Assembly (NCBI GenBank): GCA_020050435.1
Contig: JAGVKQ010000017.1
Coordinates: 186,001 to 250,000, forward strand
Origin: Candidatus Caenarcanales bacterium
GTDB lineage: Bacteria; Cyanobacteriota; Vampirovibrionia; 2-02-FULL-35-15
Length of the DNA: 64,000 nucleotides
Direction of reading: 5' to 3'
Shown here: positions 1 to 64,000 of the stretch, piece after piece
Position numbering within the stretch: the first letter of the stretch is position 1
Layout: every line of letters starts with the position of its first letter
Position numbers and translations under genes: made by a program
The notes under the pieces: generated by a model
What the model was told of the DNA's origin: nothing
The model's input: only the letters and a program-made list of their open reading frames with translations
Databases searched by the model: none

Positions 1-3
1 TTT

Positions 4-1404
4 ATGCCTGCTACAGTAAGCTTTTTTGAATCATACTTGCCATCTCTCAGAAGAGCAGTAGCAACAACTACCCCTCTTAAAGAGCGTGTAAAGCAGACCG
101 TAACTGATAGGGTTTTAGATTCTCTTTGTAAAGATGGGGCATTAGATGCTAGAACAGTATCGAGAATGATTCCTAATTTAAAAGGAAATCAATCTAGTGA
201 TATAGCAAAAACTGTTTCTAATTTTGTAAGAACTTTTGGACTAAGAGTAGATGACTCTTTATTAACACTTCCTGAAGAAGTAGTAAAAACAGGATTTTCT
301 GAAGAAGGCTTAGCTTATATTCCAGAGCTTGAAAAAGAAATTCATTCTGTTAGTAGGCAATTAAGCTTTAATCGAATTGGGGCTGATTTCAGAAAACTTG
401 TAGCTTTAGCAAAAAAAATAAGTCCCGAGTTTAAAACTGCTTTCAATGAAGGTGAACTTATTAATGGATCTATAGAAACCTGGAAGAGTTTAATGGAAGA
501 AATTGATATGAAAATTTTAATTCCTGCCAATCAGGTTTTTGATATTAATTTAGAGGGTGGAAGAGAACCTGATGCTTTTCACGCAGGGATAAAAAGAGAT
601 ACATGGAAACAGGAACGTTTTCCTTATTTGGGAAATAACTTTTGGACTGCTGAAATTAAAAAACTCATGGGTGAAAAAATAGGCTCTACGCATGGATATT
701 TTGCATTTTATGATCCAGAGGCTTCAAGAAAAGATTCAGAATCCACATACAATTTAATAAAATTACACCCACAAAATGAGTTTTTTCATAGACTAAGAGA
801 TTTTATTACTCATTTAAATCTTTCCAAAGATGACTATTGCAGATTGTTTGGAGAATATAGATCAAAATATGAGCAAGTAGGGCATGCTCAAAATCAAATT
901 TTTATTACTGAGTGGAAAAAGTTAAAAAGTCTTGATTTACCACCAAATAAACTCAGGCTTGAATGTTTATTAAAAGATGATAATCCATATAGAGAATTAA
1001 TGAGTGAGTTTACAGATGATAATGAAAAAGGATTAGCTACTTTAGCCTATTCTGCATCTATAACCTCAGGTGAATTGAGTGGAATAATTACTGAAATGAA
1101 TATTCATATAGAAGAAGGCAGACATGATTTAGCTTATTGTGCTTTTTTAGATTTTCTAGGGGTTCAGAAAATGAGATATGATATGTTTGATTTAGATGAT
1201 GTAGGTCTTAATAGTGCTTATAAAATATCAAGTGGATTAATTTTAAACTCATTTAAAGACTTATATGATCATAATTCCCCAGGAGAAACCATCAGAGCCT
1301 GCGAAGCTACTACTAAGCCTGCATTTACTGCATTAAACTATTTAAGAGAAGTCAAAGACTTAAACTTTAGAAATGAAATAGAAATAGAAAGGCTTAAAAG
1401 CTAA
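4..1404 (+). CDS. Hypothetical protein, 466 aa
   Basis: I do not recognise this protein. It is a soluble, mostly helical sequence with no signal peptide, membrane segment or obvious catalytic motif. It begins three bases into the window, so a ribosome-binding site cannot be judged and the true start could lie upstream. The second half contains aromatic- and charge-rich stretches (for example around residues 190-260) but no repeats. Its 3' end overlaps the convergent small gene ending at 1394 by 11 bases. Codon use is AT-rich like the neighbours, so nothing suggests recent transfer. The reading frame is long and uninterrupted, so I am confident it is a gene but not of any function. Confidence 0.7.
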   Translation: MPATVSFFESYLPSLRRAVATTTPLKERVKQTVTDRVLDSLCKDGALDARTVSRMIPNLKGNQSSDIAKTVSNFVRTFGLRVDDSLLTLPEEVVKTGFSEEGLAYIPELEKEIHSVSRQLSFNRIGADFRKLVALAKKISPEFKTAFNEGELINGSIETWKSLMEEIDMKILIPANQVFDINLEGGREPDAFHAGIKRDTWKQERFPYLGNNFWTAEIKKLMGEKIGSTHGYFAFYDPEASRKDSESTYNLIKLHPQNEFFHRLRDFITHLNLSKDDYCRLFGEYRSKYEQVGHAQNQIFITEWKKLKSLDLPPNKLRLECLLKDDNPYRELMSEFTDDNEKGLATLAYSASITSGELSGIITEMNIHIEEGRHDLAYCAFLDFLGVQKMRYDMFDLDDVGLNSAYKISSGLILNSFKDLYDHNSPGETIRACEATTKPAFTALNYLREVKDLNFRNEIEIERLKS

Positions 1405-1618
1405 GGTTAGAAAAAAATTCTTGTACCAATCTTATAATCTTATCAATTGGACCTTCTGGTTCATCTCCACCGCCACCATTTCTAAGTTTTCCAGCATTAC
1501 TGAGAGTCATTGTTCTCTGAACACCATGCCGATCTTCCACCACTACAAGAGGCTCTCTTGAACCGCCAAAAGGCGTATGTTGTTTTGGACCACCAAAAGG
1601 TGTAAATCCTATTCTCAT
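1394..1618 (-). CDS. Small hypothetical protein, 74 aa
   Basis: This is an unrecognised small protein. The N-terminal third repeats the motif TPFGG twice, the middle is polar with a GGGG run, and the last 20 residues form a likely amphipathic helix ending in aromatic residues (QEFFSNLSF). The minus-strand sequence ahead of the ATG carries TAGGAAATTT, an acceptable ribosome-binding site. The 79-residue gene at 2450-2689 has a similar plan: short glycine-containing start, polar middle, hydrophobic C-terminus ending in Phe. The two could be distant relatives, but the identity is too low for me to claim homology. Its end overlaps the upstream convergent gene by 11 bases. Confidence 0.5.
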   Translation of the reverse strand: MRIGFTPFGGPKQHTPFGGSREPLVVVEDRHGVQRTMTLSNAGKLRNGGGGDEPEGPIDKIIRLVQEFFSNLSF

Positions 1619-1682
1619 AAATTTCCTATTTGTTTACTTATTACTTTAATTTTACCCCAAAGGGGTTAAGAGTCAATCCTAT

Positions 1683-1777
1683 AAAGCGTGTAGTTTTAAG
1701 CTAGTCCCCCGGGTTAAGACCCAGAGTTTTCAGCAATTGAGTACCTAAAACACAAAATACGCCACTAGGCACGCTTT
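1683..1777. ncRNA. Candidate structured RNA in the gap, unassigned
   Basis: The ends pair: AAAGCGTG (1683-1690) with CACGCTTT (1770-1777). Just inside, CTAGT (1701-1705) pairs with ACTAG (1764-1768), and a small hairpin GGGT/ACCC lies at 1711-1722. This multi-helix arrangement is unusual for an AT-rich spacer. I do not recognise a known riboswitch or ribozyme consensus. It could be a leader, a small RNA or a decayed element, and the strand is undecided. Confidence 0.25.
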
Positions 1778-1787
1778 GAAATGGCTC

Positions 1788-1822
1788 ATTAAAACTATGG
1801 AGATAAACCTCCATGTTTTAAT
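1788..1822. terminator. Long AT-rich hairpin, possible bidirectional terminator
   Basis: The arm ATTAAAACTATGGAG pairs with CTCCATGTTTTAAT around a short AAA-containing loop, about 14 base pairs with one bulge. The A-rich and T-rich outer arms could act as terminator tails on both strands. It sits beyond the 3' end of the small minus-strand gene at 1847-2026, for which it is a plausible terminator. Confidence 0.4.
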
Positions 1823-1846
1823 TTCGCTAATTATGAAAGGTTTAAT

Positions 1847-2026
1847 TTAATTCACTCTTTTAGGGAAGTTAATAACGTTTGATTTATTTTTATCTGTTTT
1901 CTCAATAATTGAGGTTAAGAGTTCTTCTGACTCAGAGGCATCTAGGATAAATGTCTGTTCATTGCAATTCAGCTTAACAACGTTATTCTTAAGCAATTTA
2001 AATTTAAAAGTTTGTGCTTTTGACAT
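1847..2026 (-). CDS. Small hypothetical protein, 59 aa
   Basis: This is a short reading frame found by translating the minus strand. It begins MSKAQTFKFKLLKNN, has an acidic middle (SESEELLTSIIEK) and ends NVINFPKRVN. The composition looks like a real small basic/acidic soluble protein, and a hairpin suited to termination follows it at 1788-1822. There is no clear Shine-Dalgarno sequence; the region before the ATG contains GATACT, which could be a -10 box. I do not recognise a family. The main doubt is its length and the missing ribosome-binding site. Confidence 0.45.
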   Translation of the reverse strand: MSKAQTFKFKLLKNNVVKLNCNEQTFILDASESEELLTSIIEKTDKNKSNVINFPKRVN

Positions 2027-2123
2027 TTGAATTAGAGTATCACAGATATTATTTTAAAGAGATTAAATTTATTTAATAATTTTTGACTTGATTTTAACCA
2101 TAGAAATGGAGTAATTTTGAATT

Positions 2124-2435
2124 ATGAAAGCTGCAGTGGATTTTTTATCAACTCTTACTCATGACCAAGTTTTTCCTTTACGCAGGTATAGAAAGGCTTT
2201 TACCACTCAGCCTGTGGCTAAAAATGAAAATTTACTAGCTCTTATTAAGAGCATTCCTCAAAACACAAAGACTGTTTTTATTCCTGGAAATGGTAATTGT
2301 GGAGAGTATTTAGAAAGATCTTTAGATTTACTTACTAGATTACAAAATAAAGGTGTTGCATCAATTAAAATTGGTGGCTGGGCTATTGATGATATTTCCC
2401 AACAAATAGCAACACTAAGAGCTGAACAGAACTAA
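2124..2435 (+). CDS. Hypothetical protein, 103 aa
   Basis: This small soluble protein has no motif I recognise. A central hydrophobic strand followed by PGNGNCGEYLERSLDLL could suggest a small alpha/beta fold, but this is only an impression. GGAG occurs 12 bases before the ATG, a little far for a good ribosome-binding site. The gene stands alone between minus-strand small genes, and its end is 14 bases from the convergent gene ending at 2450. Base composition matches the surroundings. Confidence 0.5.
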   Translation: MKAAVDFLSTLTHDQVFPLRRYRKAFTTQPVAKNENLLALIKSIPQNTKTVFIPGNGNCGEYLERSLDLLTRLQNKGVASIKIGGWAIDDISQQIATLRAEQN

Positions 2436-2449
2436 ATATAAATTTTTAT

Positions 2450-2689
2450 TTAAAATTCAAATGGTATGGAAGGGAGATTTAATACTTTTCCTAATCCCGA
2501 TAAAATTGACAGTGCTCTATCCAAGCCTGTAAGTAAAATATCTGACCATCCTGTCTCTTTAGTATGAGTTGTTCTATAAGTAACTCTACGTGGTCTATCT
2601 ACAATCACTGTCTGAGTTCTTGTCTCTTTTGCTGGGCATGCAGATGCCATGGGGGATGGAGGTATTCCACCCTGTATAGTTAATCCCAT
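2450..2689 (-). CDS. Small hypothetical protein, 79 aa
   Basis: This is an unrecognised small protein with a glycine/proline-rich start (MGLTIQGGIPPSP), a basic threonine-rich middle, and a hydrophobic amphipathic C-terminus (DRALSILSGLGKVLNLPSI) ending in PFEF. A good ribosome-binding site, AGAGG, lies seven bases before the ATG on the minus strand. The plan resembles that of the 74-residue protein at 1394-1618. It is transcribed divergently from dut, whose promoter lies in the 104-base gap. Confidence 0.5.
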   Translation of the reverse strand: MGLTIQGGIPPSPMASACPAKETRTQTVIVDRPRRVTYRTTHTKETGWSDILLTGLDRALSILSGLGKVLNLPSIPFEF

Positions 2690-2757
2690 AATTTACCTCT
2701 TCTATTCTTAGAATTATATCAATTCATATTACAAAAGTCTATAACAAAAATTGAGAT

Positions 2758-2786
2758 TTGACGCTAGATTAAAAAAATCTTAGAAT
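2758..2786 (+). promoter_or_regulatory. dut promoter, leaderless geometry
   Basis: TTGACG (2758-2763), a spacer of exactly 17 bases, and TAGAAT (2781-2786) form a near-consensus sigma-70 promoter. Only seven bases separate the -10 box from the dut ATG, so transcription should start at or within a base or two of the start codon. No Shine-Dalgarno sequence is present. Confidence 0.75.
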
Positions 2787-2793
2787 ACTTACT

Positions 2794-3261
2794 ATGCAAA
2801 CACTACAAGATAAAAAAACAAAAGTAAAAATTGGATTCGTAAAAGTAAATGAAAAAGCAGTTTTGCCTAATTATGCTACCTCTGGCTCTGCTGGAATGGA
2901 TTTATCAAATACACTCTCTGAGCCACTTACATTAAAGCCAGGCGAAAGAGCAAAAGTCCCCACTGGATTAATTTTAGTTTTACCTGAAGGTTATGAAGGT
3001 CAGGTTAGACCACGTTCAGGTCTTGCAGCTAAACATGGAATTACCTTAACTAACTGTGTAGGCACTGTAGATAGTGACTACCGAGGTGAAATGTGTTGCC
3101 TTATGGTTAACTTAGGAAATGAACCTTATACTATCCAACCAGGTGAAAGAATTGCACAATTAGTTATAGCTCCTGTTATTCAGCCAGAAGTAGAACTTTT
3201 AGATAAAGTACCAGATGTCACAGAACGTGGGTCTGGTGGTTTTGGAAGTACTGGGAAATAG
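2794..3261 (+). CDS. dut: dUTP diphosphatase
   Basis: Dut hydrolyses dUTP to dUMP and pyrophosphate, which keeps uracil out of DNA and supplies the substrate for thymidylate synthesis (here ThyX, at 32350). All five trimeric dUTPase motifs are visible in order: AGMDL (about residue 34), PRSGLA (73), [10 protein letters not shown] (90), ERIAQLVI (118) and the C-terminal glycine-rich arm [10 protein letters not shown] (144). At 155 residues it has the usual family length. The start is fixed by the promoter seven bases upstream. A probable terminator follows at 3272, so the gene seems to be transcribed alone. Confidence 0.95.
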
Positions 3262-3271
3262 TCCTTAACCA

Positions 3272-3299
3272 AATCAGAGATTTTACCTGATTATATTTT
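3272..3299 (+). terminator. Probable terminator after dut
   Basis: AATCAG (3272-3277) and CTGATT (3287-3292) form a six-pair stem, followed by ATATTTT. The stem is weak but lies 11 bases after the dut stop codon and before yraN. Confidence 0.45.
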
Positions 3300-3329
3300 C
3301 ATTTTGAAAGTGATATTTTTAATATCAAA

Positions 3330-3689
3330 ATGCAAAGTACTAGATCAAAAGGTAAAAAAAGCGAAGAAGTTGCACTTAGCTATTTAGAAAAAAATGGCTT
3401 TTCTATCATTGATCAAAACTGGCATTCAGGCAGATATGGTGAAATAGATATCATAACTAAAGATCTCTCCACTAAAGAAATCGTTTTTATAGAGGTTAAA
3501 TCCAGATACACAAGCTTAGAAGAGGCCAAAGAATTAGTTACTAAAAACAAGCAAAAACAGATCTTTAAGCTAGCAAATATTTATATTCATCTAAATAAAC
3601 TAGAGGAGAAGTCTTGCAGATTTGATGTCATAGCTATTAAAATGAGTAGAGATAAGGTATTGTTAGAACACATTAGGAATGCATTTTGA
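3330..3689 (+). CDS. yraN: YraN/UPF0102 family protein
   Basis: This is a small nuclease-like protein of the YraN family, which has a predicted restriction-endonuclease-like fold. Its exact role is unknown, although it is often found near DNA processing genes. The family signatures are present: GKKSEEVALSYLEKNGF near the N-terminus, GEIDII (about residue 37) and FIEVKSR (about 51), which supply the Asp, Glu and Lys of a PD-(D/E)xK-like site. The length (119 aa) is typical. A hairpin-like ATTTTGA...TCAAAAT lies over the start region. The stop codon overlaps the TTG start of the recombinase-like gene, suggesting coupled translation. Confidence 0.88.
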   Translation: MQSTRSKGKKSEEVALSYLEKNGFSIIDQNWHSGRYGEIDIITKDLSTKEIVFIEVKSRYTSLEEAKELVTKNKQKQIFKLANIYIHLNKLEEKSCRFDVIAIKMSRDKVLLEHIRNAF

Positions 3690-4513
3690 AAGAAATAGTC
3701 AAACAATTTATCTCTCAAATAGAACAAGATCAAAAACTTTTGCCCAGCACTAAGATTGCTTACAAAAGTGATTTGTTGGATTTACTGGATTATATCTTCG
3801 ATACAAATACTGAAGTATCTAGTGTAAATCAGCCTTGGGTAAAGGGTTACTTAAAACATCTTGAAGAAACCAATCTAGAAAAAAATTCTTTCAACAGAAG
3901 GGCTTCTACATTTAGAACATTTTTAAAATTTTTATATAGAAACAAACTTGCGCCTAGCAACTATTCTTTAATAGTAAATAATAAATCTACATTTTTAAAA
4001 TCAAACAATGATGATCTTGATATGAACTCCATTGAAAAAAGTATTGAAGAAAATAAATTAAAAGTTGAAGAGAGACTTATTTTACTAATGATTGGGAGGC
4101 TTGGTATTACCGCTACTCAAATAATTTCATTAAAAACGTTTCAGGTAGACTTTGAAAATAAAGTAATAAATATTTCTGATACTGAAAAAATTGATTTGCC
4201 ATTTGACACATTTGATTTACTAAGAGAATATTTAATTGAAATAAGAGTTAAAGCTGAGAATTCCAGCAACAATTTAAATTTATTTTTAAATGAAAAGGGA
4301 GAATCCATAACTGAAGGTGAAATTTACAGACTTGTTAAAAAATTAAGTGCTGATTTACATTTTCAAGGAAAAGGGAAATTAACGACTAGAAGACTGAAGA
4401 AATTATCTGAATCAAAGACAGATTTTCTATCAATGCAAAGAGAATTATTAAGTGTAAGCTCTCCTAATAAAATCAATGCAGAACCGGAGCCTCGTCATTG
4501 CGAGGAGCCTTAG
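3686..4513 (+). CDS. Degenerate tyrosine-recombinase-like protein
   Basis: The first 90 residues look like the SAM-like core-binding domain of Xer/phage integrases (FNRRASTFRTFLKFLYRNKL). The C-terminal part resembles the integrase catalytic fold but lacks the expected Arg, His-x-x-Arg and catalytic Tyr: where Xer proteins have LRHSFAT, this one reads TTRRLKKLSES. It therefore is probably not an active recombinase; it may be a DNA-binding relic or a protein with a new role. Translation likely starts at TTG, overlapping the yraN stop. The last eight residues (EPRHCEEP) are encoded by the left arm of the palindromic repeat at 4493, so the original C-terminus appears to have been replaced. Confidence 0.65.
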   Translation: MKEIVKQFISQIEQDQKLLPSTKIAYKSDLLDLLDYIFDTNTEVSSVNQPWVKGYLKHLEETNLEKNSFNRRASTFRTFLKFLYRNKLAPSNYSLIVNNKSTFLKSNNDDLDMNSIEKSIEENKLKVEERLILLMIGRLGITATQIISLKTFQVDFENKVINISDTEKIDLPFDTFDLLREYLIEIRVKAENSSNNLNLFLNEKGESITEGEIYRLVKKLSADLHFQGKGKLTTRRLKKLSESKTDFLSMQRELLSVSSPNKINAEPEPRHCEEP

Positions 4514-4658
4514 CGACGAAGCAATCTAATCCCGCCAAGTGTCATTCTGAGCGTTAGCGAAGAATCCACTAACGTAAATAGATTCTTCAGTCGTTTCACT
4601 CCTTCAGAATGACATTTCACGTTGGATTGCTTCGGGCTTTGCCCTCCTCGCAATGACG
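4493..4658. repeat. Nested palindromic repeat, 166 bp
   Basis: The outer arms are CGTCATTGCGAGGAG...GAAGCAATC (4493-4526) and its inverse (4623-4658). The inner arms are GTCATTCTGAGCG...GAAGAATCC (about 4540-4569) and its inverse (4581-4614). Both arm pairs belong to the CGTCATTGCGAGGAG / GTCATTCTGAGCG type of dispersed repeat known from many bacterial genomes, here one inside the other. It overlaps the end of the recombinase-like gene and stops 30 bases before dapB. It could fold as a very long RNA hairpin. Confidence 0.85.
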
Positions 4659-4688
4659 AATAATCTTGTGTTATTATTTTACTTGTAA

Positions 4689-5504
4689 ATGAAAAAGAAA
4701 GATATAACTGTATTAGTATGTGGTGCTGCTGGCAAAATGGGGCAGTCTGTTATCAGAGCAGTTGATGCTGAAGCAGGAATGAAAATTGTTAGTGCTGTTG
4801 ATAGATTAGGAAACCCAAATATTGGTACAGATGTTGGAACTATATGTGGAATAAGTGAAGTCGGTGTTAAATTAGGCGGAAACCTAAAAGATGCTATCAG
4901 TAAAACACAGCCTGATGTTATGGTTGATTTCACTATGCCAGAAATTGTTTTTGTAAATGCTGAAATAGCTTTAAAAGCAGGCGTTCGGGTAGTTATTGGA
5001 ACTACAGGAATGACTAAAGATGATATCGCTGAATTATCTAAGTTTTCAAAACAAAATGGAGTAGGAACTATAGTCGCTCCAAACTTTGCTATCGGTGCAG
5101 TTCTTATGATGAAGTTTGCAAAAGAAGCCAGTAAATATTTCTCACATGCAGAAATCATCGAGTATCATCATGATAAAAAACTAGATGCCCCTAGTGGTAC
5201 GGCTATTAAAACAGCAGAAATGATGTCTGATGCTAGAAAAGAATTTGGAAGAGATTCTGTAAAAGGAAAAGAAACCATAAAAAATGCTCTTGGTGCTACG
5301 GGTCCTTCAAACATTCATATTCATAGCGTTCGCTTACCTGGATATGTTGCTCATCAGGAAACGATCTTAGCTTCATCTGGTCAAACATTGACTATTAGAC
5401 ATGATTCCTACGATAGGGCTTCATTTATGCCTGGGGTTTTAATGTCTATTAGAAAAGCAATGGAATTAGATCATTTAGTCTATGGATTAGAAAATATTAT
5501 TTAG
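4689..5504 (+). CDS. dapB: 4-hydroxy-tetrahydrodipicolinate reductase
   Basis: DapB catalyses the NAD(P)H-dependent reduction step of the diaminopimelate/lysine pathway, supplying peptidoglycan and protein synthesis. Visible motifs are the nucleotide-binding GAAGKMGQ (about residue 12), the substrate-site region VVIGTTGM, APNFAIGA, and the DapB signature EYHHDKKLDAPSGTA (about 157) with the catalytic His and Lys. The length of 271 aa is normal. No Shine-Dalgarno sequence precedes the ATG; TATTAT (4672-4677) is a candidate -10 box. The gene lies directly after the nested repeat and converges on the binding-protein gene ending at 5497, with an eight-base overlap. No other lysine-pathway gene is in the window. 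Confidence 0.95.
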   Translation: MKKKDITVLVCGAAGKMGQSVIRAVDAEAGMKIVSAVDRLGNPNIGTDVGTICGISEVGVKLGGNLKDAISKTQPDVMVDFTMPEIVFVNAEIALKAGVRVVIGTTGMTKDDIAELSKFSKQNGVGTIVAPNFAIGAVLMMKFAKEASKYFSHAEIIEYHHDKKLDAPSGTAIKTAEMMSDARKEFGRDSVKGKETIKNALGATGPSNIHIHSVRLPGYVAHQETILASSGQTLTIRHDSYDRASFMPGVLMSIRKAMELDHLVYGLENII

Positions 5505-6612
5505 CCACTTCAAACTTGCCTTTAGTAACTTTATAAACCACAAAATTAGGTTCTGTCAAATCTCCTTTTTCATTAAAAGAAAGTTTTCCTGTAAGCCCTT
5601 CGTAGTCTTTGGTTTTACTGATTGCTTTTGCTATTTTTTCTGCATGTTTAGATCCTGTGCTTTCAATAGCTTTCATTAATATATTTGTAGCATCATAGGA
5701 GTTTGCTGAAAATGCTCCTACATCTTTTCCAAATTTACTTTTATAGGACTCTATAAATGTTTGATCTGTAATTTCAGGAAGTGAAATCACAAGAGCATCT
5801 TCAGCATTGATTTTAGCTCCATCAATAAACTCTTCATCAAAAACACCTTCAGAACCAAGGAAAGTAGTTTTTAAACCTGATTCTCTAAGTTTATTTACAA
5901 ACTTTGCAGCATCTCCATATTCACCAGCAAAGAATACAAAATCTGGAAGTTTAGTTTTTAATTCAGAAATCTCTTCACAAAAATTACATTCCCCTACTTT
6001 ATAGGATTCATAAAACACTATTTGTGATGGGGTTTTCGCATTATCTATTTGTCTTAAAAACTCAGAGGCTAAGCTGGATCCATAACCTCTATTGTTATAA
6101 ACTACTGCTAATTTTTTAAATCCTTTTTCCAATGCAAATTTTGCAGCAAGCTCACCCTGCTCATCATCTCTACCTATTGTCCTAAAAACAAAACCATTTA
6201 CCTTTTTTCTCTCAGTGAAAAATGGACTAGTAGATCCAGGAGAGATTTGAGGGATTTTAGCTTTTGAATAAATCTCTGAAGCTGGAATTGAAATATCTGA
6301 GTTTAAATGTCCTATAACTCCAAGAACTTTTTGCTCTACAAGATTTCTTGCTCTCCATGTCCCTTCTCCAGCAAGTCCTCCATCATCTATTTTTATAAGT
6401 TCTACTTTTTTACCAAGTATTCCACCATTTGCATTTTTTCTTTCTACTGCTAGTTCTGCTCCATTAATAATAGATAATCCAAGAGCTTTATAAGGACCAA
6501 TCTGGGGGGCGGCTACTGCTATCTTATAAACATCCGCTTCATTCAAAGAAGTCTTTTGAGCACAACCACTTAATAGAAATAATAGGCAACAAATTAATAT
6601 TGGATTATTCAT
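5497..6612 (-). CDS. Branched-chain amino acid-type binding lipoprotein
   Basis: This is a periplasmic substrate-binding protein of the LivJ/LivK type (ABC transporter family with a type I fold). From the ATG at 6612 it has a lipoprotein signal, ILICCLLFLLSGC, so Cys 15 would be lipidated. The mature part shows the family pattern: KIAVAAPQIGPYKALG, then NANGGILGKKVELI, and PASEIYSKAKIPQISPGSTSP. A start eight codons further upstream is possible, but 6612 gives a proper signal peptide and has AAGGTGGTGG just before it. It overlaps the end of the upstream paralogue by eight bases. No permease or ATPase genes are nearby; the ligand is unknown. Confidence 0.85.
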   Translation of the reverse strand: MNNPILICCLLFLLSGCAQKTSLNEADVYKIAVAAPQIGPYKALGLSIINGAELAVERKNANGGILGKKVELIKIDDGGLAGEGTWRARNLVEQKVLGVIGHLNSDISIPASEIYSKAKIPQISPGSTSPFFTERKKVNGFVFRTIGRDDEQGELAAKFALEKGFKKLAVVYNNRGYGSSLASEFLRQIDNAKTPSQIVFYESYKVGECNFCEEISELKTKLPDFVFFAGEYGDAAKFVNKLRESGLKTTFLGSEGVFDEEFIDGAKINAEDALVISLPEITDQTFIESYKSKFGKDVGAFSANSYDATNILMKAIESTGSKHAEKIAKAISKTKDYEGLTGKLSFNEKGDLTEPNFVVYKVTKGKFEVAK

Positions 6613-7732
6613 TTTCCACCACCTTGAACTTTCCATTCACAACTCTATTCAATACAAATCCTTCTGATGTAAGATCTCCCTTTGAATCAAAAGAAATTAA
6701 TCCTGTTACACCTTGAAAATTCATAGTTTTTGCTACTTCTAATGCTATTTTTTCTCCATTGTCTTCTTTAATATTTTCAATAGCTTTAATTAAAATGTTT
6801 GTAGCATCATAGGCATTAGCAGCATAACCAGTAGGATCTTCATTGAAATATTTTTTATATTTTTCTTCAAAGCTTTTATCCCTAATAGGAGGGGCAGAGA
6901 CTACAAGAGAACCTTCTGTATTAATTCCACCTATTTTTATAAAATCTGAATGGTAAATGCCATCCCCTCCTATAAATTGTGTCTTTTCAAGCCCATACTT
7001 AGGGAAGTCTTTTAATATATATCCAGCATCAACACATTCTCCTGCTTGAAATACTACATCTGGTTTATAAGCAGAAAGTTGTGCTAGCAAAGAACCATAG
7101 TCTGTAAGTCCTTCTTGAATCATATTATAAAAAACGATTGGGGGTTTATTTGGTGAATTTGAGGTTTTGATAGCTTTAGCAAATTCTCCAGCAAGACTTC
7201 TTCCATAATCTCTTTCATTAAATAAAATTGCTACTCTTTTAAAACCATGCTTTAAAACATATTTTGCAGCAACTTGACCTTGTTCATCATCTCTACCTAT
7301 TGTTCTAAAAACATAACCTCTTGTCACATCTCTATCAGTAAAATACGGGCTGGTTGTTCCTGGAGAAATTTGTGGAATCATTGCCCTTGTATAAAACTCT
7401 GAAGCTGGAATAGATATATCTGAATCCAAGTGCCCTATTACTCCTAAAACCATTTCTGTTTTTGTTAGTCTATAAGCAAAAAATGCTCCATCTCCTACCA
7501 AGCCACCATCATCTTCTTTAATTAAAACAATTTTTTTACCATGAACTCCACCTTTTTCATTTGTTTCATTTACTGCTAATTCTGCTCCATTTGCTATAGA
7601 GTTTCCAAGAGAAGCATCAGGTCCACTATATGGTGAAACCACAGCTATTTTATAAACATCTTCTACTCCAGGTGGTTTCATGCAACCTGTCTGAAGAATA
7701 ATCATTAAAACTAATAAAAAATTCTTAATCAT
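6605..7732 (-). CDS. Branched-chain amino acid-type binding lipoprotein (paralogue)
   Basis: This is a tandem paralogue of the downstream gene. Both share KIAVV/AAP...GP, ENGGVHGKKIVLIKEDDGGL-like and IPQISPGTTSPYFTDR-like segments across their full length, so they come from a gene duplication. The signal is a lipobox (IILQTGC, Cys 17), placing the protein on the membrane face. The family binds amino acids or small organic ligands for an ABC transporter, but here the partner genes are absent. The gene starts two bases after the stop of the phosphate-binding-type gene and overlaps the next gene, so the three are surely one operon. Confidence 0.85.
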   Translation of the reverse strand: MIKNFLLVLMIILQTGCMKPPGVEDVYKIAVVSPYSGPDASLGNSIANGAELAVNETNEKGGVHGKKIVLIKEDDGGLVGDGAFFAYRLTKTEMVLGVIGHLDSDISIPASEFYTRAMIPQISPGTTSPYFTDRDVTRGYVFRTIGRDDEQGQVAAKYVLKHGFKRVAILFNERDYGRSLAGEFAKAIKTSNSPNKPPIVFYNMIQEGLTDYGSLLAQLSAYKPDVVFQAGECVDAGYILKDFPKYGLEKTQFIGGDGIYHSDFIKIGGINTEGSLVVSAPPIRDKSFEEKYKKYFNEDPTGYAANAYDATNILIKAIENIKEDNGEKIALEVAKTMNFQGVTGLISFDSKGDLTSEGFVLNRVVNGKFKVVENE

Positions 7733-7734
7733 AT

Positions 7735-8643
7735 TTAGCTTGGCCTCACCTTTTTTGGTTTCACTTTCATAAGCCTATCCAACTCTCTTACAGATGTTAT
7801 TAACTTCATTGGAAGAAATCCTTCTTGTACTACTATATCCTGACCTTCAGGACTTAATACATAGTAAATGTATGCTAATTCCAAACCAGAAGCATCTTTT
7901 TTTATTACATAATAAAGATATCTATATAAAGGATATTCACCTTTATACGCTGCAGCATAAGTTGGTGGATCACCATCTAAAGGAATAGCTTTTATTCTGG
8001 AATCTAAATAGCTAAATGGAAGATATCCAATAGCATATTTTGAATGGGTTAAATTTAATTTCATTTCTGAACTTGAATTTGTAACTACTGACATTAAAGT
8101 AATAGGAATACCTTTGGTCTTTTTTTCTCTTGATTTCCCCATAACAAGTTCTTCAATTGCTGCTCTTGTCCCAGAACCAGCAGAATCATTAATTAATTGA
8201 ATTGGTTTATCAATTGGCACTCCGAGCTCTTTCCAATTTTTAATTTTTCCAGATAAAATGCCTCTTAATTGTTCCATTGTTATATTAGATATTGGATTTT
8301 GTGGATGAACTACTATAGCAATGGCATCTCTTGATATCTTATAGATTTTTAGTTTCTTTTTTTCAACATCAGAAAGTTTTCTTGAGCTTGCACCGATCTG
8401 AGCGATGCCACTTAAAACAGCATTTATACCAGCAGTTGATCCACCACCCTGAACTAAAATATCTGCTACGCCTTTTTTTTGATAGTGTGTTGCTAAATGT
8501 TCCGACAAAGGGAGTAAAGTGGTAGAGCCCACGATTACTAAGCGAGGGTTTTTAGAGAAAGATTTATAAGCAAAGATTAAGGATACAGCCAGTAAAAAAC
8601 TAGTTAACAATACTAATCTACTTATGTTTTTTATATTAATCAA
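7735..8643 (-). CDS. PstS-type phosphate-binding protein
   Basis: This resembles the periplasmic phosphate-binding protein PstS (type II binding fold). Key features are the start of the mature protein, LVIVGSTTLLPLSEHLATHY; QGGGSTAGI (about residue 65); and NDSAGSGTRAAIEELV (about 152), the phosphate-contacting SGTR region. An uncleaved or cleavable N-terminal hydrophobic segment (residues 8-26) exports it. It is the first gene of a three-gene minus-strand operon with two LivK-type binding proteins, but no pstC, pstA or pstB is present. It might feed a transporter encoded elsewhere or act as a sensor. Divergent from recN, with 54 bases between them. Confidence 0.85.
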   Translation of the reverse strand: MINIKNISRLVLLTSFLLAVSLIFAYKSFSKNPRLVIVGSTTLLPLSEHLATHYQKKGVADILVQGGGSTAGINAVLSGIAQIGASSRKLSDVEKKKLKIYKISRDAIAIVVHPQNPISNITMEQLRGILSGKIKNWKELGVPIDKPIQLINDSAGSGTRAAIEELVMGKSREKKTKGIPITLMSVVTNSSSEMKLNLTHSKYAIGYLPFSYLDSRIKAIPLDGDPPTYAAAYKGEYPLYRYLYYVIKKDASGLELAYIYYVLSPEGQDIVVQEGFLPMKLITSVRELDRLMKVKPKKVRPS

Positions 8644-8683
8644 AGAATTTTACCCAAATCTACTAATCAGCCCTAAATCCTAT

Positions 8684-8689
8684 TATAAT
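8684..8689 (+). promoter_or_regulatory. recN -10 box
   Basis: TATAAT ends eight bases before the recN ATG, and no Shine-Dalgarno sequence is present. I see no good -35 box at the usual distance. Geometry suggests a leaderless transcript. Confidence 0.55.
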
Positions 8690-8697
8690 GGATATAT

Positions 8698-10467
8698 ATG
8701 CTTAGACAGCTTTCAGTAAAAAACTTTGCAATAATTGACGACATAGAAATTAACTTTAAAGAAGGTCTGACTGTTATCACTGGTGAAACAGGTGCAGGTA
8801 AATCTATTATTGCTGATGCTATTGATTTTTTACTCGGTGACAGGGTAAGTACTGACATCATAAAAAGTGGAACAGATAAAGCAATTGTAGAAGGTGTTTT
8901 TGCTATCGTGGGGTCAAGCAATGATTCGATTTTACAAAAGTATCTCGCTGAAAATGGTTTTATGGATGATAACTCAAGTGAGCTTTTTCTAAGCAGGGAA
9001 TTATCACAACAAGGCTCCAAAGTAAGAATAAATGGATCGTTGGGAAATGTTTCTCAGCTAAACAAGCTTAGAGAATATTTAATTGAGGTTCATAAACAAA
9101 GTGAACATATAGAACTAATGAAAAGTGAAAAGCAACTTGAAATTTTAGATAGCTTTGGGGACGATAAACACAAAATTTTACTTAGTGAGTATAAATTAAA
9201 ACATGAACACTATATAAACTTAAAAAAGCGATTTGAGGATTTTATTGAAAATTCAAGTGCTATAAGTAAAAAAGTCACTGACCTTGAATATGAAGTTAAA
9301 GAAATAAAGCAAGCAAAAATAAAAGATACAAATGAAGAAGAAGTACTAGGGGGAAAAAGAGAATTACTCTTAAACAAAAAAGATTTAATTGAAAATACAA
9401 ATCAAATTTATGAACTCATTAACGGTGACGGACAATCTCTTTTAGCTTCAATAAGTCAAATCAAAAAAATCTTACAAAAAAATTCTGAATATGATAAGTC
9501 TTTCGAGCCTTACATAAAAAGTATTGAAAACACTTCTGCAGAAATCAAAGAACTATCTTCTTTTACCAGCAATTACAGCGAATCAATCGATTCAGGTGAA
9601 AACAATCTAGAAGAAATAGAAGAAAGGCTAGATCTCTTTTATAAATTAAAGAAAAAATATGGGAAGAGCCTTGAAGATATTTTAAATTATTTAGAAAAAG
9701 CAGAAAATGAGCTGGAAGAACTAAAAGAAAGCGGCACGTCAAAAGAAAAGATTGAAAATACTTATAAAGAATGTGAGCAAGAGTTAGATAATCTAGGGAG
9801 TAAGATTTCAGACAATAGGGAGAAATTTACAAAGACTTTTGTAGATAAAATAAATGAGGAGTTACAGTCTTTAGGATTCAATTTAGCCGTTTTTATCGTT
9901 CAGTTTACAAAATGTGGTTTAACACCAGTTGGAAAAGAACAAATTCAATTTTTATTTAGTGCAAATCCAGATGAACCTCCTAAACCTCTTTTAAAGGTAG
10001 CTTCTGGTGGAGAACTTTCTAGAATTATGCTGGCTATAAAATCATGCACTTGTAAGGGCATGCCATGGCATGCCCCAACACAAGCCCCAACAGCCCCGAC
10101 AATGATATTTGATGAAATAGATGTAGGTATAAGTGGTGAAGTAGCTTCAACTGTAGCAAAAAAACTTTTTAAGATATCGAGAGGAAATCAAGTTATTTCT
10201 ATTACACATCAACCTATAATTGCAGCGATGGCAGATGAGCATTTATTTGTCCAAAAAGATACAAGCTCTGGAGTTACAAAAATATTTATTCTTGAAGTCA
10301 ATGAATCTAACAAGGCCGATGCAATAGCTCATCTTCTTGTCCCAGAAAAAAAAGTAAAGGATATATCAGAAGATGCAAGATCTTATGCCAAGTCTTTGAT
10401 AGAAAATGCTAAGAAAATCAAAGAAAACATATCAAAAGTATCTTTTTTAGGGCTGCCTACGTCTTAG
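8698..10467 (+). CDS. recN: DNA repair protein RecN
   Basis: RecN is an SMC-like ATPase that acts at DNA double-strand breaks. Residues 29-36 are the Walker A motif GETGAGKS. A long coiled-coil region fills the middle (about 150-380). The C-terminal half of the ATPase carries the signature SGGELSR (about 440), Walker B MIFDEIDVG (about 472) and the ISITHQP segment. Length (589 aa) is slightly above the usual 550-570. The excess includes about nine extra residues between the signature and Walker B, encoded by a 29-base palindrome (10052-10080), in the stretch CTCKGMPWHAPTQAPTAP. The reading frame stays open, so the protein is probably functional if the loop tolerates the insert. Confidence 0.95.
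   Translation: MLRQLSVKNFAIIDDIEINFKEGLTVITGETGAGKSIIADAIDFLLGDRVSTDIIKSGTDKAIVEGVFAIVGSSNDSILQKYLAENGFMDDNSSELFLSRELSQQGSKVRINGSLGNVSQLNKLREYLIEVHKQSEHIELMKSEKQLEILDSFGDDKHKILLSEYKLKHEHYINLKKRFEDFIENSSAISKKVTDLEYEVKEIKQAKIKDTNEEEVLGGKRELLLNKKDLIENTNQIYELINGDGQSLLASISQIKKILQKNSEYDKSFEPYIKSIENTSAEIKELSSFTSNYSESIDSGENNLEEIEERLDLFYKLKKKYGKSLEDILNYLEKAENELEELKESGTSKEKIENTYKECEQELDNLGSKISDNREKFTKTFVDKINEELQSLGFNLAVFIVQFTKCGLTPVGKEQIQFLFSANPDEPPKPLLKVASGGELSRIMLAIKSCTCKGMPWHAPTQAPTAPTMIFDEIDVGISGEVASTVAKKLFKISRGNQVISITHQPIIAAMADEHLFVQKDTSSGVTKIFILEVNESNKADAIAHLLVPEKKVKDISEDARSYAKSLIENAKKIKENISKVSFLGLPTS
10052..10080. repeat. Palindrome inserted in frame in recN
   Basis: GTAAGGGCATGCC and its near-inverse GGCATGCCCCAACA meet at an NcoI-like centre (CCATGG). 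It encodes CKGMPWHAPT between the RecN signature and Walker B motifs. It belongs to the dispersed family described under findings; the flank repeats GCCCCAACA once more directly after it. Confidence 0.8.
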
Positions 10468-10496
10468 AACTTAAGTCAGGGGTAAAATAAAACGAA

Positions 10497-10518
10497 GAGA
10501 CAATTCATGAATTGCCTC
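10497..10518. repeat. Short palindrome before the adk ribosome-binding site
   Basis: GAGACAATTC and GAATTGCCTC flank an ATG centre, with one mismatch. The core CAATTCATGAATTG is the same as in the copy before rplQ (14583). The adk Shine-Dalgarno AAGGAG starts five bases after it. Confidence 0.7.
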
Positions 10519-10532
10519 AAAAAAGGAGAAAA

Positions 10533-11216
10533 ATGGAAAGTCAAAAAAATGTAATCTTTTTCGGTGCTCCTGGAGTAGGCAAAGGAACTCAATCAAAAAA
10601 ACTTTCAGAGGAGTTAGATATTCCACATATTGATACAGGAAGTTTAATTAGAGAAGCCATTACTTCTGAATCTCCACTTGGTATAAAAGCAAAAAGCTTT
10701 GTAGAGGAAGGGAAACTTGTACCAGATGAGCTTGTAATAGATATGATTAGAGAAAAATTGATATTTCAAAAAAATAAAGGCTTTAAAGGCTTTGTTCTTG
10801 ATGGATTTCCTAGAACAATTGGGCAAGCTACAGCTCTTGATAATTTACTTGGGCTTTTAAAATTTAAAATTACTAAAGTTATAAATGTTCAGGCTCCAGA
10901 AGAAATTCTTATTGGTAGACTTAGCTCAAGAAGAACATGCACAAATAAATCCTGTGGAACTATTTATAATGTAATCACGCAAAAACCAGCTAAAGAGGGT
11001 TTATGTGATCATTGTGGATCCCCTTTATATCAAAGAAAAGATGACTCTGTTGAAGCAAGTAAACAAAGATTAGAAGAGTATCACACAAAGACTGCTCCTT
11101 TAGAAAAGTATTATAGAGACAAAAAAATAGTAGCTGATATAGATGGAACAAAATCTCCTGATGAAGTTTTTCAAGATATTATTGAGCTATTAAATTCTCC
11201 GGCTCCAGTAAAATAG
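10533..11216 (+). CDS. adk: Adenylate kinase
   Basis: Adk interconverts ATP plus AMP with two ADP in the cytoplasm. The P-loop GAPGVGKGTQ is near residue 10, the NMP-binding region includes DTGSLIRE, and DGFPRT is near residue 86. The LID domain is of the zinc type: CTNKSCG and CDHCG supply four cysteines (about residues 132-158). An ATG seven codons upstream is in frame, but AAGGAG lies directly before 10533, so this start is better. The gene precedes map, as in the cyanobacterial secY-adk-map-infA neighbourhood, although secY is not adjacent here. The 227-residue length is typical of the long, LID-containing class. Confidence 0.95.
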   Translation: MESQKNVIFFGAPGVGKGTQSKKLSEELDIPHIDTGSLIREAITSESPLGIKAKSFVEEGKLVPDELVIDMIREKLIFQKNKGFKGFVLDGFPRTIGQATALDNLLGLLKFKITKVINVQAPEEILIGRLSSRRTCTNKSCGTIYNVITQKPAKEGLCDHCGSPLYQRKDDSVEASKQRLEEYHTKTAPLEKYYRDKKIVADIDGTKSPDEVFQDIIELLNSPAPVK

Positions 11217-11224
11217 GATTCGAT

Positions 11225-11230
11225 TATAAT
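11225..11230 (+). promoter_or_regulatory. map -10 box
   Basis: TATAAT ends seven bases before the map ATG, inside the short gap after adk. No Shine-Dalgarno sequence is present, consistent with a leaderless internal promoter. Confidence 0.5.
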
Positions 11231-11237
11231 AGTACTG

Positions 11238-12023
11238 ATGTCAATTACTTTATTTCACAAGGACCAATTTGAAGCAATTAAAAAAGCTGGTTTATTAGCT
11301 GGTAAAGCTTTGGATCTTGCTTGCAGAAGTGTAAAAGCTGGAATGAGCACATGGGATTTAGATCAGATTGCTGAAGAGTGGATTAGGTCTCAAGGTGCCA
11401 TACCTACTTTTAAAGGTTACTCTGGATTCCCAGCAAGTTTATGTACATCAGTTAACCAAGAAGTAGTACATGGCATTCCAAATAAAAAAAAGATTTTAAA
11501 AGAAGGCGACATTGTAAGTCTTGATATTGGCGTAACAGTAAAAGAAAAATTTGATGGCACTGAATGGGGATACATAGGAGATACAGCAAGAACAGTTACA
11601 GTCGGAGAGGTAAGCAACTCTGTTAAAAAACTTTTAGAAGACACGGATCTTTCTCTTTATGAAGGAATAAAATGCTGCAAAGCAGGGATGACTATAAAAG
11701 ATATTTCAATCGCTGTTGAGAAAGTAGCAAAAAAAAATAATTATGGAATAGTAAGAATGTTTGGCGGTCATGGAATTGGGCCTAAATATCATTCTGATCC
11801 TTTTATCCCTAATTGGGCCGATTATTTTTCCTTCAATGACAACACAGAAATAAAACCCGGAATGTTACTTTGCATTGAACCAATGTTTAATCTGGGTGGA
11901 GATGATGTAAGAAAATTAAAAGATGACTGGACCATTGTCACTGCAGATCATAAGATGTCTGCACATTTTGAACATACGATTCTAATTACAGAGAATGAGT
12001 CTATCGTCACAACAAAGATATAA
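11238..12023 (+). CDS. map: Methionine aminopeptidase, type I
   Basis: Map removes the initiator methionine from nascent proteins. The metal ligands of the pita-bread fold are all present: Asp in SLDIGV (about residue 95), Asp in GDTARTV (about 113), His in GGHGIG (about 178), Glu in CIEPMF (about 213) and Glu in HFEHTI (about 245). HGIPN (about 78) supplies the substrate-site His. At 261 residues it is a standard bacterial type Ia enzyme without an N-terminal zinc finger. It sits between adk and infA. A TATAAT box seven bases upstream suggests its own leaderless transcript. Confidence 0.95.
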   Translation: MSITLFHKDQFEAIKKAGLLAGKALDLACRSVKAGMSTWDLDQIAEEWIRSQGAIPTFKGYSGFPASLCTSVNQEVVHGIPNKKKILKEGDIVSLDIGVTVKEKFDGTEWGYIGDTARTVTVGEVSNSVKKLLEDTDLSLYEGIKCCKAGMTIKDISIAVEKVAKKNNYGIVRMFGGHGIGPKYHSDPFIPNWADYFSFNDNTEIKPGMLLCIEPMFNLGGDDVRKLKDDWTIVTADHKMSAHFEHTILITENESIVTTKI

Positions 12024-12050
12024 GTAAGTACTTCTATCCTCTGTTTTCAG

Positions 12051-12059
12051 TGTTATAAT
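12051..12059 (+). promoter_or_regulatory. infA extended -10 promoter
   Basis: TGTTATAAT is an extended -10 element (TGn plus TATAAT). It ends seven bases before the GTG start of infA, and there is no Shine-Dalgarno sequence. An extended -10 can function without a good -35 box. Confidence 0.6.
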
Positions 12060-12066
12060 CTTCCTC

Positions 12067-12321
12067 GTGCCTAAAGACGTCATAGAATTTGAAGGTGTAA
12101 TAAAAGAATCATTGCCAAATGCAATGTTTAGGGTAGAGCTTGAAAATGGACATTTGGTATTAGCTCATATATCAGGAAAAATTAGGAAAAACTTTATAAA
12201 AATCCTACCTGGTGATAGAGTTAAAGTTGAACTTACGCCGTATGACTTAAATAGGGGAAGAATTACTTACAGAGTCCAAGAAAAAAGAGGATATACTGTT
12301 CAAGAAGAAGGAAAGAGTTAA
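12067..12321 (+). CDS. infA: Translation initiation factor IF-1
   Basis: IF-1 binds the A site of the 30S subunit during initiation. The OB-fold sequence is clear: [24 protein letters not shown], then [28 protein letters not shown], and GRITYR. The start is GTG; the second codon is Pro, as in other IF-1 proteins that lose the initiator Met. Residues after position 75 ([13 protein letters not shown]) form a short C-terminal extension beyond the usual 72. The gene is followed 14 bases later by rpmJ. It looks like a leaderless gene: an extended -10 box lies seven bases upstream. Confidence 0.95.
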
Positions 12322-12335
12322 GGAGTATTCTGGTC

Positions 12336-12449
12336 ATGAAACATAGAGCTTCAGTTAAAAAAATATGTGCAAAATGCAAAGTAATCAAACGCAAAGGCGT
12401 AATAATGGTTATTTGCGAAAATCCAAAGCATAAGCAAAAACAACATTAA
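12336..12449 (+). CDS. rpmJ: 50S ribosomal protein L36
   Basis: This 37-residue protein was found by translating the infA-rpsM gap. It begins [20 protein letters not shown] and ends NPKHKQKQH. The zinc-binding set is CAKC (residues 11-14), Cys 27 and His 32, so this is the zinc-containing form of L36. AAGGAG lies upstream (12320-12325) with about ten bases to the ATG. The position between infA and rpsM is the conserved one. A strong terminator follows at 12475. Confidence 0.95.
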
Positions 12450-12474
12450 TCGTATTCTTAAATGATATTCGTAC

Positions 12475-12504
12475 AGACGCCACAATGTGGCGTCTTCTCT
12501 ATTT
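12475..12504 (+). terminator. Terminator after rpmJ
   Basis: AGACGCCAC and GTGGCGTCT form a nine-pair GC-rich stem around an AAT loop, followed by TCTCTATTT. It separates the infA-rpmJ unit from rpsM, which has its own promoter. Confidence 0.8.
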
Positions 12505-12592
12505 AGACCTATATTATCTTCAGGATAAATTAGAAATACCAAATTTATATTCTATAAATTTACACCTATACAATTTTTTAATATGAAATACC

Positions 12593-12621
12593 TTGTAGGA
12601 ATTAGATAAAAAAGATAAAAT
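12593..12621 (+). promoter_or_regulatory. Promoter for the rpsM-rpoA operon
   Basis: TTGTAG (12593-12598), 17 bases, TAAAAT (12616-12621). It lies 77 bases before rpsM, giving a real leader, and follows the rpmJ terminator. GAAGGAAAG before the ATG is the ribosome-binding site. Confidence 0.6.
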
Positions 12622-12697
12622 TCTTCCCCTGCACTAATTTTTAACGATAAAATTAGAATGCTTAACAAAAGAAATTTGAAGGAAAGAGTAAAGAAAA

Positions 12698-13081
12698 ATG
12701 GCAAGACTTGCTGGCGTTGATATACCACAAAATAAAAGAGTTGAAATTGCACTTGGTTACATTTACGGAATAGGTAGAGCTGTAAGTAATGTAATTTTAG
12801 AAAAACTTGGAATTGATAAAAACAAAAGAACTAAAGATCTTACTGATGCTGAATTGAATAAGCTCAGAGAGGAAATTGAAAAAAATCATACTGTTGAAGG
12901 TGACTTAAGAAGAGTTGAAGGCCAAAACATAAAAAGATTAGGCGAAATTAATTGCTTAAGAGGAATCAGACATAGAAAAGGTTTACCAACAAGGGGCCAA
13001 AGAACAAAAACAAATGCAAGAACTAGAAGAGGCAGAAGAAAAACCATTGCAGGTAAGAAGATGACTCCAACAACTAAATAG
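12698..13081 (+). CDS. rpsM: 30S ribosomal protein S13
   Basis: S13 is in the head of the 30S subunit and contacts the P-site tRNA and the 50S subunit. The start [20 protein letters not shown] and the C-terminal basic tail with [20 protein letters not shown] are family hallmarks. The length (127 aa) is normal, and the ribosome-binding site is GAAGGAAAG. It is the first gene of the rpsM-rpsK-rpoA-rplQ operon behind its own promoter. Confidence 0.97.
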
Positions 13082-13116
13082 AGATTAATCGGTAAAGAGT
13101 AAAGCAAGAGGACAAG

Positions 13117-13491
13117 ATGAAAGCAAAGAAAAAAGAAAAAAAACATATACCAATTGGAATGGTACATATCAATTCCACGTTTAATAACACCATTGTTACT
13201 GCAACAGACCAACAAGGCAATACAGTTGCATGGTCAAGTGCAGGTGCTTGTGGATATAAAGGAGCTAAAAAAGGAACACCTTTTGCAGCCCAACAAGCAG
13301 CAGAAAGCGTAGCAAGAAAAATTGTTGATGCTGGAATGAAGCATGTAGAAGTAGAAGTAAGTGGACCTGGATCAGGAAGAGAAACAGCAATAAGAGCACT
13401 ACAATCAGCAGGTCTTAGAGTTACAACACTTCGTGACGTAACACCAATTCCTCACAACGGTTGCAGAGCACCTAAAAGAAGAAGAGTATAG
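13117..13491 (+). CDS. rpsK: 30S ribosomal protein S11
   Basis: S11 forms part of the 30S platform near the E site. The sequence contains [41 protein letters not shown] and the C-terminal [18 protein letters not shown], all highly conserved. The length of 124 aa fits. GAGGACAAG is the ribosome-binding site. The next gene is rpoA; rpsD, which sits here in many bacteria such as E. coli, is absent, as in Cyanobacteria. The 76-base gap before rpoA contains an AGAC...GTCT hairpin. Confidence 0.97.
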
Positions 13492-13567
13492 AGACATGCT
13501 GTTGCAGGTCTAACATGGAAGACAGTTAACAACAAAAGTTTTTTAGATTTATACAAGGAGCAAATTA

Positions 13568-14572
13568 ATGAGTCAAATTACAATAAAGTGCCTGGAAAAC
13601 AAAACAAATAATGATGGTTCATTATTTGGAAGATTTTTAATAGAACCATTTGATAGAGGTTTTGGCACAACAATAGGTAATTCACTTAGAAGAATTCTTC
13701 TTTCTGGTATTCCAGGTTCTGCAGTAACTGGAGTAAGAATTGAAGGAGTAACTCACGAATTCTCATCCATTCAAGGTGTAATTGAAGACACCATTGATAT
13801 TATGCTAAACCTAAAAGGTTTAGTTGTTAAATCTTTTTCAGTAGAGCCTCAAACTTTAAGAATTGCAGCAAAAGGACCATGTACCGTTTTTGCTAGAGAC
13901 ATTCAACTTCCAGCAGATGTTCAAATTATTAATCCAGATTGGAAAATCGCAACTCTTGCTAGCAATGGCAAGCTTGATATGGAAATCACTGTAGAAAATG
14001 GTGTTGGTTATGTACAAGCTGATAAATCAAAAGCTCATAACAGACCAATTGACATGGTTCCAGTTGATGCGGTTTTCATGCCAATTAGAAAAGTTTCTTA
14101 TTCCATAGAACCAGGAAAATCATTAGAAGGTCAAGACTATGATCGTTTAGTTATGGACATTTGGTCAAATGGAAGCATTGAACCTACTATGGCTTTAGGT
14201 CAAGCTGCAGCTAAATTAATTGAAAAAATGGCACCGATTGCTCAATTCTCAGGCGAGTCAATAACCATTCAAGCTCAAGTTGAGCCAATTAAAATTGAAG
14301 AAGCTGTTGATCAAAGAAAAGCTTTAAGTATTGAAGAGCTTGAACTTTCAGTAAGAGCTTATAACTGCTTAAAGAGAGCAAATATTAATTCACTCGGTGA
14401 ATTATTAAGCCTTTCATACAATGAGCTTATGAATATTAAAAACTTTGGGAAGAAATCAGCTGATGAAGTTTTAGAAAGACTTCATGCAATGGGATTACAT
14501 CTTTCAGATGAAACAATTCCAGACAACATTCCTCCAGAAGCACTTGAAGAAAATGAAGCATTTGCTAATTAA
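13568..14572 (+). CDS. rpoA: RNA polymerase alpha subunit
   Basis: Alpha dimerises to nucleate RNA polymerase assembly, and its C-terminal domain contacts UP elements and activators. The N-terminal domain has GFGTTIGNSLRRILLSGIPG (about residue 31) and EGVTHEFSSI. The C-terminal domain, residues about 255-315, has IEELELSVRAYNCLKRANI and the helix-hairpin-helix KNFGKKSADEVLERL. The length is 334 aa, with a short acidic tail. The ribosome-binding site CAAGGAG lies seven bases before the ATG. The protein is intact and standard. Confidence 0.97.
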   Translation: MSQITIKCLENKTNNDGSLFGRFLIEPFDRGFGTTIGNSLRRILLSGIPGSAVTGVRIEGVTHEFSSIQGVIEDTIDIMLNLKGLVVKSFSVEPQTLRIAAKGPCTVFARDIQLPADVQIINPDWKIATLASNGKLDMEITVENGVGYVQADKSKAHNRPIDMVPVDAVFMPIRKVSYSIEPGKSLEGQDYDRLVMDIWSNGSIEPTMALGQAAAKLIEKMAPIAQFSGESITIQAQVEPIKIEEAVDQRKALSIEELELSVRAYNCLKRANINSLGELLSLSYNELMNIKNFGKKSADEVLERLHAMGLHLSDETIPDNIPPEALEENEAFAN

Positions 14573-14582
14573 AGAAAGGATA

Positions 14583-14602
14583 GGCAATTCATGAATTGCC
14601 CC
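14583..14602. repeat. Palindrome before the rplQ ribosome-binding site
   Basis: GGCAATTCATGAATTGCC is a perfect 18-base palindrome with the family right flank CCAACA. It is followed at once by AAAGGATAAGACA and the rplQ ATG, so the element lies in the leader right beside the Shine-Dalgarno site. Confidence 0.85.
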
Positions 14603-14618
14603 AACAAAGGATAAGACA

Positions 14619-14972
14619 ATGAGACATTTAAAAAAGAGAAACAAATTAGCACTACCTGCAGATCAAAGAAAAGCAATTCTTAGAAGTCTAGCAACCTCAG
14701 TTTTAAAAAGAGGTCAGATCAAGACTACTCTTGGAAGAGCTAAAGCAGTTCAAAGAGAAGTTGAGCATTTAATTACTCTTGCTAAAAAGGGTGATTTACA
14801 TTCTAGACGTCAAGCTGCTTCTTATATATATGAAAAAGAAGTAGTTAAAAAGCTATTCAATGAAACCGTCGGTGCATATAAGACGAAAAATGGTGGTTAC
14901 ACCAGAATCGTTAAAACTACACCTAGACGTGGCGATGCTGCACCTGCTGCAATACTTCAACTAGTAAGCTAA
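14619..14972 (+). CDS. rplQ: 50S ribosomal protein L17
   Basis: L17 lies near the peptide exit tunnel. MRHLKKRNKLALPADQRKAI, ITTLGRAKAVQREVEHLITLAKKGD-type sequence and the C-terminal GGYTRIVKTTPRRGDAAPAAILQLV are conserved. The length is 117 aa. AAAGG upstream of the ATG serves as ribosome-binding site, immediately after a palindromic repeat. It ends three bases before the dihydroorotate dehydrogenase start, so that gene is probably read through from the ribosomal operon. Confidence 0.97.
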   Translation: MRHLKKRNKLALPADQRKAILRSLATSVLKRGQIKTTLGRAKAVQREVEHLITLAKKGDLHSRRQAASYIYEKEVVKKLFNETVGAYKTKNGGYTRIVKTTPRRGDAAPAAILQLVS

Positions 14973-14975
14973 AGA

Positions 14976-15908
14976 ATGACAAACATAAATACAGACATAG
15001 GCAAGGTTAAATTAAAAAACCCTGTATTGCTTGCTTCTGGCACCTGTGGCATAGCAGGAAGAGAGTTTGAATCTTATTTTAATTTAAGTGACTTAGGTGG
15101 GATAGTTACTAAGAGTTTGAGTATAAATCCACGTACTGGAAATAGTACACCAAGAGTAGTTGAGATTCCTAACTGTGGAATATTAAACTCTATAGGGCTT
15201 CAAAACCCAGGCATTGATTACTTTATAAAAGAAGAACTTACTTATCTAAAAGAAAAAAACGCTACGATAATTTTAAATGTCGTGGGCGAAAGTATGGAAG
15301 ATTATTTAGCAGTTATAGATAAAATTAAAGATAAAAAAGAAATTACAGCTATAGAATTGAATCTTTCATGTCCTAATGTAGATGGTGGTTTAGACTTTAG
15401 TCAGGATCCTACAAAGACAAGTCAGCTAGTAAGTGAAGTTAAAAAATTAACCTCTATTCCTGTCTGGGCAAAACTTTCCCCGAACGTTACTGATATAACT
15501 CTTATTGCTAAAGCATGCATAGATAGCGGGGTTGAGGGGCTCACCCTTATAAATACTGTTATTGGACTTGCTCTAGATAAAAAAACTTTAAAGCCTGTCC
15601 TGCCCAGAGCTACAGGCGGCTACAGCGGACCAGCGATAAAACCGATTGCACTTCGCATGGTTTATCAAACTCATAAAAAATTTCCAAATACACCCATAAT
15701 AGGAATAGGCGGAATTCACACGACACAAGATGCGATCGAGTTTTTAGCATGTGGAGCTAGTGCTATTCAGATAGGAACAGCTAGCTTTAAAAATCCAAAA
15801 ACAAGTATTGAAATAATAGATGGATTAAAAAAATACATGGAAGAAAATAAGATTGCATCTGTAAAAGAGATTGTTGGACAGGCTCATGAGCAGTTAGCAG
15901 TTAAATAA
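14976..15908 (+). CDS. pyrD: Dihydroorotate dehydrogenase, class 1B catalytic subunit
   Basis: This FMN enzyme oxidises dihydroorotate to orotate in pyrimidine synthesis. Signs are NPVLLASGTCG (about residue 14), NSIGLQNPG (about 73), ELNLSCPNVDGG (about 127) with the catalytic Cys of class 1, GGYSGPAIKPIALRMVY (about 212), IGIGGI (about 244) and IQIGTA for FMN phosphate binding. The sequence is closest to class 1B (PyrDB), which normally pairs with the iron-sulfur/FAD subunit PyrK to use NAD; no pyrK is adjacent. It starts three bases after rplQ. The gene order rplQ-pyrD is not one I associate with a conserved operon. Confidence 0.92.
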   Translation: MTNINTDIGKVKLKNPVLLASGTCGIAGREFESYFNLSDLGGIVTKSLSINPRTGNSTPRVVEIPNCGILNSIGLQNPGIDYFIKEELTYLKEKNATIILNVVGESMEDYLAVIDKIKDKKEITAIELNLSCPNVDGGLDFSQDPTKTSQLVSEVKKLTSIPVWAKLSPNVTDITLIAKACIDSGVEGLTLINTVIGLALDKKTLKPVLPRATGGYSGPAIKPIALRMVYQTHKKFPNTPIIGIGGIHTTQDAIEFLACGASAIQIGTASFKNPKTSIEIIDGLKKYMEENKIASVKEIVGQAHEQLAVK

Positions 15909-16236
15909 AAAGATTCCGGTCAATTCTTCTAAAATCCTTAACCTATATACTAGTATCATTCTCTTAATAGTCCCTCATAGACCTTCCTCTCCATGGAACA
16001 TAACACTCTTAAACCTCATCAATTGGTTAAGGTGTAGTTTTTATTGTAATTACAATAGATCTAGTGTCCTATACAATTTAGATAAATACATTTTGTGGAA
16101 GATTTCATATATTAACACATTCTAAAATTACTGGCCAAGGGGAGGATAATATGCTAAAAATAAAGGATTCTAGGATAGGTAAATAGAGTTTAAAAAACTT
16201 AACAATCAGGAATTTAGAAGTAAAAATTTAAAAAAT
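15909..16236 (+). other. Leader region before smc
   Basis: This gap of 328 bases holds no long gene. It contains the inverted repeat TTGTAATTACAA (about 16038-16050), several AT-rich possible -10 boxes, and a tiny reading frame with a very strong ribosome-binding site at 16151. The smc ATG itself has no Shine-Dalgarno sequence. I see no clear terminator for pyrD. Confidence 0.5.
16151..16186 (+). CDS. Possible 11-residue leader peptide upstream of smc
   Basis: GGGGAGG lies five bases before this ATG, the strongest Shine-Dalgarno match in the neighbourhood. The frame reads MLKIKDSRIGK and stops 50 bases before smc. Because smc has no ribosome-binding site of its own, a leader peptide that recruits or times ribosomes is possible. 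The call rests on the Shine-Dalgarno site only. Confidence 0.3.
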   Translation: MLKIKDSRIGK

Positions 16237-19200
16237 ATGAGCTCAAAACTTCGTATAAAAGAAATTGAAATTGATAATTTTAAATCCTTTGGTAAGCGCA
16301 CAGTTGTACCTCTAATGCCAGGCTTTACCACCATTTCAGGTCCCAATGGATCTGGAAAATCAAATATTGTGGATAGTGTTCTGTTTGCTCTGGGACTTTC
16401 TAGCTCAAGAACTATGAGAGCAGAAAGACTTCCTGACTTAATTAATAATTTAAGTGGGAAAAAAGAAGCACAAGTTACTATCTGGTTTACAAATGATGTA
16501 GACATAGAGCTTGAAGTAACAAGAAAATTAAAAATAAAAGATAACGGCTATACGAGTACTTATTATTTAAATGGAAAACCATCTACTCTAACTGATATTC
16601 ATGAACAGCTTTCAATGTATAACATCAGTCCTCATGGCTATAACGTAGTAATGCAAGGTGATGTTACTTCCATTATTTCTATGTCTACTGTTGAAAGAAG
16701 AAAAATTCTAGATGAATTAGCAGGTGTTGCTGAGTTTGACAGAAAAATAGACCTGGCTCAGATAGAACTTCAAAAAGTTCAGGAAGCTGTAGAAAAAGAA
16801 AATATTATTACTCTTGAGTTAGATGAAAGACTTAAGCAGCTTGAAGGCGAAAGAAATGAAGCCGTTAAATATGCCAGACTAAAAGAAGAACTTAGAGAAC
16901 TTGAAAAACACTGTCTTGCAGCCAGATTAAATAAAGTAGAAGGTGAATATAACTCCTTAAAAGATGAGAATGTAACTCTAAGACAAAAAAGAACAGATTC
17001 CATAATCAAGCTTGGGCAGTTAAACGATGAAATTGAAAAAGACAAACAAACCCTTGTAGATATAGAATCTGAAACTCAAAGGATAAACGAGCAAAGCCAG
17101 AAGAAGCTCTCTGAAGAGTTAGAAACTAATAAAATTGAAATAAGCAGAACTCAGTCAAACATTGATTTTTTAAATAAACAAATCAAAGACCATGAAGACA
17201 ATGTTCAAAATCTTGAGAATGAAATCAAGACTCTTGAAAAGAAAATTACTGACGTTGACAAAAGAAAAAACAAGTATCAAAAAGAACAAGATGTGATTCA
17301 AAAAGAAATTGATAAGCTCAATGAAGCTTACCAAGGCATTCAGGACAAATTAAAAGCTAAGGGTCAAAACCAAAACGTTTCTACAACTAAGATTCTTGAA
17401 ACTCAAACTAAAATCAACAAACTCAAAGAAAGCAAAGAAGAGTTAAACACTAAGCGCACAAGACTTGAAGAGCAAATTTCACACTTAAAAGAAGATCGTG
17501 AACAAACAAAAAAAGAATCAGAAAAAGCATACTCTGAACTTAAAGACTTGACGCAAAGTAGTTCTTTTAAAAACTCAAAATTAAATCAACTTCAAGAGAA
17601 GAAAGCAAGTTTACAAAGACACGTTTCAAGACTTAAAGCAGAAGAAATTGAAACTAAAGAAGAACTAAGTGAAAGAAATAAAAAGCTCTCCAGGATTGAA
17701 AGAGAATTAGATAAATTAGAAGTTCACAAACAAGTCTTTAAAGAAACTAGTGGAATGGGTTCTGCAGTAGAAACTATATTGAATTCAGGAATTAAAGGAA
17801 TATTTGGAACACTTGCACAATTAGCATATGTAGACGGGAAGTATAAACAAGCTCTTGAAGTAGCAGCAGGGAATAGATTGAGATCTATAGTTGTAGATAA
17901 TGACTCTACCGCTGCAAGTTGCATTGAGCTTTTAAAAAGTGCTGGAGCAGGAAGAGCAACTTTTCTCCCTCTAAATAAGTTAAAACCAGCACCTACTCTT
18001 TTACCTACAAATACAAAAGGTTGCCAAGGCTATGCAGTAGACTTGATCAAGTTTGAAAATAAATATAGAGATGCTTTTTTCTATGCTCTAAGTGACACAT
18101 TAATAATGGATGGCTTGGAAAATGCCAGAAAAAATATTGGTAGAAACCGTATGGTTACGCTTGGTGGCGAACTACTTGAGAAGAGTGGTGCTGTTACTGG
18201 CGGTTCTCAAATGAACTTAAATATTAGCTTTGGTCAAGGTGGTGAGCAAGAGCAAGAAAGACTACAAAAAGAAGTTAAAAATCTTCAAGATTATGTAACT
18301 CAGCTTGAAAATGATTTAAAAGAATTAAGCAAAACAATAGAAACAGGCTCAGTTGAGTTAGACACTATAAAAACAGAAATAACTAAAGAAGAAGCGAATA
18401 GTTCTTCTGCAGTAGAAAATATTAAAAGATTAACTAAATTATCTGAAGACAGTAAAAACAAAGTTGCTGAACTCACACAATTAATTGAAAGTAATACTCA
18501 GGAATTTGAAAAGTTTGAAGAAAAGATTCAAGACAAAGATCAAGATATTATAAACCTGGAAGTAGAATTGCAAAAAATAGCCTCTGGGATTAAAGATAGT
18601 AGCTTAGAAAGACTTGTAACTGAAAGTCAGGACATAGAATCTCAAACCAAAGAGTTTGAATTGAAGTTACAAGAATTGGTCACTGAGTCTAAGAGCTTCT
18701 CTGTAGAAACAGAGTTTAGCGTCAAAGCAAAAGAACAATATGAAGGAAAAATCAATACTTCAAAGAGTGAAATAGAAAGAATTAAAAATGAACTTCCCGA
18801 GCAAGAAGAAAAATTAAAAGCTCTTGATGAAAAAATTAAAGTGCTTGAAAAAGAAAGCATGGAAGAAATCAGAAGGTTAAATGAATTAACCTCTAAGAGA
18901 AATGAAATTTCTAGCGGTTTAATGGCTAAAGGTGAACACAAAGGCGAATTACAAACACAGATTGATCAATTGGCTGAGAAGGTTACAGCTATTGAACTTA
19001 AACTTAGAGAAGTAGAAGTTGATCTAACAGATATAAGAATCAAATTCCAAGAACAGACCAAAGACGAAGAGTATAAACCTCTTGAAAATATAGATTTGGA
19101 AAAAATTACCAAACAAATTGAAAGCATTGAAAAAAGAATGCGTGCTTTAGAGCCTGTAAACATGAGAGCAATTGAAGAGTACGACAATGTATCTTCACGC

Positions 19201-19776
19201 CAAAAAGAAATAAAAGAAAAACTTGAACAACTTACCAGTGAAAAAGATTCTATCTCCAATAGAATTTCTTCATACAATGAAGATAAAAAAGTTAATTTCT
19301 TTCAAACGTTTGAAGGTGTAAACAAATACTTCCAGGAAATTTTCAATGAACTATCTTTTGGACATGGAGAATTAGTTTTAGAAAATAAAGAAGAGCCTTT
19401 TACCGGCGGATTAATTATCAGAGCTCAGCCCAGAGATAAAAAAATGCAAAGACTAGAAGCTATGTCTGGTGGAGAGAAGTCCTTGACTGCACTCAGTTTC
19501 ATGTTTGCTCTTCAAAGATGCTCTCCAGCACCTTTCTATGCATTCGATGAAGTCGATATGTTCTTAGATAGTTTAAATGCAGACAGACTTGCCAAAATGG
19601 TAAGGAAACAATCAACTCATGCACAGTTTATAGTAGTTAGCTTACGTAGACCGATGCTAGATAATGCTGACCAGGCAATTGGTGTAACACTTAGAGCTGA
19701 TGGCTTCACTCAAATACTTGGGGTAAAAGATATAAATAAGAAAAAAGAAGATAAACAAGAATTAATGACAGCATAA
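16237..19776 (+). CDS. smc: Chromosome segregation ATPase SMC
   Basis: SMC is the core of bacterial condensin, which loops and organises the chromosome. Residues about 33-50 hold Walker A (GPNGSGKSNIVDSVLFALG). Two long coiled coils flank a hinge domain at about residues 505-660 (IKGIFGTLAQLAYVDG, then GGELLEKSGAVTGGS). The C-terminal head has the signature LEAMSGGEKSLTALSFMFALQ and Walker B FYAFDEVDMFLD. The length, 1179 aa, matches the family. The start ATG lacks a Shine-Dalgarno sequence, but the residues that follow (IKEIEIDNFKSFG) are the normal N-terminus. It overlaps scpA by one base (TAATG), so all three condensin genes form one operon. Confidence 0.97.
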   Translation: MSSKLRIKEIEIDNFKSFGKRTVVPLMPGFTTISGPNGSGKSNIVDSVLFALGLSSSRTMRAERLPDLINNLSGKKEAQVTIWFTNDVDIELEVTRKLKIKDNGYTSTYYLNGKPSTLTDIHEQLSMYNISPHGYNVVMQGDVTSIISMSTVERRKILDELAGVAEFDRKIDLAQIELQKVQEAVEKENIITLELDERLKQLEGERNEAVKYARLKEELRELEKHCLAARLNKVEGEYNSLKDENVTLRQKRTDSIIKLGQLNDEIEKDKQTLVDIESETQRINEQSQKKLSEELETNKIEISRTQSNIDFLNKQIKDHEDNVQNLENEIKTLEKKITDVDKRKNKYQKEQDVIQKEIDKLNEAYQGIQDKLKAKGQNQNVSTTKILETQTKINKLKESKEELNTKRTRLEEQISHLKEDREQTKKESEKAYSELKDLTQSSSFKNSKLNQLQEKKASLQRHVSRLKAEEIETKEELSERNKKLSRIERELDKLEVHKQVFKETSGMGSAVETILNSGIKGIFGTLAQLAYVDGKYKQALEVAAGNRLRSIVVDNDSTAASCIELLKSAGAGRATFLPLNKLKPAPTLLPTNTKGCQGYAVDLIKFENKYRDAFFYALSDTLIMDGLENARKNIGRNRMVTLGGELLEKSGAVTGGSQMNLNISFGQGGEQEQERLQKEVKNLQDYVTQLENDLKELSKTIETGSVELDTIKTEITKEEANSSSAVENIKRLTKLSEDSKNKVAELTQLIESNTQEFEKFEEKIQDKDQDIINLEVELQKIASGIKDSSLERLVTESQDIESQTKEFELKLQELVTESKSFSVETEFSVKAKEQYEGKINTSKSEIERIKNELPEQEEKLKALDEKIKVLEKESMEEIRRLNELTSKRNEISSGLMAKGEHKGELQTQIDQLAEKVTAIELKLREVEVDLTDIRIKFQEQTKDEEYKPLENIDLEKITKQIESIEKRMRALEPVNMRAIEEYDNVSSRQKEIKEKLEQLTSEKDSISNRISSYNEDKKVNFFQTFEGVNKYFQEIFNELSFGHGELVLENKEEPFTGGLIIRAQPRDKKMQRLEAMSGGEKSLTALSFMFALQRCSPAPFYAFDEVDMFLDSLNADRLAKMVRKQSTHAQFIVVSLRRPMLDNADQAIGVTLRADGFTQILGVKDINKKKEDKQELMTA

Positions 19777-20744
19777 TGGAACAAATACAAGAAAATCAGG
19801 AAATAAAAGAAAAGTTAGTAGATATTACTAACTTAAGCAGCGGACTTGAAATTCTTGTTCAACTTGCAGAAAAAGGTGACATCGATCCTTGGGATATAGA
19901 TCTTATCGATGTTACTGATAAGTATCTTGCTGCTCTTGATAAAACCCCTCGTGAAAATCTTTTAAATGCTGGTCGTGCTATTTTTTATTCCAGCGTCTTA
20001 TTGCGGTTAAAGTCTGATATTTTATTAAATATTTCAAATGAAACTCTTTTAAACAGCCAACATAATGAAAACTTCTTTCCTGAAGATGATTTACTTCTTA
20101 ATGAAGAAGGAGTGCCTCTTGATCTAACAAAACTTGAATCATATATTGTGAGAAGTTCTCTTGGCAAACAACAAAGAAAACGCAAAGTAACACTTAATGA
20201 CCTTATTTTTGCTCTTCAACAAGCTGAAGAAGAGGAAGAAAGAAGAGCAATTAGATTAAAGCTTCGCCAAGAGAGAAGATTTACCATTGCAATGCCTGAA
20301 ACACCTGATGATGTTTTAGATATAGCCCAAGATGAAGAAGTAGAAGATATAGCTGAGAAAATAGATGCCATTATCCAAGAACACCTTACAGATGAAAAGC
20401 CCATAACTTACAGTTTTCTACACAATATTGTAGGAAGTAAAGCAAAAACTTTTCTTGCAATTCTCTTTTTAACTCATGCTAAAAAGATAGTTCTTGATCA
20501 AAAAGATTTTTATGAAGAGATTTACATCTACAAAGCTCTTAATATTATAGAAGACAAAGATATTCCATCTAAAGCTAAAGCAAATGAGATCGTTGAGAAA
20601 AAAAGGAATATAGTCCAGAAAGTGAAAGATAAATTGAAAGATCTTAGTAAGGGTTTTGGCAAAGGAAGACCTCAGAAAAATAAAACTATTGAGATAACGA
20701 CTGATGGTGATGAGGTAATTGAGATAAATACAAAGACTGAGTAA
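19776..20744 (+). CDS. scpA: Condensin subunit ScpA (kleisin)
   Basis: ScpA bridges the SMC heads. The N-terminal kleisin signature is visible: LVQLAEKGDIDPWDIDLIDVTDKYL (about residues 27-52), followed by a helix that binds the SMC neck. The middle is acidic, and the C-terminal winged-helix region (FLAILFLTHAKKIVLDQKDFYEEIYIY, about residues 227-255) is recognisable. Length is 322 aa, about 60 more than usual because of a basic tail after residue 260 (KAKANEIVEKKRNIVQKVKDKLKD and a KGRPQKN patch). The start overlaps the smc stop. A palindrome follows before scpB. Confidence 0.92.
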   Translation: MEQIQENQEIKEKLVDITNLSSGLEILVQLAEKGDIDPWDIDLIDVTDKYLAALDKTPRENLLNAGRAIFYSSVLLRLKSDILLNISNETLLNSQHNENFFPEDDLLLNEEGVPLDLTKLESYIVRSSLGKQQRKRKVTLNDLIFALQQAEEEEERRAIRLKLRQERRFTIAMPETPDDVLDIAQDEEVEDIAEKIDAIIQEHLTDEKPITYSFLHNIVGSKAKTFLAILFLTHAKKIVLDQKDFYEEIYIYKALNIIEDKDIPSKAKANEIVEKKRNIVQKVKDKLKDLSKGFGKGRPQKNKTIEITTDGDEVIEINTKTE

Positions 20745-20757
20745 GGGCGAGGGTTTC

Positions 20758-20787
20758 GTAAGGGCAAGTTTGAAACTTGCCCCAACA
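20758..20787. repeat. Palindrome between scpA and scpB
   Basis: GTAAGGGCAAGTTT and AAACTTGCCCCAACA form the dispersed palindrome with the same ends as the recN copy. The scpB ribosome-binding site AGGACAAGAG starts at the last base of the repeat flank. Confidence 0.85.
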
Positions 20788-20800
20788 GGACAAGAGAATT

Positions 20801-21700
20801 ATGGAACAGACAATAGAAAATACAGAAGAAGTCTTAAAAGACGAAAACGAAGTTGAGGATCAAACCTCTAATGAAAACAATGAACAGGTAGAGGCAATCC
20901 ATGCCGCCGAAGGCGAGCCTCGCTCTTTAGAGCGGGAATTGCCTCTACAGGATTCACAACCTGAAAGTACTCAAGAACAAGCTTCTTCAGAAGATGAGAA
21001 TATAGAAACTTCTGAAAATCCTGAAACAGAATTTCCTAGTCCTCAAGAAGAAGAAAGTGACCAACTTGAAATAATCAATACTGATGAATATAGAACAAAA
21101 AAGGAAGACTCTTCATTGCCTAGCATTGCAAGTGCCTTAAAAAATGATTTAAAAGCACAGGTAGAAGCTGTTTTATTTGTATCTGATTCACCTCTTAAAG
21201 CCGGTGCTATTTCAAAGATGCTGAACACTTCATATGAAGATGTACAGTCAGCTCTTGTCAGATTAATTCAAGAATATGAAGATAGAAATGGTGGACTTGA
21301 AATAGGAACTGATGATGGTTATATAATCCAGGTTAAAACTCAGTATTTAAATATAGTTACAGACATGATGCCTCTTGAGTTAAATGCTGGTCCAATGAGA
21401 ACACTTTCAGCAATAGCTCTTAAAGAACCTGTTTTACAATCAGAAGTAATTGATATGAGAGGGTCTGGCGCTTACGATCATATACATGATCTTGTGGAAA
21501 TGGATTTAATTACTAAAAAGCCACAAGGCATGTCATATTTATTAAAAACTACTCAAAAGTTTCAGCAATATTTCAGACTAACTCAAGACGCTAATAAAAT
21601 TAAAGTAAGACTACAAGAAGAAGCTTCTAGAAGAGCTAAAGAAAAAGCCAAGCTAGAAGAAGAAAACAATATGCCTGCTGAAGAAGTAGCACAAATATAA
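20801..21700 (+). CDS. scpB: Condensin subunit ScpB
   Basis: ScpB dimers bind ScpA through two winged-helix domains and regulate the SMC ATPase. The conserved core begins near residue 117 (AQVEAVLFVSDSPLKAGAISKML) and runs to about residue 260 (YLLKTTQKFQQYFRL). The first 110 residues are a very acidic, Gln/Glu-rich extension not found in typical ScpB. Part of it (VEAIHAAEGEPRSLERELPLQ) is encoded by a 61-base inverted repeat. An in-frame start eight codons upstream exists inside the preceding palindrome, but AGGACAAG before 20801 favours this ATG. The C-terminus is also charged. Confidence 0.9.
   Translation: MEQTIENTEEVLKDENEVEDQTSNENNEQVEAIHAAEGEPRSLERELPLQDSQPESTQEQASSEDENIETSENPETEFPSPQEEESDQLEIINTDEYRTKKEDSSLPSIASALKNDLKAQVEAVLFVSDSPLKAGAISKMLNTSYEDVQSALVRLIQEYEDRNGGLEIGTDDGYIIQVKTQYLNIVTDMMPLELNAGPMRTLSAIALKEPVLQSEVIDMRGSGAYDHIHDLVEMDLITKKPQGMSYLLKTTQKFQQYFRLTQDANKIKVRLQEEASRRAKEKAKLEEENNMPAEEVAQI
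20888..20948. repeat. 61-bp inverted repeat inside scpB
   Basis: GTAGAGGCAAT at the left end is the inverse of ATTGCCTCTAC at the right end. Between them is a second GC-rich hairpin region (CCGCCGAAGGCG and GCTCTTTAGAGC). The whole element is in frame and lies in the non-conserved acidic N-terminal part of ScpB. Its GC content is far above that of the surroundings. Confidence 0.8.
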
Positions 21701-21701
21701 C

Positions 21702-21785
21702 GTGCCTACGTTCTTATGAACCTACGAAGAACTCTAGAACAATAAATATTTTTTCATAGGAACATAAGCACATAGGAACGTAGGC
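21702..21785. repeat. Inverted repeat between convergent genes
   Basis: GCCTACGTTCTTATG (about 21704-21718) is the inverse, with one mismatch, of CATAGGAACGTAGGC (21771-21785). The right arm also contains a second CATAGGAAC at 21755. It fills the whole gap between scpB and the minus-strand gene ending at 21790. It can form a hairpin with an adjacent ATTTTTT run, so it may terminate both genes, but the sequence looks like another dispersed repeat type. Confidence 0.7.
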
Positions 21786-21789
21786 TCAA

Positions 21790-22218
21790 TTATTCGTAGT
21801 CAATATCTACTTCATTATCACAAGCCATCTGAGCTGCTAAAGCTATTCTTTGCTCATCGATGTCTTCTTCAATATGGGAATGCGTTGTAGTAGAGGTGCT
21901 AGGAAGTGGTTTTAATTTAATAGTTCTATGTCCTGAAACCAATTCCACTATCTTTTCAGGGTCTGTTTTCATTTTTAAGATTTCAAAGCCATTTACATTT
22001 ATATGAAGCCTATTATTAAAAACAAGTGTGGAGTCATAAGCATTAGCAAAAACTTCAATTACATATCCTTGCCCTTGAGCAACCAACAAGCTATCTATCA
22101 TGTCCACATACTCGACTTTATCTAAATCTCTTAGAATACGAATCATATCTCTTTTTGAATAAATAATTCCGTAATCAACTAAACATGGGATTTTATTTTC
22201 TTGATCGGTATTTCTCAT
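21790..22218 (-). CDS. Hypothetical protein, 142 aa
   Basis: I do not recognise this soluble protein. Residues about 1-95 look like a compact alpha/beta domain (KRDMIRILRDLDKVEYVDMIDSLLVAQG, then VIEVFANAYDSTLVFNNRLHINVNGFEI). The tail after residue 105 is Ser/Thr/His-rich and then acidic. AGAGGAATAATTT precedes the ATG, a good ribosome-binding site. It stands alone between scpB (convergent) and the acetyltransferase gene (divergent). Confidence 0.6.
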   Translation of the reverse strand: MRNTDQENKIPCLVDYGIIYSKRDMIRILRDLDKVEYVDMIDSLLVAQGQGYVIEVFANAYDSTLVFNNRLHINVNGFEILKMKTDPEKIVELVSGHRTIKLKPLPSTSTTTHSHIEEDIDEQRIALAAQMACDNEVDIDYE

Positions 22219-22369
22219 AAATTATTCCTCTACCTTGAATTTACTACATTATTTTACAATTTATCAAGTTTTGGGAACATTTTTTAAGGTAAAAATTAAA
22301 ATAACTTTTGTTTAAAATAATAGTTTTTGTTATCATAATAAGCAAATTACTCTTCTAAAAAGGATTAAC

Positions 22370-22855
22370 GTGCTTACATTTAAAGAAGTCCAGGAAGATA
22401 GCTTTGATGAAATATGGCCTATGTTAAAAGAAGCAGTACAAGATGCTGATTCTTATCCTTACCCACCTAATATAAAGAAAGATGATGCTAAAAAGCTATG
22501 GTTTAGCATTGATTCACATGTATACATTGCCTACTTAAATAATGTTGCTGTTGCTACAAGATACATAGTACCAAATAAGGTTGGATTGGGAAGTCATATA
22601 GCAAATACAGGCGTAGTCATAGATAAAAAATTTAGAGGACAGGGTCTCGGAAAATTGATGATGGAATTCGGGATAAAAAAAGCAAAAGAGCTGGGTTTTA
22701 AGGCCATTCAATTAAATTTAGTCATTTGTACTAATACAGCCTCAATAAAGATTTGCAAAGAGTATGGATTTAAAATAATTGGCACAGTCCCCAATGCTTT
22801 TTACTATAAGCAAGAAAAATATATTGATGCTCACATAATGTATCTTGAACTTTAA
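22370..22855 (+). CDS. GNAT-family N-acetyltransferase
   Basis: This is a single-domain acetyltransferase using acetyl-CoA. The pyrophosphate-binding motif A is clear: VVIDKKFRGQGLGKLMMEFGIKKA (about residues 78-101, RGQGLG loop), followed by motif B residues (NTASIKICKEYGFKIIG). The acceptor is unknown; the overall sequence resembles the Rim-like/YhhY-type small-molecule or peptide acetyltransferases. The start is GTG with AAAAGG six bases upstream, so it is well supported. Length 161 aa is typical. The 266-base gap to the sigma factor gene has no further gene I can support. Confidence 0.88.
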   Translation: MLTFKEVQEDSFDEIWPMLKEAVQDADSYPYPPNIKKDDAKKLWFSIDSHVYIAYLNNVAVATRYIVPNKVGLGSHIANTGVVIDKKFRGQGLGKLMMEFGIKKAKELGFKAIQLNLVICTNTASIKICKEYGFKIIGTVPNAFYYKQEKYIDAHIMYLEL

Positions 22856-23122
22856 TTATAGGTACTCCTACTTCTTCCTAAGAAAAATTTTATATTAGCA
22901 ATGGAAAAAACTGAGGTAAGTCTCATAGATTTAGGCAAGCTAATTTCTAAAAATCTGTAAATAATGACAAGTTTTATTAATTTCATAAAGTATTCATTGG
23001 GCTTCCCCTTATTAGCAGCAAAGTAACTAGGTCTACTTCAGAAACTTTACATAGGGCCTTCCCTTTAATTTATTCAAGATAACTGGGTATTTTAAACACA
23101 GTGTATTAGGAAAAGGATGGCT
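22856..23122 (+). other. Gap before the sigma factor gene
   Basis: About 265 bases without a convincing gene. A 19-codon frame starting at 22901 (MEKTEVSLIDLGKLISKNL) has no ribosome-binding site and I do not call it. The end of the gap holds the sigma-gene Shine-Dalgarno sequence AGGAAAAGG (23108-23116). Confidence 0.4.
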
Positions 23123-24157
23123 ATGAAAGAAATCCAAAACAAAGAAGTTGAACAGGTTCAAGAAATTGAAGACCAAGGAATCTCTTTAATAGAAGAAGTT
23201 TCTGTAGATAATATGCTTGGCGCTGCCACTGTATATGAAGTTGATAGCGGTTCTCCAAGTCAAAAAGCTCATAATAATTTAATTCTTTATTTAAAACAAA
23301 TATCCAAAGTCCCTCTTTTAAAAAGTGATGAAGAACTAAAACTTGCAAAAATATATTCTGAAGGATTGCCTCCCACAGCTACAGCAGATGAAAAAAGACT
23401 TAGCCTTAAAGCAAAACAAAGACTTATCAGAGCAAATTTAAGACTTGTTGTAAGCATAGCAAGGAAATATAGCTCAAGAGGACTTGATTTATTAGACCTC
23501 ATACAGGAAGGAAATTTAGGATTAATTAAAGCACTTGAAAAATTTGATTATAAGCTTGGTTATAAGTTTTCTACCTATGCCACCTGGTGGATCAGACAAT
23601 CAATAACAAAAGCAATTACTGAGAAAAGTAGAATTATTAGACTACCAAGTTCTGTTCAAAATGTATTAGGCAAGTTAAAAAAAGCAAAAGAAGCTCTTCC
23701 TCACACATTGGGAAGAGAGCCAAACATTGATGACCTTTCAAAAGCTACGGGAATACCAAGAAAAAAAATAGAGGGTGTATTTAAGTCTGATGTTAGTCCG
23801 GTTTCTTTGGACTTACCAATAGGAAATGGGCAAGAATCCAGCCTAGGAGATATTTTAGAGAGAGAGGACAACTGTGCTATACCAGCAGAAGAAGCCTCAG
23901 ATCAAAAAATTCTATCCAGCGCTGTGAATAAAGCAATTAATGAACTTTTAACTCCACGAGAAGCAGAGGTAATTAGGTTTAGGTATAGAATCAATGAAAA
24001 TTCAATAACTAATGAAGAGAGAAATTTAAATGATATAGCAAGCATTATGAATATAAGCCTTGAGAGAGTAAGACAGATAGAAGCCCGTGCTATGTATAAG
24101 CTTAGAAATAATGTCTACATAAAAAAAGAACTCATTAAAATGATAAGGGGAACATAG
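23123..24157 (+). CDS. RpoD-family RNA polymerase sigma factor
   Basis: This is a sigma-70 protein of the primary/group 2 type. Region 1.2 starts near residue 55 ([15 protein letters not shown]). Region 2 is strongly conserved: [44 protein letters not shown] and [14 protein letters not shown], which recognise and melt the -10 box. Region 3 ([16 protein letters not shown]) and region 4 with the helix-turn-helix ([24 protein letters not shown]) follow. Region 1.1 is missing, and region 4.1 is less conserved than in housekeeping sigma factors. It resembles cyanobacterial group 2 sigma factors. AGGAAAAGG six bases upstream selects the ATG at 23123 over one six bases earlier. Confidence 0.9.
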
Positions 24158-24284
24158 TAAAGAGTGGCCCATATATTTTTAACCACATAAAAGTCTAATT
24201 TCTTAAACATGTCATCTATACACTTGGCCGAAAAGGTATTTTTACTCTATACTATATGTTTGGTAAAAAGAGGTTTGTAAATAC

Positions 24285-25568
24285 ATGGCTGAATATTGTA
24301 AGGTTTGTGGTGTTGGATTAAAAGCTTCAAATACAGTTGATTATAGGCCAGGTTCTTGTAGAGATTGTGAACTTGAAAGAAAAAAATTATACAGCAGTCT
24401 AAGCGTGGACTCAGGAAGCTCCAAATCTTCAAAAAAAGCTAAAAAACCTATTAAAAAGAAAAAAATTAAAGTTAGCAAATCAAAAACTAAAGTCAAAAAA
24501 TCCGCAAAGAAAATAAATTCTGAAAAAGAAAAGCTAAAAAAGCAAAAGCTAATGAAACTTAAAAAGTTAGCTAAGATGAAAAAATTAATTAAGATCAGAG
24601 CAATTAGAGAACAAAAAAGAAAGAAACTCAGAGCGAAGATTGAAAAGCTAAGAAAGCTTCGTGGAGAAAAAACACTTAAGTTAAAAGTACAAAAGAAAAA
24701 GAAAAAAGAAAAAGAAAGAAAAGAAAAAGAACAGCTTAAAGTAAGAATTAAAAAAGCAAAAGAAATCGAAAGAAGACTTTTACAAAAAGAGCGTGAAAGA
24801 TTAAAGCGCGAAAAAGAAAAACTTCGCCAAATCGCAAGACAAGAAAAAGATAAAATCAGGGCTGAAAAACGTTCCGATAAAGACACTGTTCGTGCTGAAA
24901 AACAAAGAATAAAACAAGAAAAACAAGCAGAAAAAGAAAAGCTTAAAAAAGCAAAAGAGGCTGCTAAACAAGCCATTGTCCAGGCTAAAGAAGCTGCAAG
25001 ACAAGCTGCTAATGAACAAAGAAAACATAAAGAGGATTCTAGAAAACAACCTATTGTCAGTATAGTAACTAAATTGAAAGAAATGCAGTTACCTCCTGAC
25101 GTGAAGATGGTTGAAGCAAATAAAGATCAACTACAAAAGTCTCCCCAACCAACAAAAGTTATTGATTTAAAGAATACAGCTTCAGCTCCAAGCGCTTCAA
25201 TACTAGGATCCGCTAAAGTAATCCCAGCAAATGCTAAGTTTGAGGAAGAAAAAGATATTTTAAAACAGTCTTTATCTGCTCAACACAATGAAACTATACA
25301 AAAAGAAGTGGAAAAGCTTCAAAAGGATGCTGATCCTATTATTGATAGGTATAATCCATATTCTTCACAGGCAAGTAATCCTAATGCTCCAAGACCACCA
25401 TCACCAACACCATGGCTTGCACCCAATTTTACTGTTGTAAAAGGGGATTTTAAAGAAACAAAGCAAAATAATGAAGACGGTAGTAGTAACATTGGTGGCT
25501 TATCAGATGATCAAGTCAAAGATATTATTGAAAAAATCAAGGGCGAACATAAGCGTAAGTCTACATAG
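24285..25568 (+). CDS. Charged coiled-coil protein with N-terminal CxxC pairs
   Basis: Residues 1-30 carry two CxxC pairs (YCKVCG and SCRDCE), probably binding one zinc. Residues about 45-250 are an extremely Lys/Arg/Glu-rich helix (blocks such as KKKEKERKEKEQLKVR), rich enough that the DNA is nearly all purine. Residues 250-400 are polar and proline-containing with PRPPSPTPWLAPNF, and the C-terminus is acidic/basic mixed. I do not recognise a family; the helix could bind RNA, DNA or an acidic surface, or span a distance as a rod. It is followed, in the same direction, by the secretin gene 100-plus bases later. Confidence 0.7.
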   Translation: MAEYCKVCGVGLKASNTVDYRPGSCRDCELERKKLYSSLSVDSGSSKSSKKAKKPIKKKKIKVSKSKTKVKKSAKKINSEKEKLKKQKLMKLKKLAKMKKLIKIRAIREQKRKKLRAKIEKLRKLRGEKTLKLKVQKKKKKEKERKEKEQLKVRIKKAKEIERRLLQKERERLKREKEKLRQIARQEKDKIRAEKRSDKDTVRAEKQRIKQEKQAEKEKLKKAKEAAKQAIVQAKEAARQAANEQRKHKEDSRKQPIVSIVTKLKEMQLPPDVKMVEANKDQLQKSPQPTKVIDLKNTASAPSASILGSAKVIPANAKFEEEKDILKQSLSAQHNETIQKEVEKLQKDADPIIDRYNPYSSQASNPNAPRPPSPTPWLAPNFTVVKGDFKETKQNNEDGSSNIGGLSDDQVKDIIEKIKGEHKRKST

Positions 25569-25712
25569 AGACATTATTACCAGGTAAATTGGATATATCC
25601 AGGGGAATACACTACAGATAATCTTCTTAGATTAGTCTTAATTTATGTATATGTAAAACAGCGGAACCTTAACTTATTAGCATTGTCTTTCCAAATATCA
25701 CCAATGTTAAGC

Positions 25713-27650
25713 ATGAAAAATAATATTACAAAATTTTGGTCTAAGACACTCAATAAAGGGGTTTTTATTTGTTTATTATTAGTTGGTTTTTTATGCATCA
25801 ACACCTCGCTTTCATTTGCTCAATTTGAAGATTTAGAACCTAGTATTGAAAGTGAGTTAACTAAAGATATTTTAAACTCAAAAAAACCTAAACCCGTTTC
25901 TAAAATTAAAACTAAAACAATTCCAAAAGAAGAGTTAATTACCTTTTCTGCCAGAAATATTTCAATTAAAGATGCTTTTGCAACTTTAGCTAGAATCAGC
26001 GGGAAAAGTATTTCTGTAGGTAGCGATATTAAAGACGATGAAACAATTTCAGTTATTGAAATTCAAGATCAACCTTTTGAAGAAGCTTTTTTCAGTCTTG
26101 TAGATGCTTCAATGGTTAACTATACAACGACAGGAAATAGTTTTACTGTTATTAAAAGTGGAAGTGCAAATCCTATTATGGTATTTGGTATTGGTGCTAG
26201 TACCGTTGATAAAAGCTTGCCTTTGCTGGAAAGAACTGCAGACATTTCATATGATAACCAGGATTTAGGCACGCTTTTAAAAGATCTTGCAAATAAATAT
26301 GGAATTGATATTGTTTTAACAGTAGCTCCTACAGAAAGAGTAAGTGTTCGTGTAAGAAATGTAACTATTGAGCAAGCATTAAAACTAGTACTCACTGGTA
26401 CATCATTTGATTATACGAACACAGGAGATAATGACGAGACATTTATCATCTATAACAGGTTAAATAAAAATTATACTCTGGGTCAATTCAGTAAAATGTA
26501 CACCCTCATGAATCTTGAAGCTATGGATGTTCAAGCTTTGCTTCCAGTAGAAGTAAGATCTAATGTAAGAATTAGCAATGACCAAAATGCAATAATTGCT
26601 GATGGTTCTGTAAATGATTTAAAAAGAATTGAAGACTTTTTAAAAGAGATTGACAAGCCTCTTCCACAGGTAGAACTAGAATTAAAGTTAATTGAAGTAA
26701 GAAAAAGTGCAATGGTTGAATTTATGATCTTCAACTCAAATGGTTTTGCTGTAGGGGTTCTTGGTACACCCTTAAACAATCAAATTTTTGGAGGAAAACC
26801 TGCTGGCTCTATAGGAGGCTCTACCACTACTTCAAGTGGCTCAACAGCAACTTCTTCTGGGGCAACTATGACCTTAATCAATTCTGCAGCAAGACTTGCT
26901 TTTCAAGCTGCTACTGGTGGTGATGGAACAATGTCTGGTATTTTAATGGCAGCAGAATCACTGGAATCAAAACTTGATGTAACTAAAAGAGCTGGATTGT
27001 CTATTGATCTTAGTATGGACTCTTGGCAAGTATTTAATAATCAAATAACTTATTTAGAAACTCATGGGCTCGCACAGGTTAGAGCTTACCCAAAACTTGT
27101 TTCACTTTCAGGTAGAACAGCTATGATTAATATTGACCAGGATACAAACTTAGTTCTTGGCTCTGCTAGTGGTCAGGCAGGATCTATAGCCGTAGCAACT
27201 CAACAACTACAAAGAATCACAGCAGGTACAGCTCTTAGCATAACTCCTATAGTGGGGACAGGCGGACTGATTACAGCTAAAATTCAAATAGAAGTTTCTG
27301 ATAACTCTAATACAACTACACAAAATGGTGTTACAATTCCCACAACAACTACCAGAAGAAGAATTAATGCTGATGTCCAAGTAAGAGATGGTGAAACTGT
27401 TGCTATAGGAGGGTTAGTAGTAGACAATAAATCCATTGATAGACAAGGACTACCTTTTTTAACCCGGTTTAACTTTCTTGGAGGACTTACCAGTAACAGA
27501 GTCAGGCAATCCACAAAGAGTGAACTTATTGTTTTAATAACTCCTACTATAAGAAATATTCCCGAAGAACAACCTGTTGCCGATATAACAGTCCCTGAGG
27601 AAAAAGATAAGAAAGAGGAGAACTTAAGTTCTGTAAGTATTGGTGAATAA
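25713..27650 (+). CDS. Secretin (GspD/PilQ family)
   Basis: Secretins form the outer-membrane gate of type IV pili and type II secretion. From the ATG at 25713 there is a signal peptide (hydrophobic residues 17-32, cut near SFA-Q). Next come STN/N-type domains: ITFSARNISIKDAFATLARISGK, a second at ISYDNQDLGTLLKDLANKYG, and an N1-like domain ending DFLKEIDKPLPQVELELKLIEV. The secretin domain covers about the last 250 residues, with VRAYPKLVSLSGRTAMI and the hallmark VRDGETVAIGGLV...LPFL. An ATG at 25704 and a TTG at 25683 are also in frame. The pilin-like gene at 28662 supports a pilus role. Confidence 0.9.
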   Translation: MKNNITKFWSKTLNKGVFICLLLVGFLCINTSLSFAQFEDLEPSIESELTKDILNSKKPKPVSKIKTKTIPKEELITFSARNISIKDAFATLARISGKSISVGSDIKDDETISVIEIQDQPFEEAFFSLVDASMVNYTTTGNSFTVIKSGSANPIMVFGIGASTVDKSLPLLERTADISYDNQDLGTLLKDLANKYGIDIVLTVAPTERVSVRVRNVTIEQALKLVLTGTSFDYTNTGDNDETFIIYNRLNKNYTLGQFSKMYTLMNLEAMDVQALLPVEVRSNVRISNDQNAIIADGSVNDLKRIEDFLKEIDKPLPQVELELKLIEVRKSAMVEFMIFNSNGFAVGVLGTPLNNQIFGGKPAGSIGGSTTTSSGSTATSSGATMTLINSAARLAFQAATGGDGTMSGILMAAESLESKLDVTKRAGLSIDLSMDSWQVFNNQITYLETHGLAQVRAYPKLVSLSGRTAMINIDQDTNLVLGSASGQAGSIAVATQQLQRITAGTALSITPIVGTGGLITAKIQIEVSDNSNTTTQNGVTIPTTTTRRRINADVQVRDGETVAIGGLVVDNKSIDRQGLPFLTRFNFLGGLTSNRVRQSTKSELIVLITPTIRNIPEEQPVADITVPEEKDKKEENLSSVSIGE

Positions 27651-27651
27651 A

Positions 27652-28638
27652 ATGAAGAAGATAAATTTAATTTTACTTTCCTTGTCTTTTACAATCAGCT
27701 TTATTTGTTCTTTTAATGGCGTTGTAAAAGCACAAGAAGATATTCCTGAAGTTACAGATGAAGAAGTAATTGAAGATGATAGCGTAGACGCTGAAGATAG
27801 CGTAGATATTGAAGACATTGCTCCGTCTGTTACACCTCCCGCTCCATCTGCTCCACCTGCCCCATCTGCTCCAATCCCTACATCAGATATTGCTCCTCAA
27901 GAGACACCTAGACCTCCCCAAAATCCACAAAAAAAGAAAAGTGGCTTATTCTCTTTAGAAAAGAGTTATGAAATAAAAGAAAAAAGTAATCAAGACTTAA
28001 ATAAGCTTTACCAAGAGGGAAGAAAAGAAAAAATAGAAGTTAGAGAGAAGGAAAAATTTGAAAAAGAAGAGCTTTATCTTAATGAGAGAAAAGAAAGAGC
28101 GGCTCTTAGGGAAAAATATAGACAAGAAAAAGACGAGCTTAACCAAAGACAAGAAGCTAGAAAAGAAGAAATAAGAAAAATCAGAAATGAAAAGCTTGAG
28201 GCAAAAGGGCAAATTAATTTCAGACTAAAAGAAGTAAGAAGAGCTCAATGGAGAGCAAGACATATAGATATCGTAACTAGCGAACAAGACCCTATTTATA
28301 TTTTAGATGCTGATGTTCTTGAAGGAAAAACAACCTTTTTAAAAATTAAAGATATAGATTTTAAATATAAAGTCGTTTTACAAAATCAAACTCCGAAAAT
28401 AGTAAACTCTGTTCTTTTATTCTGGGAAAGAAAGATACCATTTACAAACACACTTACAATTGAAAGAACGACTAGAATATCCAAGCCAATAATCCCGTAT
28501 CAAAAAAGAATTGTTGAGTATAACGATTTAAACTCAAGAAGAGAAGGTGAAATTTTCAAGGTAAAAGTAGGTAAAGTTCTATTTGAAGACGGGACACTGT
28601 GGAAAAGTCCTTATATAAAAGAAAATGATTTGAAGTAG
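27652..28638 (+). CDS. Exported helix-rich protein of the secretin cluster
   Basis: Unrecognised. A signal peptide (MKKINLILLSLSFTISFICS, cut near VKAQ) is followed by an acidic stretch, a proline/alanine linker (TPPAPSAPPAPSAPIP), a long Lys/Glu/Arg-rich helix (about residues 110-210), and a C-terminal domain rich in beta strands (about 215-328, YKVVLQNQTPKIVNSVLLFWE). The plan suggests a periplasmic spacer or assembly partner. It starts one base after the secretin stop, so translation is likely coupled. An upstream GTG at 27640, in frame, overlaps the secretin stop; the ATG at 27652 gives a normal signal peptide. Confidence 0.7.
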   Translation: MKKINLILLSLSFTISFICSFNGVVKAQEDIPEVTDEEVIEDDSVDAEDSVDIEDIAPSVTPPAPSAPPAPSAPIPTSDIAPQETPRPPQNPQKKKSGLFSLEKSYEIKEKSNQDLNKLYQEGRKEKIEVREKEKFEKEELYLNERKERAALREKYRQEKDELNQRQEARKEEIRKIRNEKLEAKGQINFRLKEVRRAQWRARHIDIVTSEQDPIYILDADVLEGKTTFLKIKDIDFKYKVVLQNQTPKIVNSVLLFWERKIPFTNTLTIERTTRISKPIIPYQKRIVEYNDLNSRREGEIFKVKVGKVLFEDGTLWKSPYIKENDLK

Positions 28639-28661
28639 CCGTTATTGATAATATATTACAT

Positions 28662-31394
28662 ATGAAAACCAGAAATTCATATGGTTTCACTTTACCATTT
28701 GCTTTAATCTTAACTTTTATCTTCTCTGCTTTAGTCGGGGTTTCTTACATGTTCGTATCTATAAATCTCAGGCAGATGCAAAATAATCTTTGGTCCACTC
28801 AAGCAGCTTCTTTAGCTGAAGGAATAAATGAAAGAATAAAAGCAAGGCTTAACACTAAATCAAAGATTCAACTAACCCCTGAACAAGAAGATAGGCTTAA
28901 AGACGCTTCTTTAACAGAAGATGAGGATCCAGAAGAAGAGCTGGACCCAGAAGAACAATTTAATGAACAAACGGAAGATTTTGATGAGTACTATGCCGAT
29001 GAAGTTTTAAAGATTTCAAGATACGTCTCTTTTAGAGAACCGCCTAAAGATGAAAAAAGTTCTGATGGTGGAAGACCAAAAGAAGCATATGCAAAACCTA
29101 CAGAAGAAGATGAAAAAGATGCAGAGAAAAATAAAGCTGAGGCTAACGTAGCCATGCTTGGTGATATAGATATTCCAGAAGGTACGGTTTTAAAAAAGCA
29201 AATGAAATTAGTCTTATTTAAAGATGAAAAATTTAGTCTAAAACTCAATGATATTGTAAACACCACACAGCCCTACATGTCTAAACTTCCTGTTCCAAAA
29301 ATCAAAAGCTTAACACCTAATTACAGTGAAGCTAATAAAAGATCAAGGCTTGTAGTAATAGGAGAAAATTTACCTAAGAGTGATCCATCTTTTAATGAAA
29401 AAGGGATAATCATAGAAGAAATAAAAAGTGGTCCTCAATTAGAACTTCTAATAACTATGAATGTACAACCAGGCGTTAAACGCTTTCTCTGGGATACAAC
29501 TCAAACAGAGTTTTACATAATACCGACATATGATGGCAGTAAAAATCCAAATATTAGACAAGTCTTGAATATAGACAGTACTGATTTTCTAGAAATAAAT
29601 GCTGGGAAAAGAGGACTCCCTCTAAAAATAACTGGTACTGGTCTTTTCTTAAATATGGAAACTCCAGTTGCAATTGGAGATGTAGGTGGGCTATTACCTA
29701 AAGTAAAAAACTTCTCTCAAAGTGGCAATGAATTAGCTATAACTCTTGATGTAGGAAGGAATGTAGAGCCTGGCGTTCACTCAATTATAATCGCTACTGA
29801 AGGAGGACTTTCTAATGCATGGCTTTTTAATGTTTTGCCTCCTCTAGATAAAGAAGAAATTTCTTTAGACTCAGCTAGAGTTTCTAGCAGTCTGACATTG
29901 CTTGATGTAATGGTTCTTGAAAAGATTTTACCAATTATAAATGACAATGCTGCTGGTCAAGGAAATCAACAGGGTAATCAACAAAACAATCCAGGAAATA
30001 ATTCATCTGGCTCAGGAAGACCTCAAGATCCAAATAGCACTGATCCTGCAGAATTAAGCGAAGAAGATAAAATAGGAAAGTTTGGAAATACTGACCTTGA
30101 AACTGTTTGGTTGCTGGAAACTTCTGTCATGGTTGGGAAAAATACAAAAACTGTAAGTGAAGTAGTACACAGAGAATTGCCAATTATAAATGCAGCACTT
30201 CTGGCAAACAGTAAGATAACTTTTGAAGGTGGCAGCTTCCCAATCAATGGAGTAACAAATGCAACAACTATGCTTGTTGAGCCTACATATCTATCAAATT
30301 CTCTCCTTACCGTAGAAGGTCCACCAGAAGAACCTGAAAACCCAATAGCTGCTCCTACTGTTTCTGCAAGTAGTTCTAATAGCGGAGGTGGTGTCTCTCC
30401 TGGATCAAGACCAGCTCAAGCTATGACTGGACCTCAGTCCCCTATTGATCTTGGCTTTAAAGAAGGGAGCTTTGTAACTGTATTTAAAGATGGCAATAAA
30501 ATCGAGGAGATAGATTATGGTTTAGTAAGCATGGTTGGAAGAAATACAATTGAACTTTCACCGCCTGGATTAATGGACTATCACTATGCAAATGACTCAA
30601 TACTTCAATTTATCCCACCAATTATTTCCAGAGAAAAGCTTTCTGATGATGATTCTAATTTTCATACAACTCCAAAAGGTCTTTCCCTTGCACTGCCAAA
30701 TTCTGCTTTATTTAAAAATATTTTTTCTTCTAACTTAGATCAATTTGCTGAAGTTGCCGACCTCTACACAAATGATCCTACGATACCTCTTGATGAGTAT
30801 GATTTACCTGTGGGCTATATGGGGCTTACTTATATAGAAGGGACACCAAGATATGACACCACCAATGTTCTAACTGGAAAAGGAATATTAATAATTGATA
30901 CAAGACCTGGAAATCTTGGAAAACCTGTTGGAGATGTAGAATTTAATGGTGATGGAAGAGCTCCTGTAGACTTTAAAGGAATTATTTATGTTCACGGTAA
31001 TTTAAGAATTAATGGAAGCTTAAATTTAAGCGGGGCTTTGATTGTAGACAATGAAGCAGGTGGAGAGGTTAATTTTGCAAGTAATTCTAATGGAAAGATT
31101 ACATATGATCCACAATATATAAAACAAACTATTTTAAGTATTCCTTTCACCACAAAATCAGGTACAGTTATGATTAGCAGTAAACCAATTGATTTATCTG
31201 ACTATGTTCAAGTCGGAGCTAAACCAACAGAAGAAACAGGTCTAGGCGCTCAACCTTCAGAATCTCCTCAAGAGAGTTCTATGACTGCTTCTGGTGGTGC
31301 TCCATTACCAGCGGAAGAGGCTATTATTGAAAATAATCAACCCTCACAAAACAGTGGAAATAGTACAGAAGAGGAATTGATAGATCTGTTTTAA
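28662..31394 (+). CDS. Very large type IV pilin-like protein, 910 aa
   Basis: The N-terminus has a class III prepilin signal: MKTRNSYG then FTLPFALILTFIFSALVG, with cleavage expected after Gly 8. The residue at mature position 5 is Phe instead of the usual Glu, as in GspK/PilX-type tip pilins. Two IPT/TIG-like beta domains seem present (about residues 210-275 and 320-385). A long acidic Glu-rich region lies near residue 80-150, Gly/Asn/Ser-rich linkers at 425-460 and 560-590, and near residue 755-820 short beta-helix-like repeats (IIYVHGNLRINGSLNLSGALIVD) recall polymer-forming domains. It may be a pilus-tip adhesin. It ends two bases from the convergent SDR gene. Confidence 0.65.
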   Translation: MKTRNSYGFTLPFALILTFIFSALVGVSYMFVSINLRQMQNNLWSTQAASLAEGINERIKARLNTKSKIQLTPEQEDRLKDASLTEDEDPEEELDPEEQFNEQTEDFDEYYADEVLKISRYVSFREPPKDEKSSDGGRPKEAYAKPTEEDEKDAEKNKAEANVAMLGDIDIPEGTVLKKQMKLVLFKDEKFSLKLNDIVNTTQPYMSKLPVPKIKSLTPNYSEANKRSRLVVIGENLPKSDPSFNEKGIIIEEIKSGPQLELLITMNVQPGVKRFLWDTTQTEFYIIPTYDGSKNPNIRQVLNIDSTDFLEINAGKRGLPLKITGTGLFLNMETPVAIGDVGGLLPKVKNFSQSGNELAITLDVGRNVEPGVHSIIIATEGGLSNAWLFNVLPPLDKEEISLDSARVSSSLTLLDVMVLEKILPIINDNAAGQGNQQGNQQNNPGNNSSGSGRPQDPNSTDPAELSEEDKIGKFGNTDLETVWLLETSVMVGKNTKTVSEVVHRELPIINAALLANSKITFEGGSFPINGVTNATTMLVEPTYLSNSLLTVEGPPEEPENPIAAPTVSASSSNSGGGVSPGSRPAQAMTGPQSPIDLGFKEGSFVTVFKDGNKIEEIDYGLVSMVGRNTIELSPPGLMDYHYANDSILQFIPPIISREKLSDDDSNFHTTPKGLSLALPNSALFKNIFSSNLDQFAEVADLYTNDPTIPLDEYDLPVGYMGLTYIEGTPRYDTTNVLTGKGILIIDTRPGNLGKPVGDVEFNGDGRAPVDFKGIIYVHGNLRINGSLNLSGALIVDNEAGGEVNFASNSNGKITYDPQYIKQTILSIPFTTKSGTVMISSKPIDLSDYVQVGAKPTEETGLGAQPSESPQESSMTASGGAPLPAEEAIIENNQPSQNSGNSTEEELIDLF

Positions 31395-31396
31395 GG

Positions 31397-32218
31397 TTAA
31401 ATACTTCCTATCATTCCACCAGACACAGTCAACACCTGACCAGTCACAAAACTTGAAAGGTCTGATGCAAAAAAAAGTGCAACATTAGCTACGTCTACGG
31501 GCTTTCCATGTTCTCTTGCTAAGCCTGTTTCTAGCTGTAATTTATCAATTGCTTTTTTTTGTTCTTCGGGTATGCCAAAGTCCTTTTCATTTTTTTTCGG
31601 CTGTGTAAGTCTCGATTCTATAAAACCTGGCGCTATTGCATTACAGCGAATATTAAACCTAGCCCATTCTTTAGCTACTGATTTTGTTAGTCCTTCTACT
31701 CCTGCTTTACTACTAGCATAATTTATTTGTCCTGGATTACCCCTAGCTGATGTAGAAGAAATATTTATTATAGATCTTGAATTAATAGCTCCTGAGTCTT
31801 TTTCTTTTTTCGCTAGATCTCTCATATAAAGTGAAGCCGCCTGAACACAGTTAAATGTACCAGTAAGGTTTAAATTAATAATAAAATCCCAATCATCCTG
31901 AGACATTTGGTGAATCATTTTATCTTTTGTCATTCCAGCAATATTACATAGAACATCTATAGAGTCAGCATTAAACTCGTCAACAGCAGATTTCATAATG
32001 TTTTCACAGTCTGATTTTTTCGTGACATCACCAACAAAGCTTTTTACAGTACCATTAAAATTTTCTATCAAAGAAATAGTCTCCTGAAGAGGTTTCTTAT
32101 CAATGTCACTAATTAAAACTTTTGCACCTTCTTTTGCAAAAAGAATTGCAGTAGCCTGACCTATCCCACGCCCAGCACCTGTTATTACGCAAATTTTATC
32201 TTTAAGTAAATTACTCAT
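31397..32218 (-). CDS. FabG-like short-chain dehydrogenase/reductase
   Basis: This NAD(P)-dependent reductase has TGAGRGIG (residue 14) for cofactor binding, CNIAGMT (about 90), the catalytic Ser in IINISSTSA, and YASSKAG (Tyr and Lys, about 166). The sequence is close to 3-oxoacyl-ACP reductase FabG, but at 273 aa it is longer than the usual 245 because of an insert between the catalytic core and the C-terminal region (LTQPKKNEKDFGIPEEQKKAIDK). No fatty-acid synthesis gene is adjacent, so its substrate remains open; acetoacetyl-CoA reductase is an alternative. Confidence 0.8.
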   Translation of the reverse strand: MSNLLKDKICVITGAGRGIGQATAILFAKEGAKVLISDIDKKPLQETISLIENFNGTVKSFVGDVTKKSDCENIMKSAVDEFNADSIDVLCNIAGMTKDKMIHQMSQDDWDFIINLNLTGTFNCVQAASLYMRDLAKKEKDSGAINSRSIINISSTSARGNPGQINYASSKAGVEGLTKSVAKEWARFNIRCNAIAPGFIESRLTQPKKNEKDFGIPEEQKKAIDKLQLETGLAREHGKPVDVANVALFFASDLSSFVTGQVLTVSGGMIGSI

Positions 32219-32349
32219 AATATGTTAATTATCAATTGTCTATTCTTAATTGTCAATTTTTATACCTGTAGCGTAAATCTACCTTTATATCCTTAACATA
32301 ATAAACTGTATATTATTTTAAAATAATATAAAAGAATTAAGGGGAATTT

Positions 32350-33096
32350 ATGCCACCAAAAACAAAAGAAGAAATTGAATTAGAAATAAATGAAAATATA
32401 AAAAATAGAATTATTGAGCCCATCTCACCTAGCGTAGAACTAATTCAACGTACTGAAAATATGGCATCTTTAATTTGGAAAGCAGCCAGAGTTTGCTACT
32501 CCATAAAGAGTATGCCTGAGCTTGAACAAGAGTGGAATGAAACTCCCGATGAAAAAAGAATTGGTCTTATTATTGGATTAATGCAAAGAGGGCATAGAAC
32601 TACTTATAGTCATCCTAATTTTAGTTTTGTAATTGTTTGTTCACGTGTAGTTAGCCATCAAATAGTAAGACATCAAGTTGGCGTTACCATTGATCAGGAA
32701 TCACAAAGATATGTCCCTTATGAAGATGGATTTAGATATATTGAACCTGAAAATATAGATGGTGAAAAATATAAAGTCATTATGGAAAAAGCTCATGATC
32801 AATACATGACTATCTATAAAGAGTTTAGATTATCAGGACAAGGAAAAAGAGAATCTGCAGAACTTGCTAGATATGTCCTTCCATCTTCTATTTCTACAAG
32901 AATGGTTTGCACCACTTCACTTGCAGCTCTTTTACACTTAAACGACGTAAGAGTACAAGGCGGCACCGGAAGACCTCAGGAAGAAACAAAAGTTGTTTGT
33001 TGTGAAATGGTAAGGCTTGCTCTTGAAGCAGAACCATGGCTTAAACCTGCATTTATTGATAAGAAAAAAGAAGCAACAGCAATACCCACAGTATAA
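32350..33096 (+). CDS. thyX: Flavin-dependent thymidylate synthase
   Basis: ThyX makes dTMP from dUMP using FAD and methylenetetrahydrofolate, replacing ThyA. The family elements are there: GHRTTYSHPNFSFVI (about residue 76), SHQIVRHQVGVTIDQESQRY (about 97-116) and LARYVLPSSISTRMV. The usual ThyX motif is RHR followed by seven residues and Ser; here the third residue is Gln (RHQ) and the Ser lies one position later. The rest fits well, so I keep the assignment but flag the motif. AAGGGG is the ribosome-binding site. The stop codon is directly followed by the ATG of the Crp-type gene. Confidence 0.88.
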   Translation: MPPKTKEEIELEINENIKNRIIEPISPSVELIQRTENMASLIWKAARVCYSIKSMPELEQEWNETPDEKRIGLIIGLMQRGHRTTYSHPNFSFVIVCSRVVSHQIVRHQVGVTIDQESQRYVPYEDGFRYIEPENIDGEKYKVIMEKAHDQYMTIYKEFRLSGQGKRESAELARYVLPSSISTRMVCTTSLAALLHLNDVRVQGGTGRPQEETKVVCCEMVRLALEAEPWLKPAFIDKKKEATAIPTV

Positions 33097-33801
33097 ATGA
33101 CTATATCTACTTCACTTAAAGAAAAAATATCTCAAGTCTCACTATTTCAAGACTTAAATGATAGTGAACTTGAGAAGATTTCATTAAAGTGTACAAAAAA
33201 ATTGTATTCTTCAAATGCTCCCATAATAATGTCAGAAGAAGAAGAAAATTCTTTTTATATAGTATCCTCAGGAAAAGTTGCCGTTAAAGCTATTGATCCT
33301 GGAATGAATGAAAAAGTTTTAGCTTACTTAGAACCTGGTGATTTTTTTGGTGAAATGTCAGCCATAGACAATGAACCTAGATCTGCAGATGTAATTTCTA
33401 CTTGTGAGGTAGAGGTTTTAGTTATTTCGCGAAATGATTTTCTTGAGATTTTAAAAAATTATCCTTCTGTACATTTTTCTCTAAGTAGAGAATTTTGCAG
33501 AAGACTTCGACTAATTAATCACAGATTAAGCAGTGTTTCACTTCCTGCAAATGCAAGAATTGCCAGGGCTTTAATATCTAATGCAAGAGAGCATGGAAAA
33601 ATGACAGGAGAAGGCATTTTACTTCCAAAAATTACTCAGGGTGAAATAGGAAAACTTTCTGACTCTCCACGAGAAACTGTAAATAGAGCACTTAGTGAAT
33701 TGAAAGATTTAGGTCTTGTTATTTCAAATGAATCAAAACAACTTTTAATTCCTAACTTAGATAAATTAATTGACTGGATTAAGACTAGGGCTGAGGCGTA
33801 A
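33097..33801 (+). CDS. Crp/Fnr-family transcription regulator
   Basis: Residues about 15-125 form a cyclic-nucleotide-binding domain with the phosphate-binding cassette FFGEMSAIDNEPRSADV, where Glu and Arg are the cAMP-contacting positions in Crp. A C-terminal winged helix follows, with the recognition region TQGEIGKLSDSPRETVNRALSELKDLGLV. There is no Cys cluster for an iron-sulfur centre, so this is not an Fnr. It begins immediately after the thyX stop, suggesting coupled translation. The cyanobacterial relative NtcA binds 2-oxoglutarate; this protein could bind another ligand, and none can be assigned from the sequence. Confidence 0.88.
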   Translation: MTISTSLKEKISQVSLFQDLNDSELEKISLKCTKKLYSSNAPIIMSEEEENSFYIVSSGKVAVKAIDPGMNEKVLAYLEPGDFFGEMSAIDNEPRSADVISTCEVEVLVISRNDFLEILKNYPSVHFSLSREFCRRLRLINHRLSSVSLPANARIARALISNAREHGKMTGEGILLPKITQGEIGKLSDSPRETVNRALSELKDLGLVISNESKQLLIPNLDKLIDWIKTRAEA

Positions 33802-33825
33802 AGACGCTCCGGTGAGGAATCTCCA

Positions 33826-34251
33826 TCAATCCATTTTCTTTGATGGTTTTATTTTTGTACTGTGTATAGGAAGAGTTTTTATAATCCAAATCCCTGTGGC
33901 TTTTGTAAGTAATTTTTTATCTTTTGACTGAATTCCACCTTCTACAAAAGCAAGGTTCTTGCCTCTTTTTACTAATTTTCCAAAAGCATAAATCTCTCCA
34001 GGAAATGCAGGATTTAAGTACTCTATAGACAAACTGGCTGTAAGACACCATTCATCTTTTTCCATAGTAGTAGAAACAGCACCTGCAAGAGCTATATCTA
34101 AAAGCCCGGCTAAAACTCCACCGTGAGCAATTCCACCGTGGTTTAAATGTTTTTGCTTAAGATCAAGTTTTATTTTATAAAAGCCTTTTTTAGAAGAAAC
34201 TTCTTTAATACCCAAGTCTTTGTCATATGTGATTTTTTTAGCTTTAGTCAT
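33826..34251 (-). CDS. Hotdog-fold thioesterase, PaaI type
   Basis: A small hotdog-fold protein, likely an acyl-CoA thioesterase. HGGIAHGGVLAGLLDIALAGA (about residues 37-57) is the PaaI-type signature with the catalytic-region HGG and Asp, and SLSIEYLNPAFPGEIYAFGKLVKRG follows. Length 141 aa is standard. It converges on the Crp-type gene with 24 bases between stops. The substrate cannot be told from the sequence. The gap to metK is described separately. Confidence 0.85.
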   Translation of the reverse strand: MTKAKKITYDKDLGIKEVSSKKGFYKIKLDLKQKHLNHGGIAHGGVLAGLLDIALAGAVSTTMEKDEWCLTASLSIEYLNPAFPGEIYAFGKLVKRGKNLAFVEGGIQSKDKKLLTKATGIWIIKTLPIHSTKIKPSKKMD

Positions 34252-34296
34252 AAATACATTATAAAGCTTGTTTTTATAAAATTATGTAATCCTATT

Positions 34297-34391
34297 CTGA
34301 CCGGGTCCTGTCGGGGCTGGGACCCCTCCACATCTTGCGGTGCAGCAGCTCCTCAGATGTGGACCCTTCCCAACCTCCGCCACCCGGTCAG
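34297..34391. repeat. GC-rich 95-bp rod-like palindrome
   Basis: CTGACCGGGT (34297-34306) is the exact inverse of ACCCGGTCAG (34382-34391). A second nine-pair helix TCCACATCT / AGATGTGGA lies inside, with a short GC-rich helix between and a loop region GGTGCAGCAGCTCC. The GC content is roughly double that of the window. The shape and size fit a small stable RNA or a mobile palindrome. The signature of SRP RNA (GGAAGGAAGCAGCC) is absent on both strands. Confidence 0.8.
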
Positions 34392-34468
34392 AAAGCAACT
34401 ACTTTTTCTCCTATTCACGATTAATCATTTTTGCGATATCATATTACCTGGATCCTGTAACAATACAG

Positions 34469-34557
34469 GCTTATCCAGAGTAGCAGAGGGACTGGCCCTG
34501 TGAAGCTACAGCAACCGGGGGAAACCCAAAAGGTGCTAAATCCAGAAAGATGAGCAG
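34469..34557 (+). promoter_or_regulatory. SAM-I riboswitch upstream of metK
   Basis: The S-box consensus is easily read: CTTATCCAGAG at the 5' end, GAGGGACTGGCCC, TGAAGCTACAGCAACC, then AAGGTGCTAAATCC and the closing AGAAAGATGAG pairing with the 5' CTTATC. Binding of S-adenosylmethionine is expected to switch off metK, the gene that makes it. The run of TTATAAAAAGAAAGG downstream places the ribosome-binding site 50 bases away. Confidence 0.93.
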
Positions 34558-34618
34558 ATTTGAAATTCAGTAGGATCAAAGCTTTCCATCTAGTTATAAA
34601 AAGAAAGGAACCATATAA

Positions 34619-35878
34619 ATGGCAAAACGTTTATTCACATCAGAATCAGTAACAGAAGGACATCCAGATAAACTTTGTGATCAAATATCAGATGCGGTTT
34701 TGGATGCAGCACTTACTAATGATCCAACAAGTCGCGTAGCATGTGAAACATATTCCACAACAGGATTAATTATTATCGGTGGAGAGATTACTTCCAGGGG
34801 TTTAATTGATTATGAAACTCTTGCTAGAAAAACAGTAGAAGAAATCGGATACGCTGGACCTGATGCAGGTGGTTTTGATGCACATACTTGTGGAGTTTTA
34901 GTCTGCGTTAAAGGACAATCTCCAGACATTAGTCAGGGTGTAACCACAGCAAAAGAGCATAGAGATAAAGGCTCCAGTGATGAGTTTGATAAAGTCGGAG
35001 CAGGTGACCAAGGTTTAATGTTTGGTTTTGCATGTGATGAAACACCAGAGCTTATGCCACTTCCTATAAGCCTTTCACATAAGTTAGCTCTTAAGCTTAC
35101 AGAAGTTAGAAAAAAAGGGATTTTGCCTTATCTAAGACCAGATGGAAAAACACAGGTAACAGTAGAATACGATGAAAACAATAAACCAAAAAGAATTGAT
35201 GCCATTGTAATTTCTACTCAACATGCTGGAACTATAAACGGTAAAACCAGTGATGCTGACTTACAAAAAATCATAGACACTGATCTTAAAGAGTTAGTAG
35301 TAAAACCATTCACTAAAGAGCTTGGTCCATTATTTGATAAAGAAACAAAATACTTTATTAATCCATCAGGCAGATTTGTAATCGGCGGACCACAGGGTGA
35401 TGCTGGACTTACAGGTAGAAAAATCATTGTGGATACTTACGGTGGTTATGCTCGCCATGGTGGTGGTGCATTTTCAGGAAAAGATCCTACAAAAGTAGAT
35501 AGATCAGCATGTTATGCAGCTCGTCATATTGCTAAAAACGTAGTGGGCGCAGGACTAGCTAGACACTGTGAAGTTCAGGTTTCATATGCTATTGGTGTAG
35601 CCAGACCAATATCTATAAACGTTTCTACATTCGGCACAGGAAAAATGAAAGATGAAGTACTCGGTGACATCATTAATCAAGTATTTGATATGAGGCCACT
35701 AGCTATCATTCAGAAGTTTAATTTAAATAATCTTCCTAAATTAAACAATGGGCTATTTTATAGAAATACTGCTGCTTATGGACACTTTGGAAGACCTGAC
35801 TTAAATCTTCCATGGGAAGCACTGGATAAAGTAGAAGAATTAAAAAAAGCTGCTGGTAGTGCCTGCGCTGTAGCCTAA
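34619..35878 (+). CDS. metK: S-adenosylmethionine synthetase
   Basis: MetK joins methionine and ATP to form S-adenosylmethionine, the main methyl donor. The sequence has [20 protein letters not shown] (about residue 8), [21 protein letters not shown] (about 121) for substrate loops, and the phosphate-loop hexapeptide GGGAFSGKD (about 281). Length is 419 aa, within the normal range. AAAGGAACC is the ribosome-binding site. A SAM-I riboswitch precedes it, so the gene is likely controlled by its product. After the stop, AGATTAA / TTAATCT forms a weak hairpin at about 35879-35898. Confidence 0.97.
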
Positions 35879-35976
35879 GATTAAAAAAAATTAATCTGAT
35901 TCTAAGCTTATCTTTATTTTTTATTTATATTTCACCTAGGCCTTAAATTATGTAAATGCTAGCATTTATGTAATTT

Positions 35977-37698
35977 ATGACTTTTATATTAAGAACTCAT
36001 ATGAATACAAGAATTCCATTAGCACCAAATGGGATTGTTATTGGCAGTGATCCTGCTCAATGTCAAATACAAATGAAAGGAATTGAAGCAACTAGGCAAT
36101 GCAGAATAATTTTAGACGGCAATCTTTCTCCTAGAATTCAAGATTTATCTGGGGCTGAAGCTGATGTTAATGTTAATGGTACCAACCTTAAAGCTTTAGG
36201 CATTTTGAATCTTCAAGCTGGAGATAAGATTTCAGTAGGTGGTAGAACTTTTACTCTTGAAGAAGTAAGTGAAGCAATGTCATTTCCAGAAGCAGGAGGT
36301 TCAAATCTTCCTTTATTTGTAACTTCCATTTCTACTCCTAAAAATCCTGATGGAAGAGATGCTGCCCAACGCATATCTTTAGAAGACTTAGTGAAGTCAA
36401 AACTTTCAGGTGGATTTCCTATAATAATTCAATATCAAAATCCTGATAAACCAGTAAGAAATGCAATATTTTATCTAGATGATTATAATAGAATTACTAT
36501 AGGAAGAGACCCTGAGCATAGTATTACTCTTAAGAGTAAACAAGTTAGTACTTTGCATTGTGAGATTCTATTAATAGATGGGAAATTATATCTTAGAGAT
36601 TTAGCTTCTAGTAATGGCACTAAATTAAATGATGGCGATGAGAGAATTAATAGTGTAGAGATTGTGGGTGATAGCACTGTTAAAGCTGGCAATCAAGAAA
36701 TTCAAATTTTGATTCCAAAATATGAACCATTAGTAGAGCAAGCTCCTGTAAAACTAGCAGAACCACTTCCTGTAGTAAATAATTCAGTAAAGTTTAAAGA
36801 TGAGGCTCCTGGTACTAAAGAATTTTCTATTCAAGAAATTGACAATGATGGAGTAATAGGAGAAAAACATACTTTCTATTTACCCGATAGCTTCCCCGAC
36901 AATAAAGATGGTCTTTTTATTGATAGAAGAGAAGGAAAAATTGTTGTTAGTGACGTTAGAACTGATTCTTCTTGCGAGATACTTAATGCCAGAGGACATC
37001 TATGTATAAATGCTGGATTTTTAAGTATTAAAATTAACGATAAGAAAGTCCAAGGGGGGGAATTAATTAATGGAGATAGAATTCAAATAGGAGAACATGC
37101 TCTTTTTAAATTTACTAAAATAGATTCTGATCAATTAGATAGACCAACGGCAAATGCTCCTGCTAAAGTAGGACATTTTGTATTAGAGGAACCATTAACC
37201 GGTCCTAAAGATTTAGCAGCAGCTGGACCAACAAAAGCAGCAGCAGTTTCACCAGACACATCTGGCGAAACAATTTATAGAATTACTTTAAGTCATAAAA
37301 ATCACAAGAAAGTCTTTGAGATTTCTCAAAATAAATCAATTATTTTTGACAGACAAAGTGCAAAAGAAATGTTTAACCTGGAAGGACATGATCGATACTT
37401 AATGATGTTTAGCAGTAGAGGAAGTTTTGAATTATATATCAATGATAGTGGTGAAACTTCTTTAAGATGTGTTCATAGGGATGGGATTAAAGTAAATGAT
37501 ATTGATCTGCTCAATGGCAAATCAGTTCCATTAAACAATAAAACCATTATAAAGGTGGGTAAAGTGAGCGGCAACATTTATGATTTCACGGTAGGTGTAG
37601 AAAGAATAGATCCTGAAACTCCAGTTAAAAATGCTTCTACACCATCTACCTTCCAAAATCCTTGGTGGAAAAAATGGCCTTGGCAATGGTTTAGTTAG
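35977..37698 (+). CDS. Protein with multiple FHA domains
   Basis: FHA domains bind phosphothreonine peptides. One domain is canonical at about residues 165-235: ITIGRDPEHSI, then STLHCEI and DLASSNGTKLNDG, with Arg, Ser and His in the right places. Three other stretches look FHA-like but lack some binding residues: about 10-98 (IVIGSDPAQCQI...LSGAEADVNVNG), about 300-385 (LFIDRREGKIVVS...INDKKVQGGELINGD) and about 435-545. The C-terminus, WWKKWPWQWFS, is unusually aromatic. No kinase gene is nearby. The 3' end overlaps nadD by eight bases. No Shine-Dalgarno sequence precedes the ATG. Confidence 0.8.
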   Translation: MTFILRTHMNTRIPLAPNGIVIGSDPAQCQIQMKGIEATRQCRIILDGNLSPRIQDLSGAEADVNVNGTNLKALGILNLQAGDKISVGGRTFTLEEVSEAMSFPEAGGSNLPLFVTSISTPKNPDGRDAAQRISLEDLVKSKLSGGFPIIIQYQNPDKPVRNAIFYLDDYNRITIGRDPEHSITLKSKQVSTLHCEILLIDGKLYLRDLASSNGTKLNDGDERINSVEIVGDSTVKAGNQEIQILIPKYEPLVEQAPVKLAEPLPVVNNSVKFKDEAPGTKEFSIQEIDNDGVIGEKHTFYLPDSFPDNKDGLFIDRREGKIVVSDVRTDSSCEILNARGHLCINAGFLSIKINDKKVQGGELINGDRIQIGEHALFKFTKIDSDQLDRPTANAPAKVGHFVLEEPLTGPKDLAAAGPTKAAAVSPDTSGETIYRITLSHKNHKKVFEISQNKSIIFDRQSAKEMFNLEGHDRYLMMFSSRGSFELYINDSGETSLRCVHRDGIKVNDIDLLNGKSVPLNNKTIIKVGKVSGNIYDFTVGVERIDPETPVKNASTPSTFQNPWWKKWPWQWFS

Positions 37699-38317
37699 AT
37701 TTCATCTTTTTTCTAACTTCACTTCCAGAAATATTTATAGGTTTAGTTTTTAGTAAATGATATTTTAGGTTTTTGATTTTGGGGATCCGGTATTCGTGAT
37801 TTTTATTGTTTTTCTTTAAATTCACTTTCGAGATTGCTTTGTCTTTGGGCAGATTGCAATCTGCCCCTACAGCAATGACGTGATGAGGAAGCCTAGGAAA
37901 CACTATAAACTCAATCAATTCAACCAATCTATCTATTTTTTTCCATGTACCTAACTTCTCAAAAGCATCTTGGCCAATGAGGAAATAGGTTGATTGTTCA
38001 TGGTTAATGGTTGATAGTAGAAATTTTACGGTGTCAATTGTATAAGAAGGTCTCTTCTTCTTAATCTCTATATCTAAAGCTTCAAAATGCTTTTTCCCAT
38101 AAATAGCCTTCTTAACTAAGTCATATCGCTTTTTAGCCGGAAGTAAGTCCTTTTTTCTATGTGGGGGATTACCATTAGGGATAAAGTAAATAATGTCTAA
38201 TTTAAACTTCTTCTTAGCTGCTTCAGCCATCTTTAAATGCCCATAATGAATGGGATTAAAGGTCCCACCAAATAACCCTACATTTTTTCTTTTATTTTTT
38301 TGTCTTAAATATGTCAT
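37691..38317 (-). CDS. nadD: Nicotinate-nucleotide adenylyltransferase
   Basis: NadD adenylates nicotinate mononucleotide in NAD synthesis. GGTFNPIHYGHLKMAE (about residue 17) is the nucleotidyltransferase HxGH region, with PPHRKKDLLPA, RPSYTIDTV, IGQDAFEKLGTWKK and the ISGSEVRKKM end motif (ISxTxxR in most). A stretch around residues 149-160 (AVGADCNLPKDK) is encoded by a palindromic repeat in the variable region between the Rossmann core and the C-terminal motif. Without it the protein would be close to 195 aa, the common length. The frame is open, so the enzyme is probably intact. Confidence 0.9.
   Translation of the reverse strand: MTYLRQKNKRKNVGLFGGTFNPIHYGHLKMAEAAKKKFKLDIIYFIPNGNPPHRKKDLLPAKKRYDLVKKAIYGKKHFEALDIEIKKKRPSYTIDTVKFLLSTINHEQSTYFLIGQDAFEKLGTWKKIDRLVELIEFIVFPRLPHHVIAVGADCNLPKDKAISKVNLKKNNKNHEYRIPKIKNLKYHLLKTKPINISGSEVRKKMKSN
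37847..37870. repeat. Palindrome inserted in frame in nadD
   Basis: On the minus strand it reads GTAGGGGCAGATTG then CAATCTGCCC. On the plus strand GGGCAGATTG (37847-) mirrors CAATCTGCCCCTAC. It is preceded on the minus strand by CGTCATTGCT, the start of another repeat type. Encodes VGADCNLP in NadD. Confidence 0.8.
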
Positions 38318-38403
38318 GCATTCCTACATTAAATTTATTTTAGCTTTTATCTCTCTAAAATTTGCTAATTTAGTAAGAGTATTATTGTTTATTTATACTA
38401 TAT

Positions 38404-39321
38404 ATGAGCCAGCTTAGATTACAATTTACATCATTTTTTGTTCCTACTATAGCCCCATGTAGAGAATGTTCATATAATGATTTCAAAACTATACTTCATA
38501 GACACCGCGAACCAGGAAAGTCAAATTATATCTTACCTGATAATATTGAAGATATTCCAAAAATAGCAAGAGTACATATAGAAAGCTTAAAAAAAAAGAT
38601 ATCACCAGATCAATTGGAATCCTTATTTCATAGAGTTCATAGAGAGAGTACACGTTTTGGCATTGCATCAGAGACCTCTGATGTTTTATTCTTTTTAATA
38701 TTAAATACAGCATTAAAACAAGGTATGTTAACAAGAGAAAAACTGGAACAGTTCAAACTAGACAATTCCCACTTAATGGACCCTCCTTCAGAAAGAAATT
38801 TCGATCAGATTAAATTGGCTGCTGAAGAAGTTTTTACTAATACCGATATCGGAACAATGCTTTCTTATTTTCCTCAAACTGTTTACGGTCTAACAGATGA
38901 AAAGGAAACAATGAAAAATTTTCTTGTGTTGTTTTTAACAAATTATATGATTAGGCCTCATCGTTTCCCCACTGAACCTACTATGGATTTTTTAAAAGAA
39001 GGTGTAATTTCTACTTGGTTACAAAAAGAATTGGAAGAACTTGAATTCAAAACTAAGATCACTTATAAAGGTGATTGGTTAGACTTAAATGAACAAAAAA
39101 GAAAAGTACAATACTTAGCGCGTTCATCTTCTGAAAAAATCTCAGTTAGTGAAGATTTTAATTATTTAGATTTTGCAAAATTTAACTATATTAAATGTTT
39201 TGCTAGAACAGAATTTATTTACTTCCATCCAGGAATAACGTATAGTGACATGAAGGGCGTTACTAAACCCTGTGAACTTTTAGTAGAAGCAGATATGTTT
39301 TTAAAATTGTCAGCTATTTAA
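38404..39321 (+). CDS. Hypothetical protein, 305 aa
   Basis: Unrecognised soluble protein with no signal peptide. It begins MSQLRLQFTSFFVPTIAPC and is rich in charged helices (ARVHIESLKKKISPDQLESLFHRVH), then has a mixed C-terminal region (AKFNYIKCFARTEFIYFHPGITYSDMKG). TATACT lies four bases before the ATG, and there is no Shine-Dalgarno sequence, so the start is uncertain; it may be another leaderless gene. Its last four bases overlap the convergent proA. Confidence 0.6.
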   Translation: MSQLRLQFTSFFVPTIAPCRECSYNDFKTILHRHREPGKSNYILPDNIEDIPKIARVHIESLKKKISPDQLESLFHRVHRESTRFGIASETSDVLFFLILNTALKQGMLTREKLEQFKLDNSHLMDPPSERNFDQIKLAAEEVFTNTDIGTMLSYFPQTVYGLTDEKETMKNFLVLFLTNYMIRPHRFPTEPTMDFLKEGVISTWLQKELEELEFKTKITYKGDWLDLNEQKRKVQYLARSSSEKISVSEDFNYLDFAKFNYIKCFARTEFIYFHPGITYSDMKGVTKPCELLVEADMFLKLSAI

Positions 39322-40574
39322 GCCCTAGTTTGCCCATCACCACTAATTAAATACTTATAAGTAACTAATTGTTCTAATGCTATCGGACCTCTGGCATGTA
39401 ATTTCTGTGTAGATATTCCCACCTCTGCACCAAATCCAAACTCTTCACCATCAGTAAAACGAGTGCTGGCATTTACATAGACACATGCTGCATCAATTTC
39501 ATTTTGGAATTTTTTTGCATTGTTTTTATCCTGAGTAATAATAGATTCAGAATGTTTTGTACCATATTTATTTATGTGACTTATAGCTTCTTCTATAGAA
39601 TCTACTGTTTTTATAGCTACTTTTAAATCCAAGTACTCTTTATACCAATCTTCTTCAGTGGCATTTTTTACATCTTTAATAATATTTTTTGTTTTATCAC
39701 ATCCTAAGATCTCTACATTCTTTTCTTTCAATGAAGTTTCTAATTTAGGTAAAATACTAACTGCTATATTTTTATGAACTAAAACTGTTTCTATAGCATT
39801 ACAAACCCCTGGTCTTTGGGTTTTAGCATTGATAGCTATATCAATAGCTTTTTTCTCATCAGAACTTTCATCTATAAATAAATGACAAGTTCCGCCACCA
39901 GCTCCAATTACAGGGATTTTAGAGTGTTTATTAACAAAGTTTTTTAAGTCTTCCCCTCCACGTGGAATCACTAAATCAATAAGATTTTCTTCTTGTAAGA
40001 TTTTAATAGTTTCTTCTCTGTCTTTAGAAGCGATAAACTGAACAATGTCAGGTGATAAGGATGATTTTAACAATGCCTTATTTATAACATCTACAATAGC
40101 CTGATTAGAATACGTAGCATGCTGAGAGCCTCTTAAAATAATGGCATTTCCTGATTTTAAAGCAAGAGAAACTGCATCGGTAGTTACATTTGGTCTGGCT
40201 TCATAAATTACACATATGACACCAAGAGGCACTGCAACTTTTTCTATATTCATTCCAGCAGGATGCTTCCAACTGTCTAAAATCTTCCCTATAGGGTCTT
40301 TCTGAGCAATTACTTTTTTTATACTTCCTGCCATGCCAGAAAGTCTTTTCTCATCTAATAAAAGCCTGTCTAAAAGAGCACTTGAAAGCCCATTTTTTTT
40401 ACCAGACTCTATGTCTTTTTTATTTTCAGCAATTATAAAGTCTTTAGATTTTAAAAGCTCTTCAGAAATAAGCTCTAAGGCCTTATTTCTATCCTCATTT
40501 GAAGAAGAAGCTAGCTTTCTAGATGCTTCTTTGGCTAATTTTAATTGTTCGATTGAATTAGTCTGAGTTTGCAT
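39318..40574 (-). CDS. proA: Glutamate-5-semialdehyde dehydrogenase
   Basis: ProA reduces glutamyl-5-phosphate to the semialdehyde in proline synthesis, using NADPH. It is an aldehyde-dehydrogenase-fold enzyme with PLGVICVIYEARPNVTTDAVSLALKSGNAIILRG (about residues 95-130), the catalytic Cys region KTQRPGVCNAIETVLVH (about 251) and the C-terminal GFGAEVGISTQKLHARGP. At 418 aa the length is standard. TATAAT ends six bases before the ATG, without a ribosome-binding site. No proB (glutamate 5-kinase) is adjacent, unlike the usual proBA pair. Confidence 0.96.
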   Translation of the reverse strand: MQTQTNSIEQLKLAKEASRKLASSSNEDRNKALELISEELLKSKDFIIAENKKDIESGKKNGLSSALLDRLLLDEKRLSGMAGSIKKVIAQKDPIGKILDSWKHPAGMNIEKVAVPLGVICVIYEARPNVTTDAVSLALKSGNAIILRGSQHATYSNQAIVDVINKALLKSSLSPDIVQFIASKDREETIKILQEENLIDLVIPRGGEDLKNFVNKHSKIPVIGAGGGTCHLFIDESSDEKKAIDIAINAKTQRPGVCNAIETVLVHKNIAVSILPKLETSLKEKNVEILGCDKTKNIIKDVKNATEEDWYKEYLDLKVAIKTVDSIEEAISHINKYGTKHSESIITQDKNNAKKFQNEIDAACVYVNASTRFTDGEEFGFGAEVGISTQKLHARGPIALEQLVTYKYLISGDGQTRA

Positions 40575-40580
40575 AGTTAT

Positions 40581-40586
40581 ATTATA
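40581..40586 (-). promoter_or_regulatory. proA -10 box
   Basis: On the minus strand TATAAT ends six bases before the proA ATG. No Shine-Dalgarno sequence and no convincing -35 box are visible. Confidence 0.5.
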
Positions 40587-40602
40587 TCGTTCTTTATTAA
40601 GA

Positions 40603-40638
40603 GCATTTGTCTGATTTATTCAGCAAATGCGACCCTAC
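40603..40638. repeat. Decayed palindrome upstream of proA
   Basis: GCATTTGTCTGA and its near-inverse TCAGCAAATGC pair, and one family arm remains at the right end (GACCCTAC, the inverse of GTAGGGTC). It lies 30 bases upstream of proA. Confidence 0.55.
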
Positions 40639-40650
40639 GAAAGGAGAATT

Positions 40651-40678
40651 AAATAGAAGGTTCAGCTTGTCTGAACCT
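40651..40678 (-). terminator. Terminator after the glycosyltransferase gene
   Basis: On the minus strand AGGTTCAG, a five-base loop and CTGAACCT are followed by TCTATTTAA. It begins eight bases after the stop codon of the gene at 40686. Confidence 0.55.
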
Positions 40679-40685
40679 ATACAAA

Positions 40686-42329
40686 TTAAATCTTATAAAT
40701 CTTAACCACTGGTCCACCTCTTTCCCTCTGCCATAGAGATAAATAAGGGGAGAAAAATTCATCATATAGTGAGTCTTTTACTTTTTTATCATACTCTTTC
40801 AAGTAAGGATTGAAAACAATGATCGGTCTTAATTTTTCCATTTTTCTATAAAACTTTTTCTGCATAGCATATCCTGACTGCCTATAAACTTTTTCTGTAT
40901 CTAATGTAGAAACTACTACGTAATCAGCTTTTTTTCTCAATATCTTAAACCAATCTTTTTCTTTCATTATTTTTGAAGTTAAAGGCAGCCATTCTTCATT
41001 AACAAGGAGGTATGGATCCTCCACTTCATCTTTTATTAAATTTCTATTATATGGATCAAACCAATGTAATTGAAGATTTTGTTTAGTATAAATAATTTTT
41101 GATCCTTCAGATGTTCTTTGTCTAAGCCATTCTGAAGCTATAGCTCTAGTATCAGACAGGTTTACGATTTTATTATATCTGTCTACATACTTATATGGTA
41201 TCCACAATGCAAAAAGCAATAAGACAATAAATAGAAATTTGTTTTCTTCTTTTTCACAAAAAAGATTAAAAAACATTGCTGAAGCTAAACAAAAATAAGG
41301 GGTAATCAGTGTGGAGTATGAGGCATTAGTGAAATGAAATAAACCTAATAATCCTACATAAAAAACAGGGAAGAAGAAAATAAGTTTTAAAGCATCTACA
41401 TCGTATTCATCTTTATATTTCAAGAAGAGAGCTATTGTTGAAATATAAATTACTGGTCCTATGCTTTGAATAATAAAGCTATAAGCAAAGAGTAAAAAAG
41501 AGGAGTGTGGATAACTATAATAACCATGAACATACCTTTGAAATCCTGTGTATAAAAAGTTAAAAAGGCTAAAAATAAAGAAAGGATTTAAAACTAAAAA
41601 TATAGTTAGAAAATAGCCAAGACTTTTTTTTATTTTTTCAGAATCTCTATTTAAAATCATTGAAATTGCTGGAGTAATAAAACCTAAAAGTCCAATATAA
41701 TGCATTGATGCTCCAAGAGCAGCAGAAATAATACTTAAAAGATAGTTTTTATCTTTATTTTCAGACAATGCTCTTAATGAAAAATAAAGAGAGAGTAAAG
41801 TAAAAAAAACAAGAGCACTTTGTGGAGAAAACAATTGTGAGTACTTTACATTTATAACTGAAAACGACAAAAAAAGACAGGATAAAATACCAACAAATAC
41901 ACCAAAGAGCTCCCCTATAAAGTAAATTATAATAAGACTTCCAACCCCAAATAAAACACTTAAAAATCTAAGCGGAGTATATATATCCTGTGGGTTACTT
42001 TCAAGAGCACTAACGTAATCAGCCAAGCTAAAATTCAACGTAGAAATAAATAAAGCTATTGCATTAATGAAAATATATAGAGAAGGAACTTCATATGAAT
42101 GAAATGAGAAGAAGTTTTTTATCAAAGAGAATGTGTTTTCTAAATACTCTATTTCACCTGGATTTAATATATAAGGCAAGCCATGATTTATTTTTTGAAT
42201 TCTAATTAAAAAAGCAAAACCCAAAACCAATAACAGTATTTGAAATTTATAATTTTCTACGTAAAAGCTAAGATTTTCCTTAAGGCTTCTTTGCTGGTGT
42301 TGCTGTTGGTTTTGTGTCTTCACATTCAT
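40686..42329 (-). CDS. Membrane glycosyltransferase, PMT/ArnT (GT39/GT83) type
   Basis: This 547-residue integral membrane protein has roughly 10-12 hydrophobic segments in the first 400 residues, then a soluble C-terminal part. The first outer loop after the first membrane segment reads KINHGLPYILNPGEIEYLE, where acidic residues stand in the position of the catalytic Asp/Glu in this fold. Such enzymes move sugars from polyprenyl-phosphate carriers onto lipids or proteins outside the cell. The start overlaps the lipoprotein gene by 50 bases; the Gln-rich N-terminus (QNQQQHQQRS) may be an artefact of this, and no better start is seen. A terminator follows. Confidence 0.75.
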   Translation of the reverse strand: MNVKTQNQQQHQQRSLKENLSFYVENYKFQILLLVLGFAFLIRIQKINHGLPYILNPGEIEYLENTFSLIKNFFSFHSYEVPSLYIFINAIALFISTLNFSLADYVSALESNPQDIYTPLRFLSVLFGVGSLIIIYFIGELFGVFVGILSCLFLSFSVINVKYSQLFSPQSALVFFTLLSLYFSLRALSENKDKNYLLSIISAALGASMHYIGLLGFITPAISMILNRDSEKIKKSLGYFLTIFLVLNPFFIFSLFNFLYTGFQRYVHGYYSYPHSSFLLFAYSFIIQSIGPVIYISTIALFLKYKDEYDVDALKLIFFFPVFYVGLLGLFHFTNASYSTLITPYFCLASAMFFNLFCEKEENKFLFIVLLLFALWIPYKYVDRYNKIVNLSDTRAIASEWLRQRTSEGSKIIYTKQNLQLHWFDPYNRNLIKDEVEDPYLLVNEEWLPLTSKIMKEKDWFKILRKKADYVVVSTLDTEKVYRQSGYAMQKKFYRKMEKLRPIIVFNPYLKEYDKKVKDSLYDEFFSPYLSLWQRERGGPVVKIYKI

Positions 42330-42873
42330 CTTTTACAAATTGTAATTCCTCATCTGCATAATCTTGAATATTTGTAGCATTTGCCTTTACTTCTGCATTT
42401 GTTAAGCTTGGTATAGCTTCCTTTAAAAGAGCTATTGCATCTGCATAAAGCTTTAAAGCATAAGGACAATTTGGTTGATCTGCACCATCAAGATGATTTC
42501 CACCTTGAGCATATTTAAGATATGCATCTGCAATTTTTTGATAGCTAGCAAGCTCTGGACATTTACAACTTTGAGATTGTGATTTTATTGAAGCAATGGC
42601 ATTTTTCGTAGTAGTCTCTGCATTAGTCCACTCATCTTCTTCTAATGCTGTATATGCTTTATTTAAAGCATCTGCTGCTGGTTTGGCACAAGCACATAGA
42701 TCATCTACTTTTGCTTTAATGACTGCTTCTGGTTTTGCAGGTGCTGCTGCTGCTTTTGGTTTTACTGCAGGAGCTGGTTCTGTTTTTGCTGGGCTTTCTG
42801 CATAAGCACCTGAACATGCTGATATAAACATTGAACTTGAAATTATTATTGCTATTAATCTAGAAAAATGCAT
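42280..42873 (-). CDS. Putative lipoprotein with Cys pairs
   Basis: Unrecognised exported protein. The signal ends in a lipobox, SSSMFISAC (Cys 20), followed by an Ala/Pro/Lys-rich linker (TEPAPAVKPKAAAAPAKPE), suited to spacing a domain away from the membrane. The folded part (residues 50-185) is helical and contains DLCACAKPAAD, SCKCPE, PNCPY and DECED, possibly disulfides. The four-helix outline with alanine-rich helices recalls tetratricopeptide-like packing, but I cannot confirm it. Followed by the glycosyltransferase gene, overlapping 50 bases, so the two may work together in the envelope. Confidence 0.65.
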   Translation of the reverse strand: MHFSRLIAIIISSSMFISACSGAYAESPAKTEPAPAVKPKAAAAPAKPEAVIKAKVDDLCACAKPAADALNKAYTALEEDEWTNAETTTKNAIASIKSQSQSCKCPELASYQKIADAYLKYAQGGNHLDGADQPNCPYALKLYADAIALLKEAIPSLTNAEVKANATNIQDYADEELQFVKDECEDTKPTATPAKKP

Positions 42874-42971
42874 AGATTTACTCCTTCAGACTTTCTCTTA
42901 ACTTTATACCATATAGACGTACTTTTCTGCGGTAATACGAATATAAATCTAATTAGGAGAAATCATAGGAA

Positions 42972-43065
42972 AAAGACTATGGACCATAGGACTATGGAGA
43001 CTATAAAAGCTCCCATCAGTAAAGTGGTCTTATGGTCCTATAGTCTTTATGGTCTTATAGTCTTT
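42972..43065. repeat. Long imperfect inverted repeat made of GACTATAGGACCAT-like words
   Basis: The left arm begins AAAGACTATGGACCATAGG (42972) and the right arm ends TTATGGTCTTATAGTCTTT (43065), inverse to each other with a few mismatches over about 35 bases. The words themselves are repetitive. The final codons of the dehydrogenase gene (ending at 43055) run into the right arm. It may also act as its terminator. Confidence 0.7.
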
Positions 43066-44167
43066 CCTTGCAGTCTGGTTCTATAGCCACTTGCACAACT
43101 TCACCACTTTTCTGCAATAAAAAAGCTTCTTTAAGCTCTGAAAGTTTCATTTTTTTTGTAGTTATCTTTCTCAAAACATTATCTTGAAATTGCTTTTCAC
43201 TTAAAAGCTCAAGAGCTTTTTTTACATATTTAGGCGTATGGTGAAAAACTCCTAGTACTTTTAACTCATCATAATGAAGCCTAAAAGTATCAATTTCTAC
43301 CTTACTACCTTTTTTACATCCACCAAAGAAGTTTACAAGTCCACCTCTAGATACAATTTTTGTAGCCAATTCCCAAATCTCAGGGATACCAACAGCTTCA
43401 ATTACTACATCAGGGCCAAATCCACCAGTTAAATCTTTTGTTTTTTGCATTATATTTTCACTAGAAGTATCTCTGATATTTACTACATGATCAGCTCCAA
43501 GTTCTTTAGCTAATCTCAATTTAGATTCATTTCTTCCAAGAGAAATTATTTTTACACCTTCTCTTTTAGCTAATGCAATAAATAAAAGACCAATTGATCC
43601 TGTTCCAATTATGCAAACAGTTTTACCTTTTTCGATTTCTGATCTATCTAAACCATGCTTAACAACAGCCAAACTCTCTAATATAGCTGCAATTTCAAAA
43701 GGTGTATTCTCCGGGATTTTATGTGTGTTGTTTTCTACTATTTCTTTAGGTACTTTTACATAGTCTGCATAAGCACCATTTAAAAAGAAAATGTTTTCAC
43801 AAAGAGAATATTTTTCAGATTTACAATAAAGGCATTTAAAACAAGGAGAAGAATTTACTGGAATTACTTTATCTCCAATTTTAAACTTTGAAACATTTTT
43901 TCCTACTTTTACAACTATGCCTGAAAATTGATGTCCAAAAAGAGCAGGAGTTTCTTTTATTAAAACAGGATGGCCCCTTAAATATGTTTTTAAATCTGTT
44001 CCACAGGTAAGAACTGATTCTACTTTTACAAGAATTTCATAATCGTTTATTTCTGGGGTTTTAACTTTTTCATATCTAATGTCTTCTGGACCATAAAAGA
44101 GCATGGCATTCATATCTGTTGGAAGGTCAATCAGTGATTCGCTTTGATTTTTTAACTCTTGGACCAT
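43055..44167 (-). CDS. Zinc-dependent alcohol/polyol dehydrogenase (MDR family)
   Basis: Medium-chain dehydrogenase with the catalytic zinc Cys in VLTCGTDLKTYLRGH, GH-Q-FSG (His, about residue 76), the structural zinc set CFKCLYCKSEKYSLC (about 103-117) and the Rossmann motif IIGTGSIGLLF (about 183). It resembles sorbitol/threonine dehydrogenases. The ATG at 44167 is chosen; six extra codons upstream are in frame but would run over the divergent promoter region, which holds TATTAT six bases before this ATG. The last few residues (CKERL) are read from the palindromic repeat. Substrate unknown. Confidence 0.85.
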   Translation of the reverse strand: MVQELKNQSESLIDLPTDMNAMLFYGPEDIRYEKVKTPEINDYEILVKVESVLTCGTDLKTYLRGHPVLIKETPALFGHQFSGIVVKVGKNVSKFKIGDKVIPVNSSPCFKCLYCKSEKYSLCENIFFLNGAYADYVKVPKEIVENNTHKIPENTPFEIAAILESLAVVKHGLDRSEIEKGKTVCIIGTGSIGLLFIALAKREGVKIISLGRNESKLRLAKELGADHVVNIRDTSSENIMQKTKDLTGGFGPDVVIEAVGIPEIWELATKIVSRGGLVNFFGGCKKGSKVEIDTFRLHYDELKVLGVFHHTPKYVKKALELLSEKQFQDNVLRKITTKKMKLSELKEAFLLQKSGEVVQVAIEPDCKERL

Positions 44168-44218
44168 ATCTATATAATACAGCAAGGAGATTTAGTTAAG
44201 ATAGGTTTTATTATTGAA

Positions 44219-44704
44219 ATGGATTTAGTAAAGTTGTTATTAATGTCAACATCAGTTTCATTAAGACCGAATTTTACATCTACTCTTGCTAGAAAAAGGA
44301 AGATAGAATTTGTAACTATTCCACCTCTTGAAACAGTTGCAAAACTTAGCTTTAATGATGGCTTAAAAGTAATTAGAAAAAATATACCTACTGATCACTA
44401 TGGTTTTATAAATTACTCTTGCAGCATGCATGCCCCAGAAGAAAATAAATTTGAGAATAAGATTGAGCTTTTAGTATTTAACGATGGAGAAAATATCTGG
44501 GGCGACTTTTCTGAGAGAAATAGTCCTGAGCCTAATTGGCAGATCTTGCCTGAAAATAAAGATGGATTTTTCATTATTTATCATAAAAGAGATGTTTTTA
44601 GTGGGGAGTTAGAATATATAAATCCTGATTCTACATATTCAGAAGAAATTCTTAGCCCGCTTAAAGCCTTACCATTCACTAGTCTTATTAGGACTACTAA
44701 TTAA
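44219..44704 (+). CDS. Hypothetical protein, 161 aa
   Basis: Unrecognised. A plausible ATG start is at 44219 (MDLVKLLLMSTS...), though an upstream TTG at 44159 is in frame and another ATG lies nine codons on; AAGGAG at 44184 does not point to a start codon at normal distance. The protein is mainly beta-rich, with FINYSCSMHAPEENK and a long polar tail. It is divergent from the dehydrogenase gene and shares a TATATAATA box (44171-44179) readable on both strands. Confidence 0.5.
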   Translation: MDLVKLLLMSTSVSLRPNFTSTLARKRKIEFVTIPPLETVAKLSFNDGLKVIRKNIPTDHYGFINYSCSMHAPEENKFENKIELLVFNDGENIWGDFSERNSPEPNWQILPENKDGFFIIYHKRDVFSGELEYINPDSTYSEEILSPLKALPFTSLIRTTN

Positions 44705-44770
44705 CCACTTTAAACTCTTTCATTTTTTATACTAAGGAACTAAAGAGATCAACTATCTCGCTAAAATAGT

Positions 44771-45505
44771 TCATAGTTCAAGTTGTGGTAATAATGCCTC
44801 TACATCAGTTCGTGTTATATCTGGTTTTGTTTCTGCTAATTTAATAAAGTCCTCTGTGAAAAAGTCTACATGACGCCAGCCTTTTTCTCTATAATAAGGG
44901 GTCGCTGCATTTTTATAAAGTGTCCATTGCTTTTCATTTAGCTTTGCTAATTCACTAAAACCCAGTGTTAATTTGTTTATATGACGGCAATCTGCTTGTA
45001 TAAAATAAGGCACTATACCTGCATAAAGTATCCATCGCTTTTCATCTGGCTTTGCTTTTACTAATTCACTAAAGCTATTTGTTAATTCATCTATCCACCA
45101 GCCTTTTGTTTTATAATAAGCCACTGCATCTGTATAAACTTCCCGTTGCTTTTCATCTGGCTTTGCTTTTACTAATTCACTAAAGCTACTTGTTAATTCA
45201 TTTATACCAAAGCCTTTTGTTTTATAATAAGCCACTGCATCTGTATAAATTTCCCATTGCTTTTCATCTGGTTTTGCTTTTACTAATTCACTAAAGCTAC
45301 TTGTTAATTCATCTACATCCTGCCAGCCTTTTGTTTTATAATAAGTCACTGCATCTGTATAAACTTTTAATTGGTTTTCTGGAAGAGCCCGACCTGTCAT
45401 TTTTTTTAACTGGGCTATTTCATCACTAAATGGATCTCTTTGTTGTACTGCTACTGAAACACCTTTTATTCTTGGTGCATTTGTTGCTGATCCTACTGCT
45501 GACAT
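44771..45505 (-). CDS. Tandem-repeat protein (about 37-residue units)
   Basis: Five consecutive units of about 37 residues fill residues about 43-235. The strongest three share YTDAVAYYKTKGW and DELTSSFSELVKAKPDEKQ with only a few changes; units four and five are more divergent (YAGIVPYFIQ, YKNAATPYYREKGW). The units should fold as helical pairs, like a TPR-type solenoid that binds another protein, but I cannot name the family. The repeats are also close at the DNA level. AAAGGAG is a good ribosome-binding site. No signal peptide is visible. Confidence 0.75.
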   Translation of the reverse strand: MSAVGSATNAPRIKGVSVAVQQRDPFSDEIAQLKKMTGRALPENQLKVYTDAVTYYKTKGWQDVDELTSSFSELVKAKPDEKQWEIYTDAVAYYKTKGFGINELTSSFSELVKAKPDEKQREVYTDAVAYYKTKGWWIDELTNSFSELVKAKPDEKRWILYAGIVPYFIQADCRHINKLTLGFSELAKLNEKQWTLYKNAATPYYREKGWRHVDFFTEDFIKLAETKPDITRTDVEALLPQLEL

Positions 45506-45609
45506 AATATTCTCCTTTATAAAACTTATCTTTATAAGGTACCTAATTCTTTTATATTTTTCAAGGTTAAATACTTAATCAAAGATAAAATTTCTCTAAT
45601 AAGACATTA

Positions 45610-45939
45610 TTAAGATTCGCCGACCCTAAACTCTTTTAATTTCAGATGAAATTCTTTTGTATGCCCCCAAGGTCTTTTATTTACATAGAGCCAGAAGTGA
45701 ACCATTTCATGGTAAAGAGTAAGTGCTATTTGTTTAGGATGATCACAAAGGGTTCTTGAAAGCCTTATGTGAGGACGCTTCCCAGGCATAGCTGTAAAGT
45801 CACCAAATTGTTTAAAATACTTTCCATTTCCAAAGCTATCACACCAAAGAATTCGTACATAAGGCAATTTACCATCAAAGTATTGCTTATTTAATTTATC
45901 GAAGATTTCATAGATTTGTTCGTCTTGTATCGTTGGCAT
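45610..45939 (-). CDS. SprT-like zinc metallopeptidase domain
   Basis: The HExxH zinc motif is clear: LTLYHEMVHFWLYVNKRPWGHTKEFHLKL, with His, Glu, His and a third His (in GHTKEF). The N-terminal half has the SprT-like NKQYFDGKLPYVRILWCD. At 109 residues it is shorter than E. coli SprT (about 165), because the C-terminal zinc-finger region is missing, so it is a minimal domain like the SprT-like family in which DNA-protein crosslink proteases such as Spartan are found. Divergent from the radical SAM gene, 18 bases apart. Confidence 0.8.
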   Translation of the reverse strand: MPTIQDEQIYEIFDKLNKQYFDGKLPYVRILWCDSFGNGKYFKQFGDFTAMPGKRPHIRLSRTLCDHPKQIALTLYHEMVHFWLYVNKRPWGHTKEFHLKLKEFRVGES

Positions 45940-45957
45940 ATAACGTACAATTATTGC

Positions 45958-47526
45958 ATGAATCTATTCTCTGAAGAAAAAATATTAACTTCTTTTCCAC
46001 ATAAAAAATCAGATGCTTTGGAATTAGCAATATGTTTTCCAAATACATATATGGTGGGCATGGCAAGCCTGGGATATCAAACAGCATGGAAGCTTTTAAA
46101 TCAAAATGAAAATGTAAAAACCACCAGATGGTTTACGGATATTCAAGAACCCCGTAGGGGCGGAGCGTGCTCCGCCCTCCCCCCAGCATACATCGGTTTC
46201 TCATTTAGTTGGGAATTAGATTATAAAAACATTTTTAAAATTTTAGAAGAAAATAAAATATCAATTTTTTCAAGCGAAAGATCAGAAGATGATCCTTTAG
46301 TTTTTGCAGGGGGTCAAATACCAAATGCAAATCCAGAACCATTCTGTGATAATTTTGATTTCTTTTTAACTGGGGATTTAGAAGTAGTGGCTGAACCTTT
46401 TATAAATAAGATTGTTGAGATTAAAGATTTAAATAGAACGAAAAAATTAGAAGAATTGGCAAAAGTTCCAGGAATTTATGTGCCCACCCGTAGGGGCTTG
46501 TTGCAACAAGCCCCTACAACGCCAATTAAAATAAATCGGGTATATGCAAAAGAAAACCTTTCTTCCTCTTGCATCCTCACTCCAAATTCATATTGGCCTG
46601 ATACTTTTATCATAGAGGTGGCTAGAAGCTGTCCTGAATTATGTCGCTTTTGTTTAGCCAGTTACGGCTCTCTACCATTTAGAACACCTGATATAAAAAA
46701 CTCTCTAATCCCAATCATAGAAAGTGGTTTAAAACATACAAATAAACTTGGGCTTTTAGGGGCATCAGTTACACAGCATCCAGGATTTGATGAACTATTA
46801 GATTATTTACTTCAAAAGAAAATTACATCTCCTGATCTCCAGGTTCAAATTGCATCAGTTCGTGCAGATACTATTTCTAAAAAATTAGCAGAGGGATTAC
46901 ACAAATTAGGAAGTAAGTCTCTAACCATGGCTATTGAAACTGGCTCAGATAGACTTAGAGAAATTATAAATAAAAAAGTTTCTAGAGAAACTATACTAAA
47001 TTCCATTCAAACTATTTATGACTCTGGGTTTAACTCAATAAAGCTTTATGGCATGGCAGGGATCCCACAAGAAACAGATGATGATTTAAATGAAACCATT
47101 AAACTCTTAAAAGAAATTAAAGCAAAAAATAAAGGAAAAAAACTAACGTGGGGATGTTCGACATTTGTGCCAAAAGCTCAAACCCCTTTCCAATACTATG
47201 GAATGGATAAAAGTGCAGAAAAGAAATTAAAACTTCTTTCTAAAGAATTACATAAAGCAGGAATTGAGTTTAAACCTGAAAGCTATGAATGGTCCATTAT
47301 TCAAGGTTTAATTTCAAGAGGAGATAGAAGCATTAATAAAATACTTGTAGATGCATACAGGTATGGATCCACCATAGGTAGCTTTAAAAAAGCAATGAGA
47401 GAAAATAAAGATATAGACAGTGAGTATTTTATCTATAAAAACTGGGATATAAATACAAAATTGCCATGGGAAAATGTACAAGGGTTTTTAAATAGAGAGA
47501 TTATTAAAGAGCACGCTACGTTATAA
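45958..47526 (+). CDS. Radical SAM protein with two palindrome insertions
   Basis: The B12-binding-like N-terminal part (ICFPNTYMVGMASLGYQTAWKLLN) is followed by the radical SAM core with RSCPELCRFCLASYG (CxxxCxxC for the 4Fe-4S cluster, about residue 225), GLLGASVTQHPGF, TMAIETGSDRLREIINK and KLYGMAGIPQETDDD. It belongs to the uncharacterised B12-binding/radical SAM proteins related to YgiQ-type methylthiolases or to TIGR03960-like families. Two in-frame palindromes add EPRRGGACSALPP (residues about 62-75) and TRRGLLQQAPTTP (about 177-190). The ATG at 45958 is preferred over a TTG 42 bases earlier. Confidence 0.8.
   Translation: MNLFSEEKILTSFPHKKSDALELAICFPNTYMVGMASLGYQTAWKLLNQNENVKTTRWFTDIQEPRRGGACSALPPAYIGFSFSWELDYKNIFKILEENKISIFSSERSEDDPLVFAGGQIPNANPEPFCDNFDFFLTGDLEVVAEPFINKIVEIKDLNRTKKLEELAKVPGIYVPTRRGLLQQAPTTPIKINRVYAKENLSSSCILTPNSYWPDTFIIEVARSCPELCRFCLASYGSLPFRTPDIKNSLIPIIESGLKHTNKLGLLGASVTQHPGFDELLDYLLQKKITSPDLQVQIASVRADTISKKLAEGLHKLGSKSLTMAIETGSDRLREIINKKVSRETILNSIQTIYDSGFNSIKLYGMAGIPQETDDDLNETIKLLKEIKAKNKGKKLTWGCSTFVPKAQTPFQYYGMDKSAEKKLKLLSKELHKAGIEFKPESYEWSIIQGLISRGDRSINKILVDAYRYGSTIGSFKKAMRENKDIDSEYFIYKNWDINTKLPWENVQGFLNREIIKEHATL
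46154..46184. repeat. Palindrome inserted in frame, first copy
   Basis: GTAGGGGCGGAGCG and TGCTCCGCCC pair across a GCGTGC centre; right flank is C-rich (TCCCCCC). Encodes RRGGACSALPP in the radical SAM protein, outside recognised motifs. Confidence 0.8.
46490..46517. repeat. Palindrome inserted in frame, second copy
   Basis: GTAGGGGCTTGTTG is followed directly by its exact inverse CAACAAGCCCCTAC: a perfect 28-base palindrome, the cleanest example in the window. Encodes RRGLLQQAPT. Confidence 0.9.
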
Positions 47527-47527
47527 T
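47522..47527 (+). promoter_or_regulatory. ffh -10 box
   Basis: TATAAT overlaps the stop of the radical SAM gene and ends seven bases before the ffh ATG. No Shine-Dalgarno sequence is present, so a leaderless message is possible. Confidence 0.5.
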
Positions 47528-47534
47528 TAAAATC

Positions 47535-49001
47535 ATGTTCGATCAATTATCAGACAACTTACAAAATATTTTTAAACAAATACGCGGTGAAAGTAAAATC
47601 ACTGAAGAAAACATTGATGGTGCTATTCGTGAAGTTAGAAGAGCATTTATTTCTAGTGATGTCAGCTTAAAAGCCATTAAAACTTTTACTACGCGTATTC
47701 GTGAAAAAGCTATTGGGGAAGAGGTTATAAAAGGTGTCTCGCCTGCTGAACAATTTATAAAAATAATAAATGATGAGCTTACTGAATTACTGGGCAGCAG
47801 TCAAAAAGATTTAAATCTTTCAAAATCTCCCAGTATAATTTTAATGCTAGGTTTACAAGGTGCGGGGAAAACTACTACATGCGGCAAGCTAGCAAAGCTT
47901 TTAAAGAAAAAAGGTAAAAATCCACTTTTAGTTCCACTCGACTTAAAAAGACCAGCTGCTATTGAACAATTAAATATTATAGGAAAACAAGTTGAGATTC
48001 CGGTGTTTTCTGTCTCTGAAACCGATGCATTAAATAGTGATCCGCATAAAATTGCTGAGAATGCTATAAACTTCGGTAAACAAAACTTTCACGATGTAAT
48101 TATTTTAGATAGTGCGGGACGTCTTCAGGTAGATAGCGATCTAATGGCAGAGTTATTACTTATAGATAGACTTATAGAACCCGTTGAAAAGCTTTTAGTA
48201 ATTGATGCAATGATCGGTCAAGAAGCAGCAAACATAGGTGCTACTTTTGATTCTCAAATTGGGATTACTGGTGTAGTTTTAACAAAATTAGATGGTGATG
48301 CCAGAGGTGGGGCAGCTCTTTCAATCGTAGAAGAAATTAAAAAACCTATTAAGTTAATCGGTATCGGCGAAAAGTTAGATGACTTACAAGAATTTTATCC
48401 AGACAGAATGGCTAGCAGAATTCTTGGAATGGGAGATGTTTTAACCCTAGTAGAACAAGCACAAGAAAAAATAAAAGAAGATGAGGCTATTGAATTACAA
48501 AAGAAACTGTTTACAGACTTTAATTTTGATTCTTTTTTACAAGCATTAAACATGACTTCTAAGTTAGGAGATTTTGGAAACCTATTTAACATGATGGGTG
48601 TAGGCGGTATGTTAAATAAGTTTGGTGTAAATCTCAGCAAAGACGACAAAGAAAAAATGCTAACTCAAGGTGAAGTTAAAATAAAAAAATATAAAGCTGC
48701 CATTAGCAGCATGACTGTTTTAGAAAAAAAGAAACCTGATCTTTTAAACTCAAATAGAAAAAGAAGAGTAGCAAAAGGCTGTGGTCAAAAAGAAAAAGAT
48801 ATTGATCTTATGGTTACTGAGTTTAAGCAAATGAAAAAAATGATGGATAACTTAAAACCTCTTATGGGAATGATGGGAAGTGGAAATAGTATGCCCATGC
48901 CCAGCCCAGCCATGTTTAATCCTGGTGGACCCAGAATGGGAAGTGGGCTTCAAGCCCCAAGAAGTGGTTTATTAAAGGGATTTAAACCTAAGAAAAAATA
49001 G
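47535..49001 (+). CDS. ffh: Signal recognition particle protein Ffh
   Basis: Ffh binds signal sequences on nascent membrane proteins and, with the SRP RNA, docks at FtsY. The NG domain has GLQGAGKTTTCGKLAKLL (about residue 106), LDLKRPAA, ILDSAGRLQVD (about 192), LTKLDGDARGGAALSI and IGIGEKLDDL. The methionine-rich M domain begins near residue 330 and contains RKRRVAKGCGQKEKDID for RNA binding. The 488-residue length is slightly longer than usual because of a Pro/Gly/Met-rich tail (MPMPSPAMFNPGGPRMGSGL) part of which (GSGLQAP) is encoded by a short palindrome GGGCTTCAAGCCC. Good fit overall. Confidence 0.96.
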   Translation: MFDQLSDNLQNIFKQIRGESKITEENIDGAIREVRRAFISSDVSLKAIKTFTTRIREKAIGEEVIKGVSPAEQFIKIINDELTELLGSSQKDLNLSKSPSIILMLGLQGAGKTTTCGKLAKLLKKKGKNPLLVPLDLKRPAAIEQLNIIGKQVEIPVFSVSETDALNSDPHKIAENAINFGKQNFHDVIILDSAGRLQVDSDLMAELLLIDRLIEPVEKLLVIDAMIGQEAANIGATFDSQIGITGVVLTKLDGDARGGAALSIVEEIKKPIKLIGIGEKLDDLQEFYPDRMASRILGMGDVLTLVEQAQEKIKEDEAIELQKKLFTDFNFDSFLQALNMTSKLGDFGNLFNMMGVGGMLNKFGVNLSKDDKEKMLTQGEVKIKKYKAAISSMTVLEKKKPDLLNSNRKRRVAKGCGQKEKDIDLMVTEFKQMKKMMDNLKPLMGMMGSGNSMPMPSPAMFNPGGPRMGSGLQAPRSGLLKGFKPKKK

Positions 49002-49048
49002 TTCTCCATCTATTGCTTTTATATGTAAATATTTTATAGACTGATTAA

Positions 49049-49504
49049 ATGACTTCTACACAGGCAATAGGTCTAGTTACAGCTTCTAATCCACTTCCTA
49101 AAAGTAAAAGAAGTAAGTTAGATCTTAGCAATATAACTGTTTTAAAAATCCCAAATCACAATGGACAAATCTATACTTTTGAAAATATTCAAGATGTAAT
49201 CACTCTTATAAAAGGCTTACTTAAAGAGGGCGAGATAACAAAGCTTTTATTAGCCTATGATACAAAAAATTTAGACCAGACAAATCTCTATTCTTTAATT
49301 AAAAAGGCTAGTGGTGAGATTTATCAAATTACCCTGAAAGATGAGGTTATTGCCAGACTAGATGAAATATATAAAGATGAAGGTTCTTTTTTTATAGTAA
49401 ATGATGATGGGTCTCTTGTAATAATAGCTGCTAGTTTTTTTGAGGAGCCACATTGTTCAGCTATTATGGGTGAAAAAGTACAATTTCCTGCATATAAACT
49501 ATAA
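49049..49504 (+). CDS. Hypothetical protein, 151 aa
   Basis: Unrecognised soluble protein, starting 47 bases after ffh in the same direction. It looks like a mixed alpha/beta domain with a Lys/Ser-rich leader (KSKRSKLDLSN), then ITVLKIPNHNGQIYTFENIQDVITLIKGLLKEG and a hydrophobic strand region near residue 125 (FFIVNDDGSLVIIAASFF). TATAGA eight bases before the ATG is a weak -10 candidate and no Shine-Dalgarno sequence is present. No residues suggest catalysis. Confidence 0.55.
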   Translation: MTSTQAIGLVTASNPLPKSKRSKLDLSNITVLKIPNHNGQIYTFENIQDVITLIKGLLKEGEITKLLLAYDTKNLDQTNLYSLIKKASGEIYQITLKDEVIARLDEIYKDEGSFFIVNDDGSLVIIAASFFEEPHCSAIMGEKVQFPAYKL

Positions 49505-49543
49505 ACTTGTACTTGTGAAAGAGTCTGTTAGGTTTGTTTAAAT

Positions 49544-49568
49544 TAAATTCTTCTAATAATACGGATTA
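49544..49568 (+). promoter_or_regulatory. Upstream motif shared with the gene at 52221 (copy 1)
   Basis: TAAATTCTTCTAATAATACGGATTA lies 63 bases before the start at 49632. A near-identical block occurs 67 bases before 52221. Both are followed by a similar TATTGGATTTTT / TGGTATTTTT stretch. Likely a promoter or operator; protein binding partner unknown. Confidence 0.55.
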
Positions 49569-49631
49569 AAGTATGATTTAATATTGGATTTTTCTTATAA
49601 TTGCTAATTAGATTTAAAAGGAATTTATTAT

Positions 49632-51203
49632 ATGGGAAGCATACAAGTACCAAGTTCTACATTTACAGCTAGAGATTTTTATAGAGCTCGAGTTCAGGAG
49701 GTAAGTGGTGAAAGAACTATAAGACACATAAGAGAAACCGGACACAGTAATTATCTTCCCGGACAGCTTGATGAAATAAGACAAGGTAAAACTGTAGTTG
49801 CACTTCAAGATGGTGGATTAGCATTAATTGGTCCTAGATTATTTAGACCTGCTATAGAGGAACTTTACACAGATCTGAAACAAGCACCTCCTATAGAATT
49901 TGTGATTTCAGACATTTATACAAATGGTTCATTTTCTAAATTACCTATTTGGCTTAGAACTGATGATGGTTCCTATAATGGCTCCGTAATTATAGAAAGG
50001 GCTATTCATGCTTTAAGCACAGGAAATGAAGAATTCACTCATGGGCTACAAATGAGTAATTTACCTTATCTGCCAAAAAGTGCATGGGCAGAAGCTTTTA
50101 CAGGTAATGGCATTGTAAGTTTTGGAGGAAGAGAAGCTAAAGTCGATATAGGATTAGTAACTACTCCTCCAGTATTTCACTTAGATGGTGCAGATGGATT
50201 AAAAAATGCTGGAATAGATGATGTCTATGTAGAAAAACCATGGGGTCCATCTTTAGATAGCGAATTGCCTAATAGAATTGCAGCACAAGTAGAAAGAGGA
50301 ATTTTTGGTGTTGACTTTTTTGCATATGGGGATTCCATGGAATTTTTAAAAAGAAGACCCGAATTATTAGATGGGCTTGGTGCACTTCAAGAAGTACATG
50401 CAGTTTGTTCTGAACCATGGCCTCCAGAACCAGGAAGAGGACTTACTAGTGAAAAAGTTATGGGATCAGGAGTATTTGCTGATACGGCATCTCATTCTGC
50501 AGCAATTGCAGATGATTTCCTTAGATGGAGATATGGAAATGAGTTTGGATTAAATACAGCATCTCTAAGCGTTTTTGAAAGATCAAGGTTACACGGTTTT
50601 GAGGGAGATGCTCATCTTGAGACTTTTGGAACAACAGTAGGAAGCAGTATAAGAACTCATGAAGGGCCAATAAAAATAGTTTTAGCTGGTGGCAAAGGTA
50701 CTGGTGGCAGACTAGGTGGCAAAGACGGCGGGGAGTATCCATTTCTTGGAATGACTCTTATATTTGAAAAAGGAAGAGTTGAAGTAAGTCTTGGTTTCCC
50801 AAAAAGATATAACCCTTACGTGGCCATTATTTATGATAATAAAACAGTTCCTGTACGATTATTTGAAATCATGGGTGGAAAGCTTGGATACAATGCTATG
50901 TTTGCTGACTGGATTTCAAGAGCGCAAGGATCTAAAATTGCAAATGAAAGAATTCATAATGTTTCACTTGCCTCACAAAATGCAATGGGCTATTTAACCA
51001 GAGCCTATAATGAAGCAAGGGGAAACAACTTTAGAATAGATGGTTTTTATCATCAAGGTACCATTCCTGGAAGGCAATATGCTATAGGTCATGCAAGCCC
51101 TTTAATAGGAGTTAACTCAGATCAATCAGCTTTTGAAGTGCTTGGAAATAGCAGGGAGAATGATTCTTCACAATATCCTTTTACTGGAAAACAATCACTC
51201 TAA
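49632..51203 (+). CDS. Putative oxidoreductase-like protein with EKP motif
   Basis: Family uncertain. VYVEKPWGPSLDSELPNRIAAQVERG (about residues 195-220) resembles the EKP segment of Gfo/Idh/MocA dehydrogenases and of glucose-6-phosphate dehydrogenase, where Lys contacts substrate or nucleotide. GVFADTASHSAAIADDFL (about 275) and a large C-terminal beta-sheet-like half (IKIVLAGGKGTGGRLGGKDGGEYPFLGM) follow. A typical Rossmann GxGxxG is not visible at the N-terminus, so it may be a divergent, possibly inactive relative. AGGA lies about ten bases before the ATG. Its end overlaps the convergent gene by nine bases. Confidence 0.6.
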   Translation: MGSIQVPSSTFTARDFYRARVQEVSGERTIRHIRETGHSNYLPGQLDEIRQGKTVVALQDGGLALIGPRLFRPAIEELYTDLKQAPPIEFVISDIYTNGSFSKLPIWLRTDDGSYNGSVIIERAIHALSTGNEEFTHGLQMSNLPYLPKSAWAEAFTGNGIVSFGGREAKVDIGLVTTPPVFHLDGADGLKNAGIDDVYVEKPWGPSLDSELPNRIAAQVERGIFGVDFFAYGDSMEFLKRRPELLDGLGALQEVHAVCSEPWPPEPGRGLTSEKVMGSGVFADTASHSAAIADDFLRWRYGNEFGLNTASLSVFERSRLHGFEGDAHLETFGTTVGSSIRTHEGPIKIVLAGGKGTGGRLGGKDGGEYPFLGMTLIFEKGRVEVSLGFPKRYNPYVAIIYDNKTVPVRLFEIMGGKLGYNAMFADWISRAQGSKIANERIHNVSLASQNAMGYLTRAYNEARGNNFRIDGFYHQGTIPGRQYAIGHASPLIGVNSDQSAFEVLGNSRENDSSQYPFTGKQSL

Positions 51204-52052
51204 AAGCTCAAACTCTTTTAGCTTAAGAGTTAAGTAATTTTTTAGTTCATCTGACCTGGCATGCTCATTTACCTTTCTAAGGATGAATCCATAATCACTT
51301 TCTTCAAACTGAATTAAATCAAAAACTCTAGCAAAAGCATGAATGCCATATTCTGCTCCTATTTGAAAAATCCTTGACGAGTATGCACCAGATCGAATAT
51401 TTTCTTCTGAAAGTTTATAACTTTCATTTTCATATTTCTCTAAAATAATATCTTCCACTACTTGGCTTAGAACTTCTTCATTTAAAACATCATGAAAGAT
51501 CTTTTCTGACACTGTAACTTTTCCTTCTTTAAATAATTTTGTTTCATCCACCACCTCTTCTGAAGTTACATCTCTTCCAAAAACTTCTCCAGCCTCTTCC
51601 AGTGTATCTGTAGGATCTAGAATTATATGCAATCCTTCATTAGTAAGTGCTCCAAGAAATTTCTTTTCATTTCCAGTAACCAATAGCTGTTCTTTAAGAT
51701 AAACCCTTTTTCTATCTTTAAATGTCATGGCTAAACATATTTTCAGACTCATACATTCTTTTATATCCTCAGGAATTGGAGCCCCTTCGGAATATAAGAG
51801 GAATTCATAATTTTTTTTATTTGCAGCATCTAAGACTAATTTAAAAAACTTATGCTCTTTTGCCAGCTCATTTAATTTCTCAATTATACTTTCATGAAAT
51901 TGGTTTTTTGGTTTTGGAACACTAGAAAGAAGAGGAGCACTTTGTGCATAAGAATGAGATGGGGATTTGGTATCAACCTTATTATCCCCATGAGATGGGA
52001 GAATAAGAGGAAAAAGCAAAAGTGTACTTTTAAAGATAGGAGAAAGTTTCAT
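51195..52052 (-). CDS. Exported hypothetical protein, 285 aa
   Basis: An N-terminal signal (MKLSPIFKSTLLLFPLILPSHG) and a Ser/Pro-rich linker (TKSPSHSYAQSAPLLSSVPKPKNQ) suggest export. The remaining 230 residues are helical and acidic/basic mixed, with SEKIFHDVLNEEVLSQVVEDIILEKYENES and a C-terminal helix ending KLKEFELLE. I recognise no enzyme motif. The gene is divergent from the gene at 52221 and overlaps the convergent gene by nine bases. There is no obvious ribosome-binding site. Confidence 0.6.
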   Translation of the reverse strand: MKLSPIFKSTLLLFPLILPSHGDNKVDTKSPSHSYAQSAPLLSSVPKPKNQFHESIIEKLNELAKEHKFFKLVLDAANKKNYEFLLYSEGAPIPEDIKECMSLKICLAMTFKDRKRVYLKEQLLVTGNEKKFLGALTNEGLHIILDPTDTLEEAGEVFGRDVTSEEVVDETKLFKEGKVTVSEKIFHDVLNEEVLSQVVEDIILEKYENESYKLSEENIRSGAYSSRIFQIGAEYGIHAFARVFDLIQFEESDYGFILRKVNEHARSDELKNYLTLKLKEFELLE

Positions 52053-52127
52053 TTAATGAGGAAATCCTATCAAAAATCTCTCAGTTTGTCATTGCAAATT
52101 TTCATTGTTTAAATCATTCTAGCTAGA

Positions 52128-52153
52128 TTAAATTTCTCTAATAATACGGATTA
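52128..52153 (+). promoter_or_regulatory. Upstream motif shared with the gene at 49632 (copy 2)
   Basis: TTAAATTTCTCTAATAATAC followed by GGATTA, nearly the same as at 49544-49568. A TATAAT box (52207-52212) lies between it and the start codon at 52221. Confidence 0.55.
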
Positions 52154-52206
52154 GAGGCTTGTTCTAAAATGGTATTTTTCATTATGATATAGACTCATTT
52201 AAGATT

Positions 52207-52212
52207 TATAAT
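52207..52212 (+). promoter_or_regulatory. -10 box of the gene at 52221
   Basis: TATAAT ends eight bases before the ATG; no Shine-Dalgarno sequence. Leaderless geometry. Confidence 0.45.
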
Positions 52213-52220
52213 TTTATTTT

Positions 52221-54305
52221 ATGAAAACACCTACTGTATCATTACAACAAACCCAAAGGCCGCCCGCTGGCAAAAATGGAAATGATAGAACTGTTAATGG
52301 TTTTCACTTTCGAAAAAATAAGGGTCTTGCTGCTGAAAGAAACGGAGGCACATCTCTAACAAATGGATTCACTCATTCTTCAGAATTTGCTGTAGTTATA
52401 AGTAATGACTCGGGAGGAAAAATATCAGTCATCGGTATAAATATAGATGAAAATAGGGAGTTCGCCGGAACTCATGTTCGTCCTGGAACTATTTACATTG
52501 CAAAGCAAATATCTGGAGCAAAGGCAGGCATAGTACTAAATCCAGTAAGTACTCATAATAGACTATCTCAGGTAGGACATTATAATGATGGTAGGGATGA
52601 AGGACCTAGGGCACAAATTGCTAAAATACTTGTAGAGAGTTCAGGTGCAATAGCAGAAGCAGCAACTTCCATGAAGGTTGAGTTTGCTAGACCAGTTGGT
52701 ACTCCTAAATCTTTTTCACCACAAGATAGATTTATTGCACAGATCCAGAACGAGAAAACAAAATTTGCTATCGGAAATAATGATTTAACTAGAATTAAGA
52801 AGCGCGATAAAAAAGTAGAAAATTACAACGCTTCTATACCTTTAAAAAGGCTTGGAAATGATCTAGATAGGAAGAGAGTTCCCGCTGGCGAAGAGGTGCC
52901 AGATGAAAACCCAGATAGAAATAGAGTTTCAGATAGACACAGTTATGCAGATGCTGTTTCTTTGCTTTCATCCTTAGCAAGTGACGGTTCTCTAACTGCT
53001 GAAGAAAAGTCTAGTAAGGCAAGAGCTCAAATTAGAATTATGAAAGCTTTAACCACAACGAGACAAGTAAATGATTTTAGAAAAATTCCTAGAGCTCAGT
53101 TTCCATATCTTGATGAATGGATTCCTCATGAAGCAGTAAAGCATAAACCTAGATTACGTAGCGGTAAAAGAACAACTGGGAGATCTACGGGTAGAAAAGA
53201 TATACAAAAAGGTAATGGAAAAGTAGGCACTGAGGATACACAGTCACATAATGTAACTCTTGCAAAAGCAAAATTTCACTCCATTTTAAGAAGAGAAGAT
53301 GGAAAACTTTCAGAAGCTGGCTATGCAGAGGATTTAGAAAATAAACGACTTAAAGAAATTGATGAAAGTACTGAACCTATAGATATTAAACTGGCTTCAG
53401 TAGCAGAAACTTTAATAGCTATGCATCTTGGGAGACCTTATGAATATGACATTAGAATTTCTGAGCATAGAAACCTAATAGATACAGCTTTAGAATCTAT
53501 GGAAGCTATACCATACAAAACAAGAAAAAAGACAAAAAAAATAGAACAAAAAGATGGCACTATAATAAGATCAGAAATACGTGTAAGAAAGTCTCGTGGC
53601 TTGTTTGCAATAGCAAGGGAAGTCGAAGACTTTATTTCCAGACATCATAATCCAGAAATTACAGATTTAGCAGCATCAGGAATAAGATCTGGAGTTGATC
53701 TTGCAACATTTGAAAAGCTTCTTGATATGGGAGCTTCTACTGACGAGTTAAAGGTTGTAATTGAAAATAATTCTCCTTATTTAAATAAGAAAGTGCTAGA
53801 TAAATTATTTGACGGTGGAGCAAGCCTTGAATTTCTAAAGCTATATCTCACTACTGCTAAAGGTTTAGGTGAACCATGGTTTAGTTTAGAGAGATTTGAG
53901 ACAGATACACTATCTATTACAGAAAAAAGATTAGGAACTGATTTTTATAGAGAGTATGCAGAATTAACAAAACTTATGAAAGAAGTTTCTTATCCCCGTG
54001 AAAGTTTTGAAGCAGATTTAAATAGATTAATGAAATTACCTCCTACTGCAATAGCCATATATAGAACGGCATATAAAGATTTTGCAAAGACTGAAGGACC
54101 TAGAAGAAAAGAAGCACTTGAAAGAAGTTCTTATCCTATGCGTACGAATAGAGACTTTAAAGGGAACGAATTTATAGATGAAATTATAGAGGCATTAGGT
54201 ACTGGAGAAATTTATTCTGCCAGTTTAGATCTATCTTCACAAGGCAGATTAACTCAACATTTAAATATTCCTGGGGTTTTAGGTCTTCCTCCCACTGGAG
54301 TCTAA
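52221..54305 (+). CDS. Large hypothetical protein, 694 aa
   Basis: I do not recognise this protein. The first 60 residues are basic and disordered-looking (RPPAGKNGNDRTVNG). A possible folded domain spans 60-150 (FAVVISNDSGGKISVIGINIDE, then IAKQISGAKAGIVLNP). A basic Gly/Lys/Arg-rich linker follows near residues 310-345 (RLRSGKRTTGRSTGRKDIQKGNGK). The second half is helical, with ankyrin-like spacing near residues 480-560 (GVDLATFEKLLDMGAS, VLDKLFDGGASLEFLKLYLTTAKG), which could be a small repeat domain. It overlaps the convergent nanE by four bases. Its upstream region shares a motif with that of the gene at 49632. Confidence 0.6.
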   Translation: MKTPTVSLQQTQRPPAGKNGNDRTVNGFHFRKNKGLAAERNGGTSLTNGFTHSSEFAVVISNDSGGKISVIGINIDENREFAGTHVRPGTIYIAKQISGAKAGIVLNPVSTHNRLSQVGHYNDGRDEGPRAQIAKILVESSGAIAEAATSMKVEFARPVGTPKSFSPQDRFIAQIQNEKTKFAIGNNDLTRIKKRDKKVENYNASIPLKRLGNDLDRKRVPAGEEVPDENPDRNRVSDRHSYADAVSLLSSLASDGSLTAEEKSSKARAQIRIMKALTTTRQVNDFRKIPRAQFPYLDEWIPHEAVKHKPRLRSGKRTTGRSTGRKDIQKGNGKVGTEDTQSHNVTLAKAKFHSILRREDGKLSEAGYAEDLENKRLKEIDESTEPIDIKLASVAETLIAMHLGRPYEYDIRISEHRNLIDTALESMEAIPYKTRKKTKKIEQKDGTIIRSEIRVRKSRGLFAIAREVEDFISRHHNPEITDLAASGIRSGVDLATFEKLLDMGASTDELKVVIENNSPYLNKKVLDKLFDGGASLEFLKLYLTTAKGLGEPWFSLERFETDTLSITEKRLGTDFYREYAELTKLMKEVSYPRESFEADLNRLMKLPPTAIAIYRTAYKDFAKTEGPRRKEALERSSYPMRTNRDFKGNEFIDEIIEALGTGEIYSASLDLSSQGRLTQHLNIPGVLGLPPTGV

Positions 54306-55009
54306 TCCTGCCTAATAGCACTAACAAAACGTTTTGTAATTAAATGAGGTCTAGTTATAGCTGTTCCTATTACTACTGAAAAAGCACCGATATCAAAGGC
54401 TTCTCTTACATCTTCTGGATCCCATATTCTGCCTTCCATAATAACTGGTACTTCAGTAGCTTCTATGAGCTCTGCAAGTAAATTAAAATCAGGTCCATCA
54501 TTTACTTTAAATCTTGTTTCTTTTGTATAGCCAGAAAGTGTAGTAGATAAAATATCTGCTCCTAATTTAATAGCATTTATGCCTTCTTCCAAAGTAGCCA
54601 CATCTGCAATTACTATTTTTCCATCATCTTTTACTAGATTTATCTGATCTTCAAGGGTAGATTCATCTGCTCTAAGTCTATTTGTACCATCAAGAGAGAT
54701 AAACTCAATGTCACATTTTAAAAGCTCTTTTACATCTTTCATGGTGGCCGTTATATAAACCTTTTCCAGCCAATTTATAGGTGTGGGCTCTAATTTAGTT
54801 AGTCCTATAACTGGTACAGTAATTTCTTTTTTTATGTGTTTTATATTTTTTACACCACAAAGCCTAAGACCACAGGCACCACCTGAAATAACTGATTTAC
54901 TTAATGCTAAGAGGTTATCCGGTGAGTTTAAAGGCTCGTTGTCCTGAGCTTGGACAGAAACAATGATTTTGTTTTCAATTTGTTCAAGAATTTTCTCTAT
55001 ATTCAGCAT
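54302..55009 (-). CDS. nanE: N-acetylmannosamine-6-phosphate 2-epimerase
   Basis: NanE converts ManNAc-6-phosphate to GlcNAc-6-phosphate. It is a TIM barrel of the NanE family: KIIVSVQAQDNEPLNSP at the start (IVSVQA... PL), GLRLCGVKNI, EFISLDGTNRLR, GADILSTTLSGYT (about residue 151), and EGRIWDPEDVREAFDIGAFSVVIGTAITRPHLITKRFV (about 193-230) all match. Length 235 aa is normal. It is divergent from the nagB-like gene, 55 bases apart, which fits an amino-sugar pathway in which NanE and NagB flank an absent NagA. TATAAT lies 18 bases before the ATG. Confidence 0.92.
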   Translation of the reverse strand: MLNIEKILEQIENKIIVSVQAQDNEPLNSPDNLLALSKSVISGGACGLRLCGVKNIKHIKKEITVPVIGLTKLEPTPINWLEKVYITATMKDVKELLKCDIEFISLDGTNRLRADESTLEDQINLVKDDGKIVIADVATLEEGINAIKLGADILSTTLSGYTKETRFKVNDGPDFNLLAELIEATEVPVIMEGRIWDPEDVREAFDIGAFSVVIGTAITRPHLITKRFVSAIRQD

Positions 55010-55064
55010 AAGATTAAACTTTAGTATATTATATTTTAAGATAATTTTTAAAAAATTTAATGAA

Positions 55065-55811
55065 ATGAGATTTCCAATTACTAAAAATCAAAAAGCTGGT
55101 GACAAAAAAGCATTTAAAGCCATTGAAAAACAGGTTTTATTAAAGCCAGATTCTTTAATTGGTCTTGCTTCTGGAAAAACTACGGATGGCTTACATAAAC
55201 TTATAGAAAAAGATTGTAAGAAAAATCCAAAAAAATGGAAAAAAATAAGAGTTTTTCAAATAGATGAAAATATAGGCATTCCACCTAAATCACCTCTAAG
55301 TTTTAATTATGAAATCTCAAACGAATTAAAAAGCTTATTTAAAATACTTGATAAAAAAAACATCTTTTTAATTGATGGAAGTAAATCACCAAAAAAAACA
55401 ATTAGTGAAGCCTACAATTTTATTAAAAAAAATGGTGGTATAGATCTTATAATTCTAGGAATAGGCCCTATCTTCGATGCACATATTGCTTATAATACTG
55501 TAGGAAAAAGCTCTCTTAATTCCAAGATGAGGGTGGTAGAGTTACACCCAAAGATCAGTAAAAAATATGAAGAGAAGGTTAGTGAGGGTTTGATAAATCA
55601 ACCCCCAACTAAGGGCATCACTCTTGGCATTAAAGATATATTGGATTCAAAAAAAGCTTTACTTATCGCTTATGGTCCAGATAAAGCAAAATCTATAAAA
55701 CTAGCTTTTACTGGAAAAGTAAACATAAAAAAAGCCACTGCTAGTGCATTACAGTTACATAAAAATCTTGAAGTAGTTTTAGATAAAGAGGCAGCAGCTT
55801 TGCTAACCTAA
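55065..55811 (+). CDS. Glucosamine-6-phosphate deaminase-like protein
   Basis: NagB-fold protein. GLASGKTTDGLHKLI (about residues 33-47) binds phosphate; QIDENIGIPPKSP (about 65) matches the NMDEYVGLP-type site with the Asp-Glu; GIGPIFDAHIAYN (about 122-134) has the Asp-x-His of NagB, but the usual Glu five positions later (HIAFNEP) is replaced by Thr (HIAYNTV), and two residues are inserted before the Asp. The C-terminus keeps GITLGIKDILDSKKALLIAYGPDKAK. An in-frame start 34 codons upstream would add an unlikely hydrophobic stretch over the nanE promoter, so 55065 is preferred. It may be a divergent deaminase or a related isomerase. Confidence 0.72.
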   Translation: MRFPITKNQKAGDKKAFKAIEKQVLLKPDSLIGLASGKTTDGLHKLIEKDCKKNPKKWKKIRVFQIDENIGIPPKSPLSFNYEISNELKSLFKILDKKNIFLIDGSKSPKKTISEAYNFIKKNGGIDLIILGIGPIFDAHIAYNTVGKSSLNSKMRVVELHPKISKKYEEKVSEGLINQPPTKGITLGIKDILDSKKALLIAYGPDKAKSIKLAFTGKVNIKKATASALQLHKNLEVVLDKEAAALLT

Positions 55812-55841
55812 AATCATGTAAAATTATAAGCAGGAGAAAAC

Positions 55842-58448
55842 ATGTCAACTACAGCAATTCCAAAACCACAAAAATCACCTGAACCAAATGTTTATGATCC
55901 TAGAACAAGTATAGAAGGTTATCCAAATACGCCTGAAGATAAAAACTTTGCATTGAAAGTAAAAAATGCCAGACCTAAATTGTTTAGTGAGTCTAAATAT
56001 GCAAACACTATTAAAAGACCTTTAACTACAATTGAGAAAATCTGGTTTGCTCATCTTGAAGCTGGAAATCCTGATAAAAAAGGCTCTATTATTTATGTAA
56101 AACCAGATTTACTCTTAATGCAAGATGCCACTGCAAAATTATTATTAATTCAAGCTGAGCTATTATTTACATTATTAGAGAAAGAACAATCTGATATTTT
56201 AACTGTACTTTACTATGACCATAATATTAAAGTTGATTTTGGTATTGAAAAAGCAATTGTAGATGATAAAGATGGAATTAAGTTTTTAGGCACCAGCTCT
56301 AGTAAGCGTGGAATTATTTTTTCACTTCCTGGGAATGGGATTTGTCACAGAGTAAGTGATGAGTATTTTGATATGCCAGGCGGTATATTATTCGGCTCTG
56401 ATTCTCATACGCCTACTGCTGGTGGAATGGGAATGTTTGTTGTAGGAAAAGGCGGCTGGAGTATAGCAAAATCTCTTGCTGCAGGACTTCCTATGCCTGT
56501 AGATAGAAACCCGATTATTGGAGTACATTTAAAAGGTTCTCTTCCTGATGGCATAGAACCAAAACAAATTGTCTCTATTTTAAATAGAGATATTATTAGA
56601 TTTTTTGGAACAGAAGGAAATGGATCTTACATAGAGTTTTTTGGAGAAGGAGTAAAATCTGTTTCTGTCGTGGGCAGAAGCTCTATTACAAACTCTCTTG
56701 TAGATGGTGGCATGGGAACTGGGGTTTTTCCAGCCGATGAACAAGTAATAAATTATTTAAAAACAAGAAATAGACCCGATTTAGCTGAGTGGGTTTCAAA
56801 GAATTTAAAAGATTTAAATCCCGATCCAGAAGTTTTACAAGATCCTGGAAAATACTATGACATAACTCTTGAGTATGATCTTTCCAAAGAAATACATCCA
56901 GCCCTTGCTATGCCTGGAAATCCAAAAAACGTTTTTTATCTAGATGAAATCCCAAAAGTTATCAACTTTATAAATGATGAGATTTTTCCAAACTATAAAA
57001 ATTATTTAATCAATGGAAAAACAGATAGGTTAAAGGTAGAAGAGGCTTGCAAGATTAAATCTAAAGATGTTTTACGAGCCACGGCATTAGAAACGCTTGT
57101 AAATTTTGCAGTTCAAGAAGTTGATGTTAAAAAATCTTATGATAAAAGAAAATTAAGCTTAGAAGTAAGTTCAGGTAGTGTAGGCAGCTGTACTCACTCA
57201 GGGAAAGATGACATAGAAGCTGTTGTTTGGGCAAACATTCAATTAGCTAAAAATAAAATAAAAAGAAATGCCCCAGTAAGTGTTACATATGGTTCTCGTG
57301 ATGGCTGGCTCTCAGTTCAAGGAAATAAAACTATTCAGGATTTAATTACTGATGGTCACTTAATTTTATTAGATAGTGCTTGTGGACCCTGCATAGGGAT
57401 GGGCTTTGCACCAGCAGTAGAAAGCGCTTCAGTCAGATCGTTTAACAGAAACTTTATGGGTCGTGGTGGAAATAAAGAAAAAATTGATCAAGTTTATTTA
57501 ACCAGCCCTGCTGTAGTAGTTTATTTAGCAGCATCAGGCAGATTTGATTCTTATGATGCTGAAACAAAAACCTTTAAAGTAAAAGATGAATCTGGAAAAG
57601 AAGTAAAAGTAAAACTTACAAACCCTACATCTGAAGCCTCTTTAAAGGCAGTGGTTGCAAATGACTTCAACAATCCTGATGGAGAAAGACCTGCATTTAT
57701 TCTTCCTGCTCCAAAAGACAAAGCAAAAGATATTAAAGTGCTTTATGATGGAGAAACGATAGCACCATTACCTGGCGACATGTACGATACCCCGCCTAGT
57801 AAACTTGAAAATCTTCCAGTACTAGTAGCACTAGGAGATAATGTAACCACTGATGATTTATCTGCTGCTGGTACTAAATATATTCCTAAGCGTGGGAATC
57901 TGCTCGAATTAGAGCCAGGATATTTTGAAAGTATTTCACTTCGTGAGGGAAAAGATCCACAGTTTTACTACAATCTTGCTAAAGAATATAAAACTAAAAC
58001 CAATGGTTCAGTAATGGTCGGTGGAAAATTATTTGGATCAGGATCATCACGCGAAGCGGCAGCATTTATTCCCAGACACTTAAGAGTAAGAGTAGCCATT
58101 GCAGAGAGCTTTGCACCGATACATAGAGAAAATGCTATCGAACAAGGGCTTTTTTATATGACTTATAAAAATCCTGCTGATAGGTCTAAGTTTGACAGAG
58201 ATGATTTAATCACTATCTCTGGTTTAGATAAATTAGATGCAGACAATAGAGACGTAGAAGTAAAAATTAAAAAGAAAGATGGAAGTGAAGTTTCTATAAT
58301 TTGTGAACACGTTTTAGACACTCCATATAAAATAGAAGTATTTAGAGCAGGTTCAGAACCTAATCTTTTTAAGAAAATACTAATCGACCAATTTAAAGGT
58401 GATGTAACTGCATTTATGAAATGGTTTGAAGAGAAGAACAGGTTATAA
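55842..58448 (+). CDS. Aconitate hydratase
   Basis: Aconitase isomerises citrate and isocitrate with a 4Fe-4S cluster. The catalytic-domain motifs are GSDSHTPTAGGMGM (about residue 184), GSVGSCTHSGKDD (about 446, first cluster Cys) and DSACGPCIGMG (about 511, second and third Cys). The swivel domain contains ALGDNVTTDDLSAAGTKY and GSGSSREAAAFIPR. Length 868 aa places it with the AcnA/mitochondrial-type enzymes. AGGAG lies six bases before the ATG. It follows nagB by 30 bases; no citrate synthase or isocitrate dehydrogenase is in the window. Confidence 0.94.
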   Translation: MSTTAIPKPQKSPEPNVYDPRTSIEGYPNTPEDKNFALKVKNARPKLFSESKYANTIKRPLTTIEKIWFAHLEAGNPDKKGSIIYVKPDLLLMQDATAKLLLIQAELLFTLLEKEQSDILTVLYYDHNIKVDFGIEKAIVDDKDGIKFLGTSSSKRGIIFSLPGNGICHRVSDEYFDMPGGILFGSDSHTPTAGGMGMFVVGKGGWSIAKSLAAGLPMPVDRNPIIGVHLKGSLPDGIEPKQIVSILNRDIIRFFGTEGNGSYIEFFGEGVKSVSVVGRSSITNSLVDGGMGTGVFPADEQVINYLKTRNRPDLAEWVSKNLKDLNPDPEVLQDPGKYYDITLEYDLSKEIHPALAMPGNPKNVFYLDEIPKVINFINDEIFPNYKNYLINGKTDRLKVEEACKIKSKDVLRATALETLVNFAVQEVDVKKSYDKRKLSLEVSSGSVGSCTHSGKDDIEAVVWANIQLAKNKIKRNAPVSVTYGSRDGWLSVQGNKTIQDLITDGHLILLDSACGPCIGMGFAPAVESASVRSFNRNFMGRGGNKEKIDQVYLTSPAVVVYLAASGRFDSYDAETKTFKVKDESGKEVKVKLTNPTSEASLKAVVANDFNNPDGERPAFILPAPKDKAKDIKVLYDGETIAPLPGDMYDTPPSKLENLPVLVALGDNVTTDDLSAAGTKYIPKRGNLLELEPGYFESISLREGKDPQFYYNLAKEYKTKTNGSVMVGGKLFGSGSSREAAAFIPRHLRVRVAIAESFAPIHRENAIEQGLFYMTYKNPADRSKFDRDDLITISGLDKLDADNRDVEVKIKKKDGSEVSIICEHVLDTPYKIEVFRAGSEPNLFKKILIDQFKGDVTAFMKWFEEKNRL

Positions 58449-58454
58449 ATAGAT

Positions 58455-60011
58455 TTACTGTGGTGGCGGTGGAGCTTCTTTTAGAGGAGGTTCATCTGGA
58501 ATAACAGGAGTGGGTAGTACTGGCTTTAGTTTTCTAGGAGCTTCTTCTGGCTCAGCTAATTTTGGAGCTGGCGCCGTATCATAAGGTTTTGAAAACTCAG
58601 AACCTGGCTCAGGAGTTAAAGGTTCTGCTGGTGGACCTGGAGTAATAGGCACTACAGGCTCAGGTAAGGGTGGCACTTCTAATTTTGGTCCTTTTAGGTC
58701 TGGGTCGGGTCTAGCAAAAAATCTAAATATACCGACAACAATGCCACTTGTTTCTTTTTTTCTTCTTTCTAGTAGTGCTATTTCTTCACTTTTTAAAGAC
58801 TTGGCTAAAGCAAGTTCTTTTTCTGACATAACATCTAAACCAGCACCAAGTAGTTCTCTTTTCAAGTGACTAGTTCTATTTGCAATCCCAATAGAAGTAA
58901 GAGATCTTGTAGTCATCACTCCCATTCCTACAACTTCTCCATATTCATTTAATACAGGGCATCCAGAATATCCAGGATTAAGTCCAAATCCAAACTCAAT
59001 TCTATGAATAACCCTCCCACCACCAGTTTCGCCAACTACTTGAGGACGAGAAATTATTCCAGAAGCAACAGATCCTCTAAATCCGAGTGGACTTCCTAAA
59101 ACAAACACCTCCTGCCCAGGAAGCAATTCTTGTACAGAATCTGCTAATGTTAACCCATTAGCACTTGGAAAATTAAAGTCCTCTGGAAGCTCAATACAAA
59201 GAAAATCGCCATCATTTGCTGAACTATAAGATTTTATTCCGCTAGTTATTTCTCCCGGAGTTATTGTATACGTATTTTTTCCATCGAAACTAGTTAAAGT
59301 CATTTTCTGTTTAAGAAAACTTTCTTCACCTGCATGTCCATGTCCACAAGAAATTAAATATTTCTTATCTTTAATTTTTACAACAAATCCACTGAAAAGA
59401 TCCTTTCTTTCAGTTGGCTTTTCACTATCAAAAGTGGTTATCATTACAACTGAAGGTGAGACTTTTTTTATAAGCTCTACTTTTCTTGATTCTATAGCAT
59501 TAATTCTTGAAGAAACTGATGTTACTTGAGTTGATAACTGACTTGCTGTTTGATTAATTCCTTCTCTTGTTTGAGCAATTTGGGTTTCTGCACCATTAAT
59601 TCTTATTTTTGCTGCTTCAAATTCTTGTCTTAAACTGGTATTTGCTCCATTTGCTAGAGATAAGTTTGATTGTAGTCTTGCATTCTCTTCTTCAGCAAGC
59701 CCAAGTCTTCTATTTAATTCTACTTGTGCACTTATTGATTGGTCTACTGCTTGCTGATTAGTTGCTTTTTCCTCCTGAAACTGCCTGGTAAGTTCTGCTA
59801 CTGCTACTTGGTGTTCTCTAATTTCTACTCTTTGGCTGTTAAATCTTCTATCATTTAAAAATCTCTCGTCTAATCTCTGCCCAGCAGTAATGGTATCTTT
59901 TTCTTGAATATTAGAATTATTTATATCAACTGCTCCAGCAATACCTGCAGCAGCCAAAGCTCCATAAGCTGCTATCCTACTAAAAATTCCTGCTCTGTTA
60001 ACAGAAGTCAT
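58455..60011 (-). CDS. Membrane-anchored coiled-coil serine protease
   Basis: Residues about 10-30 form a hydrophobic anchor (IAAYGALAAAGIAGAV). Residues about 40-185 are coiled coil. A trypsin-like protease domain follows (about 190-395): His in SCGHGHAG, Asp in NDGDFLCIELP, Ser in NPGYSGCPVLN, in the HtrA/S1C style but without PDZ. The last 100 residues are Pro-rich (GPPAEPLTPEPGS, EEAPRKLKPVLPTP). The usual GNSGGP around Ser reads GYSGCP. It is a paralogue of the gene at 61254 and shares its promoter sequence. CAGGAG is the ribosome-binding site. It probably acts outside the membrane; substrate unknown. Confidence 0.8.
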   Translation of the reverse strand: MTSVNRAGIFSRIAAYGALAAAGIAGAVDINNSNIQEKDTITAGQRLDERFLNDRRFNSQRVEIREHQVAVAELTRQFQEEKATNQQAVDQSISAQVELNRRLGLAEEENARLQSNLSLANGANTSLRQEFEAAKIRINGAETQIAQTREGINQTASQLSTQVTSVSSRINAIESRKVELIKKVSPSVVMITTFDSEKPTERKDLFSGFVVKIKDKKYLISCGHGHAGEESFLKQKMTLTSFDGKNTYTITPGEITSGIKSYSSANDGDFLCIELPEDFNFPSANGLTLADSVQELLPGQEVFVLGSPLGFRGSVASGIISRPQVVGETGGGRVIHRIEFGFGLNPGYSGCPVLNEYGEVVGMGVMTTRSLTSIGIANRTSHLKRELLGAGLDVMSEKELALAKSLKSEEIALLERRKKETSGIVVGIFRFFARPDPDLKGPKLEVPPLPEPVVPITPGPPAEPLTPEPGSEFSKPYDTAPAPKLAEPEEAPRKLKPVLPTPVIPDEPPLKEAPPPPQ

Positions 60012-60053
60012 TAAATCTCCTGAGGTTAAATATAAAGTTGTAATTGTTGAAAA

Positions 60054-60082
60054 ATTGTACTATCTACAAAGGTGTTTGTCTA
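60054..60082 (-). promoter_or_regulatory. Protease promoter (first paralogue)
   Basis: On the minus strand: TAGACA, 17 bases, TACAAT. The same hexamers, the same spacing and a similar flanking sequence occur before the paralogue at 62782-62810, and both have CAGGAG before the start codon. Confidence 0.75.
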
Positions 60083-60473
60083 TAGCATGTTCATAAGATT
60101 TCAGGAAAGAGTAAAAATATTGATGAAATGTCCATGAATTTCTTTCTTAACCGTTTTTAATTAAAAGTAAAGTTTGAAAAAGTTTTGAAAAGAAGTTTTA
60201 CATACATTAAGTTACAATGTAAAAAACTTATACAAGAATTTTTTATTCCATTCGCGAATTTTTTTACCGTGATAAGATGAACTTAATCTATAGAGCAATG
60301 GCGCTTAAACATTGAATTACGCAGGGGTATAATTACCTTCACTTGTTTTTGTCTTGGAATAGAAATATACCAAGGCATGCATTTGTACGTGGGTTTTTTG
60401 TTTATTACTTTTGCTAGTGGATAATTTGGTGGTTTTTCCACCATAGGGATACTCATGTCTAAAAGGAGAAAAT
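60083..60473 (+). other. Long leader region before the gene at 60474
   Basis: This 391-base gap has no supported protein gene. It contains the palindrome ATTCGCGAAT with a following T run (about 60251-60268), CTTGG/CCAAG inverted arms (about 60352-60375), and a clean hairpin TGGTGG/CCACCA (60427-60443) 30 bases before the start. The ribosome-binding site AAAAGGAG is strong. A leader RNA with regulatory folding is likely. Confidence 0.45.
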
Positions 60474-61205
60474 ATGACTACATCATTAAGTACAATAGCA
60501 CCTAGTCCAATACTCTCTCAGGCTAGTTCTATTCTTTCATATCCAATACGCTTTGTTCTTCCTAATCGAACAACTGAAGGGAGTAAAGAAGTCTATGAAG
60601 CCGGGAAATTAGCCAAGAAAGAGGGTTCTTTTCCCCACGTTTTAAACCTTTCAAAAGCTAATAGTGATATTAGAAGAGGTGGACATGGCAGATGGGTTTT
60701 AGTTAGTGGAAATGAACAAATGAAAATTGCAGCTGAAGCCTCAAAAAAAGATGAAGAGTTAAGAAGACTGCTTAATTCTGAGTGGCTTCCACTGGTAGGA
60801 AAGAAAACCTCACTTTTTGACTGGGGGCATGCCAGAGAACTTAGGGGAGTAAACGCTGAAATTACAGAAGTTAGCGATAGAGTCAGTGAATTAAACTCAC
60901 TTCTATTTAATGAGATCCCTGAAGGGAAAGTATGGGAAGTATTTTGTGCTTCTTGCAGAGCAATACCAAGCAAAACGTTCGACAGCAAAGTTGAATATGA
61001 TGCTCACAAGCAAGAATGTAGAAAATTAATACAAAGTTCAGACGAGGTAGGACAAAAAGAAAGAGAGGTTTTTGATCTTCTAAGAAGATTAAAAGCTGGA
61101 ACCCCTGACTTAAAAAGATTTGAAGAGCTTATAACTAGTGCTAAAGAATCTGCTGTAAGAGCTGTAAATGTCTTAAAAGATCCAGGAGCTGGAGGGAAAA
61201 AGTAG
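60474..61205 (+). CDS. Hypothetical protein with possible zinc-binding segment
   Basis: Unrecognised. CASCRAIPSKTFDSK followed by YDAHKQEC (about residues 162-184) gives C-x2-C...H-x3-C spacing that could bind zinc. The N-terminal part is Ser-rich then basic (KLAKKEGSFPHVLNLSKANSDIRRGGHG), and the C-terminal part is helical and charged. It lies between the two paralogous protease genes but on the opposite strand, with a strong ribosome-binding site (AAAAGGAG) and a long leader. It may have a role connected with the proteases, but this rests only on position. Confidence 0.55.
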   Translation: MTTSLSTIAPSPILSQASSILSYPIRFVLPNRTTEGSKEVYEAGKLAKKEGSFPHVLNLSKANSDIRRGGHGRWVLVSGNEQMKIAAEASKKDEELRRLLNSEWLPLVGKKTSLFDWGHARELRGVNAEITEVSDRVSELNSLLFNEIPEGKVWEVFCASCRAIPSKTFDSKVEYDAHKQECRKLIQSSDEVGQKEREVFDLLRRLKAGTPDLKRFEELITSAKESAVRAVNVLKDPGAGGKK

Positions 61206-61253
61206 AGGTATATTTATGGGGATTCAGTTTATCTGAGTCCTCTTTTATTTAAC

Positions 61254-62741
61254 TTACGGTATAGGTGTAGCAAATGGGTCTATTGGTAAAGAAGGAGCAG
61301 GAGGTCCTTGATTTACTGGTGAGGGAGTTGTCATAAGTTTTGGTAATCTAATTTTATCGACACTATTTGTAACCCAAAGTGCAGATTTATCTACCCATGG
61401 ATTTGTTCTTCTCCATTCAGCAAACATAATGGGGTGATATTGCGGAAGTGTACTAATTCCTGTTGTAATAATTTTAGTACCATCAGAAGATTCAAAGCCA
61501 GCAGCAATTTTTTCAGCTGTACTCATAACTCTTAGATTGCATTCTCTTTCCATCAACTGTTTTAAAAAACTTCCTCTGACTGCATAACCCTGAGGTGCCC
61601 AAATAGGGTTATTACTTCTGTCCCATGGGTGTCCCATAACAATGGTTCCTAAAAGACTTCCATTATCATCTATTAATGCACTTCCAGAATCTCCCTTGTT
61701 TGGTGTGGGTTGTATTTGGATATATGGTGTTTTATCCCCATTTAAAAATGGATCGAATCTTTCTGCTTTTGTTATTATTCTAGTAGTAACAGTATTTTCA
61801 AGTCCTGTAGGATTACCTACTGTAAATGCACGCTCTCCTTCCCTTAGAGGGTTTTGTTCAAAATCTCTAAACGTAAGTCCTATTCCTGGTGGAAGTGTTT
61901 TTTTAATTTCATCCGTTAAAGGAATTAAGACTAAATCTGGACCTTTATCTGTTACAAAAAAAGCTATTGCACTATCTTTAAATGGGGGAGGTGTAACTTT
62001 AAATGAAAATCCTTGTCCTTCTACTTTAATTTCTGTTGTTATAAAATCTGCAGGGCTCTTAAATGTGTGTGAACAAGAAGCTAAATATAATTCACCATCA
62101 TTTGTTTTAAGAAAAAACCCTGACCATAAACTATTAGTTGATGACATCATTACACAAGATGGTTTTACTTTTTCAATAGCCCTAACAAGTGCATTTCTAT
62201 CCTCTTTTGTTCCTAGAGTTTGTTTAACACCTTTTACTTCTTCTGTAGTTTGAGTTATTTGACCTTCAGCCGTTTTTACTCTCGTGTCGACTTTTCCTAA
62301 ATTGTCTTTTGTAGTGTTTACTTCTGTTTCTACTGTATTAAATCTTCCGCCTAAATTACCGACTTCATTTCTAGCTAGTTCTAAGTTTTGGCTAAGTTGA
62401 TTTACTTCCCCCATAAGTCTAGTATTTTCAGCTGTCTGTTCATCGAGTTTTCCTTGTACAGTGCCGACTTCCCTATTTCTATTTTCAGTTTCAGTATTTA
62501 GTTGTGCTAAAAAGGCATTTTTAGCTTGATCTAATCTTGCATTGATTTGTTCTTCTTTTTGCGCTAATGCTCTTTCTGTCTGGATTTTACCTAATTGAGA
62601 ATCTAATCTCACCGATACAACTTCATTATTTGTAAGCTCTCTACCAAAGTAATCTCTAACACCATAGTTAAAAGCACCAGCCCCTAAAGCACTTAATGCT
62701 AGTACCTTTCCTATAAATCCTATACTTGGAACAGAAGCCAT
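61254..62741 (-). CDS. Membrane-anchored coiled-coil serine protease (paralogue)
   Basis: Same plan as the gene at 58455: a short anchor (SIGFIGKVLALSALGAGAF), a coiled coil (about residues 35-175, with the typical KVDTRVKTAEGQI), and a trypsin-like domain with His in ASCSHTF, Asp in KGPDLVLIPL and Ser in PNKGDSGSALID, close to the standard GDSGG. The C-terminal tail is short and Pro-rich. The ATG at 62741 has CAGGAG six bases upstream; a TTG one codon before it is not needed. Its promoter matches that of the other copy, so the pair arose by duplication including the control region. Confidence 0.8.
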   Translation of the reverse strand: MASVPSIGFIGKVLALSALGAGAFNYGVRDYFGRELTNNEVVSVRLDSQLGKIQTERALAQKEEQINARLDQAKNAFLAQLNTETENRNREVGTVQGKLDEQTAENTRLMGEVNQLSQNLELARNEVGNLGGRFNTVETEVNTTKDNLGKVDTRVKTAEGQITQTTEEVKGVKQTLGTKEDRNALVRAIEKVKPSCVMMSSTNSLWSGFFLKTNDGELYLASCSHTFKSPADFITTEIKVEGQGFSFKVTPPPFKDSAIAFFVTDKGPDLVLIPLTDEIKKTLPPGIGLTFRDFEQNPLREGERAFTVGNPTGLENTVTTRIITKAERFDPFLNGDKTPYIQIQPTPNKGDSGSALIDDNGSLLGTIVMGHPWDRSNNPIWAPQGYAVRGSFLKQLMERECNLRVMSTAEKIAAGFESSDGTKIITTGISTLPQYHPIMFAEWRRTNPWVDKSALWVTNSVDKIRLPKLMTTPSPVNQGPPAPSLPIDPFATPIP

Positions 62742-62781
62742 CAAATCTCCTGGAGTTAATATAAATTGTAATTGTTGGATT

Positions 62782-62810
62782 ATTGTACTACTTGTTACAG
62801 AGTTTGTCTA
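62782..62810 (-). promoter_or_regulatory. Protease promoter (second paralogue)
   Basis: On the minus strand: TAGACA, 17 bases, TACAAT. The base sequence from the -35 box through CAACAATTACAA to CAGGAGATTT is largely the same as before the paralogue at 60011. Confidence 0.75.
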
Positions 62811-62856
62811 GACTGGTTTTTGCATCGTATAAAAGAAAAGGTTAATTAGTTTTAAT

Positions 62857-63849
62857 TTAGACGAACTTTAGCGTCTGTGCCTTATGGTTTTCTATGTGCA
62901 TTTTTTGTTCTGCTTCTTCGAGGATTTTAACTACCTGATATCCGCTTGCTCCATCAGAACGCGGTGCTTCACCTGTTTCTATGCAGTGTAAGAAATGCTT
63001 ACATTCCAGAGTTAGCGGCTCTTCCTGGCTATATGTATAAGGCTCTACAGTAACAGTTCCATCATCTTCAATAGAATAAAGAACTAATTTATCTTCTTGT
63101 CTATTGTCATTTAAAACTGCTGTTTTTTTACTTCCGTTCACTGTGAGTAAAACCTGCTTTTGAGGATCAATCCAACTATTATGAATATGAGCTGGAATAT
63201 CTCCAGGGAAATTTATATCTAAATGAGCTACATCTATAACACCATCACCATTTGTAGACCAGCCGCATGCATTAACTATGCCTTGTGGTTCGAGTCCTAA
63301 AATATAACTCATCATTGAAATATCATGAGGAGCTAAATCCCAGATAACGTTATTATCTCTTCTTTGTTTTTGATTAAAATTTCTTCTATCGCTGTTTAAA
63401 AATCTAATGTCTCCAAGTTCACCCTTGAAAATAAGTTCTCTTAAACGATTTACTGCAGGATGATATAGAAGTAAATGACCAACCATTAAAGTAAGTCCTT
63501 TAACACTGGCTAAATAATTTAATTCCTGTGCTTGCAAATATCCACGAGCAAGTGGTTTTTCTACGTAAACATGCTTCCCTGCCATAAGTGCTAAACGAGC
63601 CAATGAATAATGTGTGTGTGTAGGCGTAGCAATTATAATTCCTTTTATTTCAGGATCAGAAATAATGTCTGTGTAATTTACGGAAACTTTTATGCCTTCA
63701 TATGTTTTCTTAACCCAATCAATGATTTTCGGATCAGCATCACCAATGGCTTTTAAAACACCTAAGTTATATAAATTTCTAGCGAGGTTTCTTCCCCAAT
63801 TTCCACAACCAATTAGCGCTATATTTGATTTTGCTACCTTTGAATTCAT
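62857..63849 (-). CDS. Gfo/Idh/MocA-family sugar dehydrogenase
   Basis: NAD(P)-dependent sugar oxidoreductase. IALIGCGNWGRNLARNL (about residue 11) is the Rossmann motif; GKHVYVEKPLARG (about 92) contains the EKP Lys; VIWDLAPHDISMM (about 168) holds the Asp and His of the catalytic region. It resembles enzymes that oxidise UDP-N-acetylglucosamine-type sugars at C3 (WlbA/WbpB-like), which would fit an envelope-polysaccharide role, but sequence alone cannot fix the substrate. Length 330 aa is typical. No ribosome-binding site is obvious. Confidence 0.88.
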   Translation of the reverse strand: MNSKVAKSNIALIGCGNWGRNLARNLYNLGVLKAIGDADPKIIDWVKKTYEGIKVSVNYTDIISDPEIKGIIIATPTHTHYSLARLALMAGKHVYVEKPLARGYLQAQELNYLASVKGLTLMVGHLLLYHPAVNRLRELIFKGELGDIRFLNSDRRNFNQKQRRDNNVIWDLAPHDISMMSYILGLEPQGIVNACGWSTNGDGVIDVAHLDINFPGDIPAHIHNSWIDPQKQVLLTVNGSKKTAVLNDNRQEDKLVLYSIEDDGTVTVEPYTYSQEEPLTLECKHFLHCIETGEAPRSDGASGYQVVKILEEAEQKMHIENHKAQTLKFV

Positions 63850-63936
63850 CAGAGAAATAGTCTACAAGCCTTGAAGGACTAAGGTCAATTGGTCAATCAC
63901 TTTAACCAGAATAACTCGTGATAACATTAATTTAAT

Positions 63937-64000
63937 ATGGCAATAATCTCCACATCAGATGACACACCGGATAAAAAAACTAAAAACAAGCAGATTATCT
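63937..64000 (+). CDS. Possible start of a gene running off the window
   Basis: An open frame from ATG at 63937 begins MAIISTSDDTPDKKTKNKQII and continues to the window edge. TGATAACAT nine bases before the start could be an extended -10 box, as for other probable leaderless genes here. Divergent from the sugar dehydrogenase. Too short to identify. Confidence 0.35.
   Translation, partial: MAIISTSDDTPDKKTKNKQII

Follow-up and report, generated by a model that had tools for sequence, protein, structure and literature searches.

The GTAG superfamily of REP sequences includes intragenic REPs in Opitutus terrae, Thauera, Xanthomonas and others, often in repair genes, with one recB site common to two Xanthomonas species (PMC3733652). 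In tnpA-REP subclass 2.4, which is found across many phyla and is abundant in Cyanobacteria and Bacteroidetes, the RAYT gene itself carries in-frame REPs, placed between its HuH and Tyr motifs, and elements of the form GT[AG]G...C[TC]AC have been named "double foot" (PMC6006769). Hairpin binding and cleavage by RAYT have been demonstrated for other REPs, and other TnpA-REP proteins require the GTAG motif and a folded hairpin to varying degrees (PMC8266576). For the CGTC superfamily, there is no dedicated transposase (PMC3733652). Earlier work has thus described GTAG REPs as well as REPs within genes, RAYT genes included (PMC3733652, PMC6006769).

The window analyzed here is a 64-kb stretch of DNA, positions 186001 to 250000 of contig C4 of G000, a 2.49-Mb draft genome. 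Its palindromes resemble the GTAG REP superfamily in their length of 20 to 40 bp, their GTAG foot, their dispersal, and the presence of some copies in open reading frames (ORFs), the repair gene here being recN. By architecture they can also be likened to subclass 2.4, given their GT[AG]G and C[TC]AC ends and the in-frame palindromes between the HuH and Tyr parts of RAYT genes. The assignment to GTAG double-foot REPs with RAYTs is settled. Unlike in subclass 2.4, housekeeping genes harbor the majority of sampled copies, and several loops are filled in more than one genus. The REPs of the published survey are mostly intergenic (PMC3733652), whereas here 43 of 75 sampled REP-like palindromes (57%; ∼1.04 Mb, five genomes), and 19 of 25 (76%) in genome G007, lie inside ORFs of at least 120 amino acids, which were mechanically called and cover 85 to 94% of the sampled sequence. 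The "mainly extragenic" part of the REP name does not hold for this family, but it is not essential, since PMC3733652 accepts intragenic members. As far as the literature was searched, what is new is the mainly intragenic distribution in the family and the reoccupation of the same housekeeping-protein loops by elements whose arms differ yet covary. We consider it highly probable that these are double-foot GTAG REPs, selfish mobile hairpins that are tolerated in flexible loops and have been reused or rewritten over time.

Two other systems deserve comparison. REPINs (PMC3116915) are RAYT-associated inverted REP doublets, and a few RAYT genes of the family (L011, L018) hold doublets; unlike REPINs, the window copies are mostly single hairpins. 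The Rickettsia palindromic elements RPE-4 and RPE-6 are likewise inserted in frame in conserved proteins, and CGTC-like repeats do occur in the same bacterial family, in nadD and scpB. The original prediction named both REP sequences and the Rickettsia elements as analogues, and the first of these stands. That the palindromes are Rickettsia-type elements of the CGTC superfamily is, however, scarcely credible, given that their feet are GTAG or GTAA rather than CGTC and that they sit inside RAYT genes, a link that CGTC repeats lack (PMC3733652).

Palindromes of the window and their family

Six GC-rich palindromes (stem score of at least 9, G+C of at least 45%) were counted in the window, whereas 15 first-order Markov simulations yielded a mean of 0.13. 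They are those in recN, upstream of scpB, in nadD, twice in the radical-SAM gene, and at 12471 to 12495 (Table 1). The original prediction had listed nine copies and a weak tenth, and the sequences were found at the places given. Five are clear (recN, upstream of scpB, nadD, and both in the radical-SAM gene), the one inside scpB is nested, the one before proA is weak, and those before adk and rplQ are decayed, with the inner palindrome CAATTCATGAATTG alone remaining and the feet lost to decay. The tenth, in the ffh tail at 48943, is near chance and indistinguishable from it, and was rejected as a family copy; the intergenic copy at 12471 to 12495 had been missed. Five intragenic copies are in frame and free of stop codons, as described. 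The broader picture of a dispersed, REP-like palindrome family with common ends and variable centers, both within and between genes, was confirmed, and the occurrence of one family in both settings, which the original prediction had set apart from the known analogues, has a precedent (PMC3733652).

Table 1. Palindromes and host genes of the 64-kb window, with positions counted from its first nucleotide
Feature	Position	Strand	Remark
recN	8698..10467	+	Pfam SMC_N; PDB RecN match
GTAG-type REP GTAAGGGCATGCCATGGCATGCCCCAAC in recN, loop before Walker B	10052..10079	+	Reads CKGMPWHAP
Right-end partial repeats GCCCCAACA, GCCCCGACA after recN REP	10080..10101	+	Direct reading
Decayed REP GAGACAATTCATGAATTGCCTC before adk	10497..10518	+	
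Intergenic REP, sister type, GTACAGACGCCACAATGTGGCGTCT	12471..12495	+	Absent from original prediction
Decayed REP between rpoA and rplQ	14583..14600	+	
REP GTAAGGGCAAGTTTGAAACTTGCCCCAAC upstream of scpB	20758..20786	+	
scpB	20777..21700	+	Pfam SMC_ScpB; true start probably ATG at 20801
Nested palindrome in scpB, N-terminal acidic region	20888..20948	+	Arms GTAGAGGCAAT / ATTGCCTCTAC enclosing GAAGGCGAG-type palindrome
nadD	37691..38317	-	Pfam CTP_transf_like
REP in nadD, coding strand GTAGGGGCAGATTGCAATCTGCCC	37847..37870	-	
CGTCATTGC, end of CGTC-type repeat adjoining nadD REP	37872..37880	-	Direct reading
Weak/decayed copy upstream of proA	40603..40639	-	GTAGGGTC on minus strand, then imperfect hairpin
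Radical-SAM gene	45916..47526	+	Pfam Radical_SAM_N2 + Radical_SAM; probable start 45958
REP GTAGGGGCGGAGCGTGCTCCGCCC, radical-SAM gene site 1	46154..46177	+	Right foot decayed
Perfect double-foot REP GTAGGGGCTTGTTGCAACAAGCCCCTAC, radical-SAM gene site 2	46490..46517	+	
Short palindrome GGGCTTCAAGCCC in ffh tail	48943..48958	+	Probably chance

The family had been made to depend on further copies in the genome, and many were found, together with sister types, in pattern searches of all 11 family genomes and of ∼1.04 Mb of sampled stretches. The motif GGGC-N-GCCCC occurs 27 times in G000, versus 7 for the reversed pattern. GTARGGGC-N4-34-GCCCCWAC is present in 9 of 21 relatives, its reversed control never. 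For GTAGRGRM-N8-16-KYCYCTAC, there are 282 matches in the 11 genomes versus ∼4 for the reversed pattern, which gave 0 or 1 in each genome; the matches are distributed very unevenly (81 in G007, 67 in G009, 63 in G006, 19 in G005, 17 in G003, 13 in G000, 10 in G001, 7 in G010, 4 in G002, 1 in G004, and 0 in G008). Sister types of the same architecture, GTAGAGAC..GTCTCTAC and GAAGGCGAGG..CCTCGCCTTC, were observed in a 438-kb sample of G000.

Element anatomy and RAYT genes

The elements are palindromes of 27 to 29 bp, and the left foot of the clear copies is GTAG or GTAA. The feet GTAG...CTAC stand at both ends, the second foot being imperfect in GTAAGGGC..GCCCCAAC variants. The anatomy was explored using 58 listed 28-bp elements, for which the search pattern itself fixes pairs 1 to 4 and 6. 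The variable pairs 5, 7, 9, and 11 to 14 are Watson-Crick in 86 to 97% of cases, versus 30 to 52% after shuffling of the right-hand letters among elements, and pair 10 is Watson-Crick in 82%. Among elements that are unlike at one pair only, the difference was two-sided in 19 cases and one-sided in 7. Since the variable pairs stay Watson-Crick and two-sided changes prevail, the arm sequence is free and the pairing is constrained, which agrees with the biochemistry of TnpA-REP proteins (PMC8266576). With respect to the criteria for MITEs, the whole element is palindromic, and no constant target-site duplication was seen among the strongly diverged empty sites compared. A typical element spans ∼28 bp and runs from GTAG-[RGRC] through a variable arm, a short loop, and the complementary arm to [GYCY]-CTAC.

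The original prediction called for a RAYT gene in the same genome, and about five RAYT-like loci were found in G000. The search with PF01797 returned one gene, and NCBIfam REP_Tyr_transpos revealed the ∼5 loci, on contigs C5, C14, C19, and, twice, C27. The ORF at 121.7 kb of C5 scores 83.8 to 84.1 bits, above the cutoff of 80; the others score lower and below the cutoff, partly because a palindrome splits them. All four of the G000 RAYT-like genes examined carry a REP palindrome in their own frame, as do 13 of 20 family loci examined, mostly with 13 to 14 paired bases, and few palindromes lie in the 1.5-kb flanks of RAYT loci. In the aligned cases, the HuH and Tyr halves flank the internal palindrome. 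Of 63 scorable RAYT homologues drawn from many phyla, 21 hold a palindrome in the same loop, versus 0.9 expected from codon shuffles. RAYT-internal REPs were first thought to be new but had already been reported (PMC6006769). The best-scoring RAYT of G000, on C5, holds a GAAGGCGAGG-type palindrome and not the GTAAGGGC type common in this genome.

Seven genomes with a RAYT match contain 7 to 81 palindromes each, and the four without contain 0, 1, 4, and 17, the last of these being G003. RAYT/TnpA-REP transposases probably spread the hairpins, although the count in G003 and the palindrome type of the C5 RAYT speak against it; they would copy them as single-stranded hairpins, reading the GTAG foot and the fold more than the stem sequence. 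The covariation of the arms may reflect a requirement that the hairpin can fold when it is mobilized, the templating of the repair of one arm by the other, or both. In this lineage, it can be put to the test whether REP arms are kept complementary by selection at mobilization, by function, or by arm templating.

Insertion in genes and sites shared among genera

The genes that hold intragenic copies include recN, ffh, nadD, rsmG, and argS. In G007, the hosts assigned with Pfam are MqnC/CofH-like and MiaB-like proteins, aspartate-semialdehyde dehydrogenase (asd), ArgS, Fmt, and a menaquinone-biosynthesis protein. All tags that could be placed lie in two phases in which TAG is no stop (20 and 16 cases), the lone exception being a misplaced tag. 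Filled sites have not gained a constant 10 residues, which indicates that insertion was unclean or that deletions followed. In the structure predicted for the radical-SAM protein, the two inserts lie between secondary-structure elements, in unstructured loop segments with a pLDDT below 50; this modeled loop placement applies to the radical-SAM protein only, and in-frame placement is shown more widely. Survival of a copy would require that the reading frame is preserved overall, that the GTAG gives no TAG stop in that frame, and that the ∼9 residues it encodes lie within a flexible loop. Distant orthologues carrying the same residues had been named as evidence against insertion; RecN of D. radiodurans lacks them and is 11 residues shorter at the REP site.

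Comparison with orthologous genes in relatives showed that the same places are filled more often than control windows. At 17 sites, a palindrome with a stem score of at least 9 was observed in 9 of 66 orthologous windows, and the control windows, taken from the same genes, gave 10 of 2622, a ∼36-fold ratio that is somewhat inflated by the choice of some loci, rsmG above all, because they bear REPs. Over six sites, arms from within one species are complementary at 10.7 of 14 positions, versus 6.4 of 14 for arms taken across species. In recN, a REP-like or decaying palindrome follows the conserved serine codon by 7 nt in G000, G001, G003, G005, G007, and G010, and a REP-like sequence follows it by 10 nt in G009; none was found at this site in G002 and G004. 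At site 2 of the radical-SAM gene, G000, G003, and G007 have a copy at one shared codon, the copies of G005, G009, and G010 are decayed, and G001, G002, G004, and G008 have none. Further sites are shared in a DUF4127 gene (G007 and G010), in putative ffh (G001 and G010), and twice in putative rsmG (G006 and G009), the latter two genes being named in the relatives from aligned residues and neighborhood. Comparable palindromes at several same sites in related genera had not been foreseen in the original prediction.

These shared sites could stem from single ancient insertions that were vertically inherited, with arms changing pair by pair and their complementarity kept by a function of the DNA or RNA hairpin. 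This account is possible, though we lend it limited credence. The equal distance from the conserved recN flank in six genomes and the same codon phase at radical-SAM site 2 argue for it, as do the short recN loops in several genera, which speak against repeated clean insertion. Moreover, the radical-SAM copies of G003 and G007 both have GTAGGGAA, most of their differences being compensated transitions, and among the G007 copies listed this type is found only there. Loop 1 of nadD, however, holds the GTAG type in G003, G007, and G009 and CGTC-like repeats in G001, G005, and G010, which needs separate insertions; scpB is also among the genes with CGTC-like repeats in the family. Within one genus, G003 has the copy at radical-SAM site 2 and G008 does not. 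The decay of many same-site copies, such as those of recN in G007, G008, and G010, argues against a strong constraint, and the tree gives no resolution at several deep nodes.

Neither vertical descent nor independent clean insertion is sufficient alone, the former being contradicted by the two REP superfamilies in nadD loop 1 and the latter by the short recN loops. A mixture of old insertions and re-insertion, including REP-for-REP replacement, fits best. The precise register at the recN and radical-SAM sites, together with the short recN loops, favors old insertions kept in place, and the two superfamilies in nadD loop 1, together with presence and absence within genus g4, favor re-insertion into permissive loops. 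Under such a mixture, palindromes at one site would be replaced or rewritten, which would leave sites common to genera with different arms, and the same loops would be used or kept over long times because few loops tolerate insertion. REPs are named extragenic, and a lineage with most copies in conserved genes at genus-shared positions is a record of insertion-tolerant loops. A bolder version, which we offer only tentatively, is that mainly intragenic REP passengers occupy a limited set of reused loops of essential proteins, where GTAG and CGTC types succeed each other and where both arms change together at the unchanged site through hairpin-templated correction or an exchange of one REP for another, slowly redesigning the loops of core proteins.

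Copies near translation starts

Prompted by the three window copies that lie just before Shine-Dalgarno sites, the original prediction suggested that they tune translation. More generally, the hairpins might be host-selected RNA regulators that act in translation pausing, mRNA stability, or the control of ribosome-binding sites. They are presumably transcribed in operons and their arms covary, as this would have it. The adjacency to Shine-Dalgarno sites was confirmed. Of 31 sampled intergenic copies, however, only 11 are found 30 nt or less from a start, and the gaps are mostly short anyway, so that no special link to ribosome-binding sites is indicated. The position relative to genes is not conserved either, the gap between rpoA and rplQ being free of such a palindrome in nine relatives. 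A function at ribosome-binding sites was rejected, as neither this intergenic distribution nor the orthologous gaps support it. The copy number ranges from 0 to 81 within one family, and the Rfam search matched no RNA family at the palindrome sites, with only a SAM riboswitch elsewhere. Taken as an explanation of the family, RNA regulation is very improbable, and as selfish hairpins the REPs would affect host expression only incidentally. Since proA is encoded on the minus strand, the Shine-Dalgarno-like sequence that the plus strand shows at 40603 is not its own. Upstream of scpB, the left end of the REP is also present in partial form at 20741.

CGTC-like repeats in nadD and scpB

In relatives from the same bacterial family, CGTC-like repeats (GTCATTGCGAGGAGTGAAGCGACGAAGCAATCT) were found in frame in nadD (G010, L109; G001, L110; G005, L103) and in scpB (G010, L092; G005, L094), and therefore coding loops are common to two REP superfamilies, GTAG and CGTC. 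On the coding strand of nadD in the window, CGTCATTGC directly adjoins the nadD REP (the two together span 37847-37880), and the junction gives the impression that insertion of a GTAG REP took place beside or within a CGTC REP.

REP sequences within and next to RAYT genes

In the genome to which the window belongs, RAYT-like genes have palindromes (GAAGGCGAGGGCACGTGCCCTCGCCTTC; GTAGGGGTAGAACAATGTTCTACCCCTAC) within their reading frames. In other phyla, the RAYT homologues L143, L130 and L160 contain long tandem REP-derived peptides within the protein, for example, repeated GAHTE or GCPTPR. This arrangement suggests that the same loop was hit by repeated insertion, or was expanded.

The short ORF directly downstream of the contig C5 RAYT holds a GTAAGGGC..GCCCCAAC REP (L061:2437-2464), and its sequence resembles, by eye only, a DNA alkyltransferase-like protein.

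Coordinates of the RAYT-like genes and of a riboswitch in the window
Feature	Location	Score
RAYT-like gene with in-frame palindrome	L061:1705-2295 (G000 contig C5)	
RAYT-like gene with in-frame palindrome	L062:18533-19135 (G000 contig C14)	
SAM riboswitch (RF00162)	window 34468-34556	75.2 bits
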